A stretch of 59,799 bases of DNA, taken from the NCBI GenBank assembly GCA_003194525.1, contig NBIV01000378.1, positions 1 to 59,799 of the forward strand. The letters run 5' to 3'. Source of the DNA: Gracilariopsis chorda (taxonomy: Eukaryota > Rhodophyta > Florideophyceae > Gracilariales > Gracilariaceae). Within the stretch, counting starts at the first letter, position 1; each line of letters starts with the position of its first letter. The position numbers and the translations under genes were made by a program. The notes beneath the pieces were generated by a model. It searched no databases. It saw only the letters and a list, made by a program, of their open reading frames with translations, and had not been told where the DNA came from. Positions 1 through 59,799 of the stretch are shown here, piece by piece.

Positions 1-117
1 CTAAACAGCGCACCAAATGAAGGAGGGTTTCCTCCATTTTGCATTCAAATTTCGCGTTCATGGTTAACAACACCATACACTTCCTTCATTCTTGTGAACA
101 ACAAAACCCGGAAAACC

Positions 118-2106
118 TCATTCCATGTGTTTCCTCTTTGCTCCCCTGCGGGATCTAGACGACAACCTTCTCAATGCACTTGCATGGGTCACACCTCGCT
201 GCCGCACGTTGTTCACGACATCGTTTTGCTCCCCCTTTGTCCCACACACTGTAGAGCTCGTAACCTGTAACTTTTGATCTCCAGCTACGCCACCACCACC
301 ACCACCACCGCCGCCAAAACCACCATTCCCATCATCGCATTCCGCAGAAAAGCCCTCGCCCACTTCCCTCGCAACCCCTCTCACCGGCCTCAACTTCCTC
401 ACCGTCGAACTCCTCCGGCAAATGCCTCTTTCATCCCCACATTCAATCCGCGACTGCTTCCTGATCTCTTCCTCACGTATGTCTGCAATGTTGATAGGAA
501 AACGTAGCGCCTTCCCCCTGAGTGACTCAAAATAGTGATATGGCACGTCCTCCTCCAACCATCCCTGCTCCCCTTCAACACCCATCGTCCTTACTCTTCA
601 TCATCCCATTCACCTCGCGTTCCCCCACGCGTTTGGCGCCGCGTGCTACTCTCAAGCACCCACACTGGGTTCGCCCGGTACACTTCCACCATCGAGCCCA
701 CCCCGGGCAGTACGTCATATAAAGGCTCCAAAATCTTGCGACGTAATGGTGTATTCACCTGCATGTTTAGCACGCTCGGGATCGTGCCCACCATAAACCT
801 CTCATCCTCTTCGCTTTCCCCTAAAAACCCTCTAAACGTAGCCTTGTGGCTATTGCTTGCGTACCCCTCCCTCACAAAGTCGCTCTCACACCCATACTCA
901 AACAGCCGGTCAGCTCGTACAACACCACCGTCTCTCTTGTAGAAAACCACCTGCCCTTCTTCCGCTTGTTCAGCCGCTCTGCGCGCACAATATACCCAAA
1001 CATCCGAACCGCCCGCGTCGCATGGCTACCAATCCGAATTGCATACGTGCTTGGAACCACAATGCTAGTGCCCACCTTCATGTAGTACATCTTCACACAC
1101 CCCTTGTCCAGCGGATTCAGTGGAGCAACGTACTCAAAATACAAGCCGCTATTGTCAGCCTCTGCGCTGTAGCAGCGCACAATCTCCTCCGTAACAGTTA
1201 CGTGCACACCCGCTTCTTCCATAACCCTTCGCCGGTTGTTGTCGTGGTTGGGGCTGCGTTGTGGCGAGCTTGATGCTTGTGCTGCCCTTAGAATTGCCTT
1301 CACTGTCTACTAGCTGGCTTGGAAACAAGGTTAAAACGATGTACTCGCCATACTCCACCCACCTGCCCGCTTGCACACTATTGCTCTTCCATCCATTCCA
1401 AGCTTTACATCCACTTCCACTCACCGTGCTCGCCCTCGAGCAAAGTACACTGCGAGAGCCCTCGATGGACACCTCGTCCATGCGCTCGTTCAACACCCGA
1501 ATGAAGTCCACCATTCCTGTCACAATCGAACTTCCAAACAGAACTGACAATACACACTCGACACTAGCGGCACATTGTCGAATCTCGGGGTCTGATCGGT
1601 ATTCGCTCCATGCACGCCTTCCACCAGCGCCCGCTCCAGAACCTTCAGAATCACCCACTGTTGTGCGACCATCATCGAGTCCAGTAGCTTGCATCGTTCA
1701 CCCCTGGTCGCCCTCCTCTTCTCCAGCCGCGTTTAGCCTCGCTACCCCCGACCGGCCTACATAGTTATGCCGCAGCGCCACTGGGCATTGCTCGGCGCCG
1801 AGAAAGCTCTGCACATCCCCCAAACTTTTGTTATAACGCAAATGCTGTTCGATTTGTAAGTAATCTTCCGCCGAAAACGCGCTAATGGCCATCCAAAACC
1901 CGAAACCCCCCACCACCCCTTCGTAAGCCACCTTCCAAACCCGACTCTTTTGCGTTATCAGTTGTAAAGCCTTTAAATTCACTTAAAACCGCTTCATCCA
2001 CCAAAACCTCCACTGGAACGTCAACCGACCCCACCAACTGCATGCCTTCCAGTACGGAACACTCTTTCCCACGACCCATATTATGAAAACCCCTAAAACC
2101 CAACAC
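118..2106 (-). pseudogene. Gene A: unrecognised long gene of the large element, frame-broken
   Basis: I do not recognise this protein. Coding-like sequence runs leftward through about 660 codons in several frames. The 1982-1155 stretch is one frame interrupted by a TGA at 1698-1700; it shifts near 1290, returns to the same frame near 940, and shifts again near 590. Visible features are an acidic/Gly-rich part, a central basic stretch at about 950-1190, and a Gly run encoded by an ACC repeat at about 285-310 close to the C-terminus, followed by an Arg/Ser-rich tail. It is divergent to gene B, with 344 bp between the possible starts. The start could be near 2106 or 1982. No catalytic motif was found. 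The plus strand here stays C-rich although the gene is on the minus strand. Confidence 0.4.
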
Positions 2107-2450
2107 AACTCACTTTTAACGCTCTCTCAAAAACCCCTCATGTGTGCCGTGCAACGGGAGCAGGCGTACCAAGACGGGTACTAGTGCAAAGCTAAAACCG
2201 CAACAGTCGTCCTGTAACCTAAACAAACCTAAAAAAAGCTTGCTTCCAGCAGTAAATTTCGACCAGCAACATAAAACCCTAACCGTAACAGCCACACATA
2301 CACCTATTACAAGACACGCCTAAACGTGTATGGCGCCTTATAAGTACGTATGTACGCCCGCTACATTCCACGACGTTATGCTAAAACGCGCCTCCAAAAG
2401 ATAACCCACCGTTCAACCTACTACCGACCTCCAAAACAGAAAAGATCCCC
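2107..2450. promoter_or_regulatory. Divergent intergenic region between genes A and B
   Basis: This non-coding gap separates two divergently oriented genes and should hold both promoters. A TATA-like TTATAAG lies at 2338-2344, about 107 bp before the gene B ATG at 2451. Telomere-like motifs with CCCTAA or CCTAAA cores occur at about 2085-2100 and 2275-2285. Promoter activity is inferred from layout only. Confidence 0.35.
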
Positions 2451-2858
2451 ATGGATTTGTCTGAGCTTTCCTCCGAGATATGCAGGAGAATTCAAGCGGC
2501 GAAGTCATCTACTATAATTCTCGCCCCCGCAAACTTATTCGTTGGCCCATTGATAGGACGAAGCACATCACACACCCACCTTGTTGCACTCGCAAACCAG
2601 ATTGTTTGTGGCGTGGACTTTCATGTGTCGCAAGCTTTGCTCGTGGTGAAGGGCGACAGCGGCTTGGCCCTTGGAAAACTACTTGTTGTAGGTGGCAGTC
2701 ACTGACTTCCCGTCAGCGCTCACTTGAATCATATGCTTCTCATTCCATACCGGCTCATTAATCTAAGTGGGATGGTTACCGACAACATCATTCTGCAGCT
2801 CAAACGGTACAACGGCATCATTGCGCACCGTGTCGAGTCCTCAGAGCCCAGACCCTAA

Positions 2859-3701
2859 ATGTACACCATCATGGACCAAGTGCTCATGTACGGCAAACTA
2901 AAGGAATTTTGGACATCGCAGCAGATCAACCGCCGACAACAGACGCGCAGAACACGCGCAAGACCGCAGTCCATGACCCAAAACAAGCTGCTACGTCTGT
3001 ATAAATTGCTTCAAACGTCGGCAGGTATTAACAGTCGCCATGCAATACAACTCTTAGACTTCACCTTCAAACCCAATTTCATCCGCGGGTACATGTCTGG
3101 GGCGGACAAATCGCTTCAAGCAGACGTGCTTCCTGATCTGTGCTATGTAGAAAAACACGCGAGAACCCGATTCTCTCGCGCCTCTCTTAAAACCGTTCGT
3201 AACTGGTCTCTTCGCAGTATCCAGAAAACTGTCACGTACTGGAATTATAAATCCCAATGCAGCGGCGCTAGTAACTTTGTGTGTCACTTCTCTGACGATT
3301 ATGATCCATTTCCCGGTGCCGACGAAGAGGATCCCGACAAAAATGGCTCACAACGTTCTAAACGCGACAGTCCTCTCGCCAAGCATATTTCGGAGCACCC
3401 TGCCGCCAAGAAACGGAAAACAACGATAACTCCGTCCGCCACAACATACTTGAGAAGACAACAAAAGCAGCCAGGTAAGGACGAAACAAACGATGAAATG
3501 CAGCCGGGGCGGCAACAACAACCGCTCCCCACAATACCAAGGCGTAAATTGTCACTGCATCCAACACCAAAACCCCATCCCCCTCGCCAAAAGCCCAGCG
3601 GTCGACGCGTTCTAGTCAAACGCCTAAGCGCGCTAAATTCGCATGTTCACCACCCTCAGGCTGGGATGGATACGTCAACTGGGATCTGCAAGGTAATATG
3701 A
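2859..3701 (+). CDS. Gene B N-terminal segment, basic linker protein
   Basis: This is the longest open piece of the N-terminal half (280 codons). I recognise no domain. The first 150 residues look globular; the rest is Lys/Arg/Gln/Pro-rich with KKRK-like basic clusters that could act as a nuclear localisation signal. It continues upstream in the same frame past a single TAA, so its apparent ATG at 2859 is probably an internal Met rather than the true start. Downstream the coding frame shifts into the protease-containing part. Confidence 0.45.
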   Translation: MYTIMDQVLMYGKLKEFWTSQQINRRQQTRRTRARPQSMTQNKLLRLYKLLQTSAGINSRHAIQLLDFTFKPNFIRGYMSGADKSLQADVLPDLCYVEKHARTRFSRASLKTVRNWSLRSIQKTVTYWNYKSQCSGASNFVCHFSDDYDPFPGADEEDPDKNGSQRSKRDSPLAKHISEHPAAKKRKTTITPSATTYLRRQQKQPGKDETNDEMQPGRQQQPLPTIPRRKLSLHPTPKPHPPRQKPSGRRVLVKRLSALNSHVHHPQAGMDTSTGICKVI

Positions 3702-4192
3702 CCTTTCACACAACCTGCAATGACGTTTGGAGAACGAGCACGTCGCAAAGACCGACGTTCAGGCCCAGCAACATGCAGTACCCTACAGCCAGGAGGAAAG
3801 AATTTATATAGTTAACATGGTAAGAGAACGAGTTCTTTCAGGCCCCTACAACCCTAGTATCGCCGAAAATGGCACCAAGCACGACGACAACCAAAAACTA
3901 AATCAACAACCACAATCCATCCAACAGAGTTTTCAATCTTGCGTCGGTTTTTTCACAGGTTTGCGCAGAGTTGCACAACAACACAACCAACAAGGACCTA
4001 AACAGCAGTCGCAAGCCCAACCACCTGCACAAGCCAGTACTGGCTGCCACAGGAGGCTTCCTTCAAACAACTCTCTCGCTATCCGAGCAAGAGGTGCGTT
4101 CTATACAAGAGTGCAGCATGGCTAGTGACCAAACTATAATGTTCACGTTGTCCTTTCTCAACAGCTAGACTGAGCCATCATTAAAGAAAGAA

Positions 4193-4900
4193 ATGTACAT
4201 TCTGGACCCTCAGCTAGTGGCTGGATGGTGGGATACCGTCTTACGCGAGGGCAGTTCAACGTTGAATCGTCTCAGCGCCGAATTCAAAGAATTTCGCAAC
4301 ACATCAACAAAACGCAAATCCAATCCCCTTGACAAAATCTGGACATCGAAACTGTCCATTGTGATGTTGTGTAGGCACAATCATTGGACGCTAGTTCCGT
4401 TTGCCAACCTGCCACTTCTTGTTGAAAGGCTGGAGCGTGCCCCTCATATGTTAAAACGATCGCACAAACAACAATTGAAACAATGCAGAGCCACCATGTT
4501 CTGTGTCGATAGCATGTCGGCCAACAAATCTCCTCATGCTCCGCTCTCTGCAAACATCGTTCATTACCTAACCGCGTCGTACCCAGGACAGAACGTCGTA
4601 TCCTTCCGCCTCCTATCGTCACTCGTCACCGCTCACCACCTTCGACGCAGTATCCAGCAAGACCTCGAGTGTGGATTCTTCACAACCTACCACATCGAGA
4701 TCATTTCTAAACAAATCTCAACGTTTTTAAACGGTTCCGAAATGGACGTGAAAAAGCACTTCAACCTATGGTACACCAAATTCCCCTTCACCCACTACGC
4801 CGATTGCATTTGGCACCGTATGGAAGCTCTCATGCACACATCCGAGGAAAAGGGACAGGCACCTGTACCATGCAACATGTTCACTGCCTCGGCTCAATAG
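4193..4900 (+). CDS. Ulp1/C48-like cysteine protease domain (gene B)
   Basis: The segment carries the ordered triad of a C48 peptidase. His is in NHWTLVPF (about residue 64), Asp is in MFCVDSM (about 103), and the catalytic Cys is in QQDLECGFF (about 161), preceded by the Gln-containing stretch expected for the oxyanion site. The Cys-Gly step matches the DCG-type motif of SUMO proteases. The expected N-terminal strand-helix part lies just upstream in the same frame, beyond a TAG at 4166, so the ATG at 4193 truncates the domain. The family cleaves SUMO-like tags or precursors in the nucleus; in transposons its target is usually unknown. All three catalytic residues are intact even though the surrounding gene is interrupted. 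Confidence 0.72.
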   Translation: MYILDPQLVAGWWDTVLREGSSTLNRLSAEFKEFRNTSTKRKSNPLDKIWTSKLSIVMLCRHNHWTLVPFANLPLLVERLERAPHMLKRSHKQQLKQCRATMFCVDSMSANKSPHAPLSANIVHYLTASYPGQNVVSFRLLSSLVTAHHLRRSIQQDLECGFFTTYHIEIISKQISTFLNGSEMDVKKHFNLWYTKFPFTHYADCIWHRMEALMHTSEEKGQAPVPCNMFTASAQ

Positions 4901-5044
4901 CCCCTGAAGCAACCCACCGAAACGACCCATCCAAGTGTCCCACATACAAAAACCCCTATAACTCCAGAAGCTTTCAACGCCCAGCACACCGTACACCAGC
5001 GAGGTGAACCCCTAAAACCAAAAACCCCTTCAAAGCGAGATGGT

Positions 5045-5599
5045 TTGCATGACGGGAAGCGACAACTTCAACGTAACCGTACACAGCTCACACAGCACGT
5101 CCCCACATCCAATATTAACAACAAAACACTACGCACCATCCTTCAAGACCCTGTGGTACTCAACGCGGTGACAGACGCTGTCAAAGGGAGCGACTTTGCA
5201 GGGGTTAAAACGGCCCTCACTACCATTTTGCTTCCTCGTATTCGGAGAGCTCTGCACAAGCCCAATGATAGCCACCTTTCTACTGCTACTAACGTTGTTC
5301 AATCGCACCAACCGCCACAACTGCTTCCACAACAACACGCTCCTTCTCCTGTACCCTACCGCAAAGAAAACCCAATCAACATACTTCCCCATCGTATATC
5401 TACAACCTCGGCACATGCAACGGATGGTAATATGTCATTGCTCATTCGGGAAGGAAATGATCTCGTGAAGCAAACAATGGACGAAGACCTACGGAGCGAA
5501 TGGGAGGCGTGTATGCTGAAAGCACGAGCACTTGTTGCCAGGATGAAAAAAATACAACAGCGTAGAACTGTTGGGGGGCAGGCCCATGCCCCACACTAA
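5045..5599 (+). CDS. Gene B C-terminal segment, unrecognised
   Basis: This 184-codon piece is in the same frame as the protease segment and separated from it only by a TAG at 4898 and open sequence. It holds a helical region, a Pro/Gln/His-rich linker and a terminal helix rich in Met, Lys and Arg. No domain is recognised. The TAA at its end is followed by further stops, so it is probably the true end of gene B. Confidence 0.4.
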   Translation: MHDGKRQLQRNRTQLTQHVPTSNINNKTLRTILQDPVVLNAVTDAVKGSDFAGVKTALTTILLPRIRRALHKPNDSHLSTATNVVQSHQPPQLLPQQHAPSPVPYRKENPINILPHRISTTSAHATDGNMSLLIREGNDLVKQTMDEDLRSEWEACMLKARALVARMKKIQQRRTVGGQAHAPH

Positions 5600-6180
5600 A
5601 AACCGTAAAAACCCACCAAAAAATGTTCTCCATACAACCCAATTTTCGGCATAGCAGCGTTTTACGTACAGCTACGAAGAATAAAACCCACACAAATAAA
5701 AACCCTACACTGTTCTTAAATCTCTACAAATCTTTCCTATGGCAGGTATAGTGGTACAGCCTTTTCGGCAACCAAAGCTCCCATGAGCTGCTTATGTTTA
5801 ATTTATCACCCAAAACAACACAACAACACCCCTTGGGTTGTCGCTAACTCCCCACGACTGCAAAACCTGAAAACGCCACGAACAACAAGCGCTGGGCTTT
5901 ACTTTGGCATAGATGCTTTGTTTACATACCTCGACGGCGACAAAGCACACCGTTGTATTTGGAATCGTTTTAAACGCGTGCGAGGAGGTTAATTGACAAC
6001 AGCGAGACCTTTGACGCGCTGGCAAACACGACGCGCTCCCCAAAACGCTACCACACGCTGTTGGGAACCTTAAGCTTTGAAAAGGTAAAACAGCCTTGCA
6101 CAACAATGCCTGACCGATGAAACTCATTTCAAAGTACTCGCTTAACAACTAAAAGTCCCAATTCCTTACAAGTTTTAATG
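5600..6180. other. Gene B 3' flank, no gene seen
   Basis: No convincing coding sequence on either strand. It holds scattered AAAACCC motifs and leads into the palindromic array. It is a convergent intergenic region between gene B and gene C. Confidence 0.4.
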
Positions 6181-6720
6181 ATCCGTGAATAAGCGACCGC
6201 TGCACGCTTGTAAGACGACAATTTTTACTATCGCACATGCCCGCACTGGTTGCTCGATCACTGGCGCTTCAAAACATTACAATTTTTTAGACTGCAGTGG
6301 TCGAGCGACCACCGCTGCACGCTTGTAAGACGACTATTTTTACTATCGCACATGCCCGCGCTGGTTGCTCGATCACTGGCGCTTCAAAACATTACAATTT
6401 TTTAGACTGCAGTGGTCGAGCGACCACCGCTGCAATGTACGACAGGACTTTTTCCTGTCGCACATGCGCGCAGTGGTCGCTCTACCACTGGCGCTCCAAA
6501 AAAAATACAATTTTTTGCTTGCAGTGGTCGAGCGACCACCGCCACCATGTACGACAGGACTTTTTCCTGTAGTACATTCGCGCTGTGGTTGCTCGACCAC
6601 TGGCGCTCCCAAAAATTACAATTTTTTAGCCTGCAGTGGTCGAGCGACCACCGCCGCCATGTACGAAGGGACGTTTTCCTGTCGTACATGCGCACTGTGG
6701 TGGCCCTCAAACCACTGAAA
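6181..6720. repeat. Palindromic 112-bp tandem array 1
   Basis: The core GTGGTCGAGCGACCAC starts at 6297, 6412, 6524 and 6636, giving spacings of 115, 112 and 112 bp. Each standard unit contains that core, a central hairpin with arms GTACGACAGG and CCTGTCGTAC, the reverse complement GTGGTCGCTCGACCAC, and an AT palindrome of the type AAAAAATTACAATTTTTT. The two leftmost units carry a variant centre without the GTACGACAGG hairpin. The array lies between the 3' ends of genes B and C. Short ORFs crossing it in all frames are artefacts of the repeat. Confidence 0.9.
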
Positions 6721-6951
6721 AACCGCAAACATTTGTTTTTTTTTGGCACCCGTTTTTCTAACGCCAACTGCACGCATTTGCAGCACCGACAACGTCATAC
6801 GCATTTGTCAAAGCACCATTGCCACAAGCTCATCATCTGTGCAAGTTGTACAAAGACCAACATGCAGCGAAAGAAAGTCCTCAGCCCATTTACAAGCAGC
6901 AAACGATTTTTTACTTGTACCAACAAGAATGTCGAAGCCGTAGTTACCCGT

Positions 6952-7690
6952 TCATTCCTCCAGTTCTAAAATCACTCTCTCCCCCGTTCCTTCCCCCACA
7001 TCACTCCCCGCATGCAGTTCCTCCTCGCCGCTTCCTGATTCCATCTCTATATCCACGACGTCATTCATTCCGTCCTCATTCTCCACATCATCACCCGCCC
7101 CATAAAGTCGCGTATCGTCCTCCACAAACTGAGGTTTGAACCCTTTCTCGCGATGCACCGCATCTGGCATATGGTACCCATCCGTTATCATGTACATGTG
7201 ATACCGGAAAATCATGTCCTTCATAGTGCTGTCCAAACCCCCAGCCCTCGCGTGGAACACGTTCCCACGTCCCACAAGAATGGAGTACGGCGATATTTGA
7301 TACTTGCGGACGACCATTCCTCGCGAAAACTGCTTCAAATTCCTCCAGTCCGTCAGCACAATCTTGTGGCTCCCTTCACAAATCTATAATGGGAATGAAA
7401 ACTGCCCTGAAACCATCAAAAAGTAGCCCGTGTTCGCCTCATCCCTTCTCTCGTCCATAGTCAGCCCACGGAAGTCGGTGTGCAGCGCTTGACGCATACA
7501 ATTCCGAGACGATGCCAACACTCGTCCCCCAGTACGCGGCACGTACATCTTCCTTGTACCCAAATCTCAGTTGTTTGCCAACCACAACGCTGCGGCTACT
7601 TGCCCCAACCGAGCATCCAGAAGGGCTCGCTTCTTCACCACCCAATGGGTGCCCCCTCGCGTTCCATCGCATGCACAATTCCCTTGCGCG
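6952..7690 (-). CDS. 2OG-Fe(II) dioxygenase catalytic part (PhyH-like), gene C C-terminus
   Basis: Reading the minus strand leftward from 7690 in one frame, with two stops (TGA 7567, TAG 7384), the order of motifs is diagnostic. ALHTDFRG gives the HxD iron ligands (His codon 7482-7480, Asp 7476-7474). EGSHK (about 7376-7362) matches the GSHK turn typical of phytanoyl-CoA-dioxygenase-like enzymes. VFHARAGG gives the distal His (7254-7252), and FRYHMYM gives the 2OG-binding Arg (7206-7204). Such enzymes oxidise a substrate using Fe(II), O2 and 2-oxoglutarate. The substrate here is unknown. The coexistence with a DNA methyltransferase makes a nucleic-acid or chromatin substrate possible, but PhyH-like enzymes usually act on small molecules. 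The C-terminal 60 residues are acidic. Confidence 0.65.
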
Positions 7691-8255
7691 TCGTTATAAG
7701 GCGCCCTTCCCCTTTCGACCTTTTCGTACCGTCCACGCTTTTTCCAGTATTGATGATTGCGTTCCAACACGTCCGGTTCGATTCCACTCGCAAATCCGGT
7801 TGCTCACTGTAGTTGGTAACGAAGGACTCCAGCATCTTCCCTGACACATCTTCATCGTCCCCTACCCTAAACGGACAATCCAAATCAATTGCAAACCCGG
7901 GAAGAACGCAAAAGCCTTTTTCTTTCACCTCCTGCCGTTTTTCCGCGAAAAACTGTACACCCAAAGAGTCCATATAGCGTACTTCGGTTTCTAAAGGCTG
8001 ACCACCGCCCGAACCTACACCGCCAGCGCTCTTGGTCCCACTTTGCTGTAGACCTTCAAGAACGCCTATGATCCCCCAACCCAAATCATCGTAGCAATGC
8101 TTTGCGGCATGCCAGTACACCGTGTGGTGAACACACTGCAGTTCGGCTGCCGTGAGCACCTCGGCGCGATGTCCAGGCGGAATGTGAACCGCCTTCAGCC
8201 ACGGGAGTACATGTTGAATGCAATTATCGTTCGTACGCCAAAGACCAGGAGGCAT
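7635..8255 (-). CDS. Gene C segment leading into the dioxygenase domain
   Basis: The segment continues the middle frame after the TGA at 8268. It contains KEKGFCVLPGF, which resembles the start of PhyH-like dioxygenase domains (a Gly-Phe-hydrophobic-Pro-Gly strand). It ends where the frame shifts near 7650-7690; the remaining dioxygenase motifs are in the other frame between 7680 and 7150. Confidence 0.5.
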   Translation of the reverse strand: MPPGLWRTNDNCIQHVLPWLKAVHIPPGHRAEVLTAAELQCVHHTVYWHAAKHCYDDLGWGIIGVLEGLQQSGTKSAGGVGSGGGQPLETEVRYMDSLGVQFFAEKRQEVKEKGFCVLPGFAIDLDCPFRVGDDEDVSGKMLESFVTNYSEQPDLRVESNRTCWNAIINTGKSVDGTKRSKGEGRLITTRKGIVHAMEREGAPIGW

Positions 8256-8267
8256 AACGGCATAATT

Positions 8268-9677
8268 TCACCAACGAGGATACGCATCTTCCGATTCGTA
8301 CAGCTCGCTCCGAGTGAGCATGCTGGGCCACTCATCCGGATTTGCGTCGTCCAATAACCGTTCCACAACATCCTCTTCACCGCCGTCCGCTCGAAACGCG
8401 TCGTCACCATCGCTACCATCTTCCTCGTCCTCGGTGCCTTCTTCTTCGTTCACGATCCCCACACCACGAATGTTGTTGTCCCTGAACAACATACGCCATC
8501 CTTCAGTGTGCAAACTTTGAAGGAAACGTACGGTTGCAGGGAGCAACCGACCGCCTCTTCTACCCGCCTTCCGAATAGGACCGCGGCGCAAAGTGCTGCG
8601 GGCATCCACAGAAGATGCAGTAGTCATCACGGTCCTTACGATACGGCGGTGCCGGAGGCTTCGTCGTACGCCTCTCAAGCTACTCGAACCGCCTCTTGAA
8701 TTAACACTATATGCCGGTGCTGAACTTCGTGGCGTTCCACTCACCATTTCAACCTCCCCGTCCTCCCCAGCTTGTTCGACATCTTGAACTGCAATATTCA
8801 TAGGCTCGGCCTCTTGCTGGACGGATTCAGCGGCTTCTGAGAGCTCTACATCGCCCTGGCCTTCACCTTCAGCATTAACGCACAACTCGCGCATCCACTT
8901 CCCCAGCTTACCAGTGAACGCGCTCACAGCGCGCCCAATGGTTACTTCACTCAAATCCATACGCGGCACCTTGACGAACCTGTTGACTTGTTCAACGCCG
9001 AAAGCCTCGACTGTGGTCGTTCCGTTTGCAACCGGGGACATCGTTATTTCCTGTCGTAGAAATTCCTCCACATCAATACTGAGGGCGCGGGCCCACAACT
9101 TAATTTCGCGGCTGAACGCAACCACTCGGCTGTAAAAGTACGACCGCACAAGCTCAAATCCACCCCGAATGTCGGGGCTGTTCGGTCCCGTATAAAACTT
9201 GAGGCATTCCGTCGCGAATGAGAAGTCACGAACATCCAGTTTCAGTAGCATATCACTGGAAACGTGTGTGAGCCCGATGGCGGGCCGCTCCTCACAAAAC
9301 TTCTTAAACACCGGTAGAAGTGCAGGCACTTGCGCTAGTTTAAGACCCACATCAGCAAAAAGACGAAGCTGACGTGTGTCTAACTTTCCGATCAACTCGC
9401 TCGACTTCAGCACACCCGCCAATTGCGAAGGGGTAGTTTCTTCCACCCCCACTCCGCGTTCCACTTGTACGGTTCCTACAATACTGACTGTGGAGTGTAC
9501 GCGATCTGCAAAGCGCATCTTCAGCACCGCTGACGACGTATCATTCAATAATGTTCCAAGACGAAGAATCTCACTAGGTGTGAGGTCCTTACCATCTCGC
9601 CTCTTCCACATCAACATGCGCAATGCTTGCGTGATCTGCCGCCACAACTCCAATTTAGCCTGCCGACGTCGATGCAT
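8268..9677 (-). CDS. Gene C middle segment, helical protein of unknown function
   Basis: This is the longest uninterrupted part of gene C (469 codons). It starts with a basic stretch, followed by a long helical region of about 250 residues with regular Leu/Val/Phe spacing, then an acidic linker, an Arg-rich patch and a very acidic segment (about residues 420-460). The frame is continuous with 9714-9974 upstream and 7635-8255 downstream, interrupted only by TGA codons. No transposase or polymerase motif is visible. Confidence 0.5.
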   Translation of the reverse strand: MHRRRQAKLELWRQITQALRMLMWKRRDGKDLTPSEILRLGTLLNDTSSAVLKMRFADRVHSTVSIVGTVQVERGVGVEETTPSQLAGVLKSSELIGKLDTRQLRLFADVGLKLAQVPALLPVFKKFCEERPAIGLTHVSSDMLLKLDVRDFSFATECLKFYTGPNSPDIRGGFELVRSYFYSRVVAFSREIKLWARALSIDVEEFLRQEITMSPVANGTTTVEAFGVEQVNRFVKVPRMDLSEVTIGRAVSAFTGKLGKWMRELCVNAEGEGQGDVELSEAAESVQQEAEPMNIAVQDVEQAGEDGEVEMVSGTPRSSAPAYSVNSRGGSSSLRGVRRSLRHRRIVRTVMTTASSVDARSTLRRGPIRKAGRRGGRLLPATVRFLQSLHTEGWRMLFRDNNIRGVGIVNEEEGTEDEEDGSDGDDAFRADGGEEDVVERLLDDANPDEWPSMLTRSELYESEDAYPRW

Positions 9678-9995
9678 AATTCGATGGTGCCTGCCATATA
9701 TGAGTTCAACACGTCAATCAATACGCCCGTTCTCCACAAATCCGTCCTCCAAAGGACGCCCGTTTGTGTTCACGGTAACACTCATCATGCCAGACGAATA
9801 CAGCAAACCCTTCCGATCAAACTGCTCTTCCAGTTGCTGCAAATAATTCTCACTCACACCACGCGGACTGAAGTGAGGATCATCAATGAGCTCTAACTCA
9901 ATTATATATTCCTGTACTTCATAATCACTGAAGTTGATACTCTCGTACACAATGGAGGTGCCTATATCCACCAACTGTTCGACATCACCTTCGCT

Positions 9996-10994
9996 CTACG
10001 GAGTGTGTGGGTTCACACTACCATCCGGCGCTGCCGTCACCGCCACAATTTCCACCGCATCCATTTCACCCCTCTGGGTCGCGGTACCTCGCCCAGAACT
10101 ACGGAGAGCAGTACCGGGAGACGCTAATGACATGCGCTCCAGCTGGGGTTCGTCTTTGCCATCCCCTCCACGCACCGTTGCGGGTAACAAAAGCGGTGGC
10201 ATCGGCGGTAGGGTCTTGGTGCTCGGTACACCAGGCGCACGGCACAGCGTGCCTGCACGGCTCGTACTGCCACCCGCAACTCTAGAGTTTCCGGCGACCG
10301 GCCCACGTGAAGAGTGGGCCACATCATTCCGACTATCCGCTCCAGAACTCGACACTGGTACTGTTTGTGAGGTGGGCACCATAGTGCGTATTGCGGAGCT
10401 TGGGGCTCTGCCAGACTTCGACAAGGAACGCGTCGCCGAACGATTCGACTGTACCACAACGGTGAGGCCCGAACTCTTCATGCTTGAAGGTCGAGTACCC
10501 GGATGAACACTGCTTCTAACAATCGCTCTCGTGCCGCTAGCCCGCGGAGATGTCGACACAGAACGCCCGCCTGAAACAGCTCTCCTTGAACCGCTTGACC
10601 TCGGGATTTGACTTCTTAACCGCACAGAAGCTGACGCACTTCCACGCGGATGCATCAACGTTAAGTCGCACACCACAAACAGTCCACTCTGAATTTCAGA
10701 CAGATGCTTCGGTGGTTCTTCGCCCCCTTTGAAGGGATAAGGGTACGCCGCACCCCGATTACCTGTTATGCGAACGCGGTGCACAAACACCAAATCTTCG
10801 TTTGGCTTCGTGATCTCCGAAACCTCATGCCCATGGAGCGTACGGCTAAGCTTTCCATCAGGCGAGAACAGAACAGCCTCGCCAGCAACCTTCCCATCCG
10901 CCAAGGTCAACGTTACTTCTTCGCCGGCCCTGAACGAGTGTGCGTTTTTCGCCATGCTGAGTTCGCAGGCTTTTTGTTCCAACCTCAAGAACAA
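9996..10994 (-). CDS. Gene C N-terminal segment
   Basis: The first 110 residues look like a compact beta-rich domain (repeated V/L-turn-V patterns, a Gly-Glu-Glu-Val start); the remaining 220 residues are low-complexity Ser/Arg/Pro/Thr, as in a disordered linker. A TAG ends this piece, but the same frame continues directly into further coding-like sequence at 9974. I cannot name the N-terminal domain. Confidence 0.5.
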   Translation of the reverse strand: MFLRLEQKACELSMAKNAHSFRAGEEVTLTLADGKVAGEAVLFSPDGKLSRTLHGHEVSEITKPNEDLVFVHRVRITGNRGAAYPYPFKGGEEPPKHLSEIQSGLFVVCDLTLMHPRGSASASVRLRSQIPRSSGSRRAVSGGRSVSTSPRASGTRAIVRSSVHPGTRPSSMKSSGLTVVVQSNRSATRSLSKSGRAPSSAIRTMVPTSQTVPVSSSGADSRNDVAHSSRGPVAGNSRVAGGSTSRAGTLCRAPGVPSTKTLPPMPPLLLPATVRGGDGKDEPQLERMSLASPGTALRSSGRGTATQRGEMDAVEIVAVTAAPDGSVNPHTP

Positions 10995-11404
10995 CGAAAA
11001 GGGGATGTATAGAATGGATGGAAAGAGGGAATAGAGGGAGTACGGATGGATACCCAGTTAAGAGAAGAACAAACAAGCGGGGAGGTTGTAGATTGAGGCG
11101 ACGGGCTGCAACTCTCGTGGGCGGCCACGCCAATTTGATGGCGCCCGCGGTTTTCAATTTCCCACTTGTCAATCTCAAAGGCCGCCGGCGCACCCCGGCA
11201 CATTGCATAATAAACAGTTATATCCCCTGCCACGTAATAATGGCACCTTGCAAAGTTCATGCCAAACGCTGCGCACTCATATTGCAACACAGTTTGAAAA
11301 GCCACACTGCAATATAAAACCTGCTTCGTAAGCTTTTGAGACCTCCCTTCCTGTAACAGCCCTGACCAGCGCTCAAGCATTCGCGCAACTCTGCACGTGC
11401 GTAC
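10995..11404. other. Upstream region of gene C
   Basis: No gene seen. An AT-rich patch at about 11208-11226 reads on the minus strand with ATATAA, a possible TATA element, but it is 220 bp from the gene C start. The region separates gene C from palindromic array 2. Confidence 0.3.
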
Positions 11405-12140
11405 ATGTACAATGGGACTATATCCCGTCGTACATGCGCACAGTGGTCGCTCGACCCTTGGCGCTCCATAAACATTACAAGTGTTTAGCCTGCAATGGTC
11501 GAGCGACCACCGTCGCCATGTAGCACAGTACTTTTTCCTGTCGTACATGGCGGCGGTGGTCACTCGACCACTGGCGCTTCAAAAAATTACAGTTTTTTAG
11601 ACTGCAGTGGTCGAGCGACCACGGCCGCCATGTACGACAGGAAAAATTCCTGTCGTACATTCGCGCAGTGGTCGCTCGACCACTGGGGCTCCAAAAAATT
11701 ACAATTTTTTAGCCTGCAGTGGTCGAGCGACCACCACTGCCATGTACGACAGGAAAAAGTCCTGTCGTACATGCGCGCAGTGGTCTCTCGACCACTGGCG
11801 CTCCACACAATTACAATTTTTTAGCCTGCAGTGGTCGAGCGACCACCACCACCATGTAGGACAGGAAAAAGTTCTGTCGTACATGCGCGCAGTGGTCGCT
11901 CGAACACTGGCGCTTCAAGAAATTACAATTTTTTAGCATGCAGTGGTCGAGCGACCACCACCGCCATGTACGACAGGAAAAGTTCCTTTCGTACATTCGC
12001 GCAGTGGTCGCTCGAACACTGCTGTCCCAAAACCTTTACAGTTTTTTAGCCCCCAATGGTGGAGCGACCGCCACCGCCATGTACGACAGGACAGTTACCT
12101 GCGGTACATAGGCGCATTGGTTGCTCGACCAATAGCGGCC
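11405..12140. repeat. Palindromic 112-bp tandem array 2
   Basis: Six consecutive units have the core starting at about 11495, 11607, 11719, 11831, 11943 and 12055, an exact 112-bp period. Units share the same four palindromic blocks as array 1. Outer units are more diverged (for example GGTGGAGCGACCG at about 12059). The array sits between the divergent genes C and D. Confidence 0.92.
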
Positions 12141-12445
12141 CAAAAACCGCCTTATTACCCAGCTGCGGTCGGCGCGCAGGATGTATTCCTGACGTTCAAA
12201 CCCCTAAACCTCCGTCTTCACCTCCCTTTCCCCTAAGCGATTGTTTCACGTTCCGTATCCCTACGCTTCCCAATCTTTCCTTCCTTTCCTCCTTTTTTTA
12301 ACAGTGGTGTACTTCACAACCGTTTCGAGACGATTCTGTATTACGCACCAACGCCTGCTCCATTTACGGATATTTTAGCTGCTTCTGTTTACGCTTGCGA
12401 ACCCTGTTGGTAATCAGACGACCGCTTGCTCACGAATTATTCACG

Positions 12446-12453
12446 TATATAAA
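12446..12453 (+). promoter_or_regulatory. TATA box of gene D
   Basis: TATATAAA lies 58 bp upstream of the ATG at 12511, which would put transcription start about 30 bp before the start codon. It is embedded in the small palindrome ACGTATATAAACGT. The stretch from array 2 to this site (12141-12445) holds no gene. Confidence 0.6.
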
Positions 12454-12510
12454 CGTGAAGATCGTCGTACCAGGTGCTCATTCAACCGGCTGCGAAACGC
12501 AATTTTCATA

Positions 12511-15500
12511 ATGCCCAACTACACGAGCACCATCTTGACTCTGTTGGAGCTAGGCGATGAGTATGCCCGTGAACGAACGCCAGGCGATCGTCCTAGGAAC
12601 GCCAAGTACGCCACTCTCGTGGATCACGCGATTCGGGTGCGAAGGAACTCCACTGCTGCGCGCGAGCTCTGCTCCCAAACAACCAACACCCCGAACGTGT
12701 CTACTTTCGGGAATGAAGAACTACGCCGCGCGTTGTTGTCCACTTCGAATACCACTCGCAATGCGTTCCAGCAAACGCACCAAACTGCGAAAGTGATCGA
12801 CCAAACAGACACCGAAAACGAATCAAGGGTGAAGGACTACTACTGCGTATGCAACGCACGTGGTATAAACTCCACATTTCACTTCTTGCTCAGCGACTTG
12901 ATCAAATCGCCGGTCACGGGCATTAATACGCGCAAGAACAAACGCAACGATGTCCCAACAGAACGCGCTTCGCGATTCGAGGTGTTGATTTACATGACGA
13001 TATTCGTACAGTTGTCTCGCCAGCGCGTAGCTTTCTCTGGAAAGTGAAAGCGAGGACCACCAATTCCGGGTGCTCAGACAACGCCGACCATCCTTAGGAA
13101 CTTCAAAACGTTCACCTGCAGCCGAGTTGCGTACGGTGTGCAACAGGTGACTCGCTCGTGGGATTGCTTTGCCACCTTTCTTGGATTCGCTGACGTTGAG
13201 AGCATGGTGTACCCGTATATCATTTTCGATCCGGACAGCTTGGGGTTTGAAGTAATAGGCAATCGTGAAGATGGCTTCTCTCCACTCACGCAGCTTAAAA
13301 CGCTCACACAGGACCTTAAATCATGCACCGACCCATCCCAAGTGGACTCCAAAGCGGTCGCACAATCGGACGAGGTGGATTCAAGCCTCCGCGCACTGAG
13401 TGAGGAGTTCCTTAGCGATGTGGTCAGCGTCGTCTCACATCCCCGACTGTACGAGGCGAACTTGCGCCCATGGCAGTTGCTGCTAGAGTTGCTTCCATAC
13501 GACAAGCGTAAGGCAATCGAACCGCAGCATTCCCGGCAACGTTCGTTCCCCCAACGGTTCGACAAGCTGAGTGCGCAGCTTTGGAAACCCATTCGTGAGG
13601 TCAACACCCAACAACAAAACGCGCACGCCAGTGCCAAATCTGCCACTACTGCTGCTGAGCGTCCCGCCACTTCCGCCATATCAGTAGACGTCATAGACTT
13701 AGTACAAGAACCCACCAGCAGTAGTAGCAGCAGTGGAACCACGGGCATCAATTCCAAAGCGCCCCAACCCCCCTCCTCGCTAGGCCCGGACCCACAGAGT
13801 ACAGCAGAGCGCGATCTTCCCTACAGCGAGGAGTAGGCGGACATCATTCTCCCAGACCAGCTGGTCGACCTACACGTGCTCAATGCATTGTAATTGGTGC
13901 AGGAGCATATGATGAAACACTACGTAATGTATTGCTGCGGCTTTGACGACCTCATGGATGTGCACAACACATTGCGTGCCCCGGACCCCGTGCCATGTTT
14001 TCAGGCCCAATTGGTATTGACAGACCCCCCTTACGCCATTCGCTCTATGCGTGGCAGGCCGAACAGCGACTACGACACCCTCACCATCGCCGACATGAAA
14101 GGGGTTACAATAACAATGCGTCGCTTCTTACGGGCTGGTGGCCACTTCGTCATTTTCTGCTCGCTTGAGCAGTTCCCGCGTTGGCATAAGCTGTTGAACA
14201 GCATTGATCGCAGGGAAGCCGATTGTACCGTTGCCCCAATGTTCCGCGTGGACCACTGCCCATTGCAAATGATCCGTGCACCGGGTAACAACACCGTGTC
14301 GCCGGGTCGAGCATCTGGAGAGTTGATACCCATCACCCAATACGCGGTGCATGGCGTCAAAACAGGTCTCACTCGGGCGCAAGAGGACAAAAAGGTGAAC
14401 TACACCAACTTCAGTTATGTACCGTCCACGGTCACCGCGTACAAGAACGTCATCGACCGTGTTCCGGCCGTCGATGTGAATGAGAGTCTCAAGGGGGTCC
14501 GCTACACAGACAGCGGAGATGTGAAGCGTGAGGCTGTTCGTCCAGAACAGAAGCCGATTCGACTCCACATGGAGCTCATTGCCAGGTTCTCCCAACCGGG
14601 TGATACGGTTCTTGACCTGTTTGGCGGCACCTTCTCAACACTGCTTGCCTGCATGTCTTTTAAGAAAGGCGAAGCACGCAGATTCGTCGGTTGCGAGAAG
14701 GACGAAGCATGCTTCCACCACGCCAGACATCACGCACTGAAACACTTCTCAAGGCTCATCGCCGAGAACGTTTCCAGCGTTACCGTCTCGCAAGGTTTGG
14801 TGGATGCAGCCCACGCGGTGCACAACTACTTTAAGGGATATCTGCGTCCCTCCCGGACTTGGGCAGCCGTGCAAAACTTCCCTCAATACCAAACGCTGCC
14901 GGAGCACATAGTTTTGTATTGTGCCTCTACATGGCGTGCACAGGACTTCGTCATCACCGGCCTTCACATGGACCTCTCCCAATGGCCCGAGAAGTACCAA
15001 GGACTCTTCAACCTAATGAGCGTGAACGAGCTCCGCGCTCATGAGGCTTCAACGCTACGCCTTATTGTGGCTGAATCAACCATTGTGCACACGTCTGCTG
15101 GGGTTGGCGTTTTTGCAGGCTGTACTTTCGCAAAAGACGAGACAGTCTGCCAATTTTACGGCACGTTGGTATATCACGACATGTCTCAGCGAACCGAAAT
15201 CCACAAAACATACGGCTCTGGCTTGATGGGCGTTACCCCACAGGATTTCCGCACGTATTGTATGCAAGTGGACCCCAGGGCTCCGGACTTCAACTCCCTC
15301 ATCGGACTGAACAAGGACAAGAAAATACCAAGCGTTTGGATCTCGCCAGCCCCCTTTTGCGTAGGAGGACTCATCAATGACCCAAGGTACCTCCAGTTGG
15401 ATCCTGACGCGCAGCCCGTTCGTGATGGTTTCAAACCCAAACGAACAGCCAATATCTACGTTGATTGTTCTGCGATATCTGTGCTTAAAACACGTAAGCA

Positions 15501-15633
15501 CCTCGAGCCTTACACTCTGATAACAAACAGAGCTTCCCGCCGTATAGCACGTGGAGAGGAACTCTTCATCGACTACGGTACTTCTTACGATTGGACCCCT
15601 AAAAACCCTCTCTCTAACGGTGAAACCTCCTAA
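12511..15633 (+). pseudogene. Gene D: DNA methyltransferase-SET fusion gene with three in-frame stops
   Basis: The same frame is open from the ATG at 12511 to 15633 (1,041 codons) apart from TGA at 13045-13047, TAG at 13834-13836 and TAA at 13891-13893. Sequence on both sides of each stop reads as ordinary protein, and no base shift is needed. Order of parts: an unrecognised N-terminal region of about 380 residues, a Ser/Pro-rich linker ending near 13830, a beta-class DNA methyltransferase and a C-terminal SET domain. The three stops may be real nonsense mutations, making this a dead copy. The 3' half remains a clean open frame from 13894. Confidence 0.65.
13894..15633 (+). CDS. Beta-class DNA methyltransferase fused to SET domain
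   Basis: Residues 40-75 hold motif IV, TDPPY (residues 43-47), the catalytic motif of N6-adenine and N4-cytosine methyltransferases. A variable target-recognition part follows, then the SAM-binding motif VLDLFGGTFST (about 240-250) and a GCEKDE strand end. The order IV then I is that of the beta class, common in bacteria and phages and rare in eukaryotes. From about residue 395 a SET domain follows: GVGVFAGCTF, GGLINDPRY in place of the usual NHS motif, and EELFIDYGTSY near the end. SET domains methylate protein lysines, usually on histones. Fusion would let one protein mark both DNA and chromatin. The first listed codon is GTG; the true start is probably upstream (12511). Confidence 0.82.
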   Translation: MVQEHMMKHYVMYCCGFDDLMDVHNTLRAPDPVPCFQAQLVLTDPPYAIRSMRGRPNSDYDTLTIADMKGVTITMRRFLRAGGHFVIFCSLEQFPRWHKLLNSIDRREADCTVAPMFRVDHCPLQMIRAPGNNTVSPGRASGELIPITQYAVHGVKTGLTRAQEDKKVNYTNFSYVPSTVTAYKNVIDRVPAVDVNESLKGVRYTDSGDVKREAVRPEQKPIRLHMELIARFSQPGDTVLDLFGGTFSTLLACMSFKKGEARRFVGCEKDEACFHHARHHALKHFSRLIAENVSSVTVSQGLVDAAHAVHNYFKGYLRPSRTWAAVQNFPQYQTLPEHIVLYCASTWRAQDFVITGLHMDLSQWPEKYQGLFNLMSVNELRAHEASTLRLIVAESTIVHTSAGVGVFAGCTFAKDETVCQFYGTLVYHDMSQRTEIHKTYGSGLMGVTPQDFRTYCMQVDPRAPDFNSLIGLNKDKKIPSVWISPAPFCVGGLINDPRYLQLDPDAQPVRDGFKPKRTANIYVDCSAISVLKTRKHLEPYTLITNRASRRIARGEELFIDYGTSYDWTPKNPLSNGETS

Positions 15634-16153
15634 ACAAATTCCTCAAACCTGCTCCTTTGCATGTGCGTAAAAACGTATTACGTAATCCTGTGCCGTATTG
15701 TGGTGTGCACCGGCTCATTGCCACTGTGCGCATGCGCATGTGTATCACCCCACACACAGCTCACCTCCCACCTTTCCAAAAAGCCAATTACAGTTTGTGT
15801 ATGACGTCATGTGTGAACCTAAACGCACGCCCACATATCTCCAACCACGCCAGCCCCGTTTTCTCTCTGCACCTCATGGTGTACATGTTTGGCGAGTATT
15901 AGTCCCATAGCCTATGCGAGCTCATACTTCCGACGCTGTATGAGCGTGCCGAAAAACCCACATTGCGGCGCCTTTGCGCAAGCCCCATCACAATCATCAC
16001 TACAAAAAGCCCACCAACCTTCCCCTAGTAAACCAATTCCCATATCTCCCTCTACCCCCACAAACGCCTACAACTCAACCGCACGCCAAAACCCATCTCT
16101 ATCTCTCCCTCTGCCTTTCTTCTTATCTCCTTCCCTTCTGCGAGCATACCAAT
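15634..16153 (+). other. Gap between genes D and E with pyrimidine-rich leader
   Basis: No gene seen. The last 130 bp before the gene E ATG at 16154 are strongly C/T-rich on the plus strand, as in some 5' leaders. No clear TATA box was found, so E might be transcribed from a TATA-less promoter or together with D. Confidence 0.35.
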
Positions 16154-16804
16154 ATGGACAACCTCACTTTGCATAACCACTCCATAGGACTGGACTCTAT
16201 CCAGCCTGGTCCGGCTCCAAAAGCGAACACACCACAATCCAACCGTACCAACCCCAACGCTACCGCCATAATCTCAACATCAGCCGTGCAGATCGCGGAT
16301 AAAGAACGAAATGTATCTCCCTCCTTCACCAACCTGCTCGAAACCGTTATCAACCTTGCCATTCACTCCATCGGCTTCTTCTTCCTGTGCATCAACTGCG
16401 AATCTGGCAACCCCTCGCGACGTGCAGTGCGTTATCATCTCCGAAAGGCACACTTCCTCCCCCAGGAAGAGGCTGGCAAAGCATCCGACATCATGTGGTC
16501 CCGCAGAACCGAAATGCTTAAGCAGAACAACCTCCCCCCGCTATGTAATTCGTATGGTCCGGAAGCGCCGAGCCAAAACGTGGCTGTTCTGCGTCCACTA
16601 GCCGGGCTGCAAATATTGAACGGCTACCGCTGCGCGCAGTGCACCTCCTGCTATATTGACCTTCAGCGTCTCCCTGATCACATCACAAACACAAATTCCA
16701 ATCACGCGCATTCGGTTTCTTGGCTAATAGAACAAACATCGAAGCAAAGCACCATAATAGTGCAAACCAAATTCGACGCCCTTGTTGTCTGCTGTTTGCG
16801 GTGA
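16154..16804 (+). CDS. OrsD-like zinc-finger N-terminus of gene E
   Basis: The segment shows CINC followed by RYHLRKAH, a C2H2-type finger, and after a spacer GYRCAQCTSC with a distal LPDHI and NSNHAH, a second Cys/His cluster. The pairing and the following VQTKF match the OrsD-like domain attached to fungal RecQ helicases. The frame breaks near 16785, where the neighbouring frame takes over with CCLLFAV. Confidence 0.6.
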   Translation: MDNLTLHNHSIGLDSIQPGPAPKANTPQSNRTNPNATAIISTSAVQIADKERNVSPSFTNLLETVINLAIHSIGFFFLCINCESGNPSRRAVRYHLRKAHFLPQEEAGKASDIMWSRRTEMLKQNNLPPLCNSYGPEAPSQNVAVLRPLAGLQILNGYRCAQCTSCYIDLQRLPDHITNTNSNHAHSVSWLIEQTSKQSTIIVQTKFDALVVCCLR

Positions 16805-19695
16805 GCTCCGCCTCCCCCGTTGGAACCATAATCAAACACCTTCAACTGCCTATCCGAGCGGTCAACATTCTGCAGCAACCCCTTCTACCCCAAAACCTCC
16901 AGTCCCAACCCCCGGCACCGATACTGCCACAGCCCATGCAACCCCCCAACCCGAACACAAACTCCAGACACCGACAAATACTGCAACCGGAAAACAAAAC
17001 CGAAGAAGCAGTGAACAACTTCTTCAAAAGCTTAAGCACCTCACATATCCAAACCAATCATCTGCATCTGCAACCACAAGCACAACAAAAACCCAACTTC
17101 TTCATTGCGTGTACCAAGCTAGACATCATACTCCAGTCTGTTTCTGTCAGCCTCAAGGACGCAACCATACTCACAAATTCAACATGTGCAAGCGACATCG
17201 ATGCAATGGCTGCTATGACCAACGATGTTCTCATGTACCTCACCAAAGCTCCATTTCTCATGTGCACCATTCTGCCATTTTTTCTCCAAAATCTCAACCA
17301 ACGCTCCGACAGTAACTTCCGCAGCGTCTCGCAGGACACGATCAAACGCTACGCCTCCGATATTGCCCGTCTCTTGCTATTCACAAAAAAAGGCCATGAA
17401 CATGACGTCAACCTAGTTTCACAAGCGCAAAACACTACGGCCTACCTCCACAGCGTTAACCTAAAACCTAATATCCTACACAGTGCGCTCACTGCCCAGC
17501 TTCTGCAGATGCTCCCCCCGTATGCATCTACGCATACAATCACTGTGGGCAACTTCATTGCGGCCGCTTCTGTGCTGGTTCACAACGCCGAAGATGCCAT
17601 CAACCAACATGACGAGCGCTACCGCTATGTTAGTGCCGACGAGCTCACCCATCTGCTCGCCGCTCTCCAATACGGAGTCGCAGCATGCGACATCCATCAC
17701 GTGCATAACCTCACCAAGCAGCAAGGAAAAACCTCTCATCAGCTTACTTCCGAGATGCAGCAAGTGGAATTGTCTGTTGACGTGCAATCAAACAATGCTT
17801 TTTCTTTCTTCTGCAACACTCTCAGCTTTGCTATGAACATCGCCACTAAAGAAAGCATCAACGTATCGTTCTTGGACTGCGATATGCACCCGCACTGCGG
17901 CATCGTTCGCGACATTCACTTAGGTCTGCCCGCGCTTGGCTCTATCGTCAAAAAGCTCCATGCCAAAATTGAAGACATCATCATTGATGATCTGCTATTG
18001 GGATCTCCCTTCCCCCCTGCATTCTCAAGCCACATCCAAGCACTAAAAGACCAACCATCAAACAAAAACCCCGGCTTCTCCTTCCTCCAACACCCGCACA
18101 ATGGCTCCTTTCTACACACCTGCTTGCAGTATGTACTGAAATGCCTAAAGAACCCATCCGGAAACACATCGCACAATTCGCTCCAAGCTCCCTCTCTACC
18201 ACCCAACGATACCCCCACAGTTCTTATTGCTGGTATCCACTTCTACACATCTGCTCTCACCCGCTGGCTCGCATGCGCACAAAAAGTCCAGGAGCGCCTC
18301 CTCGTCGTTCTCCACTTTGCCTCCGGCTCCCCAGCTCGCGGAACCGAGATTGAGTCGTATCGTCTGCACAACGATTTGTTCCACCAACGCTGCCTCATAC
18401 TTCTCGACTCTCAACCCGTTCTCATCTCGCGTTACCTCAAAACTCAAAACGCTAAAGGAGGCGCTCGCCCAATTCCACGCTTCCCAGATCCAAAGACAGA
18501 TGAACTCCTTCTCACTCACCTGACGCTCATTCGCCCGCTCGAAACCTGGTTCGTTTCGGCTATACACGGCAAAACCCATAAACAGGCACACTGGCGTATG
18601 TTGTTCTCAACCCACGGCATGCCCCTGGACGCTCAAAACATTCGCCGAATCATCAGTTCCACTCTGTTTGACGCTGGGTTTAGACTCACCTTTGCTGACT
18701 ACCGCAACTTCACAGTAGGAATCACCGCTCTCATTTCCTCCACAGCCGTAAACGACATTGACAACACGCTCTCCAAGGCCATCCTGGAAGAATTCTTCTG
18801 CACCGCGCACAATCAAGCTGGGCACATGGCACACACTGCGGAGCTCATGTACGCAGGCACCCCACACGACGTCAGTGGAATGCGACACACTGAACTCAGC
18901 AAGTACAAAGAATGGTCCACCAAATGGCACTCACTACTGAATTTGAGCAAACACGCCGCAAAGAAGCGCTCTTGCCGTGACACTACTCAACACCAAAGCA
19001 CCACCCATCCCGCCAAGCGCCCCATTCCCGCATCACAACCCATCTCACCTCTGCACCGCCCTTACAAACCGCCGAACGACGTCTTTGCACCCCTGGCCCG
19101 CTCATCCTCCCTAGTCCACAGCCGCCCAACCCCATCCGAGCTCCCAAGAGGTGGTGCATCGCTCCATACACCCCCACCGCTCAATTACGAACACAGACTC
19201 GGCACGTTTCTCAACGCACTCCGACAAATGCTTGCCAATGGCTCCTCAGTGTTTAAATCACCTACGCAGTTTACCGTTACGGTGGCCGTGTTTGAAAAGC
19301 GGGGAAACATGCTTATGCTCACTCCGACCGCCTCCGGAAAAACATTGTCTGTACTGCTCCCGATGTACATGGAGAAGGGCTCATATTCCTCCATCATTAT
19401 CGTTCCTCTCAAAGCCCTCCTTACGGAGTACGAACAACGTGCGGCAGCCTTTCAGCTTCAGAGCAGCACATCCCCGCACACCAATCGCGGCACGGAAACA
19501 TTTGCGGGTGTCTATATATTGTCAGTCGAAGTGCTTGACTCCGCCTCTTTCAACACCCTGCTTCAACGCTTGTTGCACAAACAAAAACTGGCCCTCATCG
19601 TGGTGGATGAAGTGCATTTATTTCTGTTATGGCAACACTTTCGCCCATCCCTTGCACACATCCACAATGCGCTTTCCATGGTACCCCCCTATACT
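16785..19695 (+). CDS. Recombinase-like region and helicase N-terminal lobe of gene E
   Basis: After a Pro/Gln-rich linker comes a helical region. Motifs then follow in the order of a tyrosine recombinase: SPARGTEI (first Arg), a Lys/Gly turn in YLKTQNAKGG, DYRNFTVGI (second Arg) and QAGHMAHTAELMYAG (His and possible nucleophile Tyr). A disordered linker leads to the helicase first lobe: motif I PTASGKT (19327 onward), motif Ia VPLKALL and motif II VVDEVH (about 19602), followed by WQHFRPSL as in RecQ. The frame shifts near 19695, just before motif III LLSAT. The recombinase assignment is by pattern only. Confidence 0.65.
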
Positions 19696-19881
19696 CCGTG
19701 TACTGCTCAGTGCCACCGTGCCGCCCCGCGATCGTCCACTCCTGCTATCACAGCTCTCAATACCAACAGCTTACCTGTGTACCACTTCCACCACCCGTAA
19801 CAATATCCGCTTCTCCTTGTACGACGCTTCCCCAAGCGTAAAAGCCCTCGAATTCGTACTGCCGCAGGTACCTATCAAAGC

Positions 19882-20781
19882 TTGTTCCAACATCTGCTTC
19901 AGACAGGCGTCCCGTACTTCCAACAACAAGTCTCAACATTGCTCATCGCAAGTATTGAATCCTTGGTCCGCATCATCCTATTCACACTCACACGCTCAGC
20001 TACAGAACAACTACACCGCGTCATTCAACAATACGTACAAGGAACATTATATCACCAGGTCTCTTCCACATCTCTCATTTGCCTCTTCTATCATGCCGGC
20101 TTATCCGCCCACGAAAAGGATAAAACACCCGACGACTGGCTCCATCGCTTCTCCGTTCCGCCATCCGCCGCCGTAACCCAAACAGTTATTTTCATGACTT
20201 GCACTTCCGCCTTTGGAACAGGACTCGACACTCCAAACGTTCGGCTAGTGCTAATTTTTGGAGGATGTGCCAGTCTGGCCGGCCTTGCCCAGCAGGCCGG
20301 CAGAGCGGGTCGTGACGGCCGAAATGCGCGCTGCATCACCATGTACTCAAAGCCCTACTTCAAAATGATACAAGATCTTCTTTGCTCTACAAACAACCAA
20401 AACCCCAACGACATCGCCCGTTCTTATGTCGACTCGCTTGCCACAGACCGCTGGAACCAAGTGAAGACGTGGATGGAACTGACGCTCGTGTGCCGCCGTA
20501 ACGCCCTTTACGCCCACATTGATGGAACCGAACCAGGCGTTTGCTTACTCACCGAAGACGCTGTGAGCTGTGACATTTGTGAAAAAAACTCCGCAACTTC
20601 AAACCCGTTTCCCACTGCACCTACCCAAAACACATCTACAACAAAAGCACCGTCACAGCCTGCCAAACCCACACCCTCCCCTCCAAATCAGACACCTATA
20701 GCCTCCATAGGTACCGCCTCACTTGACATGTCACCCTTCATCCTACCGGAGCCAAGCACAAACATTCAGATGCAGCCATAA
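19882..20781 (+). CDS. RecQ helicase C-terminal lobe of gene E
   Basis: This segment carries motif IV (RIILFTLTRSATEQL), motif V (TSAFGTGLDTPNVRLV) and motif VI (QQAGRAGRDG), in the spacing of RecQ-family DNA helicases that unwind DNA 3' to 5' using ATP. Motif III lies upstream in a different frame (about 19700-19720). After the helicase there is a CDIC pair and a Thr/Pro/Ser-rich stretch ending in the TAA at 20779. Confidence 0.75.
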   Translation: MFQHLLQTGVPYFQQQVSTLLIASIESLVRIILFTLTRSATEQLHRVIQQYVQGTLYHQVSSTSLICLFYHAGLSAHEKDKTPDDWLHRFSVPPSAAVTQTVIFMTCTSAFGTGLDTPNVRLVLIFGGCASLAGLAQQAGRAGRDGRNARCITMYSKPYFKMIQDLLCSTNNQNPNDIARSYVDSLATDRWNQVKTWMELTLVCRRNALYAHIDGTEPGVCLLTEDAVSCDICEKNSATSNPFPTAPTQNTSTTKAPSQPAKPTPSPPNQTPIASIGTASLDMSPFILPEPSTNIQMQP

Positions 20782-20985
20782 ACTGGTTCTCTCCCATCGC
20801 TACAACCACTCCCTTCGGCGTCCGCAGCCGTCAATTCAGTCAAACGCCTAAACAACAACCTCCTCTCGTCTTCGCCGCCCTTCATCACTTCTTTCTCTTT
20901 TTCAGAGCGGCACACCAGCCCGCTTCAGTCCAACATTTCCGCTTCCTTTCTTTATCGCATCAACTCCAATCCCCTCGCTCGTATT

Positions 20986-21429
20986 GTGCGCCACATTCAG
21001 GAGATAGCACGCCGTCTCCACTCTTTATGCGTTCCGTGTCTTATCCAAGCTCAAACTCCCGTAACCAAGGAAAACCATCTATGCTCCTATGCATCCATTC
21101 GATGCTATCGATGCTTCTTGGACTCCCGCAACGCGGTTGATTGCCCACACAACAAGAACCCACCCATGAACTGCTACAAGTGCCATATGGAATACTGCAA
21201 GGGACTCAAGACCCATTCCGATCCCAAAAAATATGGTACTCGGGCAGGTGAGTTTATTCCACTGCGCCAGATTGCATGGCTTCTCTGGCGCAAAGACCCA
21301 GACATGCGCAACACCATTGCACTCAACCTCTTTGACGAAGAACGCAACTCTCAGTTCAACAATATTGCTACGAGCAGTACATCCGAATGCGCTAAAGTGC
21401 AGCAACAGGACCACCTTTTCCACTACTAG
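20986..21429 (+). CDS. Cys/His-rich C-terminal tail of gene E
   Basis: In the same frame as the helicase lobe, open from 20782 onward. It contains CVPC, CYRC, CPH and CYKCHMEYC clusters, likely zinc-binding. The ORF with GTG at 20986 is only the part after arbitrary start choice; coding-like sequence covers the whole 20782-21429 stretch. Similar Cys-rich tails follow the helicase in OrsD/RecQ proteins. Confidence 0.5.
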   Translation: MRHIQEIARRLHSLCVPCLIQAQTPVTKENHLCSYASIRCYRCFLDSRNAVDCPHNKNPPMNCYKCHMEYCKGLKTHSDPKKYGTRAGEFIPLRQIAWLLWRKDPDMRNTIALNLFDEERNSQFNNIATSSTSECAKVQQQDHLFHY

Positions 21430-21684
21430 TTTACGACAACAGACCGCAGGGCCGTTCCCAACCTTATACGCGTCAAAACTTGATACAAATCTACAACTGA
21501 TCTTATATAGCTTTGCATGACACCATGTTGATAACAATAAATGTGTGGCCACAAGCTTTACGTGTTTCTATTCGTTACGTATGAAAACCCCCAAACACCC
21601 TCATACGTTGAGAAACGCGCATGTGCGACCGAAACGAAAAACACCTTCTGCTTCCTTCTACTGTATTATTATCTGTGTTATGCA

Positions 21685-21835
21685 TGTACGACAGGAAAAA
21701 GTCCTGTCGTACATTCATAGAGTGGTCGCTCGACCACTACCCTCCAAAAAATTACAATTTTTTTGCTGCAGTGGTCGAGCGACCACTACGTTCATGTACG
21801 ACAGGAAAACTTCCTGACGTACATCGCCGCGGAGG
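21685..21835. repeat. Palindromic array 3 (about 1.5 units)
   Basis: A GTACGACAGG/CCTGTCGTAC hairpin at 21686-21712, GTGGTCGCTCGACCAC at 21722, the AT palindrome, GTGGTCGAGCGACCAC at 21771, and a second hairpin at 21797-21823 with one arm mismatch. Same family as arrays 1 and 2. It lies 250 bp past the end of gene E. Confidence 0.9.
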
Positions 21836-22029
21836 TCGAGCAACCCTAAAACACCCCAAAGTCTCCGAGTTCGGTATTCCCATAGCCACGCCACTCTCTT
21901 TTAAACATACGAAAGCACTATTTCCTAATGCAAACAGCCTACGGCGGCGCACAACAAAGCATTCCAATTAAAGACCGCTTTAGGACAAAGCGTGCTCTCC
22001 ATACCACTGCACACTTCTGCAGCACACAA

Positions 22030-23060
22030 CGCCCACCCCCTAAAGTCGAAAAACCCCCTTCACAATAGCACATGCTGTGCAAGACAATTCTGTTTCTGTT
22101 AACATTCTGCAACGCCTAAAACCTCTAAAACCCATAAAAAACACTAATAAAATAAAACATAGGAATCTAAGTGCAACCCCCCAAAATGTCTAGAAGTAAA
22201 ACCCCTAATACCAATACACCCCCTAGAAAACGCCTAGACCCGATCGCAAAAACGTCCATAAGAACAACACCCCTAAACAAAAATTGAATAGAACTTGCAT
22301 TTCTTAAGTGTACGGCTAATCATATTTTTTTAAAACATTCAAACTCCCCTACCCGTAACACAAATCACCAAAACACACTAAAACGAAAAATAACGTTTAC
22401 AAAACCCCTAAGACGTTCTAGTCACATATTTATTCGTGTAGAAAACTAGGCCATATACACGATTTTCTAGATCTTGCAATTTTCATTATGCGAAGTCCAA
22501 CTTTTAAGACTCTGACACATCCATAATCATGAAAAGTGCAGCTTAGTAGAATGGAAGCGGCTAAAACGTTGCCGAGCGAACAAATATACAACCCTAACAC
22601 CCTGTAGCGCTACACCTTTAAAACTACATCCCAGCTCCCAAAAACCCCTAATACGGAAAACGTTCTTATCAGTATTCACCCCCCAACGGTACCTCGATAT
22701 AAAATTTTGTACGTCTCCTGTTTTTCTCCAACTGCACCTAAAAACAACTAAACCCTTTGAAAATTGCCATATCCCTAAAATAAAATAACCTAGAACGTTT
22801 CCTAATGCTAGTATAATCCCCTAAACACCCTCACATCCAAAAAACCTAAACTTCAATATGAAGGTTCTTACATTACCCTAAAATCTTTCTTAATGCTAAG
22901 GGCATCAAAGTATAAACCCCTAATTGTTAATACCAAGGCTCTTCATTCTTTCCCGGAGGCTCCCTAGTAAAAGTGCGCTTTGTCTCATTTGTTCCATATG
23001 CGTGAACATGGCCGCAATGCTTCGTTTGGGCAAATATGACCAGTACCACAAACCCCTAAA
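22030..23060 (+). repeat. AT-rich non-coding zone with telomere-like CCCCTAAA motifs
   Basis: No gene seen. Variants of AAACCCCTAA recur many times in the same orientation, for example near 22200, 22268, 22404, 22640, 22815, 22917 and 23051. They are interspersed with AT-rich sequence, not in perfect tandem. The same motif, same orientation, appears more thinly across 1-6 kb. No TTTAGGGG counterpart was noticed on this strand in 1-24 kb. A subtelomeric origin is inferred. Confidence 0.5.
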
Positions 23061-23112
23061 CATTTGTCAAACATTTAAAGAAACGCATTCCTTGGTTTCC
23101 ACAATTCTCCTA

Positions 23113-23577
23113 AAAACCAACCGCTTTCGCCCTTTTGCACAATATCCGTTAACATGCCCGCATTGCATGATTTTAGCAAATGTTGCAAAAACCAAGCGCC
23201 TTTGCAGTTTTGTACAATGTGCAAAAAAAATCCACGCTTTGCTTGGTCTCACCTAAATGGCCTAAAACCAAACGCTTTCGCATATTTCTACAATGTGCGA
23301 AAAAACCCCCGCATTGCTAGGTTGCGTGAATGTGCCCAAAACCAAGCGCTTTCGATCATTCACACAATGTGCGTAAACATGCCCGAAATGTGTTCTTTGG
23401 GGAAATATGTCCAAAACCAAGCGCTTTCGTACATTTGTACAATGTGCAAAATGTTCACGTGTTGCTTGGTTTCTGCAAGGCAGTCCAAAACCAAGCGCTT
23501 TCCCACATTCTACAAATGAGCCAAAAAACATCCCACGTGCTTGGTCTGCGAAAAGCTGGCTAAAACCAAGCGCATGG
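23113..23577. repeat. 75-bp minisatellite
   Basis: The motif AAAACCAAGCGCTTTCG or a close variant starts at 23113, 23188, 23264, 23338, 23413, 23487 and 23562, a spacing of 74-76 bp. Each unit also contains an ACAATGTGC-like block and a GCTTGGT block that is partly the reverse complement of the first motif. ORFs over it are by-products of the repeat. Confidence 0.88.
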
Positions 23578-24060
23578 AGCAAGCGACCAAACCTTGCCAA
23601 ACCAGCTCAGAAACCATCCTTCCAAAGCCTCCAACACGCACATATGCGCGCGCGCGCACTTTCAGGACCTTCCTACAAGGTTCTGACAAATCATGGCTAA
23701 AACCAAGCGCTGCGGCACCCTGTATTTGCGCGCTTAACCTTCAAAAATGGGGCCAATCACGCTACTTACACGACATGCACGCGGCACGTGCCATATGTGC
23801 CTAAAACCAAGCGCAAACGGCCATGTCAAATCCTAATTTTTTGATGTATGCGCTTGGTTTTTAGCCTGACCCAAGCAATCTATAATATTTAGCCAGGTTT
23901 TTTGAGATCAAGCGTTTGTTTCATAACCGGCGCACAGCGCTTCGTCATCCATTGAAGGCATGAAAAACGTATATACAGCGATTCCACCACTCGTTCAACG
24001 TTTTGCGTCAAAACCAAGCGCTTGCGGACACCCCTCAAAACCAAGCGCAAACCCAAACTT
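23578..24060. repeat. Dispersed AAAACCAAGCGC motifs
   Basis: Single copies of the minisatellite core continue at about 23698, 23804, 24010 and 24036 without regular spacing, with a reverse-oriented GCGCTTGGTTTT at about 23850. The zone also has a CGCGCGCGC run near 23647. No gene seen. Confidence 0.6.
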
Positions 24061-26550
24061 ACTTGCAACACTACTATAAGAGAAACCCAGAGAAGGGGTA
24101 CACTACGACAAGGCGGATTTCATGTACCACGCTCGCGCCACCCAGTAGATCTAGTGACATCTTACCCTCCCTTTTCTCTTTACACTTCGCGATAAAGGGC
24201 GGTAAGATCGGTTTGGGGCCCGTCTGTACTGTAGATCTCAGCGTAAGTCCAGAAAACCCCCGTAAAAACATTCAGACCCTTGTACATGTGGTGTTGCCGC
24301 TTCCTAAAATCCCTGGTCTCTGCTGAAGAGCAACCGCGGTCCCGCCAGAGTTTCCGTGGGATTCTCCATGATCCGTCTGGGAAAAGATAGGGAAACGTTG
24401 GTAAGATCCGTAAGGCTGCACGTGCCTCGTCCCTTCTGTTTCGCACAGATAGGCTAGGGTCTTTTTCCGACGCTACCGACCAGGTCTTCAGGCTGTCGAT
24501 GCGTAGACTGCCGGGGCGATTTTACGAATATCCCGAGTCCGTGGAGGCGATCAGTCCGCCGATCGCCTGAACGAGTTTAACGACATCCCGGGTCGGAGGT
24601 GCAAGGTATTCTCAGAACTTAGTACTCAACCGAAGATTGACGGTTTTTGCCAACTGGCCCCGATCATGGTCCGCAAGGTTTGTGGGGAGCCCTTTCTTTT
24701 CAGGCTTGACATGCAACTCATCTCTTTCTCGTAAACCTCAAACCACAAGGTTCATCCGGAAGAAACAAGCTGTTTTCAGAGGAGAGTACTGAAACGAAAT
24801 GTGCCATGATTCGCGAACGCTCCGCGATCTTCGGCGGTAGTGTGTAAGCTTTTAGGTACAACTGCAGATCACAATCTCTTTCTTGTAGTTGACATGGCTT
24901 TCCATATCCTCCTTAATAAAAAAACCTTTGCACTTGGCACTATGATTATTGCACTTCACATGAAAAAATGTACTTCCGAATGCGCGTTTTCGCGAGGCAC
25001 GGGGGAATCGTGTCGCATCTACATCTGTACGAAAACAAACAAACGAAGCACAAAAATCGTAGCAATGGCGACAAGCGAAACTAAGGAACCTTCATGTCTC
25101 CAAAGCAAGAAGTTGTACCTAGAACAGACGTAGACAACGGTGTTCTGAACACCATATTCTAAAAAACACGCCAATATCTTTGCGGCATGTATAATGTGAT
25201 GCGATTGTTTTGGTAAGGGTTATCCCTATATCCCTATACACTGTGCCGTTACCAACTTTATCCCTATACCGTTGGTAGATATCATAATAATACGAGAGCA
25301 GTTGAAGGTTTGTGCGAATCTGGGTGTATGCTCTTGACATGATGGCAGGACGTGTATCCCAAAATTGCCATGCCCTGCCTTCATGGCAAGGCCATGCATC
25401 TGCATAAGCATGCAAAGCAGCCGGCAGCGCCCTCCCGACGCCCTGCGCCGCGGCCCGGGCCGCGACTGCCACACCGGCAGCGCAATTCTGCTCCGCGCCG
25501 CGGCTGCGGCTGCGCCTCCATCGAAACCACCACGACCACGCCAGCCGTCCTCCTCTGCCCACCTGCCACTTCCGATAGCACCCGCAAAGGGAAGTGAGGT
25601 TTGCCGCCGCTCTACTGGAGCCACGCAGAGATTAACTCGTCGGTCTCACCGTGGCATGATGTCGCAGTCCATCCTCTTTTCTCAGCTGTGCAAGACCGCA
25701 CCTCCAGCACCGCGCAGTGCTGCTTTTCCGTCCTCGTTTCACGCAGCCTCGTGCTCGTCGTAACCCCTGTGCATTTTGCTTAGAGGCCAAATTGCCATGT
25801 CCGCTAGATGCTGCCAGATATTTGTCACGCTCTCTCTAGTTCTTGCTTGCTTGCAGCGTGGCTTCTGGCCTTTCGCCGCTTCCAATACAACTTCTCCCGT
25901 AGCGCAGCTAGTATCCTGCCGCCGCAGCCACTGCGACCCAAGCAGAGCCGCTAATATCGCACCGGCCACGACGGTCCGCTGCTGCAGCAGCACCATCCCG
26001 CCCTGCGCCGTTGCCCGCTGCTGGTTCGCTCTTAGTATCCTCTGAATGTGTGTTCAACCCGCCTCTTCCCCCACGCAGCCGCAGCGCCACTGCATGTGCG
26101 TCTGCACACATACAACCTGCGCTCTGGCACGGAGCGCATGCGCGGCGCCACCGTGAAGCAGCTGCCCACAGCTCAGCTGGAAGCCGCTTGGAACTGTGGG
26201 CACCTGGGACAAGGCGTGAAGAGTTGCTTGCTGTCGTACATGCTAATCAGAGAAATCTCAACAACTTGGCCGCGTGTAGCGGGCTGCTACTACTGCACGC
26301 GCCTCCCGGCAGATGCAAGACCACCACCGCGCGCGCGCTAGTGCAGCAGGACTGGGTGGGCACATCGGCACAAGAAGTACATCAGGCGCTGAGTCAGGCG
26401 GTAGGAGCGAACTACAACTACTGCCGTTACGACTGGATGGTGGAGGATGAACACGCGTACAATGGCAGCTATACACTGGATCAGATGCACAACAGCAGCA
26501 ACACCAACAACACCAACAACACCAACCGAAGTATAAAATGAAGAAGAGGT
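24061..26550. other. Gene-poor region with GC-rich, low-complexity part
   Basis: Short ORFs on both strands do not resemble known proteins. From 25380 to 26360 the sequence is GC-rich with CAG/CCG triplets, unlike its neighbours. A short run of AACACC units ends at about 26530. A 7-bp-stem hairpin (GGCGATC...GATCGCC) is at about 24551-24572. I make no gene call; a degraded host gene or a short insert of different origin could be present. Confidence 0.3.
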
Positions 26551-28140
26551 ATCATTTATTTGTCTAGACGGATATAAAGCATAGTAAGAAAGAGTGGAAT
26601 AGGGCCGACGGTATTCAAAAAACGACAGTTTGCAAAAAACACCACTCCATGTAGTAGCCCATGCACGTAAAGATTCGTTGCCTGGGCAATGAGGTCATTC
26701 AGTACCACGGCAGCTTCTTCCCATTTTATTTAGTTTTCAGAAATACGACGGAGTACCTCTTTCAGCTCCTCTAACAAAGAAGAAGGAAACCCGAAGCCCT
26801 CAACATTATCAGGAAGTGTTTCCCTTGCTATTTGTGTGGTTCAAGAAGGTGATGGCGAGCTTTCTTCTTCGGATTCCACGTCGACGAGGTCACAGTATGG
26901 AATAGAGGAACTGGAGTCCTCGGAAATATGGCGAATGATAGCGGTTGCGTCTGGACTGGGCATAATCACATGGTTGGAAAAAGGTTCGTAGAATTATCTA
27001 GTGCCCTCACCAGATATTATATAGGCAATAAAATACCTAAGAGGTATAATACCTTTTGCCAAGCTGGCCCATCATGGCAAGGAGGTGTCCCAAAACAGGT
27101 TATTATGGGTTGTTACTTAGATTTATTATGCAGAACTATGGGGTATGCAAATAGAACAATTGTCTATGAAAGCCCGAGCTCGGCGGCCTACAAGCCAACT
27201 CGGGCCAGACCACTTCTCCATACTTTGGTAAGACCCACCCTTTTTTACATTAGTCTGCTCATCCCTGCCATCAACCACACTCTTCACCAATCCCCCCTTT
27301 ACGTGTTTCGACTCAGACTTCTGCATCTTTTCACGTGCTGTTATTACACTGCCTTTGTTTGGGCTCATCTTGTGTATTACGGTGCACCTCTGCCGTGCAT
27401 TAGACCTAAGTTTTTGGTCGTGCGCAAAGGTCATTGCGCTATACTAGGACTGATCATCAGCTCTACGCTAGATCTAAGGTTTTGAGCACGTAGTTTATCT
27501 GCTGGTGTAGTCTCTTTGCTACATCGTCCCGGAATTTGTCGCTCGTTGTGTTTTACGGTCGTTTCCCGGTTTTCTTTCTACCTTTCATCTTGGTTGTTTG
27601 TCACAGTTTGTGCCCATTCACTACATTGGCATTTCACGCCTGTGCTGGTCCTATCGAGCTACGAAACCATTTCTTATCCTGTTTTAGCTAAGAAGGGGGC
27701 ATATTATGGAGTGTCGTCGTCCAGTGTCGTATCGTCGTGCCAAATGACACTCAAAGTTTGGACGGTGTGGGTGGAGAAACTCAAAATGAATGGGGTTTAA
27801 TTTTAGGACAGTGGAAATACTTGAATATATTTGGAAGTTAATTACGTCTCGCCGAGTGATCATTTTTGGATTTGAAATCTTGGGTGGAGATGCTCCCAGT
27901 GTTCGGGAGATATCCGCAGATGATACAATTGCACAAGGGCACTTTTTACTCCCTTGTCAACGCGACTCCACGAAAACACAAGTGGCCTCATTACCCCCAC
28001 GGTTCGCAAGGAGAGAAATGCGATCAACGGATATGCCGTTGGTAGCTGAGCTGCGGGATGAGTTCTGCATTTGATTTTGTGAATTTGAGGAAGCAAGCAA
28101 CTTGGAGCATGCACATGTTCTCGCGACGACAAACTGAAGA
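26551..28140. other. No supported gene
   Basis: Open frames here (for example 26928-27485) lack recognisable domains and have biased composition. I see no RNA gene or clear repeat boundary. Confidence 0.3.
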
Positions 28141-28164
28141 TGTTGACCAAACAACAATTGGGCG

Positions 28165-28325
28165 AACCTAATTGGCTACTACGGCAACGAAGAAACCACG
28201 TGTCCGCTTGTTCTGTGAACCTCATCTGCATCAAATCTTGGCGAAAAAATGTACAATCGTGATCAAGCAACAATCGAGTCTATGTGATTGGCTACTACCC
28301 TTGGTACGTAGAAACCACTGTCCTT
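28165..28325 (+). promoter_or_regulatory. Two imperfect repeats with inverted CCAAT boxes upstream of the dehalogenase
   Basis: ATTGGCTACTAC occurs at 28171 and again at 28287, each followed within about 15-25 bp by GAAACCAC. ATTGG is the reverse of CCAAT. The pair lies 120-270 bp before the ATG at 28444 and could be a duplicated upstream element. Function is inferred from position only. Confidence 0.4.
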
Positions 28326-28443
28326 TGCATGCATCACGATCAAACGTATGTTCACCAGAGTATTCCAATTTTAAGTACTGCTGTGGTCAGTGGCGCTCCC
28401 AATCTCGAAGAACGGCCCCATTCCTTTTCATCGCTTCACCACA

Positions 28444-29418
28444 ATGTCCCTCCGCTTCCTTTTTGCCGTTTGCTTCATTGCGTGTCTAGTACCATTTCCC
28501 CATTCAGCACACGCCGCTCGTGCTACGGATGAATCTCCTGCCCGTTTTATCACAAAGCAGTTCAAGACCATTGCCGGCAAGAGAATGGCTTACGTCGAGG
28601 TTGGCGAAGGCGATCCGATCGTCTTTCTACATGGAAACCCAACCTCCTCGTACCTGTGGCGGAATATCATGCCTCACCTTGAAGGGCGTGGTCGGCTAAT
28701 TGCACCGGATCTCATTGGTATGGGTGACTCAGAAAAACTGGACTTCAGCGGGCCTAACCGATACACCGTATTGGAACATTCAAACTACCTTTATCAGCTT
28801 CTGGAAGCGCTTGGCGTAAAGCAAAAAGTCACACTGGTTATCCACGACTGGGGGTCGGCGCTTGGGTTTTTATGGGCCTTCCACAATCGCGGAAATCCGG
28901 ATGCCCTGAAGGCGATTGTGTTCTTCGAGGCGTTTGTCACAACGTATCGATCGGATACCTTCCCACCTGAGTTTATAAATTTCTTCAATCTGATTCGATC
29001 GCCAGCTGGAGAGGATCTCATTCTCAATCAAAACATTTTCATCCAACAACTTTTTCCCGATGGTATTTTGCGCAATCTTACTGCGAAGGAATTGGACGAG
29101 TACCGGCGCCCGTTTTTGAAAGCTGGGGAAGATCGCCGACCGACGCTAACATTCCCAAGACAAATACCCATAAATGGGGTTCCAGCTGATGTCACTGCCT
29201 TCATTGAAACGTATTCACAGTGGCTGCAAACGTCTAGCGTTCCGAAGCTGCTTATCCGAGGAGAACCAGGGCTTTTGATCACTAACGGTTCCGAGTCCCT
29301 TCGAGTCGCTCGTGCGTTCCCTGAATTAATTGAAGTGTCCGTACCTGGAATCCACTTCTTGCAGGAAGATTCACCAGACGAAATCGGGATGGCCATTGCA
29401 AACTGGTTATCAGCTTAA
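28444..29418 (+). CDS. Secreted haloalkane dehalogenase (alpha/beta hydrolase)
   Basis: The 324-residue protein is an intact single-exon gene. Residues 1-24 form a signal peptide (hydrophobic core, AHA end). The haloalkane dehalogenase set is complete: HGNPTS with halide-binding Asn65, VIHDWGSALGF with nucleophile Asp135 and Trp136, Glu162 in the KAIVFFEA strand, and His304 in GIHFLQED. The family hydrolyses carbon-halogen bonds to an alcohol plus halide. This Asp-Glu-His arrangement is that of subfamily II, well known from bacteria, so bacterial ancestry is plausible. The start was chosen at the ATG giving the signal peptide, not the upstream in-frame GTG. In a halogen-rich marine alga it could detoxify or recycle organohalogens outside the cytosol; that role is inferred. 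Confidence 0.9.
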   Translation: MSLRFLFAVCFIACLVPFPHSAHAARATDESPARFITKQFKTIAGKRMAYVEVGEGDPIVFLHGNPTSSYLWRNIMPHLEGRGRLIAPDLIGMGDSEKLDFSGPNRYTVLEHSNYLYQLLEALGVKQKVTLVIHDWGSALGFLWAFHNRGNPDALKAIVFFEAFVTTYRSDTFPPEFINFFNLIRSPAGEDLILNQNIFIQQLFPDGILRNLTAKELDEYRRPFLKAGEDRRPTLTFPRQIPINGVPADVTAFIETYSQWLQTSSVPKLLIRGEPGLLITNGSESLRVARAFPELIEVSVPGIHFLQEDSPDEIGMAIANWLSA

Positions 29419-31273
29419 TCTCTGTGCCCTTCACGCGTTGGATTGTTCGCCGATCGTTTGCGCTGCACCACACCGAGGGAACACGTCTATTGACTGAAGT
29501 ATAGAATATTTCTCCGTTCCAACCTGTTCATAGCGCTTGAATATCAACGATCACGGAGTACAAGTTCTGTGTCAAGTTGCAGAGGACATCGAGCGTGGAT
29601 CTGTACTCCTTTCATGCAAAGCAGCAGTTGATAATTTGCTCTATGCGCTTGAGGAAGTGGCGAAGTTCTCGTAATAATATATGTCTGAGTAGACTCGGAA
29701 GTCATGGCGTAGGTACGCTCAAACTAAAGGCGCCAGTGTTGCTGTGACGGCACCATTATACATGCAGGCGACTACAATGGATGGACCATTGGATGTGGAT
29801 CGCAAGGGGTAGGCTAGACAGGCGTTTAAGCGGTATGGGTTGTATGTGTTTTGCTCCTTTAAGGCGATTGCGGCAGAGGTGCGAAGCATCATGTGCGTCA
29901 CGTTGCAGGTTATGCTCGACCATCAGGATGTGGTCATGCGAGGTGCGTAATGTAAAGACAACCAACTGATGCGGTGCTGGCAACGAACAGTCGGGTAAGG
30001 AAGAAGGTGGTGCTTACAAGCCGGGAAGCAAGCATACATATTGAAATGTTTCATAATCACTTGAATAGAGTCAACAAAGCTTTGGACAGTGCAGACAACT
30101 AAACAGTGCTCATTCGAATAGAAAATCTTTGATAAGTCAAGGTTGCTGACTTACTTGGACATTTCGATACAATACTGCTGGAACTATTTCGCAAGTCCCA
30201 TGAGAAGTGAAGCATCAAACTCTACCCGGTAACGGCACGGGGAGCTTCGATGCAATCCTCCTACTAAGAGCGTTCTATCGACTTGTTCTGGCACCACCAG
30301 TACAAGTAACAGGTACGTGCTGATGCCAGCACCAGACTTTGCCAATGCTATGGCGGCAAGCCGATAGACACAAGAGCCACCGAGCTAGTCAGGATGGTCT
30401 TAGTTCAGCCGACTATTCGCAGTCGGTTGTAGATGTCAATAGCTAACATGAAAGTTAGGCTCGCCTGTGCTGATTTCAACACAAGCCAACTGACACTAAT
30501 GTAGCTTCGGTAGCATCAGACAAGAACTACAGTACTACCAGATGCAGCAGTGATATCATGAAGGTGACGATCATCCACAATCTCAAACTTTATTCTTCCG
30601 TATTGTACAGCTCCAATTCCTTTTCGTCTCTTGCTTCCTCATCTGCGTCCTGCCTTCCCCCTTCTTCTTCAATAGCAGGATCGCGCGCGGAAACGCCTGA
30701 TCCCTGCGGCTGGTCCTCAATGCCGTCAACACTCTCCGACGACTGCTCACGACCACTTCCCTGTATCCGGATCCTGATGCTGCTGCATCCACGTCGTCAC
30801 CACCTGTCTGTTTGTCTTCAGATGCAGATGTGTCTTGCGTTTCAGACACAAGTGCCCCTCCCTTCCTCGTCCTCCTCATGCTTCCTTTGACCTTGTGGAG
30901 CTCCTTGGTACCATCTGTAAGGATCCGTCTTTCACTTGCTGTATCATCGTCCGAAAGTAGTTCGAGTCGACTCCGTCGAATCCCACAAGTAGTTGACTTT
31001 CGGTTTCGCCATGGGGTTCAATTCACGAAAGAAGGGTCCCATGGACTCCTTAGCAGGGTACCCTATAGATTCCAGCAGCGAACGCCCAAGAAGACACAGC
31101 CTAGACAGTGTCTCTAAGATGGCAGACTCAAGTTAATTAAACTTCTCAAAGACGTTGTTTGTGAAACAATATCTACTAATATCGACAATGCTACAGTATA
31201 CTAATGCAAAAGGTAGAACAGGTGTCGCAGCATCTGCCACACCTCCTTTACAATGAAACTCCAACAACGTCAT
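29419..31273. other. Gap after the dehalogenase; only weak ORFs
   Basis: No recognisable gene from 29419 to 30550. A disordered, Arg/Lys/Ser-rich ORF lies on the minus strand at 30583-30879 and could be a piece of the same hypothetical gene as 31274-31915, but no join can be supported. Confidence 0.3.
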
Positions 31274-31915
31274 CTACAAATTGTCTGGCAAAATAAAAGA
31301 CTTTGCGGGGCTACAATAGCTGAACCTAGCGATCACGCGTTCATCCTCTACGAGTCGCCGCCTCGCCTTTGAAATCGGCCACAGGCTCGAATCCCCGTAG
31401 TTTGCGTCGTCATGATCGTTTTCCACGCTGATCTTTCCCCACTCGCTCATGTGGAAATTTCTCAGGTCATCCTCTTCTGCCGCAGCAGCCAGCTTCTCTC
31501 GCAAGGAGATGCCCGCACTCTGCTCTTGTTTACTTGCAACACGAGAGAACCTTTGATTCGCTTCTGTCGTGCCTTCACGATTTCCGATTAGATACCCCAT
31601 TGATTTTGGTCTAAGCATCCTCTTCGCCTTGGCTGCAAACGTTTCCGTGGATTCAATCTCATCTGACTCTGTTTCTGTGCACACCGCTGCTGGGACGCAA
31701 GGCTGTTGCGTATTAATCTCACCTTCAACGGCATCTGGTAGTATTATTTGCCCCGTTGTGGTACTGGGCCTCGAACTTGAGCCCGCCTTCCCACTATCAC
31801 CACTATCAAGTGAACGTCCACGCATCACCACTTTTGTGGACGGTGTCTCTCCACCCTCGTTGGCGGTTTGAGGTGCTGCGCAGTTGCTAGAGACATCCGG
31901 GACGGGTGACAGCAC
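31274..31915 (-). CDS. Hypothetical disordered protein segment
   Basis: A 213-codon open frame, rich in Ser, Glu, Thr and Ala, with an acidic stretch and basic KAKRMLRPK. It lacks a convincing start (GTG at 31915; first internal ATG about 30 codons in), so it may be an exon or a remnant. No domain recognised and no neighbours that suggest a role. Confidence 0.3.
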   Translation of the reverse strand: MLSPVPDVSSNCAAPQTANEGGETPSTKVVMRGRSLDSGDSGKAGSSSRPSTTTGQIILPDAVEGEINTQQPCVPAAVCTETESDEIESTETFAAKAKRMLRPKSMGYLIGNREGTTEANQRFSRVASKQEQSAGISLREKLAAAAEEDDLRNFHMSEWGKISVENDHDDANYGDSSLWPISKARRRLVEDERVIARFSYCSPAKSFILPDNL

Positions 31916-32486
31916 AGCACGCAGCTCTTGTACGAAAGCTTTCTCAAGTGAGACGGCATTCGTACGAGAGCTGCTTCAACATCAGAAGTTGAAAGTCGCA
32001 GAGTGTACTGGCAAGCAACGCTGTTCCGAGATACCGCACCTGAAAGCAGGAACCCCGAGATGTAAAAGATTATTGATCTACTACTGCATGTAAAGAATTT
32101 ACCAGCAAACTTCACTTAATTACTTTGACAAGTAATCGAGTCGCCATTAGACACAGTATTTGACATCAACAGCGTAGAAGACATTCTACATACTGAAATC
32201 AGTGTGGAGTTACCCTTGAACGGTAGCGAGAAAATAACTCAAAAAGCAAAGTGAAGTGTTTCACCCAGTTGTTGAAGGCGCAGGAGGCTGGCCGGGACGG
32301 AAAGCGGGGTCGGGCAAAGGCGATGTTTAATTTTGTAGCTGTCGCTCTGTTAGCACAGAACATATCACAGCAAAACAGGGATGTGTGCCGTTGATGTCAA
32401 CATCATGAATCAAAGGGATATTGAAATTGGAGAATGGTCGTCTATCTCATTATTGATAGTAACAGCGCAGGCAAGCAGGTCATGCG

Positions 32487-32545
32487 TTACCCAGCTTTTT
32501 GAGTAGTCTTTCGCCTACAGTTTGTAACTACAGCATATGTACTGT
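32487..32545 (-). pseudogene. C-terminal remnant of the gene split by Copia-1
   Basis: About 18 codons, ending with TAA at 32487-32489, are in frame with the interrupted ORF on the right of the element once the element is removed. See the 37592-38453 entry. Confidence 0.45.
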
Positions 32546-32815
32546 TGTGAATGTGCAATAAGCTGAAATTGCAAATGAGCGCGAGCCCGAACGGCCTAGA
32601 GAGACAATTAGCAATTGTCAGCATGGCACAAGCGCCCAAGCGAACGGGCACAGAAGAGAGCATAAAGGCCGAGCGACTGGCCGAGTAAACAGAGTAGGGG
32701 ACCGGAGGAGGAAGCGGAACCCCAGCAGTGTGCTGATTGTGACCAGCGCCCAACACAGACGCGGTAGCATAACCCTACGATAACAATGAGCGATATGACT
32801 GATCGTTCATTGACA
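32546..32815 (+). repeat. Copia-1 5' LTR
   Basis: A 270-bp LTR with TG...CA ends. It contains a CATAAAG TATA-like element at about 32657, and the gag ATG (32786) lies 30 bp before its end, so ten Gag codons are LTR-encoded, as in yeast Ty1. Confidence 0.93.
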
Positions 32816-33919
32816 GTTATGGGCCCAGCAGGGTCTGTGCCTGCCAATTCAAATGCCAACCTCAATTGCGCCCCGAAGTTCATCACTAATGTCACGTCGA
32901 AAGTGCGTTATCGCGACTCAATTCGACGCTGGATGCGAATGATAACAAAGTTTGCAAAGATTGACAAGAAGTGGGAAGCTTTGCATGCCGGCGCTGGTCA
33001 TATTATATATATGTCATGTGATGACACCGCACAAGATTTGTTGAAGAAAGCAGAAGCGTTGGGACAAATATCACTGGACGGGTTTTCGAATGACAAAGCC
33101 AATGAAAAGCTTGTCGAGTCTATTCTTATGATCCTTGCCAAAGACAGTCCAACTGAATCGATTAAGAGAGAAGTCGACCTGTTGACCGCAATTCAGCAAT
33201 GTCAGAGAAGTGCCGACGAGTCTGTCGCCGCGTATGCCAGCAGATTTAGTGGCGCGGTTGCACGTTATTCAAACCACACTGCCGGCTTGAGTGATGGAAC
33301 TAGTAGGCAGTTTGCCGTGATGATGCTGCGAAATGCACACCTGACGCCAGACACGATGAACGCCCTTATCTTCCAACTTACATCTGCATCAAACGCCCCG
33401 TCTCATATAAGATCTGTTCAAGTGACATTGAAGGAGTCAGAGTTAAGTTTGCTTTCCGAACTTTTGAAAGAACATCAAGACAAAGGCTCCTCCAACAATG
33501 CAGCCCTGAAATCCAAACTCAACAAATCTATGAACGTGATTGATAATCAACGCTCCTGTAACGTTCCCATGTTCACGATGGAGAAAGCCGCAGAATATCT
33601 TTCGCACGTAGATCACACGCAGCAAAGCAAAGTGGACTGTAATACGGATAATGCGCATGCATCCTTACTTGGCAAACGTAGCACAACTACTCAACCAGGC
33701 CGATCCCAGTTTATCAAGAAGCTTAAAGAAGAGAGCAAATGCAGAGCATGTGGCGAAGTAGGACACTGGTATCGAGACCGTGAGGAGTGTCGTGAGAAGA
33801 TGAAGAGAAAGCGCAAGCCCCGGGTTAGTACAGGAAAGCCTACACTAGTTCAGGATGAAGATCCTCCAGCAGGAGATGTGAAAGAAGAAGTACTGGCAAC
33901 TTCGCTTTTTCGGGAGTGA
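32786..33919 (+). CDS. gag: Copia-1 Gag with zinc knuckle
   Basis: The 377-residue structural protein of the element. The middle part (about residues 30-230) is helical as in Copia capsid regions. A zinc knuckle begins CRACGEVGHW near residue 328 and uses C-x2-C-x4-H with an unusually long final spacing (x7) to the last Cys. A basic tail follows. The ATG lies inside the 5' LTR. It overlaps the next frame by up to 61 nt, and the pol frame is reached by a -1 step, possibly at CTTTTT (33904-33910). Confidence 0.85.
   Translation: MSDMTDRSLTVMGPAGSVPANSNANLNCAPKFITNVTSKVRYRDSIRRWMRMITKFAKIDKKWEALHAGAGHIIYMSCDDTAQDLLKKAEALGQISLDGFSNDKANEKLVESILMILAKDSPTESIKREVDLLTAIQQCQRSADESVAAYASRFSGAVARYSNHTAGLSDGTSRQFAVMMLRNAHLTPDTMNALIFQLTSASNAPSHIRSVQVTLKESELSLLSELLKEHQDKGSSNNAALKSKLNKSMNVIDNQRSCNVPMFTMEKAAEYLSHVDHTQQSKVDCNTDNAHASLLGKRSTTTQPGRSQFIKKLKEESKCRACGEVGHWYRDREECREKMKRKRKPRVSTGKPTLVQDEDPPAGDVKEEVLATSLFRE
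32816..32833 (+). other. Copia-1 primer-binding site (half initiator tRNA-Met)
   Basis: GTTATGGGCCCAGCA starts directly at the LTR edge. Its reverse complement, TGCTGGGCCCATAAC, is the anticodon stem-loop segment conserved in eukaryotic initiator tRNA-Met. Drosophila copia and yeast Ty5 prime from the same internal site of a cleaved tRNA. Confidence 0.85.
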
Positions 33920-35829
33920 GATCCGCAAGGCTCCGCGCTGATCTCAACCCGATTCTGGACGAAGGAGCACCGACATCAACAGGAGGTTTGGGAGAAGCTG
34001 CGGCACTCTGTGACGCACTCGGTATATCGTTGTCACTTGACCCTCCTCGAGACCATTACCTTCACGGCTGGGGAATTGCTGGCGCAAACGCTCGACCGAT
34101 TGTATGTTCATGGATCCTTGTCGTTAATGATATAAATGGAAGGCCAACAGCTATCAATTTCGACCTGGTACATGGCTCATCCCCACTGCTCATCGGCCTT
34201 GATGTTAAGCGATTCTCTGACACGCTTAACCGGGAACGTCCAACTGTGATACGCTTCAAGCGGCCAATGGATACAGTGCAACGTGTTTTCTACACCTATA
34301 TTGCGAACGACGGGAATGGGAATGAACGGCTACGTGTGGAACTCGTACCACATAATTCGTCAACGATGCGTACTCTTATGGGCAACCGCGGTAGAAACTT
34401 GGACAAGACTGCAATCAAGAAGATTCACCGTTTTACGCACGCTACGGCAGACGAAATGAAAACGCTGTTAAAAGATGCACACATGCTGAGCGATACATTG
34501 TCTGAGACATGCGATGATGTACATGGTGCATGCGATATCTGCGCCTCGACAGGACGCCCGATTCCGAAGAAGAAGATATCCCTGACGCACATTAATGAAG
34601 CATTCAATCAGTCAGTCCAAGCAGATTTTGTAGTAGTATACGTCGATGGCGACAAATATGAAGTCCTGAACATCATCGACCTAGGAACCAACTACAGTGA
34701 ACGTACAATCGTCCCTAGAAGAAACGCAGTTGAGTTGTCTAACAAGCTGGAGTCGGAATGGATATACCACCACGGTGCCCCGAAGTACTTCAGCGCAGAT
34801 CCAGAATTTACGAACTCCGTCCTCAAGAAGCTGCTTTCATCACATGGAATTGACGTCGAAGACCGACCCGCCAGATCATCATCCAAGAACGGAAAGGTAG
34901 AACGAAATAATGGCCTATTCAAATCAATTCTCTCCCGCATAGTCAAGGAAAATACCACAGCTTCGCCAGCGACGATCATCGCGCGTGCGTCCTTTTTAAC
35001 TAATCTCTTCCATGGCAATTCTGTCCTGAGCGCATTTCAGCTGGCTAGAGGATACTCCCCTTCCATTCTAGGATTACCATCTACCGACGTTCCTGAGGAA
35101 TTGTTGATGGCACACAAGCGCACAGCAGCCACACGTGCCTTGCAAAAGGTCCTCAAAGCACACAACAATCACCTGATCCCCCCCCACGCACTGAAGTCTG
35201 GAACATATATCTGGGTATACTACAACACGTCCAAGCAAAACGACCCAGTCCGATGGGTGAAAGCCAAAGTCGTTGGAGCCACTCCGTTTTATGTCAAATG
35301 CAGACGGTCAGACCGTGGACCACCCATGAAGGTAGCATACGAGCATGTCAGGCTTGTGCCTGAAGGACAATTAGCCGAAGACCTACAGACTGGCGTCCTA
35401 GAAGATATCCTCGCAGATAATCTCCCCGACACCCCACACGAAGAGGAAGAGCAGCCGGAGTCCTCAGAGAGCGAACAGATAATGCTGGATGTGTTCGGCC
35501 CGGAAGACAATGAACTCAAAGACGAAGTAGGTCCAGAAACACGCTCATCATTCTTCGTCGGGACCATACGTGGAGACCCATCTCGGGATATTGGTCAAAC
35601 CTCAGCGCAGGGTCCACCGGCCGCGCAGAACACTGACCTTACAACCAACGAGCAGGACGTGTTGACACAGATATACGACGTCATAGGAATTTCACAGGTT
35701 ACACGAAATAGAATGGATTGCGCGCCGTCATGGATATTGGATAAAGCAGTAGACAAGAACTGGAAACGGCGTGGAAGGGGGCTTATGTTGAAGTCGACGA
35801 ACATACAGTTCCTCGTAATGCCAATGTGA
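33859..35829 (+). CDS. pol: Copia-1 protease and integrase
   Basis: This frame opens at 33859 after a TGA and overlaps Gag. The aspartic protease motif ILDEGAP comes first (about 33950). The integrase zinc domain has HRFTH and CDIC; its catalytic core has Asp in QADFVV, Asp in SADPEF and Glu in GKVERNN, a complete D-D-E set. The C-terminal region includes a GKVE-type strand and an acidic linker. The frame ends at 35829, while the RT begins in the -1 frame, so the polyprotein needs a frame step here too or the copy carries a 1-base deletion near 35757. Confidence 0.85.
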   Translation, partial: RSSSRRCERRSTGNFAFSGVRSARLRADLNPILDEGAPTSTGGLGEAAALCDALGISLSLDPPRDHYLHGWGIAGANARPIVCSWILVVNDINGRPTAINFDLVHGSSPLLIGLDVKRFSDTLNRERPTVIRFKRPMDTVQRVFYTYIANDGNGNERLRVELVPHNSSTMRTLMGNRGRNLDKTAIKKIHRFTHATADEMKTLLKDAHMLSDTLSETCDDVHGACDICASTGRPIPKKKISLTHINEAFNQSVQADFVVVYVDGDKYEVLNIIDLGTNYSERTIVPRRNAVELSNKLESEWIYHHGAPKYFSADPEFTNSVLKKLLSSHGIDVEDRPARSSSKNGKVERNNGLFKSILSRIVKENTTASPATIIARASFLTNLFHGNSVLSAFQLARGYSPSILGLPSTDVPEELLMAHKRTAATRALQKVLKAHNNHLIPPHALKSGTYIWVYYNTSKQNDPVRWVKAKVVGATPFYVKCRRSDRGPPMKVAYEHVRLVPEGQLAEDLQTGVLEDILADNLPDTPHEEEEQPESSESEQIMLDVFGPEDNELKDEVGPETRSSFFVGTIRGDPSRDIGQTSAQGPPAAQNTDLTTNEQDVLTQIYDVIGISQVTRNRMDCAPSWILDKAVDKNWKRRGRGLMLKSTNIQFLVMPM

Positions 35830-37289
35830 TAAATTCGCACGTCGTGTACAAAGTCAAAAACGAAGAGAAGAACCGCAAAAGTATGAAGGCCAGACTCTGC
35901 CCTCACGGTAATCGCGACAAGGAAAAAGGTAACATTAGAAATGACTCTGCCAACGCACAGTTCGATATCATACGCATTCTTCTGTCCTTTGCGACAATAC
36001 TACAATTTCGGATTGGATGTATTGATATCAAAGGAGCTTATCTTCAAAGCGGACCAATCAAGCGCGAACTGTATGTACGACCACCTCGGGAGTGGACAGG
36101 CAGGCGTGGTAGCTTGTGGAAGTTACTTAAACTTCCGTACGGCATCAGCGAAGCAGGAAGACAGTGGGCAATGGTAATCGAGCACTGGCTGATACATATC
36201 GCAGGATTCCAACGCGCGTTCGGAGTGAGCCAATTATATATTAAGCGAACAGAGAAAGGAGACATTCGACTCATGATTGCCAAGCTAACGGACGACCTAC
36301 TGATTTGTGGCAACGTTAAAGACATGAAAGAGTTCTCTCAGATGGTATCCGGCAGATTTCGTGTAAGTAAGACGATCTTAGACGACGAAATTAAGTTCAA
36401 TGGATGTCAGATTCGTCAGGCCAAGGATTACACGATTGAACTGTCTATGCAACAGTATATGGACGAGATCGAGAGGATAAATATCAGCAAACATAGAAGG
36501 GCTATGAGTCACGACAGGGCATTTTCGAATGAAGTCAATCTTTATCGCACCTTAGCAGGAGAACTAATTTGGCTCGGTTGCGGAGCGCTCCCACAAGCGT
36601 CCTATTTTGGCTCTTTGTTGCAACAGAAGATTCCTAAGCTCACCGTTGCAGATCTTGTAGATGCTAACAAGATCTTAAATGAACTCCGCGGCCTACGGCC
36701 GATTATAACATTCAGAACACCACAAGGAAGAATCACCTCAGCTGAAGTAGTATCGTTTTCGGACGCATCTTTCAATATATCCGCCTCGCAGCAGTACGGA
36801 CAAACAGGTTTTATCACTGGTGTTAGGTATACTACGACTGAAGGCGATGGGACTAGCTATCATATAACTGACTGGGCCAGTATGAAACAGAAGCGTGTGT
36901 CCTACTCGTCATATGGTGCAGAGATAATTTCATGTACGGAAGCGGACGACAGAGGCTTCAACGTCAAATGCACATTGCAGTCTATATTCCCATCAGACAA
37001 GTTCCCTCACGTTTTGAACGTCGATTCTAAGGGTCTCTTCGACACGATTACTACACTTCATGAGAGCAAAGAATACAGACTCCGTCAGACTGTACAACGT
37101 ATCAGAGATTCGTTTGAATCCCGGGAGCTAGACACACTACGATGGATTCAGGGCAAAGTTAACATCGCCGACGCACTGACGAAACACAATCGCTTTATGC
37201 ACAAGTTGTTGAATCGTGTTGCAGCTACTGGAATGTTATTGCTACCAGACCATAGAACGTTTAGCCTTAACAGTAAGACATGGAATTAG
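35745..37289 (+). CDS. pol: Copia-1 reverse transcriptase and RNase H
   Basis: The coding frame extends upstream of the GTG at 35826: residues ETAWKGAYVEVDE precede VINSHVVYKV, the usual Copia RT entry. RT catalytic residues are in IDIKGAYLQ and LTDDLLICG (a variant of YVDDLL). RNase H has Asp in FSDASF, Glu in YGAEI and Asp in NVDSKGLFD, and ends with GKVNIADALTK, the standard Copia finish. All catalytic residues are intact. Confidence 0.88.
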   Translation, partial: SSRQELETAWKGAYVEVDEHTVPRNANVINSHVVYKVKNEEKNRKSMKARLCPHGNRDKEKGNIRNDSANAQFDIIRILLSFATILQFRIGCIDIKGAYLQSGPIKRELYVRPPREWTGRRGSLWKLLKLPYGISEAGRQWAMVIEHWLIHIAGFQRAFGVSQLYIKRTEKGDIRLMIAKLTDDLLICGNVKDMKEFSQMVSGRFRVSKTILDDEIKFNGCQIRQAKDYTIELSMQQYMDEIERINISKHRRAMSHDRAFSNEVNLYRTLAGELIWLGCGALPQASYFGSLLQQKIPKLTVADLVDANKILNELRGLRPIITFRTPQGRITSAEVVSFSDASFNISASQQYGQTGFITGVRYTTTEGDGTSYHITDWASMKQKRVSYSSYGAEIISCTEADDRGFNVKCTLQSIFPSDKFPHVLNVDSKGLFDTITTLHESKEYRLRQTVQRIRDSFESRELDTLRWIQGKVNIADALTKHNRFMHKLLNRVAATGMLLLPDHRTFSLNSKTWN

Positions 37290-37321
37290 TTGCGATAAGA
37301 GTTTACCGCAACTGGGGGGTA
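37288..37321 (+). other. Copia-1 short hairpin and polypurine tract before 3' LTR
   Basis: GTTGCG and CGCAAC at about 37288-37311 form a 6-bp stem, followed by GGGGGG at about 37314-37319 just before the 3' LTR. The G-run is the candidate plus-strand primer; it is short. Confidence 0.45.
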
Positions 37322-37591
37322 TGTGAATGTGCAATAAGCTGAAATTGCAAATGAGCGCGAGCCCGAACGGCCTAGAGAGACAATTAGCAATTGTCAGCAT
37401 GGCACAAGCGCCCAAGCGAACGGGCACAGAAGAGAGCATAAAGGCCGAGCGACTGGCCGAGTAAACAGAGTAGGGGACCGGAGGAGGAAGCGGAACCCCA
37501 GCAGTGTGCTGATTGTGACCAGCGCCCAACACAGACGCGGTAGCATAACCCTACGATAACAATGAGCGATATGACTGATCGTTCATTGACA
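37322..37591 (+). repeat. Copia-1 3' LTR
   Basis: Identical to the 5' LTR over 270 bp by eye. It also carries the gag ATG, which reads out into flanking DNA. Confidence 0.93.
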
Positions 37592-38453
37592 ACTATACCC
37601 ACCGCGATCAGGGCGGATGTTCAAGTAGACGGGGATCACGCCTAGCAATTGCTTCCGCAGTGCTGGCGTGGATTCAAAAGCTTGTATGCACCAATACTTG
37701 GTGCACAAATGGGGCCTTGTGCTTGCCGCGTATGTCGTACCTGAGTTGCGCACACTTCTCCAGTACTTCAAGGGCTCGAGTGCTCCAGGGTTCCAGTGTG
37801 TCAAAGGCGAGCGGTACGAACAGGAATGTCGGGGTCCAATCAGCGCGTCCATCCGTGTTGCGGACGTCCTTGACCTTGCGCGCGAATTCACGAAGCTTGT
37901 CATCGGAGTACAAGTCTGCAGCACCGGACTCGCGCGTGCTGTGCCTGCGAATACGCGAGCTCTTCTCCCAGTAGAACTGCCAAACGGTGAGGCCAAACGC
38001 GGTGTCTGGGGGTTCGACAATCACGGGAGCAGTGGGTGATGCAGGTGGCAGCAAGATAAACGCATGTCGTACCAGTAGACCTGCAGGGCGATAATCGGAA
38101 CTTGGCATCAAGTTCGCAACGTCTTTCTTCACTACCAGCTTCGAGTCCCGAAACATGCGATAGAAAACACCATCACGCAGGTTGTGTTGCCTCTGCACAA
38201 CTCCGTGTCTGGCGCCGCGCATACTAGCATAGTCGCCAAATCGGTCAGTGTTCTCAGCTGCGCACGTCATACACGGCAGGGTCTCTGGGTATACTTGGAC
38301 GCTCATATAGCGTTGGAGCATGACATGCCATAAATGAAAAAGTTCCTGCTGTCGTTTTGAGCCGCTGGGATTCAGGCGTGCTCGAGCAGTCAAGAAAGCA
38401 CTAGTTAGCTCCTTTGCTGCGTAGGCCAATACTGCTCCAAAGGAAGCCCGCAC
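37592..38453 (-). pseudogene. Unrecognised gene interrupted by Copia-1
   Basis: A minus-strand frame of 259 codons starts at 38453. It contains a CMTC pair and mixed helix/strand sequence, and I do not recognise it. Near 37680 coding-like sequence moves to the next frame and continues to the Copia-1 insertion point with ...NIRPDRGGYS. If Copia-1 and one copy of the target duplication are removed, that frame continues on the other side as TYAVVTNCRRKTTQKAG and stops at 32487-32489. The insertion therefore split an open frame about 18 codons before its end. The frame change near 37680 suggests an earlier break or a base error. It lies downstream of, and on the same strand as, the GH45 gene. Confidence 0.5.
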
Positions 38454-38976
38454 CCTTACGGTAACGCGGCGTCAAAACGCAGATCACCTATAACAGCCTT
38501 GTGATTGCGTTCAGTCACCCGTAACCAATATGGGACATCGAGGCGCCTCAAAGTGAGTTCCACAGCTATCGTAACTGTTGAGGGGGTCAAGTTCTTATCA
38601 GCGTTCGAAGGGATATCGATCCGCCTAGATGAGCATTATCGTTTCACGTGGTCAGTCTCAGAGTCGTGGTCTTGTTGTCGTGTCGTGAGTTCAGACTCAG
38701 GTTCATGACCGTGTTGTATTCTTTGTCTTGGCTCCTGTGTATGGTAGTGCGTAGTACGCCGGGAAAGGTGACAGAACCAAATTTGCGCTGAATTACAAAG
38801 ACAAAGCTTGGTGCACAGCAATTGGGCGACGTAGTATGAGCCATTGAAACGTCAGCTATTTCTAGAAAGTTACGAGATGTGCAAGTCTTCTCACTACTCG
38901 CTCACGAAACACGACTGCACCTCCTACGCTTAGGGTACCTAGGCGTAAATAGCAGCTGCAGTAGTAGGTGAAATAT
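38454..38976. other. No gene seen
   Basis: Short overlapping ORFs on both strands lack start context or domain features. It is the 3' flank of the GH45 gene. Confidence 0.3.
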
Positions 38977-39885
38977 CTAGATGCTCGCGACGCGCGTATA
39001 CCCATCTCTCTTGCAAGGAATGACCCTGGGATGTTTCGGGTCTGGAAAGTTGATGTTTCCAAAGACAATCGCCGAAGGGGCACAGCAATCCATTGTGGAT
39101 GTAAGCTCGCCAGTGCCACCGCCGAAATTCATGGTTTCCTTTGCATTGTCATCCGTGCGCCGGAGATTAGTGATCTCGACCATCTCATTCGGGCAGGGAA
39201 TCCTCTCGCCTCTGGTGATCCGCGCGTTCCCGTTAGGTTTACGCACCTGCCAGTCGAACGCGCGCTGGCACATAGTAACCAGGCTAGGCTCCCTCACGTT
39301 TTGGAAGACTGGCCGCTGCTGGATCTCGCCGGGCTGCCCGATCTGGCTGGGCTGCTCGGGAACATACGAGCATTGCTCCCTGGTCTTCTGCCCACCGCAG
39401 CGCTCGCCAAAGGCATCGTGCGGGGTGCCGTCGAATTGCGGGTAGGCGACGATATTGTCGGTTACAACATCCCTGGCGCACGCGTCCCCGTTGTTCTTAT
39501 TAGTCGGCCCAGCGCAGACGTTGAAAATTCCAAAACCGCCGGCGCCCATCTGCATATCGACCTGGTTGTTGCGGATGTCAACGCCCTCGTTGGTTACTTG
39601 AAATACCACAGCGGTGGATGAACCGAGGGTGTCGAGGTAGAACTTGAAGCACTTCCCCAGGTTGCCGGTGCCGCTTCCGTAGCTGCCCATGCCGAAGAAA
39701 ATATTCTCCCGGAGACCAAGCCTCGCGCGATAAACGAACTGTTGGTAATTCATCTTCTGCGAGCCGAAGGTCCAATCCATGCACATGTAATCAGTGCCAC
39801 CGACGCAGGCAGTTACCGCGTCGGCGGCAACGGCCAGCGCGGCGGCGACAAGCGCGGTAAGCTTGAGGGTGGTGAGCGCAGACAT
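38977..39885 (-). CDS. Secreted GH45-type protein with permuted catalytic motifs
   Basis: An intact 302-residue gene. Residues 1-25 form a signal peptide, chosen by starting at MSALTTLK (39885) rather than an upstream in-frame ATG. Residues 78-250 follow the GH45 endoglucanase pattern: GKCFKFYL, VVFQVTNEG, NNQVDMQMGAGGFGIFN (Asp110 at the catalytic-acid position), FGERCGG, a Cys-Pro turn, CQRAFDW and CPNEMVEITNLRRTDD. The motif that normally opens GH45 enzymes, (Y/W)DCCKPS plus a following Pro-Val-x-x-Cys, is found at the C-terminus: MDCCAPS (Asp266) then PRVIPCKRDG. The double-psi barrel would thus be circularly permuted. GH45 enzymes cut beta-1,4-glucans; a role in wall remodelling is inferred. 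Expansin-like or loosenin-like binding without catalysis is an alternative. Confidence 0.78.
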   Translation of the reverse strand: MSALTTLKLTALVAAALAVAADAVTACVGGTDYMCMDWTFGSQKMNYQQFVYRARLGLRENIFFGMGSYGSGTGNLGKCFKFYLDTLGSSTAVVFQVTNEGVDIRNNQVDMQMGAGGFGIFNVCAGPTNKNNGDACARDVVTDNIVAYPQFDGTPHDAFGERCGGQKTREQCSYVPEQPSQIGQPGEIQQRPVFQNVREPSLVTMCQRAFDWQVRKPNGNARITRGERIPCPNEMVEITNLRRTDDNAKETMNFGGGTGELTSTMDCCAPSAIVFGNINFPDPKHPRVIPCKRDGYTRVASI

Positions 39886-40680
39886 TGTGGTAGTGACTGT
39901 CGTCTTGGAACTTGGAGTAGTGAAGAAGGAGAGCTTGTGAAGATCGCGGCTTGACTCCCAAGAGTCGAGCGGAGTGCAACCACCGGCCGCTACTTTATTA
40001 TGCCAGCTGCTCGGCAACGTGTGCACAATGTGCGCTGTCCGAATGAACTGTTACTGACACGTCATTCACCGTCCCTCGCAAGCATGCGAACAAGCGATGT
40101 ATTATAGAGGGTTTACGCCGTAGAAATTCACGACAATACTTTCACGTGACGCTACAAGCTAGAACAGCGCCAAAGCGCAACCTATCTTAGCTACAAACCC
40201 TCTTCGAGAAGCAATATAAATAAAGACGCACGACCTGGCATCCTCGTCCTGAGAGCGCGACCAGCCAGTCATACCTCGAACTTATCGATACCTTCATCCT
40301 ACTCCCGAGGTCTCCTCTCTGTATTACACAGGGGCAGTTAGGATTGCTAGTGGCTTTGTTGAAGCTCATTGAATGACTGCTGTATCTGAATACAGCACCC
40401 AGGCGCCGCATGTGAACAACATCAGCCGGGTCTGACCGGCTGTGATCGACGCGGATCGATATCAGTCAATGTACCCTTGTATTATAGCACGTTGCGCATT
40501 TAAAGGACGCGCGCAGCAATTATTGGCGTGAAAGAAGCGGTTTGTCGAGATTTGTTATGCGCATGTTACTTGGAGAGAAATTAGAAAGGTTTGCAATCAC
40601 GTTTGCTCATTGAACTGTTTGGTGGTGCGAATCGACCAAAATGACGACAAATCGCCCACGATGTCCACGGCGAACGCTAC
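39886..40680 (-). promoter_or_regulatory. Upstream region of the GH45 gene
   Basis: No gene seen. On the minus strand a CATAATAAAG element at about 39992-40001 is the best TATA-like candidate, about 107 bp before the ATG. Confidence 0.35.
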
Positions 40681-40714
40681 GCACGATACGAGCCGCATTC
40701 GGCTCGTATCGTGC
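40681..40714. repeat. Perfect 15-bp hairpin
   Basis: GCACGATACGAGCCG, a 4-base loop CATT, then the exact reverse complement. The stem ends abruptly on both sides. No gene adjoins it directly; it could be a transposon footprint, a binding site or a terminator-like RNA hairpin. Confidence 0.85.
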
Positions 40715-41329
40715 CGTGGATGCGCCGAAAATTTTATCTATAAAAGTGGTTCGCCAACACCTTTTAGTAACAAAGGAGTTCTTACCGGAATGTTCATTTG
40801 CACCCTGCAGAGTTAGGGAACCGTTTGGTCCTCCAAACCCACCCAGCGCTCCGTTCTTATGAGGCGAATCATTCCGCGTCTAAAGCGAGCTTGCAACCCT
40901 ACACACCTAGCTCCACCCTTAGTAAGGCGTAGGACGTATCACAATGTCATTACGTAACTGCGAGTCGTTCACCCAGGTCAAAGGTATCAGTGGTACCAAG
41001 CAAACCTTTACTGTAATCAGCAGCTGCCTGCAATAAGGGGTACAGTTCCCGTCTACCGCTTGCCGACGTTTGTCATCTCCGCTGCCCGCACCCGCCTTGC
41101 GCACGCACCAATGGATACCGGAATCAACGTCCAGCTCTCGAATGTGCTCAAGTACTTTGGCCTAACGCTTCTGCTCGCCCCAATCGCCGAGAGCGCAATG
41201 AGCAGAATCACCGGGTGGTAGAAACGCCTACCTCGTCAACCACGGCAAGCCCATACGCCTCAAATCCTCCATAATGGGCAACATCTCTCTCCACCAGGAG
41301 TTGGAGACCTTCATGTATCTAGCACGCTC
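40715..41329. other. Gap with one small ORF, no supported gene
   Basis: A 36-codon ORF (41111-41221) with a short hydrophobic part is present and is followed in another frame by protein-like sequence, but nothing identifies it. It may be a further broken piece near the membrane-protein gene. Confidence 0.25.
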
Positions 41330-42876
41330 TTGCAGCTCTTCTCCATCCTGCTCGCCTTGGCAATCGCGCTTCCGTTCGAGTGCAGCAGCGGCGCAGAGTC
41401 TCATCTCACTTGGTCCCGGCAGCAGCGTTCGCGTTGTTCCGCAATAGCGACCAATGATCCCTATGAACTTATTTTGCTCGCCCTCAACAACCCTGCTGAG
41501 CGAATGGAATGCGTCGATCCCGACCGACTGGCGGATGTCGGCCAGTTTGTTTTTATGCAATCGACAGAAGATACGCCACCATTTATGGATGCATCGTCAC
41601 CCTAGAAGATGTCAACTAAATTCTTGCAGTCAAGTATCAAGGCGAACTATGGAGACGAATGACGCTTCACTCCAGAAATGGCGATACCGGCATCCACCTT
41701 TATGTCGGTGTCCGGACTGGACAACAGGCTGTAATTGGCAACCCAGAGAGAAGAGGCTTGCTGGTAGCCGATTTTGAAGCCGGATCTTTATGTAAAGGAT
41801 TGCTGAATGACACATTCTCGTGCTACGATATGGCCGGACAGCTCACAGTGTCACAATTGGTCTACTCCCTCACCGCTGTGCGTGGAGACTCTCTTTTTCT
41901 CAGAACCAAATTCGAAACAGAGGCAAAACTCTTTCGGTTTAAGGCAGGCCTGGTCACCAATAGTGTCGGTGGCCCGTCTGTAGAGGAGAATCTCTTCGAG
42001 CGAAGGCAGAACGAGTCTGGCTTTGAGTGGCTGGAGCGTATGTACAACGAAGATGGGCGGGCGATTTTGTCGATTTCGACTCTGAGGCTGGATGCGCAGA
42101 TGCGATCCTCCAACTGTCAATCAATAGGATCGGTCCAAATTCGTCCGCTCCGGTTCCAGGTTGGTGAATGGCTAGAGGGCGAAAAATTTGAGGTCATCGT
42201 GTCCCCCAAGGGGGACCTCAACTTGGTGAAAACTGGAATTCTATTACAAGCCACACTACTAATGCAAGTCGGCGAAGAGTGGAAATGTGCCGTTGACAGG
42301 ATATCCGGCGTGTGTGTCAGCAAAACGAATGGAACGTTTTATTTCTTAGCAAGGCTCAATCAGTTTATGAATATACAACAGAGTTTGAAATTCAGGTGAC
42401 GCAGAATGTCGAAAGCCATGCAGATCTGGCGATTCTGCTGGCGCACGTCGAGAATGATATAAAAAAAATGGATTTGTGGCTCCCTGGGACTTGCAGCATC
42501 CGCTTTCGTTTCCCCACAACCCGTCAGAAGGCGCCCGGACTATTAAGAAAGTGTTCCCATCTCCTCTGGAATGCGTGTGACCTGTACCATACAGCTTTGG
42601 GCAATAGTGCTCTATGGATTTCTTCTGTTGTTTTTCGTATCGGTAGTTGTGTTCTTCAAAGTCAAGACGTTGGCGAGTATTAACATTGAACGTGTATATT
42701 GGAGGGTAATATTGCAGAAAGAGAGTAATTATCAAAGCTTGGAAATACCAAGCAGGGCGCCTACAATAGGTATTGAAGCTCCGCAAGAGGATGAGGAGGG
42801 GGGCTTCACAGAAAGTTCCTGCATGATAAATAGGAAACCCGGTGGGGTTGCAACACGGCCAGTCGAGAGAATCTAG
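41330..42876 (+). pseudogene. Type I membrane protein gene, frame-broken, unrecognised
   Basis: A coherent protein is spread over several frames. It begins with a clear signal peptide (MQLFSILLALAIALPFECSS, 41330). The frame changes near 41550 at a T-run; a TAA at 41617-41619 interrupts the second frame, which then stays open to 42399 (246 codons after 41659) with an ectodomain carrying several Cys. Two more frame changes near 42330 and 42560 lead to a single membrane segment (LWAIVLYGFLLLFFVSVVVFF, about 42595-42655) and a short acidic cytoplasmic tail. The product would be a surface protein of about 500 residues. I considered the gamete fusogen HAP2 but found no diagnostic motif. The number of breaks suggests decay or poor base accuracy. 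Confidence 0.4.
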
Positions 42877-43382
42877 AGGTCAAGCAAGTTAGGAGGGAGA
42901 GGCAGTATTTTGAATGTTAAAGTAGATCGCAAACATCAATATGTATCTCTTTGATGGAAACGTCAGGCAATCTTGTCCGTGGAATGTACATTCCGCTAGT
43001 CTGATACCCTACGTCAAAAAACCGTTCAGTCCGCCACCGTCGTAAATCTGGACGAAGAACCTTTCAGTCTACTCTCGTTTTACCAAGACAGCTTAGTCAG
43101 TGAGTCTTATCTATACCCATTTGGTAGTGATAGAAAAACACACACACGTAAACCACTCTTCCATTTCCACCACAAATTTATGATCTCAATCACCATCAAT
43201 ACGCAAATGTATAGCGCACAAATGCAGTTTATTATCTGGAAAACGAAGCAAGCGCTTCACGAACGCATTTCAATCTGTATCAAAATCTTTATCAGCGAAC
43301 AGTGCATGGAAAATGAGCATGCGAGAAATGCCATCTAAAGTGCGATGTGATCTTCCCTAGCATCAAGTGCCGTTTTTGTTGG
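42877..43382. other. No gene seen
   Basis: AT-rich flank between the broken membrane-protein gene and Copia-2. The last five bases, GTTGG (43378-43382), are the left copy of the Copia-2 target duplication. Confidence 0.4.
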
Positions 43383-43767
43383 TGTTGCGCTGCAGGAAAA
43401 TGCTGCATTAATAAAGCATCGGGATATTTTACCATATCCCGGTTGGCGCATATGCGAGGCTTTCCACGTCGGACAATGAGACTTGTCTGCGCAGGCAGTC
43501 TGGTCGAACCTCAAGGTCTACTCATCGAATATGAGACTGCCGCATTGGTAGATAACCACGAGTGGCGTTCTTCAGAGAGGAACTCTACTTCCAAGCAGGA
43601 TGGAAGAAATAGTTGAACAGCTAAGTAGACTAGGTCGGAAAAAACAGTATAACTAGCGATAGATCTAGCTTGATCTGAGCAAGAAAGGAAGAAGGTAGCT
43701 TCAACAACCGTACTACATCTTTCCCCCTCGCAACTGCACTACACACTGCTCAAAGTAAGATTTAACA
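43383..43767 (+). repeat. Copia-2 5' LTR
   Basis: A 385-bp LTR, TG...CA, diverged from its 3' partner by scattered substitutions and a few small indels. Confidence 0.9.
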
Positions 43768-43874
43768 GGTTTTGGGCCTCTTTGTACGCGGAATGTTTAC
43801 GTAGAATGCTGGACAACGCTCTTGTTCAACTGTCTAAGCTATGTGTTCCTTTACTTTAGGCCGACAACTACCAC

Positions 43875-44108
43875 ATGTGGTCCCGGAAGATGGAACTTGT
43901 TCTACGCGCGAACGGTCTTTGGGATGTAGTCAACGAAACTGATGTTCTGAATTCGAATTCAAGTGAAGAAGAAGCAAAGAAGGATCAGGACAGAAAAGAA
44001 ATTGCATTGTCTTCTGTTTTGTTTTCAGTTGGAGACGCATGTGTGGCGTCGGCAATTGACATTGAAGACCCTGTGGTTGTTTGGTTTAATTTGAAAGAAA
44101 AAACTTGA
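43875..44108 (+). pseudogene. gag: Copia-2 Gag fragment
   Basis: The start of a Copia Gag: NYHMWSRKMELVLRANGLWDVV matches the usual opening of plant-type Copia Gag proteins (a Tyr-x2-Trp and a leucine-rich helix). The frame stops after 77 codons and later Gag parts are in other frames, with no intact zinc knuckle seen. Confidence 0.6.
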
Positions 44109-44858
44109 AATGGTGTCACAGTCCAGTATTGATGGTCTGCTGTAGAAATATCAAGAAATTAGCATGTGAGCTGGAGAATCTGTTCTTGAATACATGAACC
44201 AACTGGCAGGGATTGAGTCTAGGCTCAGCAGCATCTGAAAATGCCTAACCAAGGAAGAAAAGCTCAGGGCACTATTGGGAGGGTTTACTAAGGAGTTTGA
44301 CGTGACATTTGAAGTATTACGGGCAACTAAAAAACATCCACAGATGCTGTGCCCATGAATACTTCTAAGGAAACCCACGTAGGCTTGAGTCCAAACAGGG
44401 AGTCCGGTGAAGGAACGGCTACTACCTTTCTTTCAAAAAGACGGATGCCTCTCAGTCAGAAAAGATCCTTTTTTTGTGACAGGATGGATCGAATTAAGCG
44501 TTTATGTGCAGACAATCCAAAAAAAGATCAAAATGGCGCTTGAGGCTCCAAGTAGAGGAGTAAGGCCCATGGAAAAGATATGGATGAGATAAAGCAGAAG
44601 GCATGAGTATCGTTCATAGCAGCTGGATTGGTTGGAAGAGGCCACAGCTATGTCGTCGGGAAGCATTAATCGTACCTTGATTTAAAAGCAAGCCAGCACC
44701 AGGTCAACAAAATTAAAGTATTGGACTGTACTATCAAGTACGCACTACTTGCTACAGTATCCGTAGGTAATGGGCTGTACGTAGTGGTGAAAGGAACAGG
44801 GAAAGTGAAATGCCGAGAAATATGATTTGGAAAAAGAGGCAACATATCTCTCGAAGGA

Positions 44859-46562
44859 GTGCAATATGTTTCTGGATTGATGTGTAACCTTCTGTCAGTC
44901 AGTGCCATCCGTCGAAAGGGATATGGGTTGTTATGTCAGGCCAATGATAGCAACGATGTTATCTGTCTAGTAGTTAATCAGAACACTGCCAAGTTAATGG
45001 AACTAGGAGTGGAGAAGGAAAAACGCCTCTATAAGATGGGTTTTCAGCCCATCGTGAAAACACCTGCTTTTATAAGCAAGAAAAACGATGCGACTATGTT
45101 GTGGAATGAATGCTCGGGTTACATAAACGAAGAGGAAATCAGAAAGACTCGGAAGGTAGTAGAAGGCATGAAGGATTTGAAGGTATCGAATCTAGATTTC
45201 TGTGAGCCAGGTGCCCTCGGAAACTCTTCAAGAGCACCAAGACCATCCACTTACCCCAAGAAGAAGGCAAGAGAAGTCATGAATCTGGTACATTCAGATG
45301 TCTTGGGTCCCATGAAGAATTCATCCTTGAAAGGAAAAAAGTATTGTGTAAGTACATGTGACGACAAGACTGGCTTATCTCTAATACGATTTACCACAAC
45401 AAGATCGCAGGTGGAAGAAGACGTACAAGGAATGATAGCAGAAACGGGGCAGCAGTCAGGAAGCCAGTTAAGACAATTTCGGTGTAATAATGCAGGGGAG
45501 TATCTGTCACACTTCTTCCGTAAGTCGTTAAGAGAAAATTGAGCTCAGATGGAGACCACTCAAGCATACAGCCTCGATTCCAACGTAATAGCAGAGCGCT
45601 ACAACCTAAAACTCAATGATACGGCTCGAACGATGCTCGCGGCACTTAAGGGTACCCCAAATCGAAAGAACCTATGAGCAGATGCAATCAATAACGCTAA
45701 TTATCTCCGTAACAGGAGCTACACTAGCTCCAATGCCGTTACACAATACGAGGCTTTTGTTGTAATCACTCCTGATGTAACATACCTACGCGCATTTGGT
45801 TCACAGTGCTACGTGCACATACCAAAACAAAAACGCAAGTTATTCAGCAAATATGACGAAAGAGCGCGTAAGTGTATACTCATTGGTTATGAGCGAGGTT
45901 CTTGTTACAAGGTTTTCTACACACATTCAAGGAAAAGTGAAGTATTCAAGGACGTCAGGGTGAATGAAGAACGAGTAGGGTGGTTGAACACCATCAAGGA
46001 AACGAAGACGGAATCTCTCGACTTGACGTCGGGAACACAGGTAGAGAACACGACACAACCTGATGACAACGAGGTTTTACCACAAGTCAAGTCAGAGCAC
46101 TCTGAGATAGAAGAACACTCTGATGAAGAGTTATCAGAAGTGGAGATCGATTTGGAGCTGCTCACGAATTATCCAATTCCTCCAAGACGTTCTGAAAGAA
46201 CCCAAGAACCCACCACAAGGTATACCCCAAACGCTTTAGTAGCGTTGATGATTCGCGAAAGGTTAGGAATATCTCACAAGGACGTTCCAGACACATCCAC
46301 GGACCCTTTGCACGGTAATGAGGCACAGGAGTGGAGGCCGGCAGTAAAGGAAGAGATGACGAACATGAAGGAAATGAGGGTTTGGAACCTTGTAAAACGG
46401 CTAGAGGACTGCAAACCTCTGGACAACAGGTGGGTTTACTTCACGAAGAGAGACGCTGAGGGCCACGTAACTCATACAGGGCCCAACTGGTGGCCAGAGG
46501 ATTCCGTCAACGAAAAGGTATTGCTTACAACGAACTATGTGCTCCTAGGGCAAGATATGTAA
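44859..46562 (+). pseudogene. pol: Copia-2 protease/integrase region, decayed
   Basis: Starts with the protease-to-integrase transition (YVSGLMCNLLSVSA). The integrase core has VHSDVLGPM (first Asp intact), RCNNAGEYLS in place of the usual S/CDNGGE (second Asp changed to Asn) and VIAERYN (Glu). After two stops (45540, about 45675) the frame resumes with FGSQCYVHIP and KCILIGYERG, the conserved integrase tail, an acidic linker and the RT entry (WRPAVKEEM, WVYFTKRD). Confidence 0.75.
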
Positions 46563-47065
46563 CTCTAAAAACGATGTTAGCAATGGTTGTGGGCTCGAAT
46601 TTGGAACTGGTCCAATTTGAGGTACGAGCGGCGTTCCTGCATGGGGAACTCGAAGAGACAATTCACGTGTACCAGCCTGATGGTTTTGGGCAGTAAGGGA
46701 AAGAAGAACATGTCTATCTTCTTCAAAAGGCTGTCGTTGGTCTCATGCAAGCTTCAAGAGCTTGGCGGAAGAAGTATGCGCAAATATTGAATGCATTGGG
46801 TTGCACAGAGCCGAAAGCAGATCTGGGATTGTTCTTTGCGCGCTTAGGAAAGGAGAAGGTCGGGGTACTGATCTATGTTGATGAAGGACTTGTGGCTGGA
46901 CAGAGTAGAGAAAACATTATGGCCTTTCTCAAAGAATTTGGTAAGTATGTTCACATGCGCATCGATGTCACAACAACCAAGTTCTTGGGAATCATAATGA
47001 ACTATTCTAAGAGGCATAAAGCGCTATTTATCCACAACAGGCGTATGATTGAGGCTTTGGTATAA
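46490..47065 (+). pseudogene. pol: Copia-2 reverse transcriptase, mutated active site
   Basis: Two frames cover the RT palm. The first catalytic motif reads LVQFEVRAAFLHGEL, where the usual Asp is replaced. The second reads YVDEGLVAG instead of YVDDxL, losing the second Asp. A TAA interrupts near 46695. RT activity cannot be expected. Confidence 0.8.
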
Positions 47066-47113
47066 AAGTTCGGATTATAGAACACAAAGCCGGCCTATTA
47101 CAGAATCAAGGGT

Positions 47114-47521
47114 TTGTCATTGTTGCAGGGCAAAGATGCATCAGAAAGGGAGTTGCATGTTCCCTATCGCCAGCTGGTAGGATCTCTGATGCATTTTTCT
47201 ACAACAATTCGCCCAGTCATTGCATTTGCAGTACGATTTCTGGCGCGGTTCATGAATGACTACAGGAAGGAACATTGGAAAGCAGCAACGAGAATAGTCC
47301 GGTACCTGCTAACCACAATCAACTACCAGATCAAATACCGAAAAGGAGCCGAACAGAATTTGGTAGGATATTTTGATGCGGATTTTGCTGGAGATAGGGC
47401 GGATAGGAGGTCAACGCGTGGTTTTGTCTTCATGCTTGGAGGAGGGCCAGTAGCATGGAGGAGTAAGAAACAGACTATGGTGGCGCAGTCTACACTTGAA
47501 TCAGAGTATGTTGCAATGTAG
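47114..47521 (+). pseudogene. pol: Copia-2 RNase H region
   Basis: Good match to Copia RNase H: YFDADFAGDRADRRST, GGGPVAWRSKKQ and STLESEYVAM. Asp and Glu residues are retained; a stop follows at 47519, and remaining RNase H sequence continues in a different frame toward the polypurine tract. Confidence 0.8.
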
Positions 47522-47846
47522 TTTGCAGTCCGCGAGGCATTCTGGCTGTGGAGGCTACATGCATAACTACGTCAACAAACACTATGCCAGGTGACCCTGT
47601 TTGGGGACAATCACGGGAGGATAGCACGAAGCTTGGATGAGCGCCGCAATGAACGATCAAAGCACATTGGTGTGAAATATCATCTTGTACGAAGTGCAGT
47701 TTGACGCGGCATAGTCAGGGTGGAGTACATGAACACCAAGGAGAAGGTAGCAGATATCCTCACCAAGGCATTGGAAAAGATGGCGCACAACCGTGCTGTA
47801 TATGCACTACAACTCAGTGAATTGTAGAACGTGAAAAGAAGAGGAG

Positions 47847-48228
47847 TGTTGCGCTGCAGGAAAATGCTGCACTAAGAAAACATCGGGATATTTTACCATA
47901 TCTCGTTTGGCGCATATGCGAAGCGTCCCACCTTGGACAGTGAGACTTGTCTGCGTAGGCAGTGTGGTCGACTCTCAAGCTCTGTTCCTCGACTATGAGA
48001 CTGCTGCATGGGTAGATAGCCACGGGTGGCGTTCCTCAGAGAGGAAGTCTACCTCCAAGCAGGTTGTAAGAAATAGTTGAACAGCTAAGTAGACTAGGTC
48101 CGAAAAAACAGTATACGTAGCGATAGATCTAGCTTGATTGGAGCAAGAAAAGAAGATAGCTTCAACTACCGTTCTGCATGTTTCCCCATCGCAACTGCAC
48201 TGCGCACTGCACAAACAAAGATTTAGCA
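47847..48228 (+). repeat. Copia-2 3' LTR
   Basis: A 382-bp LTR, TG...CA, preceded by a polypurine tract and followed by the GTTGG target duplication. Confidence 0.9.
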
Positions 48229-49240
48229 GTTGGCTCACTCAATAGAAGAATCCAAGATCGATTCCATGACACCAATCGGCCGCTTTCACCGTTGAGAGGT
48301 CGATCAACTACCCTTTTCACAAACCCGTGAATCCGGATCCACTGTGTTCCTTTCATTTGTTGCAAGAAGTACGTCTATTTTCCGTTGCGAATCTCTTGGC
48401 GCTTGTTTGTCGATAACTCAAGCTCCAGAGAAGCCCCGAAACGGGTGACCAGAATATATTTCAACTATATCTCTTCACCCAGACGAATGTTCTCCACAAA
48501 GGGTAAAGAGCTTGAAGGGGATAACCCTCGCATGGTCTCAATATGGCGACGGGCCCCATTTCGGCATAGCCAAATTTCATTTCAATCAATGGATAGTGTG
48601 GAGCAAAACCCGTGAAGGTTGTAGTTCTCAAGGCGTCCGAGTCCTTGCTCCCTGTGAAGGATAGAACTAGCGTATGAGCCCTCTACTCCACACGAGTGCC
48701 AGGTGTAAGTCAAGCGGTGGATTCTGGCTATACCTATAGAAGTGAATACGAAGAGTGCTGAGAGGAACGAGATCAGAGAAGAACCCGAGTTAGGGGGAGT
48801 GAACAGCACACGTAGGAAGTGTAGCGTCCTCAAGGGGAAAAAAACCAGACAACAAGGGGGCGAGGGTCTTGCTCACAGCGGCAACAGACCCGAGACCCTA
48901 GGGGTAAAATAGTGAGAAAAACCAACGAAACAACCCAACACTGGAGCAGAAAACTGTGCTGCAACAGAATACAAAAAATAAACAAGAAACTGTTAGAACC
49001 ACGGTCGGTATACTGAAACAGATGTCATGGACGCTCCTGAGAGGTTAGTCGTAATGAGACTAAGCGTGGTTACTATCTAGAAGGATTCATTAACCTACGA
49101 AAGCAGTTGCGACCAGAGTCGACAGTCTAGTTAGAGCGCGAACCTTAGTTGAGTTTACTTGATGCTGGCGACGGCGAGCTCAGCCTCACCTAAGAAGGTT
49201 CTACAGTAATTAACTAAAATAATTAATTAAAGTAGTTTTA
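48229..49240. other. No supported gene
   Basis: Short ORFs only. GC-moderate sequence with purine-rich plus strand at 48760-48960; possibly old repeat DNA, but no boundary or partner copy is visible. Confidence 0.3.
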
Positions 49241-49241
49241 T

Positions 49242-49860
49242 TGTAATTCGTGGAAGCGGGAGTGCACTGAAAGACGTTCAGGATCTTTCCTCGCCAGAGG
49301 TGAGTCAAGTTGGGTATAGCCCTCCCAGTAGTGGCACGAATATGTCGGGTTGTAAGGCCGAGGCCACCCGTCGCGACTTGCGGAGGGAGGTTGAGGCAAG
49401 AATCAGGTATCCGCCGGAGCGGTGTATGGGGGTGGGCGTCCTCTAAGGGGTGAGGTTTCCACGTTTGTGCCACACGCGAACACGATCCGTGGATACCGGC
49501 AAAAGCCACCCTGTATAGGGAAAAAGGAAGGAGGAGGTGAGTCACGAGTGTCTTGACGAAGACTAACGGCAGTGCCGGTAAATAAACCTTATAGAAGGCG
49601 AACACCAAGAAGGCTGGAATAACAGTCCGAATACTCGGGTCCTTTAGATAGGCACCGGGGTTAGACTTACCGTATGGGACGGTGCTTCCCTCCAAAGAGG
49701 AGTAGAGAACACGCGAAGGCGGTGAGGTCTAGAGCCAATTACCCAGGTTGGGGTCCCTTCTTGGGAAAGGTTTACTGGTGCGACGGCAATCCGCCGGCGC
49801 ACAAAGGACTAACCATCCCAGAAATGGGTGTAAAAATAATAAATAGAATTAACTAAATTA
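49242..49860 (-). repeat. Inverted, diverged Gypsy LTR copy
   Basis: Reading the minus strand, ordered blocks match the plus-strand region 53740-54386: CAGTAAACCTTTCCCAAGAAGGG against CAGTAAACTTCCCC...AAGGG, a preceding GC-rich hairpin, CCATTTCTGGGAT (in a different place), and GATCCtGAACGTCTT against GATCCcGAACGTCTT near the far end. It is a solo LTR or the truncated end of a related Gypsy element in opposite orientation. Exact borders and target duplication could not be set. Confidence 0.6.
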
Positions 49861-50411
49861 CTCCACTTTGGTGGTTCATGCCCACTACTGTGGCCAACCG
49901 CCAATTGACTCCTCTGTGTCCCACGTGTTAAATCCACTATTAGTGGTCGTAGTTCATGCAATGACCACATTACCAAAACATTCGGGAAATCAACCAAGTA
50001 CCAAGAATCCCTCTCTGAGGGCATTGCACTTCAGTAGTGTAAACCTGCGGAGTTCCATACACGTGGAGAACGCACTGTCATGGTCCACAGTTGCCACTTG
50101 CCCAAGGCGTATATCCGTAATCGGATCCAATTCTCGTACAGGCGCGCCACGCGTCCTGCCTGCATGAGGCTACTCATAAACTAACCTGCGAGGTATAAGT
50201 TGGTTCGGAATCGATCAAATTTCAACCCACAAACTGGGGAAATGTCATAATCTGAGAAAGGTTGAGCCAATGCATCTTTACATCCTATGATAAGGATCTT
50301 CATTAATACAAACACCACGTGTTGCTCCACATTTCCCCCTCCTTAAGGTTGCAATAAAATCCATCTGTCAACGGAGAGACACCCTCGCGGGTTCTATATC
50401 AGAAACTCGAG
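49861..50411 (+). other. Leader-like region before the unrecognised gene
   Basis: No ORF of note. Sequence continues to the ATG at 50412. A terminal repeat partner was not found. Confidence 0.3.
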
Positions 50412-52269
50412 ATGTCAAGCCCTTCCGGCCAACCGGCTTCTGCAACAACATCCCCACACGGGAAGTTGTTTCCTGTTCCTCTGACATCCGGAAGACTTCC
50501 TGCTTTTTCCAATTCTCCTCCAGAGGATATGAATCTTTTTCCAACTAACCCGCTCCCAGGTGCATCGAGTTCTGGTGCTCCTCCGAGCGTTCCACTCTCT
50601 GTGGGTTCCGCGCATGGTGCCCATGCTGGATTTGAAACCGCTCCGTTACCTCAAGGTCAAGGCCATCCCGCTCCGCAGAGGCATCCACCTGTCCCGCAGC
50701 CGCACTCTCAGGGGTTGAATGTGAACGCCGTGGCGTGTTACTCAGTACAAGCGATGCCGTTAACGACTAATTCCAGAGGGTGGATATCAGGGGAATCCCT
50801 TGAAGTTAGGGACCCGTTGTTTTATCAACTGATCTTCCCCGCGCTCTGTTGTTCCACCCATCAGTGGTTAATGACGATGAACTAATCGGCTTCTTTATGG
50901 ATAATGGTCTTCTCCCCGGTGGACTTCACGTTAAGATGGTTCGCTCTCCCGACTGGCAGGCCCGTATCGCGGTCGATCCTCATCTGCTGTACCGCAGCCG
51001 CATGCAGTCGCTTGACGACGCTCGGGCCGAGATGGTGCTGCTTGCATATCAGCGCGTAACACGAGCTCAGAACGAGCACTTGGTACTGGCGTCCTATTGT
51101 TTGACGCGTCGCCCTCCCGCACCTACGGTGAGGTTTCATATGGGCGCTGCATTGGTGTCATTTCCTAAACAGGAGTTTCACTGTTCGCAGCTCAGGATTC
51201 CTTCCAGCATACTGCTGTGTAGTGTCCCTTCCTGAGGGCTGAGTTCCAGTACATTCGGAAGTAAACAACACGGTATGCTTTAAACCGACGCGTGCGCTTT
51301 GAGCGAAACGCGCGATTCGGCTTTGGCGTCCTGATTTCATATCCTCCCATGGAGGTCGAATGGCTACGCGCCGAGTCGAGGTTTTCGCGATATGCGCCTC
51401 TCCTCTATGGTTGAAGTAGGTTTCAGGTACCACGCCGGTTCTTCGCAGAGCTTTTCCCCTGTGTAAATTACTTGGGGTCTCAACTCAGCGGTGACCCGAC
51501 GTCTGGGTACTCGTCTCTGGTGGCGGCAGAATGGGCAGCTGGCGATCCTATCCATCTCCTAGGGGAGTCATACGACAATATCCGTCTCTTGTACGTCCCT
51601 CCGCTTCTGCATTGGATCATGCGCTGGCTGGATTTGTATCCAGAATTGGGGTCTGAAGCCAATATGGCAGAGGTGCGCCAGATTCTGGGGTTCATCGACA
51701 GGAGCGATTGGGACTGGGTTCCGGTGGCGACCCAACCCAAGGGTAACCGCTAAGCCTATGACAGGTCAACCTATGACAGGTCACCAGGCAGATGCAGTCC
51801 CTCTTCGGGTAACATAGTGTATTAAGATCCCTATGGGGCTGCATTGATCGACGCGCTTTACGCCACGGAATTAAGGGAGGCTCTGCGTACGATGTAGCTC
51901 CGTCACCGGGGAGGGTTTGTATACGCCGAAGAGTGGGAGCCACCCATCGAATAGGATGACTGAACCATTGACGATGGTGCCAACCTTCCTGCGGGTCTCA
52001 ACACTGCTCCTAGAGTTGCCCCGTCCTCGGGTGGTACTGTGCAGCACGTTTCCAGTGCCGGTCCGTCCACTCCCGCGGGGTGAAACATAAGTATTTCTCA
52101 TGTTCCGGCGCTAACAACCCAAGCAGTGGGTCTGGGACAAACCCTTCTGGGTCTCGGCATTCTTATTCCTGCGGATATGACGGAGATCACCCAAATCCTG
52201 GCGTTTGCAGCTTCGCAGCAGAACCAGGATAGTGGTGGTGGTCCGTCCAGGGGCTTTGCTTGATCCCCA
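50412..52269 (+). pseudogene. Unrecognised decayed gene, possible Gag- or capsid-like protein
   Basis: The first 115 residues are Pro/Ser/Gly-rich and disordered (ATG at 50412). A frame change near 50850 leads to a helical region (50849-51235), another near 51240 to a further segment (51472-51753), and the last frame continues with scattered TGA/TAG/TAA codons to a Gly-rich end at about 52269 (LGLGILIPADMTEITQIL). The layout, a disordered N-terminus then a helical or mixed body, with no enzyme motif, would suit a retroelement Gag or a viral coat protein, but neither is shown. It sits between Gypsy-type LTR sequences. Confidence 0.35.
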
Positions 52270-52662
52270 TGGTGGGCTCACGGTTTCTTCCGGCATTAGC
52301 GGTTAGCCTTGTGATAGCTTCAAATAAACCAAACTAGTGTTCGTCTTCCTTCTCCTCTTGTTCCTCTCGAAGCATCTTCTTCTTCTGACATTCGCAGTGT
52401 ACATCATGTTCTTCGATTACTTCATAAACCGTATATCGGTAGTGTATAAAAACCATTATTTAGGTAACTCATGACTGCTTCCCTTCTTTTCATCCGGGAT
52501 ACTCATCCTTAACTCTTTCGAGTTCTAAGGCCATTCCCACTGCAGGGACGTTTACGTCGCACCAACCCATGGTGGGATTATCCGAGTTGGGCGTCATCCA
52601 AGTTTGGAGATAGTGGTAACCGAGCTCTTCCATGGTACGAAAATGATCTTAGAGCTGGGAAC

Positions 52663-52932
52663 GTGTTCGATGGGTTCAATTGTATCATACTCGGGGGCAT
52701 ATCCATACCAGCGGATGTGGTAGCGAAATTAATCTTAGGGGGTGTGAACGTTACGCACATTTCGTTCGATTACGGAGTTCTGAGGGTTACTGCCGGGTTC
52801 TTGGTTTCCGTAGCCTTTTATGGTGGTGCTTATCTCTTCAATGCGTTCAATTATGGATATGACATGCCTCAGGTAGAGAATTCTGTCTTCGGAGGGACCA
52901 GACTCACCATGCGGGTTCAGGATTATTTGTAA
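52663..52932 (+). pseudogene. Unrecognised beta-rich ORF
   Basis: Ninety codons of hydrophobic, strand-forming sequence (GGISIPADVV, GVLRVTAGFLVSVAFYGG, YGYDMPQVENSVFGG), ending in two stops. GISIPAD resembles GILIPAD at about 52170 in the preceding gene, so the two may be related or parts of one protein. The stretch 52270-52662 between them holds no gene. The start codon is unclear. Confidence 0.3.
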
Positions 52933-53367
52933 TAATAGGACATATGACTGCTTACGCTTGGAATATTGGAACTCAACTTGAGTGAGCTGAAGTGAAGGAG
53001 CTCAACTCTACAAACTCAACGAGTGTCTGATTCCTGGTAATGGGTTAGAAACAAGCGGATGGTAGCCTTGCTGATTCGGGAGGTGCAAAGGATTCGGTGT
53101 GGAGTTCCGTTGCAATGGAGAACGTCTCCTACTGCACTCTCTGCCCCGTTGTTGTGGTTCACCCCAGCATGAGTTACTGATTGAATTCCGGGTAGTTCAG
53201 AGACAGCGCCTGTACACTACGGGTTTGGCATGTGCCGACCTCGGCTGACCGCTGACTGACCGTTCTCCAAAAGGAGTCACGGTGCATCCTGCACGCTTGC
53301 GCCTTGTCACTGTAATAGTGCTCCACCGCTAAGCGGTTAGTACCTGACGTCACGGTGCTTCGCCTCA

Positions 53368-53757
53368 GTGTCGCAACTTGCGAATGCACGCCACGGGGCG
53401 CGTTTACCTTGCGACCGTTCCGAAGTGATTCCAAATACCAGCGGCGCCCCTTGCATAGGGTTCCGAAGCGTCTCCCCTTGGAGTTCAACAATATTTTCTG
53501 TAGTGCACGCCTTTCTCAAGGGGGGGGCATTCCAGGCACTGGTTCATAATTTCCGATACATCGCGGATGGCACTTACTACACTGTTATGAACAGGAGCAA
53601 TGCGGCGACAGTGGGCATACACGTGGTGCACGGCATAGCCGGAATGCGCCGTGGCAACGGCTCGCTCACGTGTCACACGGGTGGTGGTACTGTAGTGGAT
53701 ACACGAATAGAAATATTCTATTTATTTATTTATTTATTTAGTTATTACACTGTGTAG
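53368..53757 (+). pseudogene. Unrecognised ORF upstream of the Gypsy LTR
   Basis: The middle part (ALVHNFRYIADGTYYTVM, GIHVVHGIAGM) looks like folded protein; the last part runs through the ATTT microsatellite and is not genuine. It may be the end of the decayed gene starting at 50412. No domain recognised. The stretch 52933-53367 has no other gene. Confidence 0.25.
53719..53740. repeat. ATTT microsatellite
   Basis: Five to six consecutive TATT units next to the presumed left edge of the Gypsy LTR. Confidence 0.8.
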
Positions 53758-54386
53758 TCTACTGTACTTAGTGCAGCGGCAACCGCCGCTGCACCTCAGT
53801 AAACTTCCCCAACAAGGGTGTTCCTGCTTAGAATCTTCCCGAAGAAGGGTGTCTAGCCAAGGACTTGGCTCCGAACATTCACGCCTTCGGCGGTACTCGA
53901 CTCCACCACGGAGAGGTATCCCGTTGCATACAGTTGTTCAACCCCCTTGCTCGCTTAACAGAACAGAACCCATTTCTGGGATACCAGTCTACTCACAGTT
54001 GTGGCTTCGCCGTGTATACGGTTTCACCCGGCCCTGCCGATATCCATCGAGTCCCTCTTGTGACTCGCCCCCTTTTCCCTCACTTCCCTATTCCTTTTCC
54101 TTTTCCCCTTTTTGGGTAGCCCACGCTATCCGTGGCTCACACCGACTCATTGTCGTGTGCGCCATCGTTTGGACTCGTGCCTCCTACTTGGAGCAATACA
54201 CCGTGTGGACGGAGCTTCTCTGGTTTGCCAGCTACCCTTTCCTACGCAAGTCCTGAAGTCTGACCTCGGCTTACAGCCGACCTAGTCTTGTCATCCCTGG
54301 AAGGGCTCTGCTACTGCGTTCACCTCGTGAGAGGAAGATCCCGAACGTCTTCGTGGTGCTCTCCCGTCGCCGGGCATTGCACCACA
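53751..54386 (+). repeat. Provisional Gypsy 5' LTR
   Basis: Contains a GC-rich hairpin (GCAGCGGC...GCCGCTGC, about 53772-53793) and pyrimidine-rich blocks. Matches the minus-strand copy at 49.2-49.9 kb in order. Ends are approximate. Confidence 0.45.
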
Positions 54387-54489
54387 AAGTGGTCTCCCGA
54401 CCTAGAAGTTTTAACCACTATCGTGTGTTGTTTCCTCTTTCGAGGCCTTTATCCGGAAGTTTCGGTTCTTTCCGTCTGGACGGGTCATT

Positions 54490-56112
54490 ATGTCGAGGAA
54501 GCTTTCGGATGCCGAACCTGTAACCACTCGCAGTCGCTCCCGCGACAGCGCTGTTCCCGGTGACCGGGTTGCTTCGAGAATCCCAATTCGGGCTGGCTCT
54601 ACTCTTGCAACCAAGGCCCCACCTCGTCCTCAGAGTCGTCAACCGGAAGACCGGAATATTCCGCCAACCCTGTTGGACAACCTGTCTCCAGGTGCTGGAT
54701 CGTCTACGGCTGTTCCCGCTGTAGCGGTTCAATCCCCGACACCGGGGCAGGCTGACAATTCCCAGGTATCCCGCCTGGAAGAGCAGCTTCGCGCCTTGCG
54801 CGCTGCTCACAACACCCTTGTGGGGGAGTTTACCTCTCTCCGAGGCGTGGTTGAGGCTCATCCTGTGAAGGATATAGCCGAGGACCTCCGCATTCTCCGG
54901 TTAGACGCCAACAGATTGTTGGAGTGCTTTGGTAGCCCTGCAGCCTTCGTGGAAGGAGTTGAAGACCGATTCAATCGGGTACGGAACCGTCTGGAGACGT
55001 TGGAGCGAAATTCACGTGGTACAGCCCCGTCCGCGGAGCCGGTCATTGCCTCTCAGCGCGATGAGCGCAAGGGAGATCGAAAGCGCCGCAAAAAGCGGAA
55101 GTCGAAACCGAAGTATGGAACTGATTCGGACACGTCGACATCTTCGGATTCTGCACCGAGCCACTCGGATCCCTCCGATTCCTCGGATTCTGAACCTGAA
55201 GGTGATCGCCGAGGGCGTTCTTCCCGCTCCAAGCGGTCTGAAGCGCCGGGCCTCCGTTCGAAGGGTGGACATTCCGGTCTCAAGGAGTTGAAGCCAACCA
55301 ACAACTTGTACCGGAAGCTTCTATCGTACCGATACTATCGGCTGGAGACTCCTGGAGGTACCCCCCGTGGAACGGGTAGAGTGAAAGACTGTATCAAACG
55401 GATGCAACTTTCATCCGCAACCAGTACTTTACTGGAGAACCCCATTTTGGGTTTCCTCGCACGCTACGTGGCGGAAGCCGATATTCTCGGAATGAACGAA
55501 GGCCAGGCCCTACATTGCGCTGCCGTTTTTTCTTACGGGGAATCGCCGAGGACCAGTACAACTCTGTGCGAGGGTCCTCGCGAGCCTCCGAAGGAGGAGT
55601 CACCTGCTGGCCTGAAGCAGTTCAATATTTGTTGCGCTCATACGCCACAAATACCGCCATTCAGTCGGCAATCCTCGCATTGCGAGATACTCGTCAACGC
55701 TCAGGTGAGCTCGAAACCGAATACTCGGTACGCCTGAATAAGGCTTTCCCCGTTGTGGTAATATCTACCCCCTGGGGAGCGTTGCACGATGTTCATCGAT
55801 GGACTTGATCCGGCTATCAAGAGCCTCGTCGCCCGTCACCGGGAGGAGAAACGGAAGCTCACCTATCTCGAGCTCGTACAGTTTGCTCGAGCTGAGGGTG
55901 ATGCACTCCGCGCCCGTGCTCCTGCTGCCAGGTCTAAAGCCGCGAAAGCGTTGATGTTGGAGAATAACTCCCCTTCTCTCTCGCTTATAGCGGACGACGC
56001 CCCTAAACAGGGATACGATAACGTTCAGGTTATGCAAGCCGACGGTCTGTCGGTTCCGACCACGGAATTGCCGTCGACGACGGGGTCCACCCGTGAAAAC
56101 GTCTCAGGGTGA
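54490..56112 (+). pseudogene. gag: Gypsy Gag, two frame changes
   Basis: The ATG at 54490 opens a 415-codon frame: a disordered N-terminus, a coiled-coil (VSRLEEQLRALRAAHNTL), a Lys/Arg block and a striking Ser/Asp-rich stretch (about residues 210-245), then the capsid start (NLYRKLLSYRYYRL). The capsid continues in the next frame near 55520 (FFLRGIAEDQYNSV...) and returns near 55745 (MFIDGLDPAIKSLVARHREE, typical of Gypsy capsid ends). No clear zinc knuckle was seen in 56112-56650. Confidence 0.72.
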
Positions 56113-56656
56113 CACGGTTTTATACGTAGGTAACAACCGCATGCAGGCACCTCGAATTTGCAAACGGCACCCCGTAATCAACGGCCTGGTTGGATTGAAC
56201 CGAAATGCGGGAAGGTTTGCTCGAATGCAGAGAGCCGCGAAGCGGAGCAGTGCCTGCATTTGCTATACGCACGGGCACACTCACCACAGTGCCTCTCATT
56301 GAAGAGATGGCAAAAGTAGTCTCCAACTACGAGGCGCTCACTCCATTGGAGAAGAATTCCGTCCCGATGACGTCGTATCTCCGTGCGAAGACGGATTTTC
56401 CGAATGCTTTGGCTCAAACACCGCTTGCGCGGACTGTTCCGGCTTATCGGGGTAACGCTCGATCACTCGGCGATGCGGCCAACACCGTGAGAACGGAAGC
56501 TCCCGTTCAACGGCGTCAGCTCTCGTTGTCGAGGAACCGGGGCAGCACCCCGTATCTACCCCTTCACAGGGAAACTAATCGAGGAGTCTCCCCTTTGGGA
56601 GAGGCGTCCTCAGAGTTGAGGTTGACGACGCCGAGGCGCCGCCGCCTCGCTCCCCG

Positions 56657-57388
56657 GTGAAAATCCTGACAAAGGAAGACACCGCTGACGCGGATTCGAA
56701 GCACCTTGGTGTTTTGCGTCGACCGTGGATACGGGTAAGAAACAACCGGATCCCGGATAGAATCATGGTTATGGCCAAGCGCAACTACAAGGTTTACGCT
56801 GACCTTGGCCTGAGCCACCAGTTTATGGTGAGATATCTTTCAGTCCTGGACACAGGTGCTGGCCCGAACTTCGTCGACGAGTCGATTTTACCCCCGCTCT
56901 TGCGGTCTCGCATCCGTTCTACAACGGTTCCGGACGTCGCTGACGCGAATAACAATCCGTTGAAAACGGTGGGTGTCATCGACTTGGTCGTACGCTTGGG
57001 CACTTTCGTGGTGAAGCTCGACTTTATTGTTTGTCGGTCGTTGGCTGCGCCAGTTATACTGGGATGTGATTATTGTGACCGATTCATCGAGGCAATCCGG
57101 CCACGCCGGAGAACAGTAGAACTCGAGGATGGAACCACGGTTCCTATTGTTCGCCGACCGCTGAAGCGGGCATCGCAGAAGCAAGTTCCGCTACCTGCCG
57201 CGCAGGAACCACCCCCCGCTGCACGGGAGTCTACGAAGCTCCGCGTTGCGGCATCGGTTTCTATTCCCCCTGAGACTCAGGTAATGGTGCAGGTCAATTC
57301 CCGTCAACACGGTGTTCGGATTGTGCAACCCTTGCCTCGTTGTACGAGAAGTATCAACTTGCCGTTGCAAACGGAATTGTCAATGTGA
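56657..57388 (+). CDS. pol: Gypsy aspartic protease
   Basis: The retropepsin motif VLDTGAGPNFV is near residue 65, with a flap region after it and PVILGCDYCDRF as the conserved ILG-D second motif. A linker follows. The frame changes near 57350; the next frame (57340-57975) carries VPFRLLVANLG and an acidic linker to the RT. Confidence 0.85.
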   Translation: MKILTKEDTADADSKHLGVLRRPWIRVRNNRIPDRIMVMAKRNYKVYADLGLSHQFMVRYLSVLDTGAGPNFVDESILPPLLRSRIRSTTVPDVADANNNPLKTVGVIDLVVRLGTFVVKLDFIVCRSLAAPVILGCDYCDRFIEAIRPRRRTVELEDGTTVPIVRRPLKRASQKQVPLPAAQEPPPAARESTKLRVAASVSIPPETQVMVQVNSRQHGVRIVQPLPRCTRSINLPLQTELSM

Positions 57389-57975
57389 CTCCGGATGTCC
57401 CGTTCCGGTTGCTTGTCGCCAATCTTGGCACAAAACCCCAGTATCTGGTGAAGAACCAAGTGATTGGATCAGTTACGCCGCACCCGCTGGCCATGCTTCC
57501 TACGAAGACTACCGCTGCCGATGTCCTCGGAATTGTTGCCTCCGCAGAGGATTCGAACTCCGACGTCGTCGTGTCTAAGGAGGGGGAGGAGGCTACCGCG
57601 GCAGCGGACAATTCGCCGAGCACCTCGGAATCAACGCCTGAAACAGGAACGCACGTGCCCACGAGCTACGATAGAATCGATCCTATCAAGGCTCTGGAGG
57701 ACCTTGACTTCGGTCATGTACCGGAGTCACACCGTCAACGTCTGCGAGACATGTTACGGGAGTTTACCACTATGTGGGATGGCTCCCTTGGGGAGATTAA
57801 TGCAACCGAACATCGGATTGACGTGTTGCCGAATACGCGACCCGTCGCGCAACCCCCATACAGGGCAGACCGAAGGCTCGGGAAGAAGAACAGTTCCAAG
57901 TGGAGAAGATGCTCCGAGCTGGAGTTATCGAACCGGCTCAGTCGCCGTGGGCATCTCCAGTTGTACTGGCCTTAA
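57340..57975 (+). CDS. pol: Gypsy protease-RT connector and RT fingers start
   Basis: The frame spans the connector, including an acidic Ser/Thr/Glu-rich part, then EHRIDVLPNTRPVAQPPYR, the conserved RT entry of Gypsy elements. It leaves the coding frame near 57880, where the next frame takes over with EKMLRAGVIEPAQSPWASPV. Confidence 0.75.
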   Translation: MYEKYQLAVANGIVNVTPDVPFRLLVANLGTKPQYLVKNQVIGSVTPHPLAMLPTKTTAADVLGIVASAEDSNSDVVVSKEGEEATAAADNSPSTSESTPETGTHVPTSYDRIDPIKALEDLDFGHVPESHRQRLRDMLREFTTMWDGSLGEINATEHRIDVLPNTRPVAQPPYRADRRLGKKNSSKWRRCSELELSNRLSRRGHLQLYWP

Positions 57976-58681
57976 AGAGCGATGGAACCTGGCGGTTCTG
58001 TATCGACTATCGCCGGCTCAATGCCGTGACGGTACGGGACACGTATCCTATCCCTCGTATGGACGAGTGTATTGACTCCCTGGGGAGCGCCACTGTGTTC
58101 ACAGCATTGGACGCCAATTGGGGATATTGGCAAGTCCCTGTTCGGGAGGAGGACCGCGACAAAACGGCTTTCGTCTGCCATGCAGGATCGTACCGCTTTA
58201 AGCGGATGCCGTTCGGTTTAACCAACGCACCCGCCACCTTTCAGCGGGCCATCGACATTTTGATGAGCCGCTTTAAGTGGCGGACCTGTTGGTCTACCTG
58301 GATGACATTATCATCTTCTCGAACAACATGGATGACCATCTAGACCACGTCCGAGACGTGTTGACCGTGCTGCGTGACGCAGGAATTACCCTCAAGCTGA
58401 GGAAGTGCGAGTTTTTCACTGACACCATCAAGTATCTTGGGCACATAATCCGTCCAGGACGGTTGTCAATCGAAGACGTTCGAGTCAAGTCCCTCGCGGA
58501 GGCGAAGGAACCCCGTACTCAAACGGAACTGCGCTCCTTTTTAGGGCTGGTCAACGTCTACAGACGGTTTATCCCGAACTTTTCGGACGTTGCAGCTCCT
58601 CTCAACGCGCTCTTGCGGAAGGGACAACCACCTAAACTGGACCCCCTTACCTCCCTCAAAGGGTTGCTTTCAACTCCTTGA
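57900..58681 (+). CDS. pol: Gypsy reverse transcriptase
   Basis: Two overlapping frames hold the palm. The first has WRFCIDYRRLNAVT, FTALDANWGYWQVPV (first Asp), RFKRMPFGLTNAPATFQ; the second, after a shift near 58277, has LVYLDDIIIFS (catalytic Asp pair), GITLKLRKCEFF, YLGHII and LRSFLGLVNVYRRFIPNF. All catalytic residues are intact. Confidence 0.9.
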
Positions 58682-59747
58682 AGGAGGCTGTCATTTCAGC
58701 ACCAATCTGGCGTTGCCCAAACCGGGACTACCATACTCCGTGGACACGGATGCGAGCGACCATCAGGTCGGATGTGCTCTATTCCAGACCACCCCGGACG
58801 GGGAGCGACACCCGATTGGGTACTGGTCACGTTCGCTAAACGTTCACGAACGGAATTACTCTGTTTCAGAGAAGGAGTGTCTGGCCGTTGTCTGGGCTTT
58901 GTCGACACTCCGCCCCTATCTCATGGGAGTTCACTTTACCGTTTACACGGATCACTCCTCATTGAGGTGGTTGATGAACATCTCGGATCCATCTGGCCGC
59001 CTCATGCGGTGGAGACTCCGCTTAGCGGAATTTGACTTCGAAGTCATCTACAAGAAGGGGGCGAAGAACACCCAAGCCGACGCTCTGTCGCGTTTGCCCA
59101 CGGAGGGGGAAGCCCTCGCCAATGAGGATGACGATGAGATACCGTGCTACATGGTGAACGGAGATACGCCGGAAGATCCGGAATGGCCAGAAGACTGGGA
59201 ATTGGACGCTGAATACGACGACTTACTCGCCTCGAGCGAGGATTCTGAGAAGCCCATACCGGGAAATTATGTACCGGTTGAGACCGAGGAAATGATCCGA
59301 GAACAATTCGGGGACCCCTTCTGTACAAGGATACGTGCACGCCTCAACGGCGGAGAGAATCTCCCCTTCGGGGTGAACGACATTGGTTACCTCGTGAGGA
59401 CCGTCGAGGCTACCCACAAGTTGTGGTACCACACGCTACAGAAGCGGATATTGCATCTTTCGCATTACCCGAAACTCGGTGGACACTCCGGTGGGAGGAA
59501 GCTTTATCTAACCCTTCGCAGGGATTTCTACTGGCCCGCCATGGCGGTTGATTGCTACGCTACGGTGCGGTTTTGCACGCAATGCGCGAAGAACCGGGTC
59601 AAACTCCGGAAGAACTCCAAACGGATGAAGCTATTCCCCGCCAGGGCGCGCTCGAGTTTGTCGCAATTGACATTCTCGGACCATTGCTCTCTACCAGGAG
59701 AGGCAACAAGTTCCTACTCGTTATTACGGACAAGTTCTCGAAACTAG
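58590..59747 (+). CDS. pol: Gypsy RNase H and integrase N-terminus
   Basis: RNase H motifs are VDTDASDHQVGCALFQ, NYSVSEKECLAVVWAL and YTDHSSLRWL, ending with NTQADALSRLP. The integrase zinc domain has HYPKLGGHSG and FCTQCAKN (HHCC). The frame shifts at about 59645; the next frame reads EFVAIDILGPL (first catalytic Asp) and ITDKFSKLVRTVPL up to the window end, so the rest of integrase and the 3' LTR are outside. Confidence 0.9.
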   Translation: MQLLSTRSCGRDNHLNWTPLPPSKGCFQLLEGGCHFSTNLALPKPGLPYSVDTDASDHQVGCALFQTTPDGERHPIGYWSRSLNVHERNYSVSEKECLAVVWALSTLRPYLMGVHFTVYTDHSSLRWLMNISDPSGRLMRWRLRLAEFDFEVIYKKGAKNTQADALSRLPTEGEALANEDDDEIPCYMVNGDTPEDPEWPEDWELDAEYDDLLASSEDSEKPIPGNYVPVETEEMIREQFGDPFCTRIRARLNGGENLPFGVNDIGYLVRTVEATHKLWYHTLQKRILHLSHYPKLGGHSGGRKLYLTLRRDFYWPAMAVDCYATVRFCTQCAKNRVKLRKNSKRMKLFPARARSSLSQLTFSDHCSLPGEATSSYSLLRTSSRN

Positions 59748-59799
59748 TTCGGACAGTGCCTCTAAAGAGGATTACCGCCTACACGGTCGCTCACGCTTT

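Follow-up and report, generated by a model that had tools for sequence, protein, structure and literature searches.

Contig C378 of the Gracilariopsis chorda genome (91.3 Mb) raises the question of whether five long genes that lie together at its left side form one mobile element, as the initial annotation proposed, and how such an element might move. The window analysed here is this entire contig, 59,799 bases long. On balance, we read window 1-24081 as one copy, now decayed, of a giant mobile element whose probable mode of spread is attachment of its right end to broken or eroded chromosome ends.

Gene content of the element

The features on which this reading is based are as follows (window coordinates; strand where one applies).

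1..24081, plus: giant element, with its right (3') end at 24080/24081; right ends of copies pile up at window 24079-24088
121..1697, minus: open frames (121-597, 594-1025, 1158-1697), perhaps one broken gene
2859..5596, plus: broken gene for an Ulp1/C48-like SUMO protease, with its catalytic part at 4169-4897 (PF02902 below cut-off, motifs in frame)
6222..6701: palindromic 112-base tandem array 1 (repeat analysis)
7114..10955, minus: gene X, broken, from MAKNAHSF (10955) to KPQFVEDD (7114); C-terminal 2OG-Fe(II) oxygenase-type motifs at 7186-7494
11423..12146: tandem array 2 of the palindromic 112-base repeat, in the gap from which gene X and MT-SET diverge (repeat analysis)
12379..15633, plus: MT-SET gene, a predicted beta-class DNA amino-methyltransferase fused to SET (Pfam, motifs)
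15944..21426, plus: OrsD / tyrosine-recombinase-like / RecQ helicase protein in several frames (Pfam; recombinase-like part 18313-18858 by motif only)
21633..21845: palindromic repeat pair 3, 3' of the RecQ gene (repeat analysis)
21900..24081, plus: 3' tail, in which many copies are truncated; it holds 75-base repeats (23113-23573) and CCTAAA motifs at scattered positions
24058..24080, plus: conserved right terminus CTTACNTGCAACACTACTATAAG (junction reads, 23-mer search)

The palindromic 112-base repeats had been proposed as the borders of the element. They are instead internal to it and sit between genes, and in the copy on C17 two internal arrays have merged with loss of gene X. Alignment of copies gave a precise right end at 24080/24081, whereas the contig starts inside the element, other copies extending at least 2 kb further left of base 1.

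For the MT-SET fusion, Pfam detected N6_N4_Mtase (PF01555, 56 bits) and SET (PF00856, 27.7 bits against a cut-off of 22.4) within a single frame (13894-15633). By sequence, the methylase is of bacterial type and beta class: its DPPY motif (14023-14034) precedes the SAM-binding motif, and a fold search with the methylase part agrees. The conserved SET tyrosine (15574-15576) is invariant across 18 aligned rows. A scan of viral contigs gave no close relatives of MT-SET. Among viral and prokaryote relatives found by profile scans (the best 80 of 208 and the best 80 of 139), none of the 160 matched past query residue 332, so the SET part was not reached.

The other assignments stood in part. The Ulp1 gene matches the C48 profile PF02902 at 15.6 bits, under the cut-off of 20.7, but carries NHWTL, CVDS and DLECGFF in frame at 4379-4681, which we take to be the C48 His, Asp and Cys motifs; Ulp1-related frames are also present elsewhere in the genome. 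Gene X, which had been called a 2OG dioxygenase, has 2OG-type motifs on the minus strand (HTD at 7465-7494, FHARAG at 7240-7266, RYHMY at 7186-7206) but no match in Pfam up to E 10 or among PDB sequences, and a single PHROGs match that is weak and unrelated. A relative, P0054, is 66% identical over 250 residues. From these motifs, gene X is likely a 2OG-type oxygenase. One motif was also suggestive of a ParB-like protein, a resemblance that was not supported when a ParB protein was compared. The minus-strand frames at 121..1697 had no Pfam match, and eight other copies of this region are 85-95% identical.

In the OrsD / recombinase-like / RecQ protein, the DEAD and Helicase_C domains exceed their cut-offs and OrsD (PF12013) falls below (23.6 against 26.6 bits), all within 15944-20778; the nearest PDB sequence to the helicase protein is RECQ5. 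The middle part has R360, K394, R482, H522 and Y531 (numbering of window 17260-19077) in common with P0042, a spacing that, by comparison with Cre, we take to resemble that of tyrosine recombinases. Profile searches with this part gave no match, and its AlphaFold model had a pLDDT of 33 and was therefore not used for a fold search. The motif suggests that the middle part is tyrosine-recombinase-like. This is the 3'-most gene of the element and encodes the sole recombinase-like protein seen in the part of the element available.

A matching state of decay across the genes had also been proposed initially. Four genes carry stops or frame changes: Ulp1, gene X, OrsD/RecQ and the minus-strand gene spanning 121-1697. 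In the MT-SET frame (12379-15633), the N-terminal part is interrupted by stops at positions 223, 486 and 505 of the translation, while the last 579 residues are open.

The genes travel as a unit

Own-genome searches with MT-SET, gene X, Ulp1 and OrsD/RecQ found the same genes side by side at similar spacings. We sorted 73 MT-SET loci by identity into near (n=18, 79-100%), middle (n=15, 50-69%) and far (n=40, 38-43%) subfamilies. In the 33 near and middle loci, gene X lies head-to-head with MT-SET at 21 and RecQ lies 3' of it at 25, compared to 0/146 in a control for neighbours on the wrong side and strand. The genes thus travel as one unit, far above chance, as had been proposed. Gene X accompanies 8 near, 13 middle and 7 far loci, and RecQ 15, 10 and 0; the absence of RecQ beside far loci may be a detection limit. 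Ulp1 lies within 15 kb upstream at 7/18 near, 0/15 middle and 0/40 far loci, and its place in the unit as first drawn is accordingly narrowed: it seems to be a module that only the nearest subfamily carries. Absences of neighbour genes are soft because only part of the candidates were scored (75 of 350, 89 of 163, 44 of 156 and 33 of 33 in the searches behind the count). The count used 73 of 76 MT rows (excluding three fragments of listed loci), 82 of 94 for gene X, 36 of 66 for RecQ and 30 of 32 for Ulp1, the excluded rows being further fragments, nearly all at listed loci.

Further genes of the element lie upstream of the window. One of them, c, has 14 more loci at 70-75% identity; read by hand, gene X adjoins it on the opposite strand at 13 of these 14. 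Given these locus counts, the core appears to consist of c, X, MT-SET and RecQ, whereas the stretch that holds the minus-strand frames and Ulp1 belongs to the near subfamily.

In a tree that excludes P0004, P0031, P0032, P0034 and P0036-P0041, the near subfamily groups as sister to the middle one, with the C187 gene (see below) and the metagenomic P0001 next. A sister subfamily has lost DPPY and kept SET. Between MT-SET subfamilies dN is 0.36 and dS is saturated, and there seems to have been past selection on the methylase-SET fusion. Within subfamilies, omega is ~0.5-0.8 in 10 of 11 pairs and 2.3 in one very similar pair, indicating that present copies are mostly decaying.

A fixed right end and a variable left side

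Homology among copies, short and long, stops at window 24079-24088. The terminal 23-mer, with at most two mismatches, occurs 73 times on 40 contigs, and its reversed control 0 times. We read 15 right junctions besides that of the window, and their flanks differ. Those of C252, C70, C59 and C220 are other element copies, and a similar stretch recurs in those of C133 and C148, though not equally far from the end. Block duplication would not be expected to leave a single precise right end against differing flanks. This argues against non-mobile subtelomeric blocks, carrying telomere-linked helicases and spread by recombination between chromosome ends, which we consider very improbable despite the pairing of RecQ with OrsD and the proximity to telomeres on several contigs. 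No telomere repeat follows the terminus at any of the 16 right junctions read (window included).

The left side is variable. Leftward of base 1, homology continues without interruption for at least 2 kb in C70 and C96, and resumes after a gap of ~850 bases in C117, C140 and C355. The left junctions read in truncated copies (n=14) fall at many truncation points and are of three kinds. Five follow (CCCCTAAAAA)n telomere repeats (C60, C306, C505, C58 and C117; in C117 the repeat is degenerate and ~10 bases off). Four follow another copy's right end (C70, C59, C220 and C252), with the C59 and C220 joins nearly coinciding at 23714 and 23713. The remaining five follow other DNA (C133, C152, C17, C49 and a second junction in C220).

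A repeat search supports CCCCTAAAAA as telomeric: it has 330 matches, compared with a single one in the control, and lies on the plus strand at contig starts (C95, C159, C182, C355, C379) and on the minus strand at contig ends (C60, C140, C306). C60 terminates in it, and it is also internal to some contigs. Among the telomere matches listed (of 330), we compared array sides in 19 contigs: where an array and a right end share a contig, the telomere array lies on the element's 5' side and on the same strand in six, and on the opposite side in one, C140, where the elements are reversed and the telomere is 42-81 kb off their 3' side. C355, outside this count, also has an element whose 3' side faces the telomere.

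Copies are mostly arranged in one-way arrays. Where several right ends share a contig (n=17), all point the same way in 15 contigs, and directions are mixed in C232 and C117. C435 has nine right ends with recurring intervals of 225 and 229 bases; in C140, five lie ~9.82 kb apart.

How the element could spread

In the mechanism we favour, the right end would join a broken or eroded chromosome end, and the shortened left side would then be capped by telomere repeats. The likely mover or helper is the OrsD / tyrosine-recombinase-like / RecQ protein; alternatively, a reverse transcriptase encoded in the missing left part may act as mover. Marks on nearby histones and on the DNA of the element itself would come from the methylase-SET protein, the DNA mark probably being N6-adenine given the DPPY motif, and gene X and Ulp1 could remove marks or SUMO. 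In this way the element would adjust both its own silencing and the chromatin at chromosome ends. Several observations run against the chromosome-end model: 9 of the 14 left junctions lack telomere repeats, the orientation in C140 and C355 is reversed, the recombinase is assigned by motif, right ends join without telomere repeat, unlike those of Terminons, and copies are mostly decaying.

Tyrosine-recombinase elements of the Crypton or Starship type could also account for these data, by circle integration that collects near chromosome ends, with breakage and telomere healing later trimming the left side. The recombinase-pattern residues and the other DNA at five of the 14 left junctions are consistent with this, as is the pairing of C48 proteases with recombinases in some oomycete Cryptons, described in the cited passage (PMC3212892). 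However, no common target motif or short repeat was apparent by eye at the 15 right junctions, and neither the many 3'-only fragments nor the head-to-tail joins into copies are expected from circle integration, so that we find this explanation unlikely, if credible.

The many short 3'-only fragments, together with the fixed 3' end and variable left truncation, would suit a LINE- or Penelope-type retroelement copied from its 3' end, with telomere capping after attachment and a reverse transcriptase encoded in the unseen left part or supplied by another element. The anatomy of Terminons is the same (PMC6431247). Yet a reverse transcriptase was absent from the subset of open frames tested, in a copy that lacks the left part of the element, and an Rfam search of the window copy's 3' end gave no ribozyme. 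A genome search for reverse transcriptases, in which 150 of 3380 candidates were scored, was swamped by other retroelements and is therefore neutral. We regard a retroelement origin as doubtful, slightly more so than a Crypton- or Starship-type one.

Returning to the joining of right ends to chromosome ends, it is tempting to speculate that the copies represent a new element class, although we advance this only as a tentative idea. Such an element would be giant and free of reverse transcriptase; its recombinase-RecQ protein would join a fixed end to broken chromosome ends in one-way arrays; DNA and histone methylation would be written by a single chain and unwritten by the oxygenase and SUMO protease; and it would thereby make its own chromatin at chromosome ends. 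In a sister subfamily, the methylase would be catalytically dead and reader-like, with SET kept.

A second carrier of the fusion

A related MT-SET gene (43%) lies on C187 inside an element of 9.94 kb whose inverted ends read CGTCGGTGTT... The left end of this element is also found in C27 and its right end in C14, with other flanks. When joined, the C187 flanks (160 bases) are uninterrupted at six other places, the closest being 158 bases at 93% in C328 and 159 at 91% in C87; these are thus empty sites in a repeated Gypsy-type element. They fit, and do not prove, a 2-base target duplication. The related fusion rides a separate TIR transposon. This second carrier, the fixed right end, the telomere-capped truncations and the one-way arrays were not part of the initial annotation.

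If our reading is correct, mobile elements combine the methylation of DNA and of histones in a single polypeptide, employed at chromosome ends, and this would offer a natural test of whether the two marks need joint writing. Two different kinds of element would have multiplied a bacterial-type methylase in a eukaryote, and the Terminon lifestyle would extend to elements with no visible reverse transcriptase.

Comparison with known systems

The proposal of a giant mobile unit with a chromatin-modifying gene set and no matching described family agrees with what we found: neither the MT-SET fusion nor an OrsD-recombinase-RecQ element is described in the titles and abstract openings of the open-licence literature searched.

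In Starships, the captain recombinase is the first gene at the 5' end; here the recombinase-like protein is encoded by the 3'-most gene in the available part of the element. Cryptons have terminal direct repeats of 4-6 bases and no TIR. Those with a C48 protease (CryptonF/CryptonS, oomycetes) resemble our element in combining a tyrosine-recombinase-like protein with an Ulp1 protease in one element. Unlike these, our element is at least 26 kb long, has its recombinase part fused between OrsD and RecQ, and is truncated on the left.

The closest parallel in behaviour is with Terminons, giant telomeric Penelope-like elements of bdelloid rotifers: their 3' end is fixed, their 5' side varies and is partly telomere-capped, and their arrays run one way (PMC6431247). 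Giant size, many accessory genes and head-to-tail arrays are common to both. Truncation by telomere repeats on the 5' side at five of 14 left junctions, and one-way arrays, seen in 15 of the 17 multi-end contigs and as head-to-tail joins read in C70, C59, C220 and C252, are Terminon traits. However, the gene set differs, no reverse transcriptase has been seen so far in the frames tested, no hammerhead ribozyme was found in the window copy, and the right end joins ordinary DNA rather than reverse-complement telomere repeats. The element works like a Terminon, yet we do not file it as one because one defining feature, the ribozyme with 3' telomere repeats, failed and another, the Penelope-like reverse transcriptase, may lie in the unseen left part.

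HarbingerS and MuDR are DDE transposons. In Phytophthora they carry SET, and so resemble our element in having a histone-methylase-type gene on a transposon; the source sentence mentions no DNA methylase (PMC12730594). The cited passage of the same source places TET/JBP genes on fungal DNA transposons (KDZ, EnSpm, Plavaka, Helitron and others), which similarly puts a 2OG-type oxygenase on mobile elements, there as one gene in unrelated transposon groups (PMC12730594). Gene X is not recognised as TET/JBP, and its conserved partner is a DNA methylase-SET fusion. The bdelloid N4CMT, as described in the cited passage, fuses a PF01555 methylase to a chromodomain (PMC8885841); the protein encoded here has DPPY rather than SPPY and SET rather than a chromodomain, and is present in dozens of mobile-element copies.

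Variant copies of the giant element and its MT-SET gene

A relative of the gene that fuses a beta-class DNA amino-methyltransferase to a SET domain (the MT-SET gene) is found, at locus L040 (C187:80159-90097), inside a separate TIR transposon of 9.94 kb, where a perfect palindrome of 86 bases lies directly ahead of it. The flank of this transposon is of Gypsy type, and other copies of the flank show empty sites. In a sister subfamily (L021, L022, L024, L025, L026, L028, L029 and L032), the methylase has lost its DPPY motif, while most SAM-binding and SET residues are kept.

Gene X, the minus-strand gene with 2OG-type motifs, is absent at C17:96811-97666, and the two palindromic arrays are fused into one. 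A similarly short distance between the Ulp1 and MT-SET genes is also seen in C152, C140 and C117.

On C140:125783-175799 and C888, units of ~9.82 kb are repeated in tandem, matching the giant element's 3' tail over the last 1 kb only. An 18 kb stretch (C435:8156-26107) carries nine right termini, all on the + strand, which are grouped, with spacings of 225 and 229 bases.

Other features of the window

On the palindromic repeat at 21700-21808, two Rfam microRNA-precursor matches, both under gathering scores, are most likely due to chance, arising from the perfect hairpin. Right of the giant element we observed:

32546-37596: Copia-type LTR retroelement; 275-base LTRs, 99% identical; three overlapping frames
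38980-40026, minus strand: weak GH45-like open frame (21.2 bits against a cut-off of 27)
43382-48145: second LTR pair (300 bases, 89%), enclosing gag-pre-integrase and retroviral SH3-like frames

The first retroelement is a young insertion, and the second is an older element, also of Copia type.
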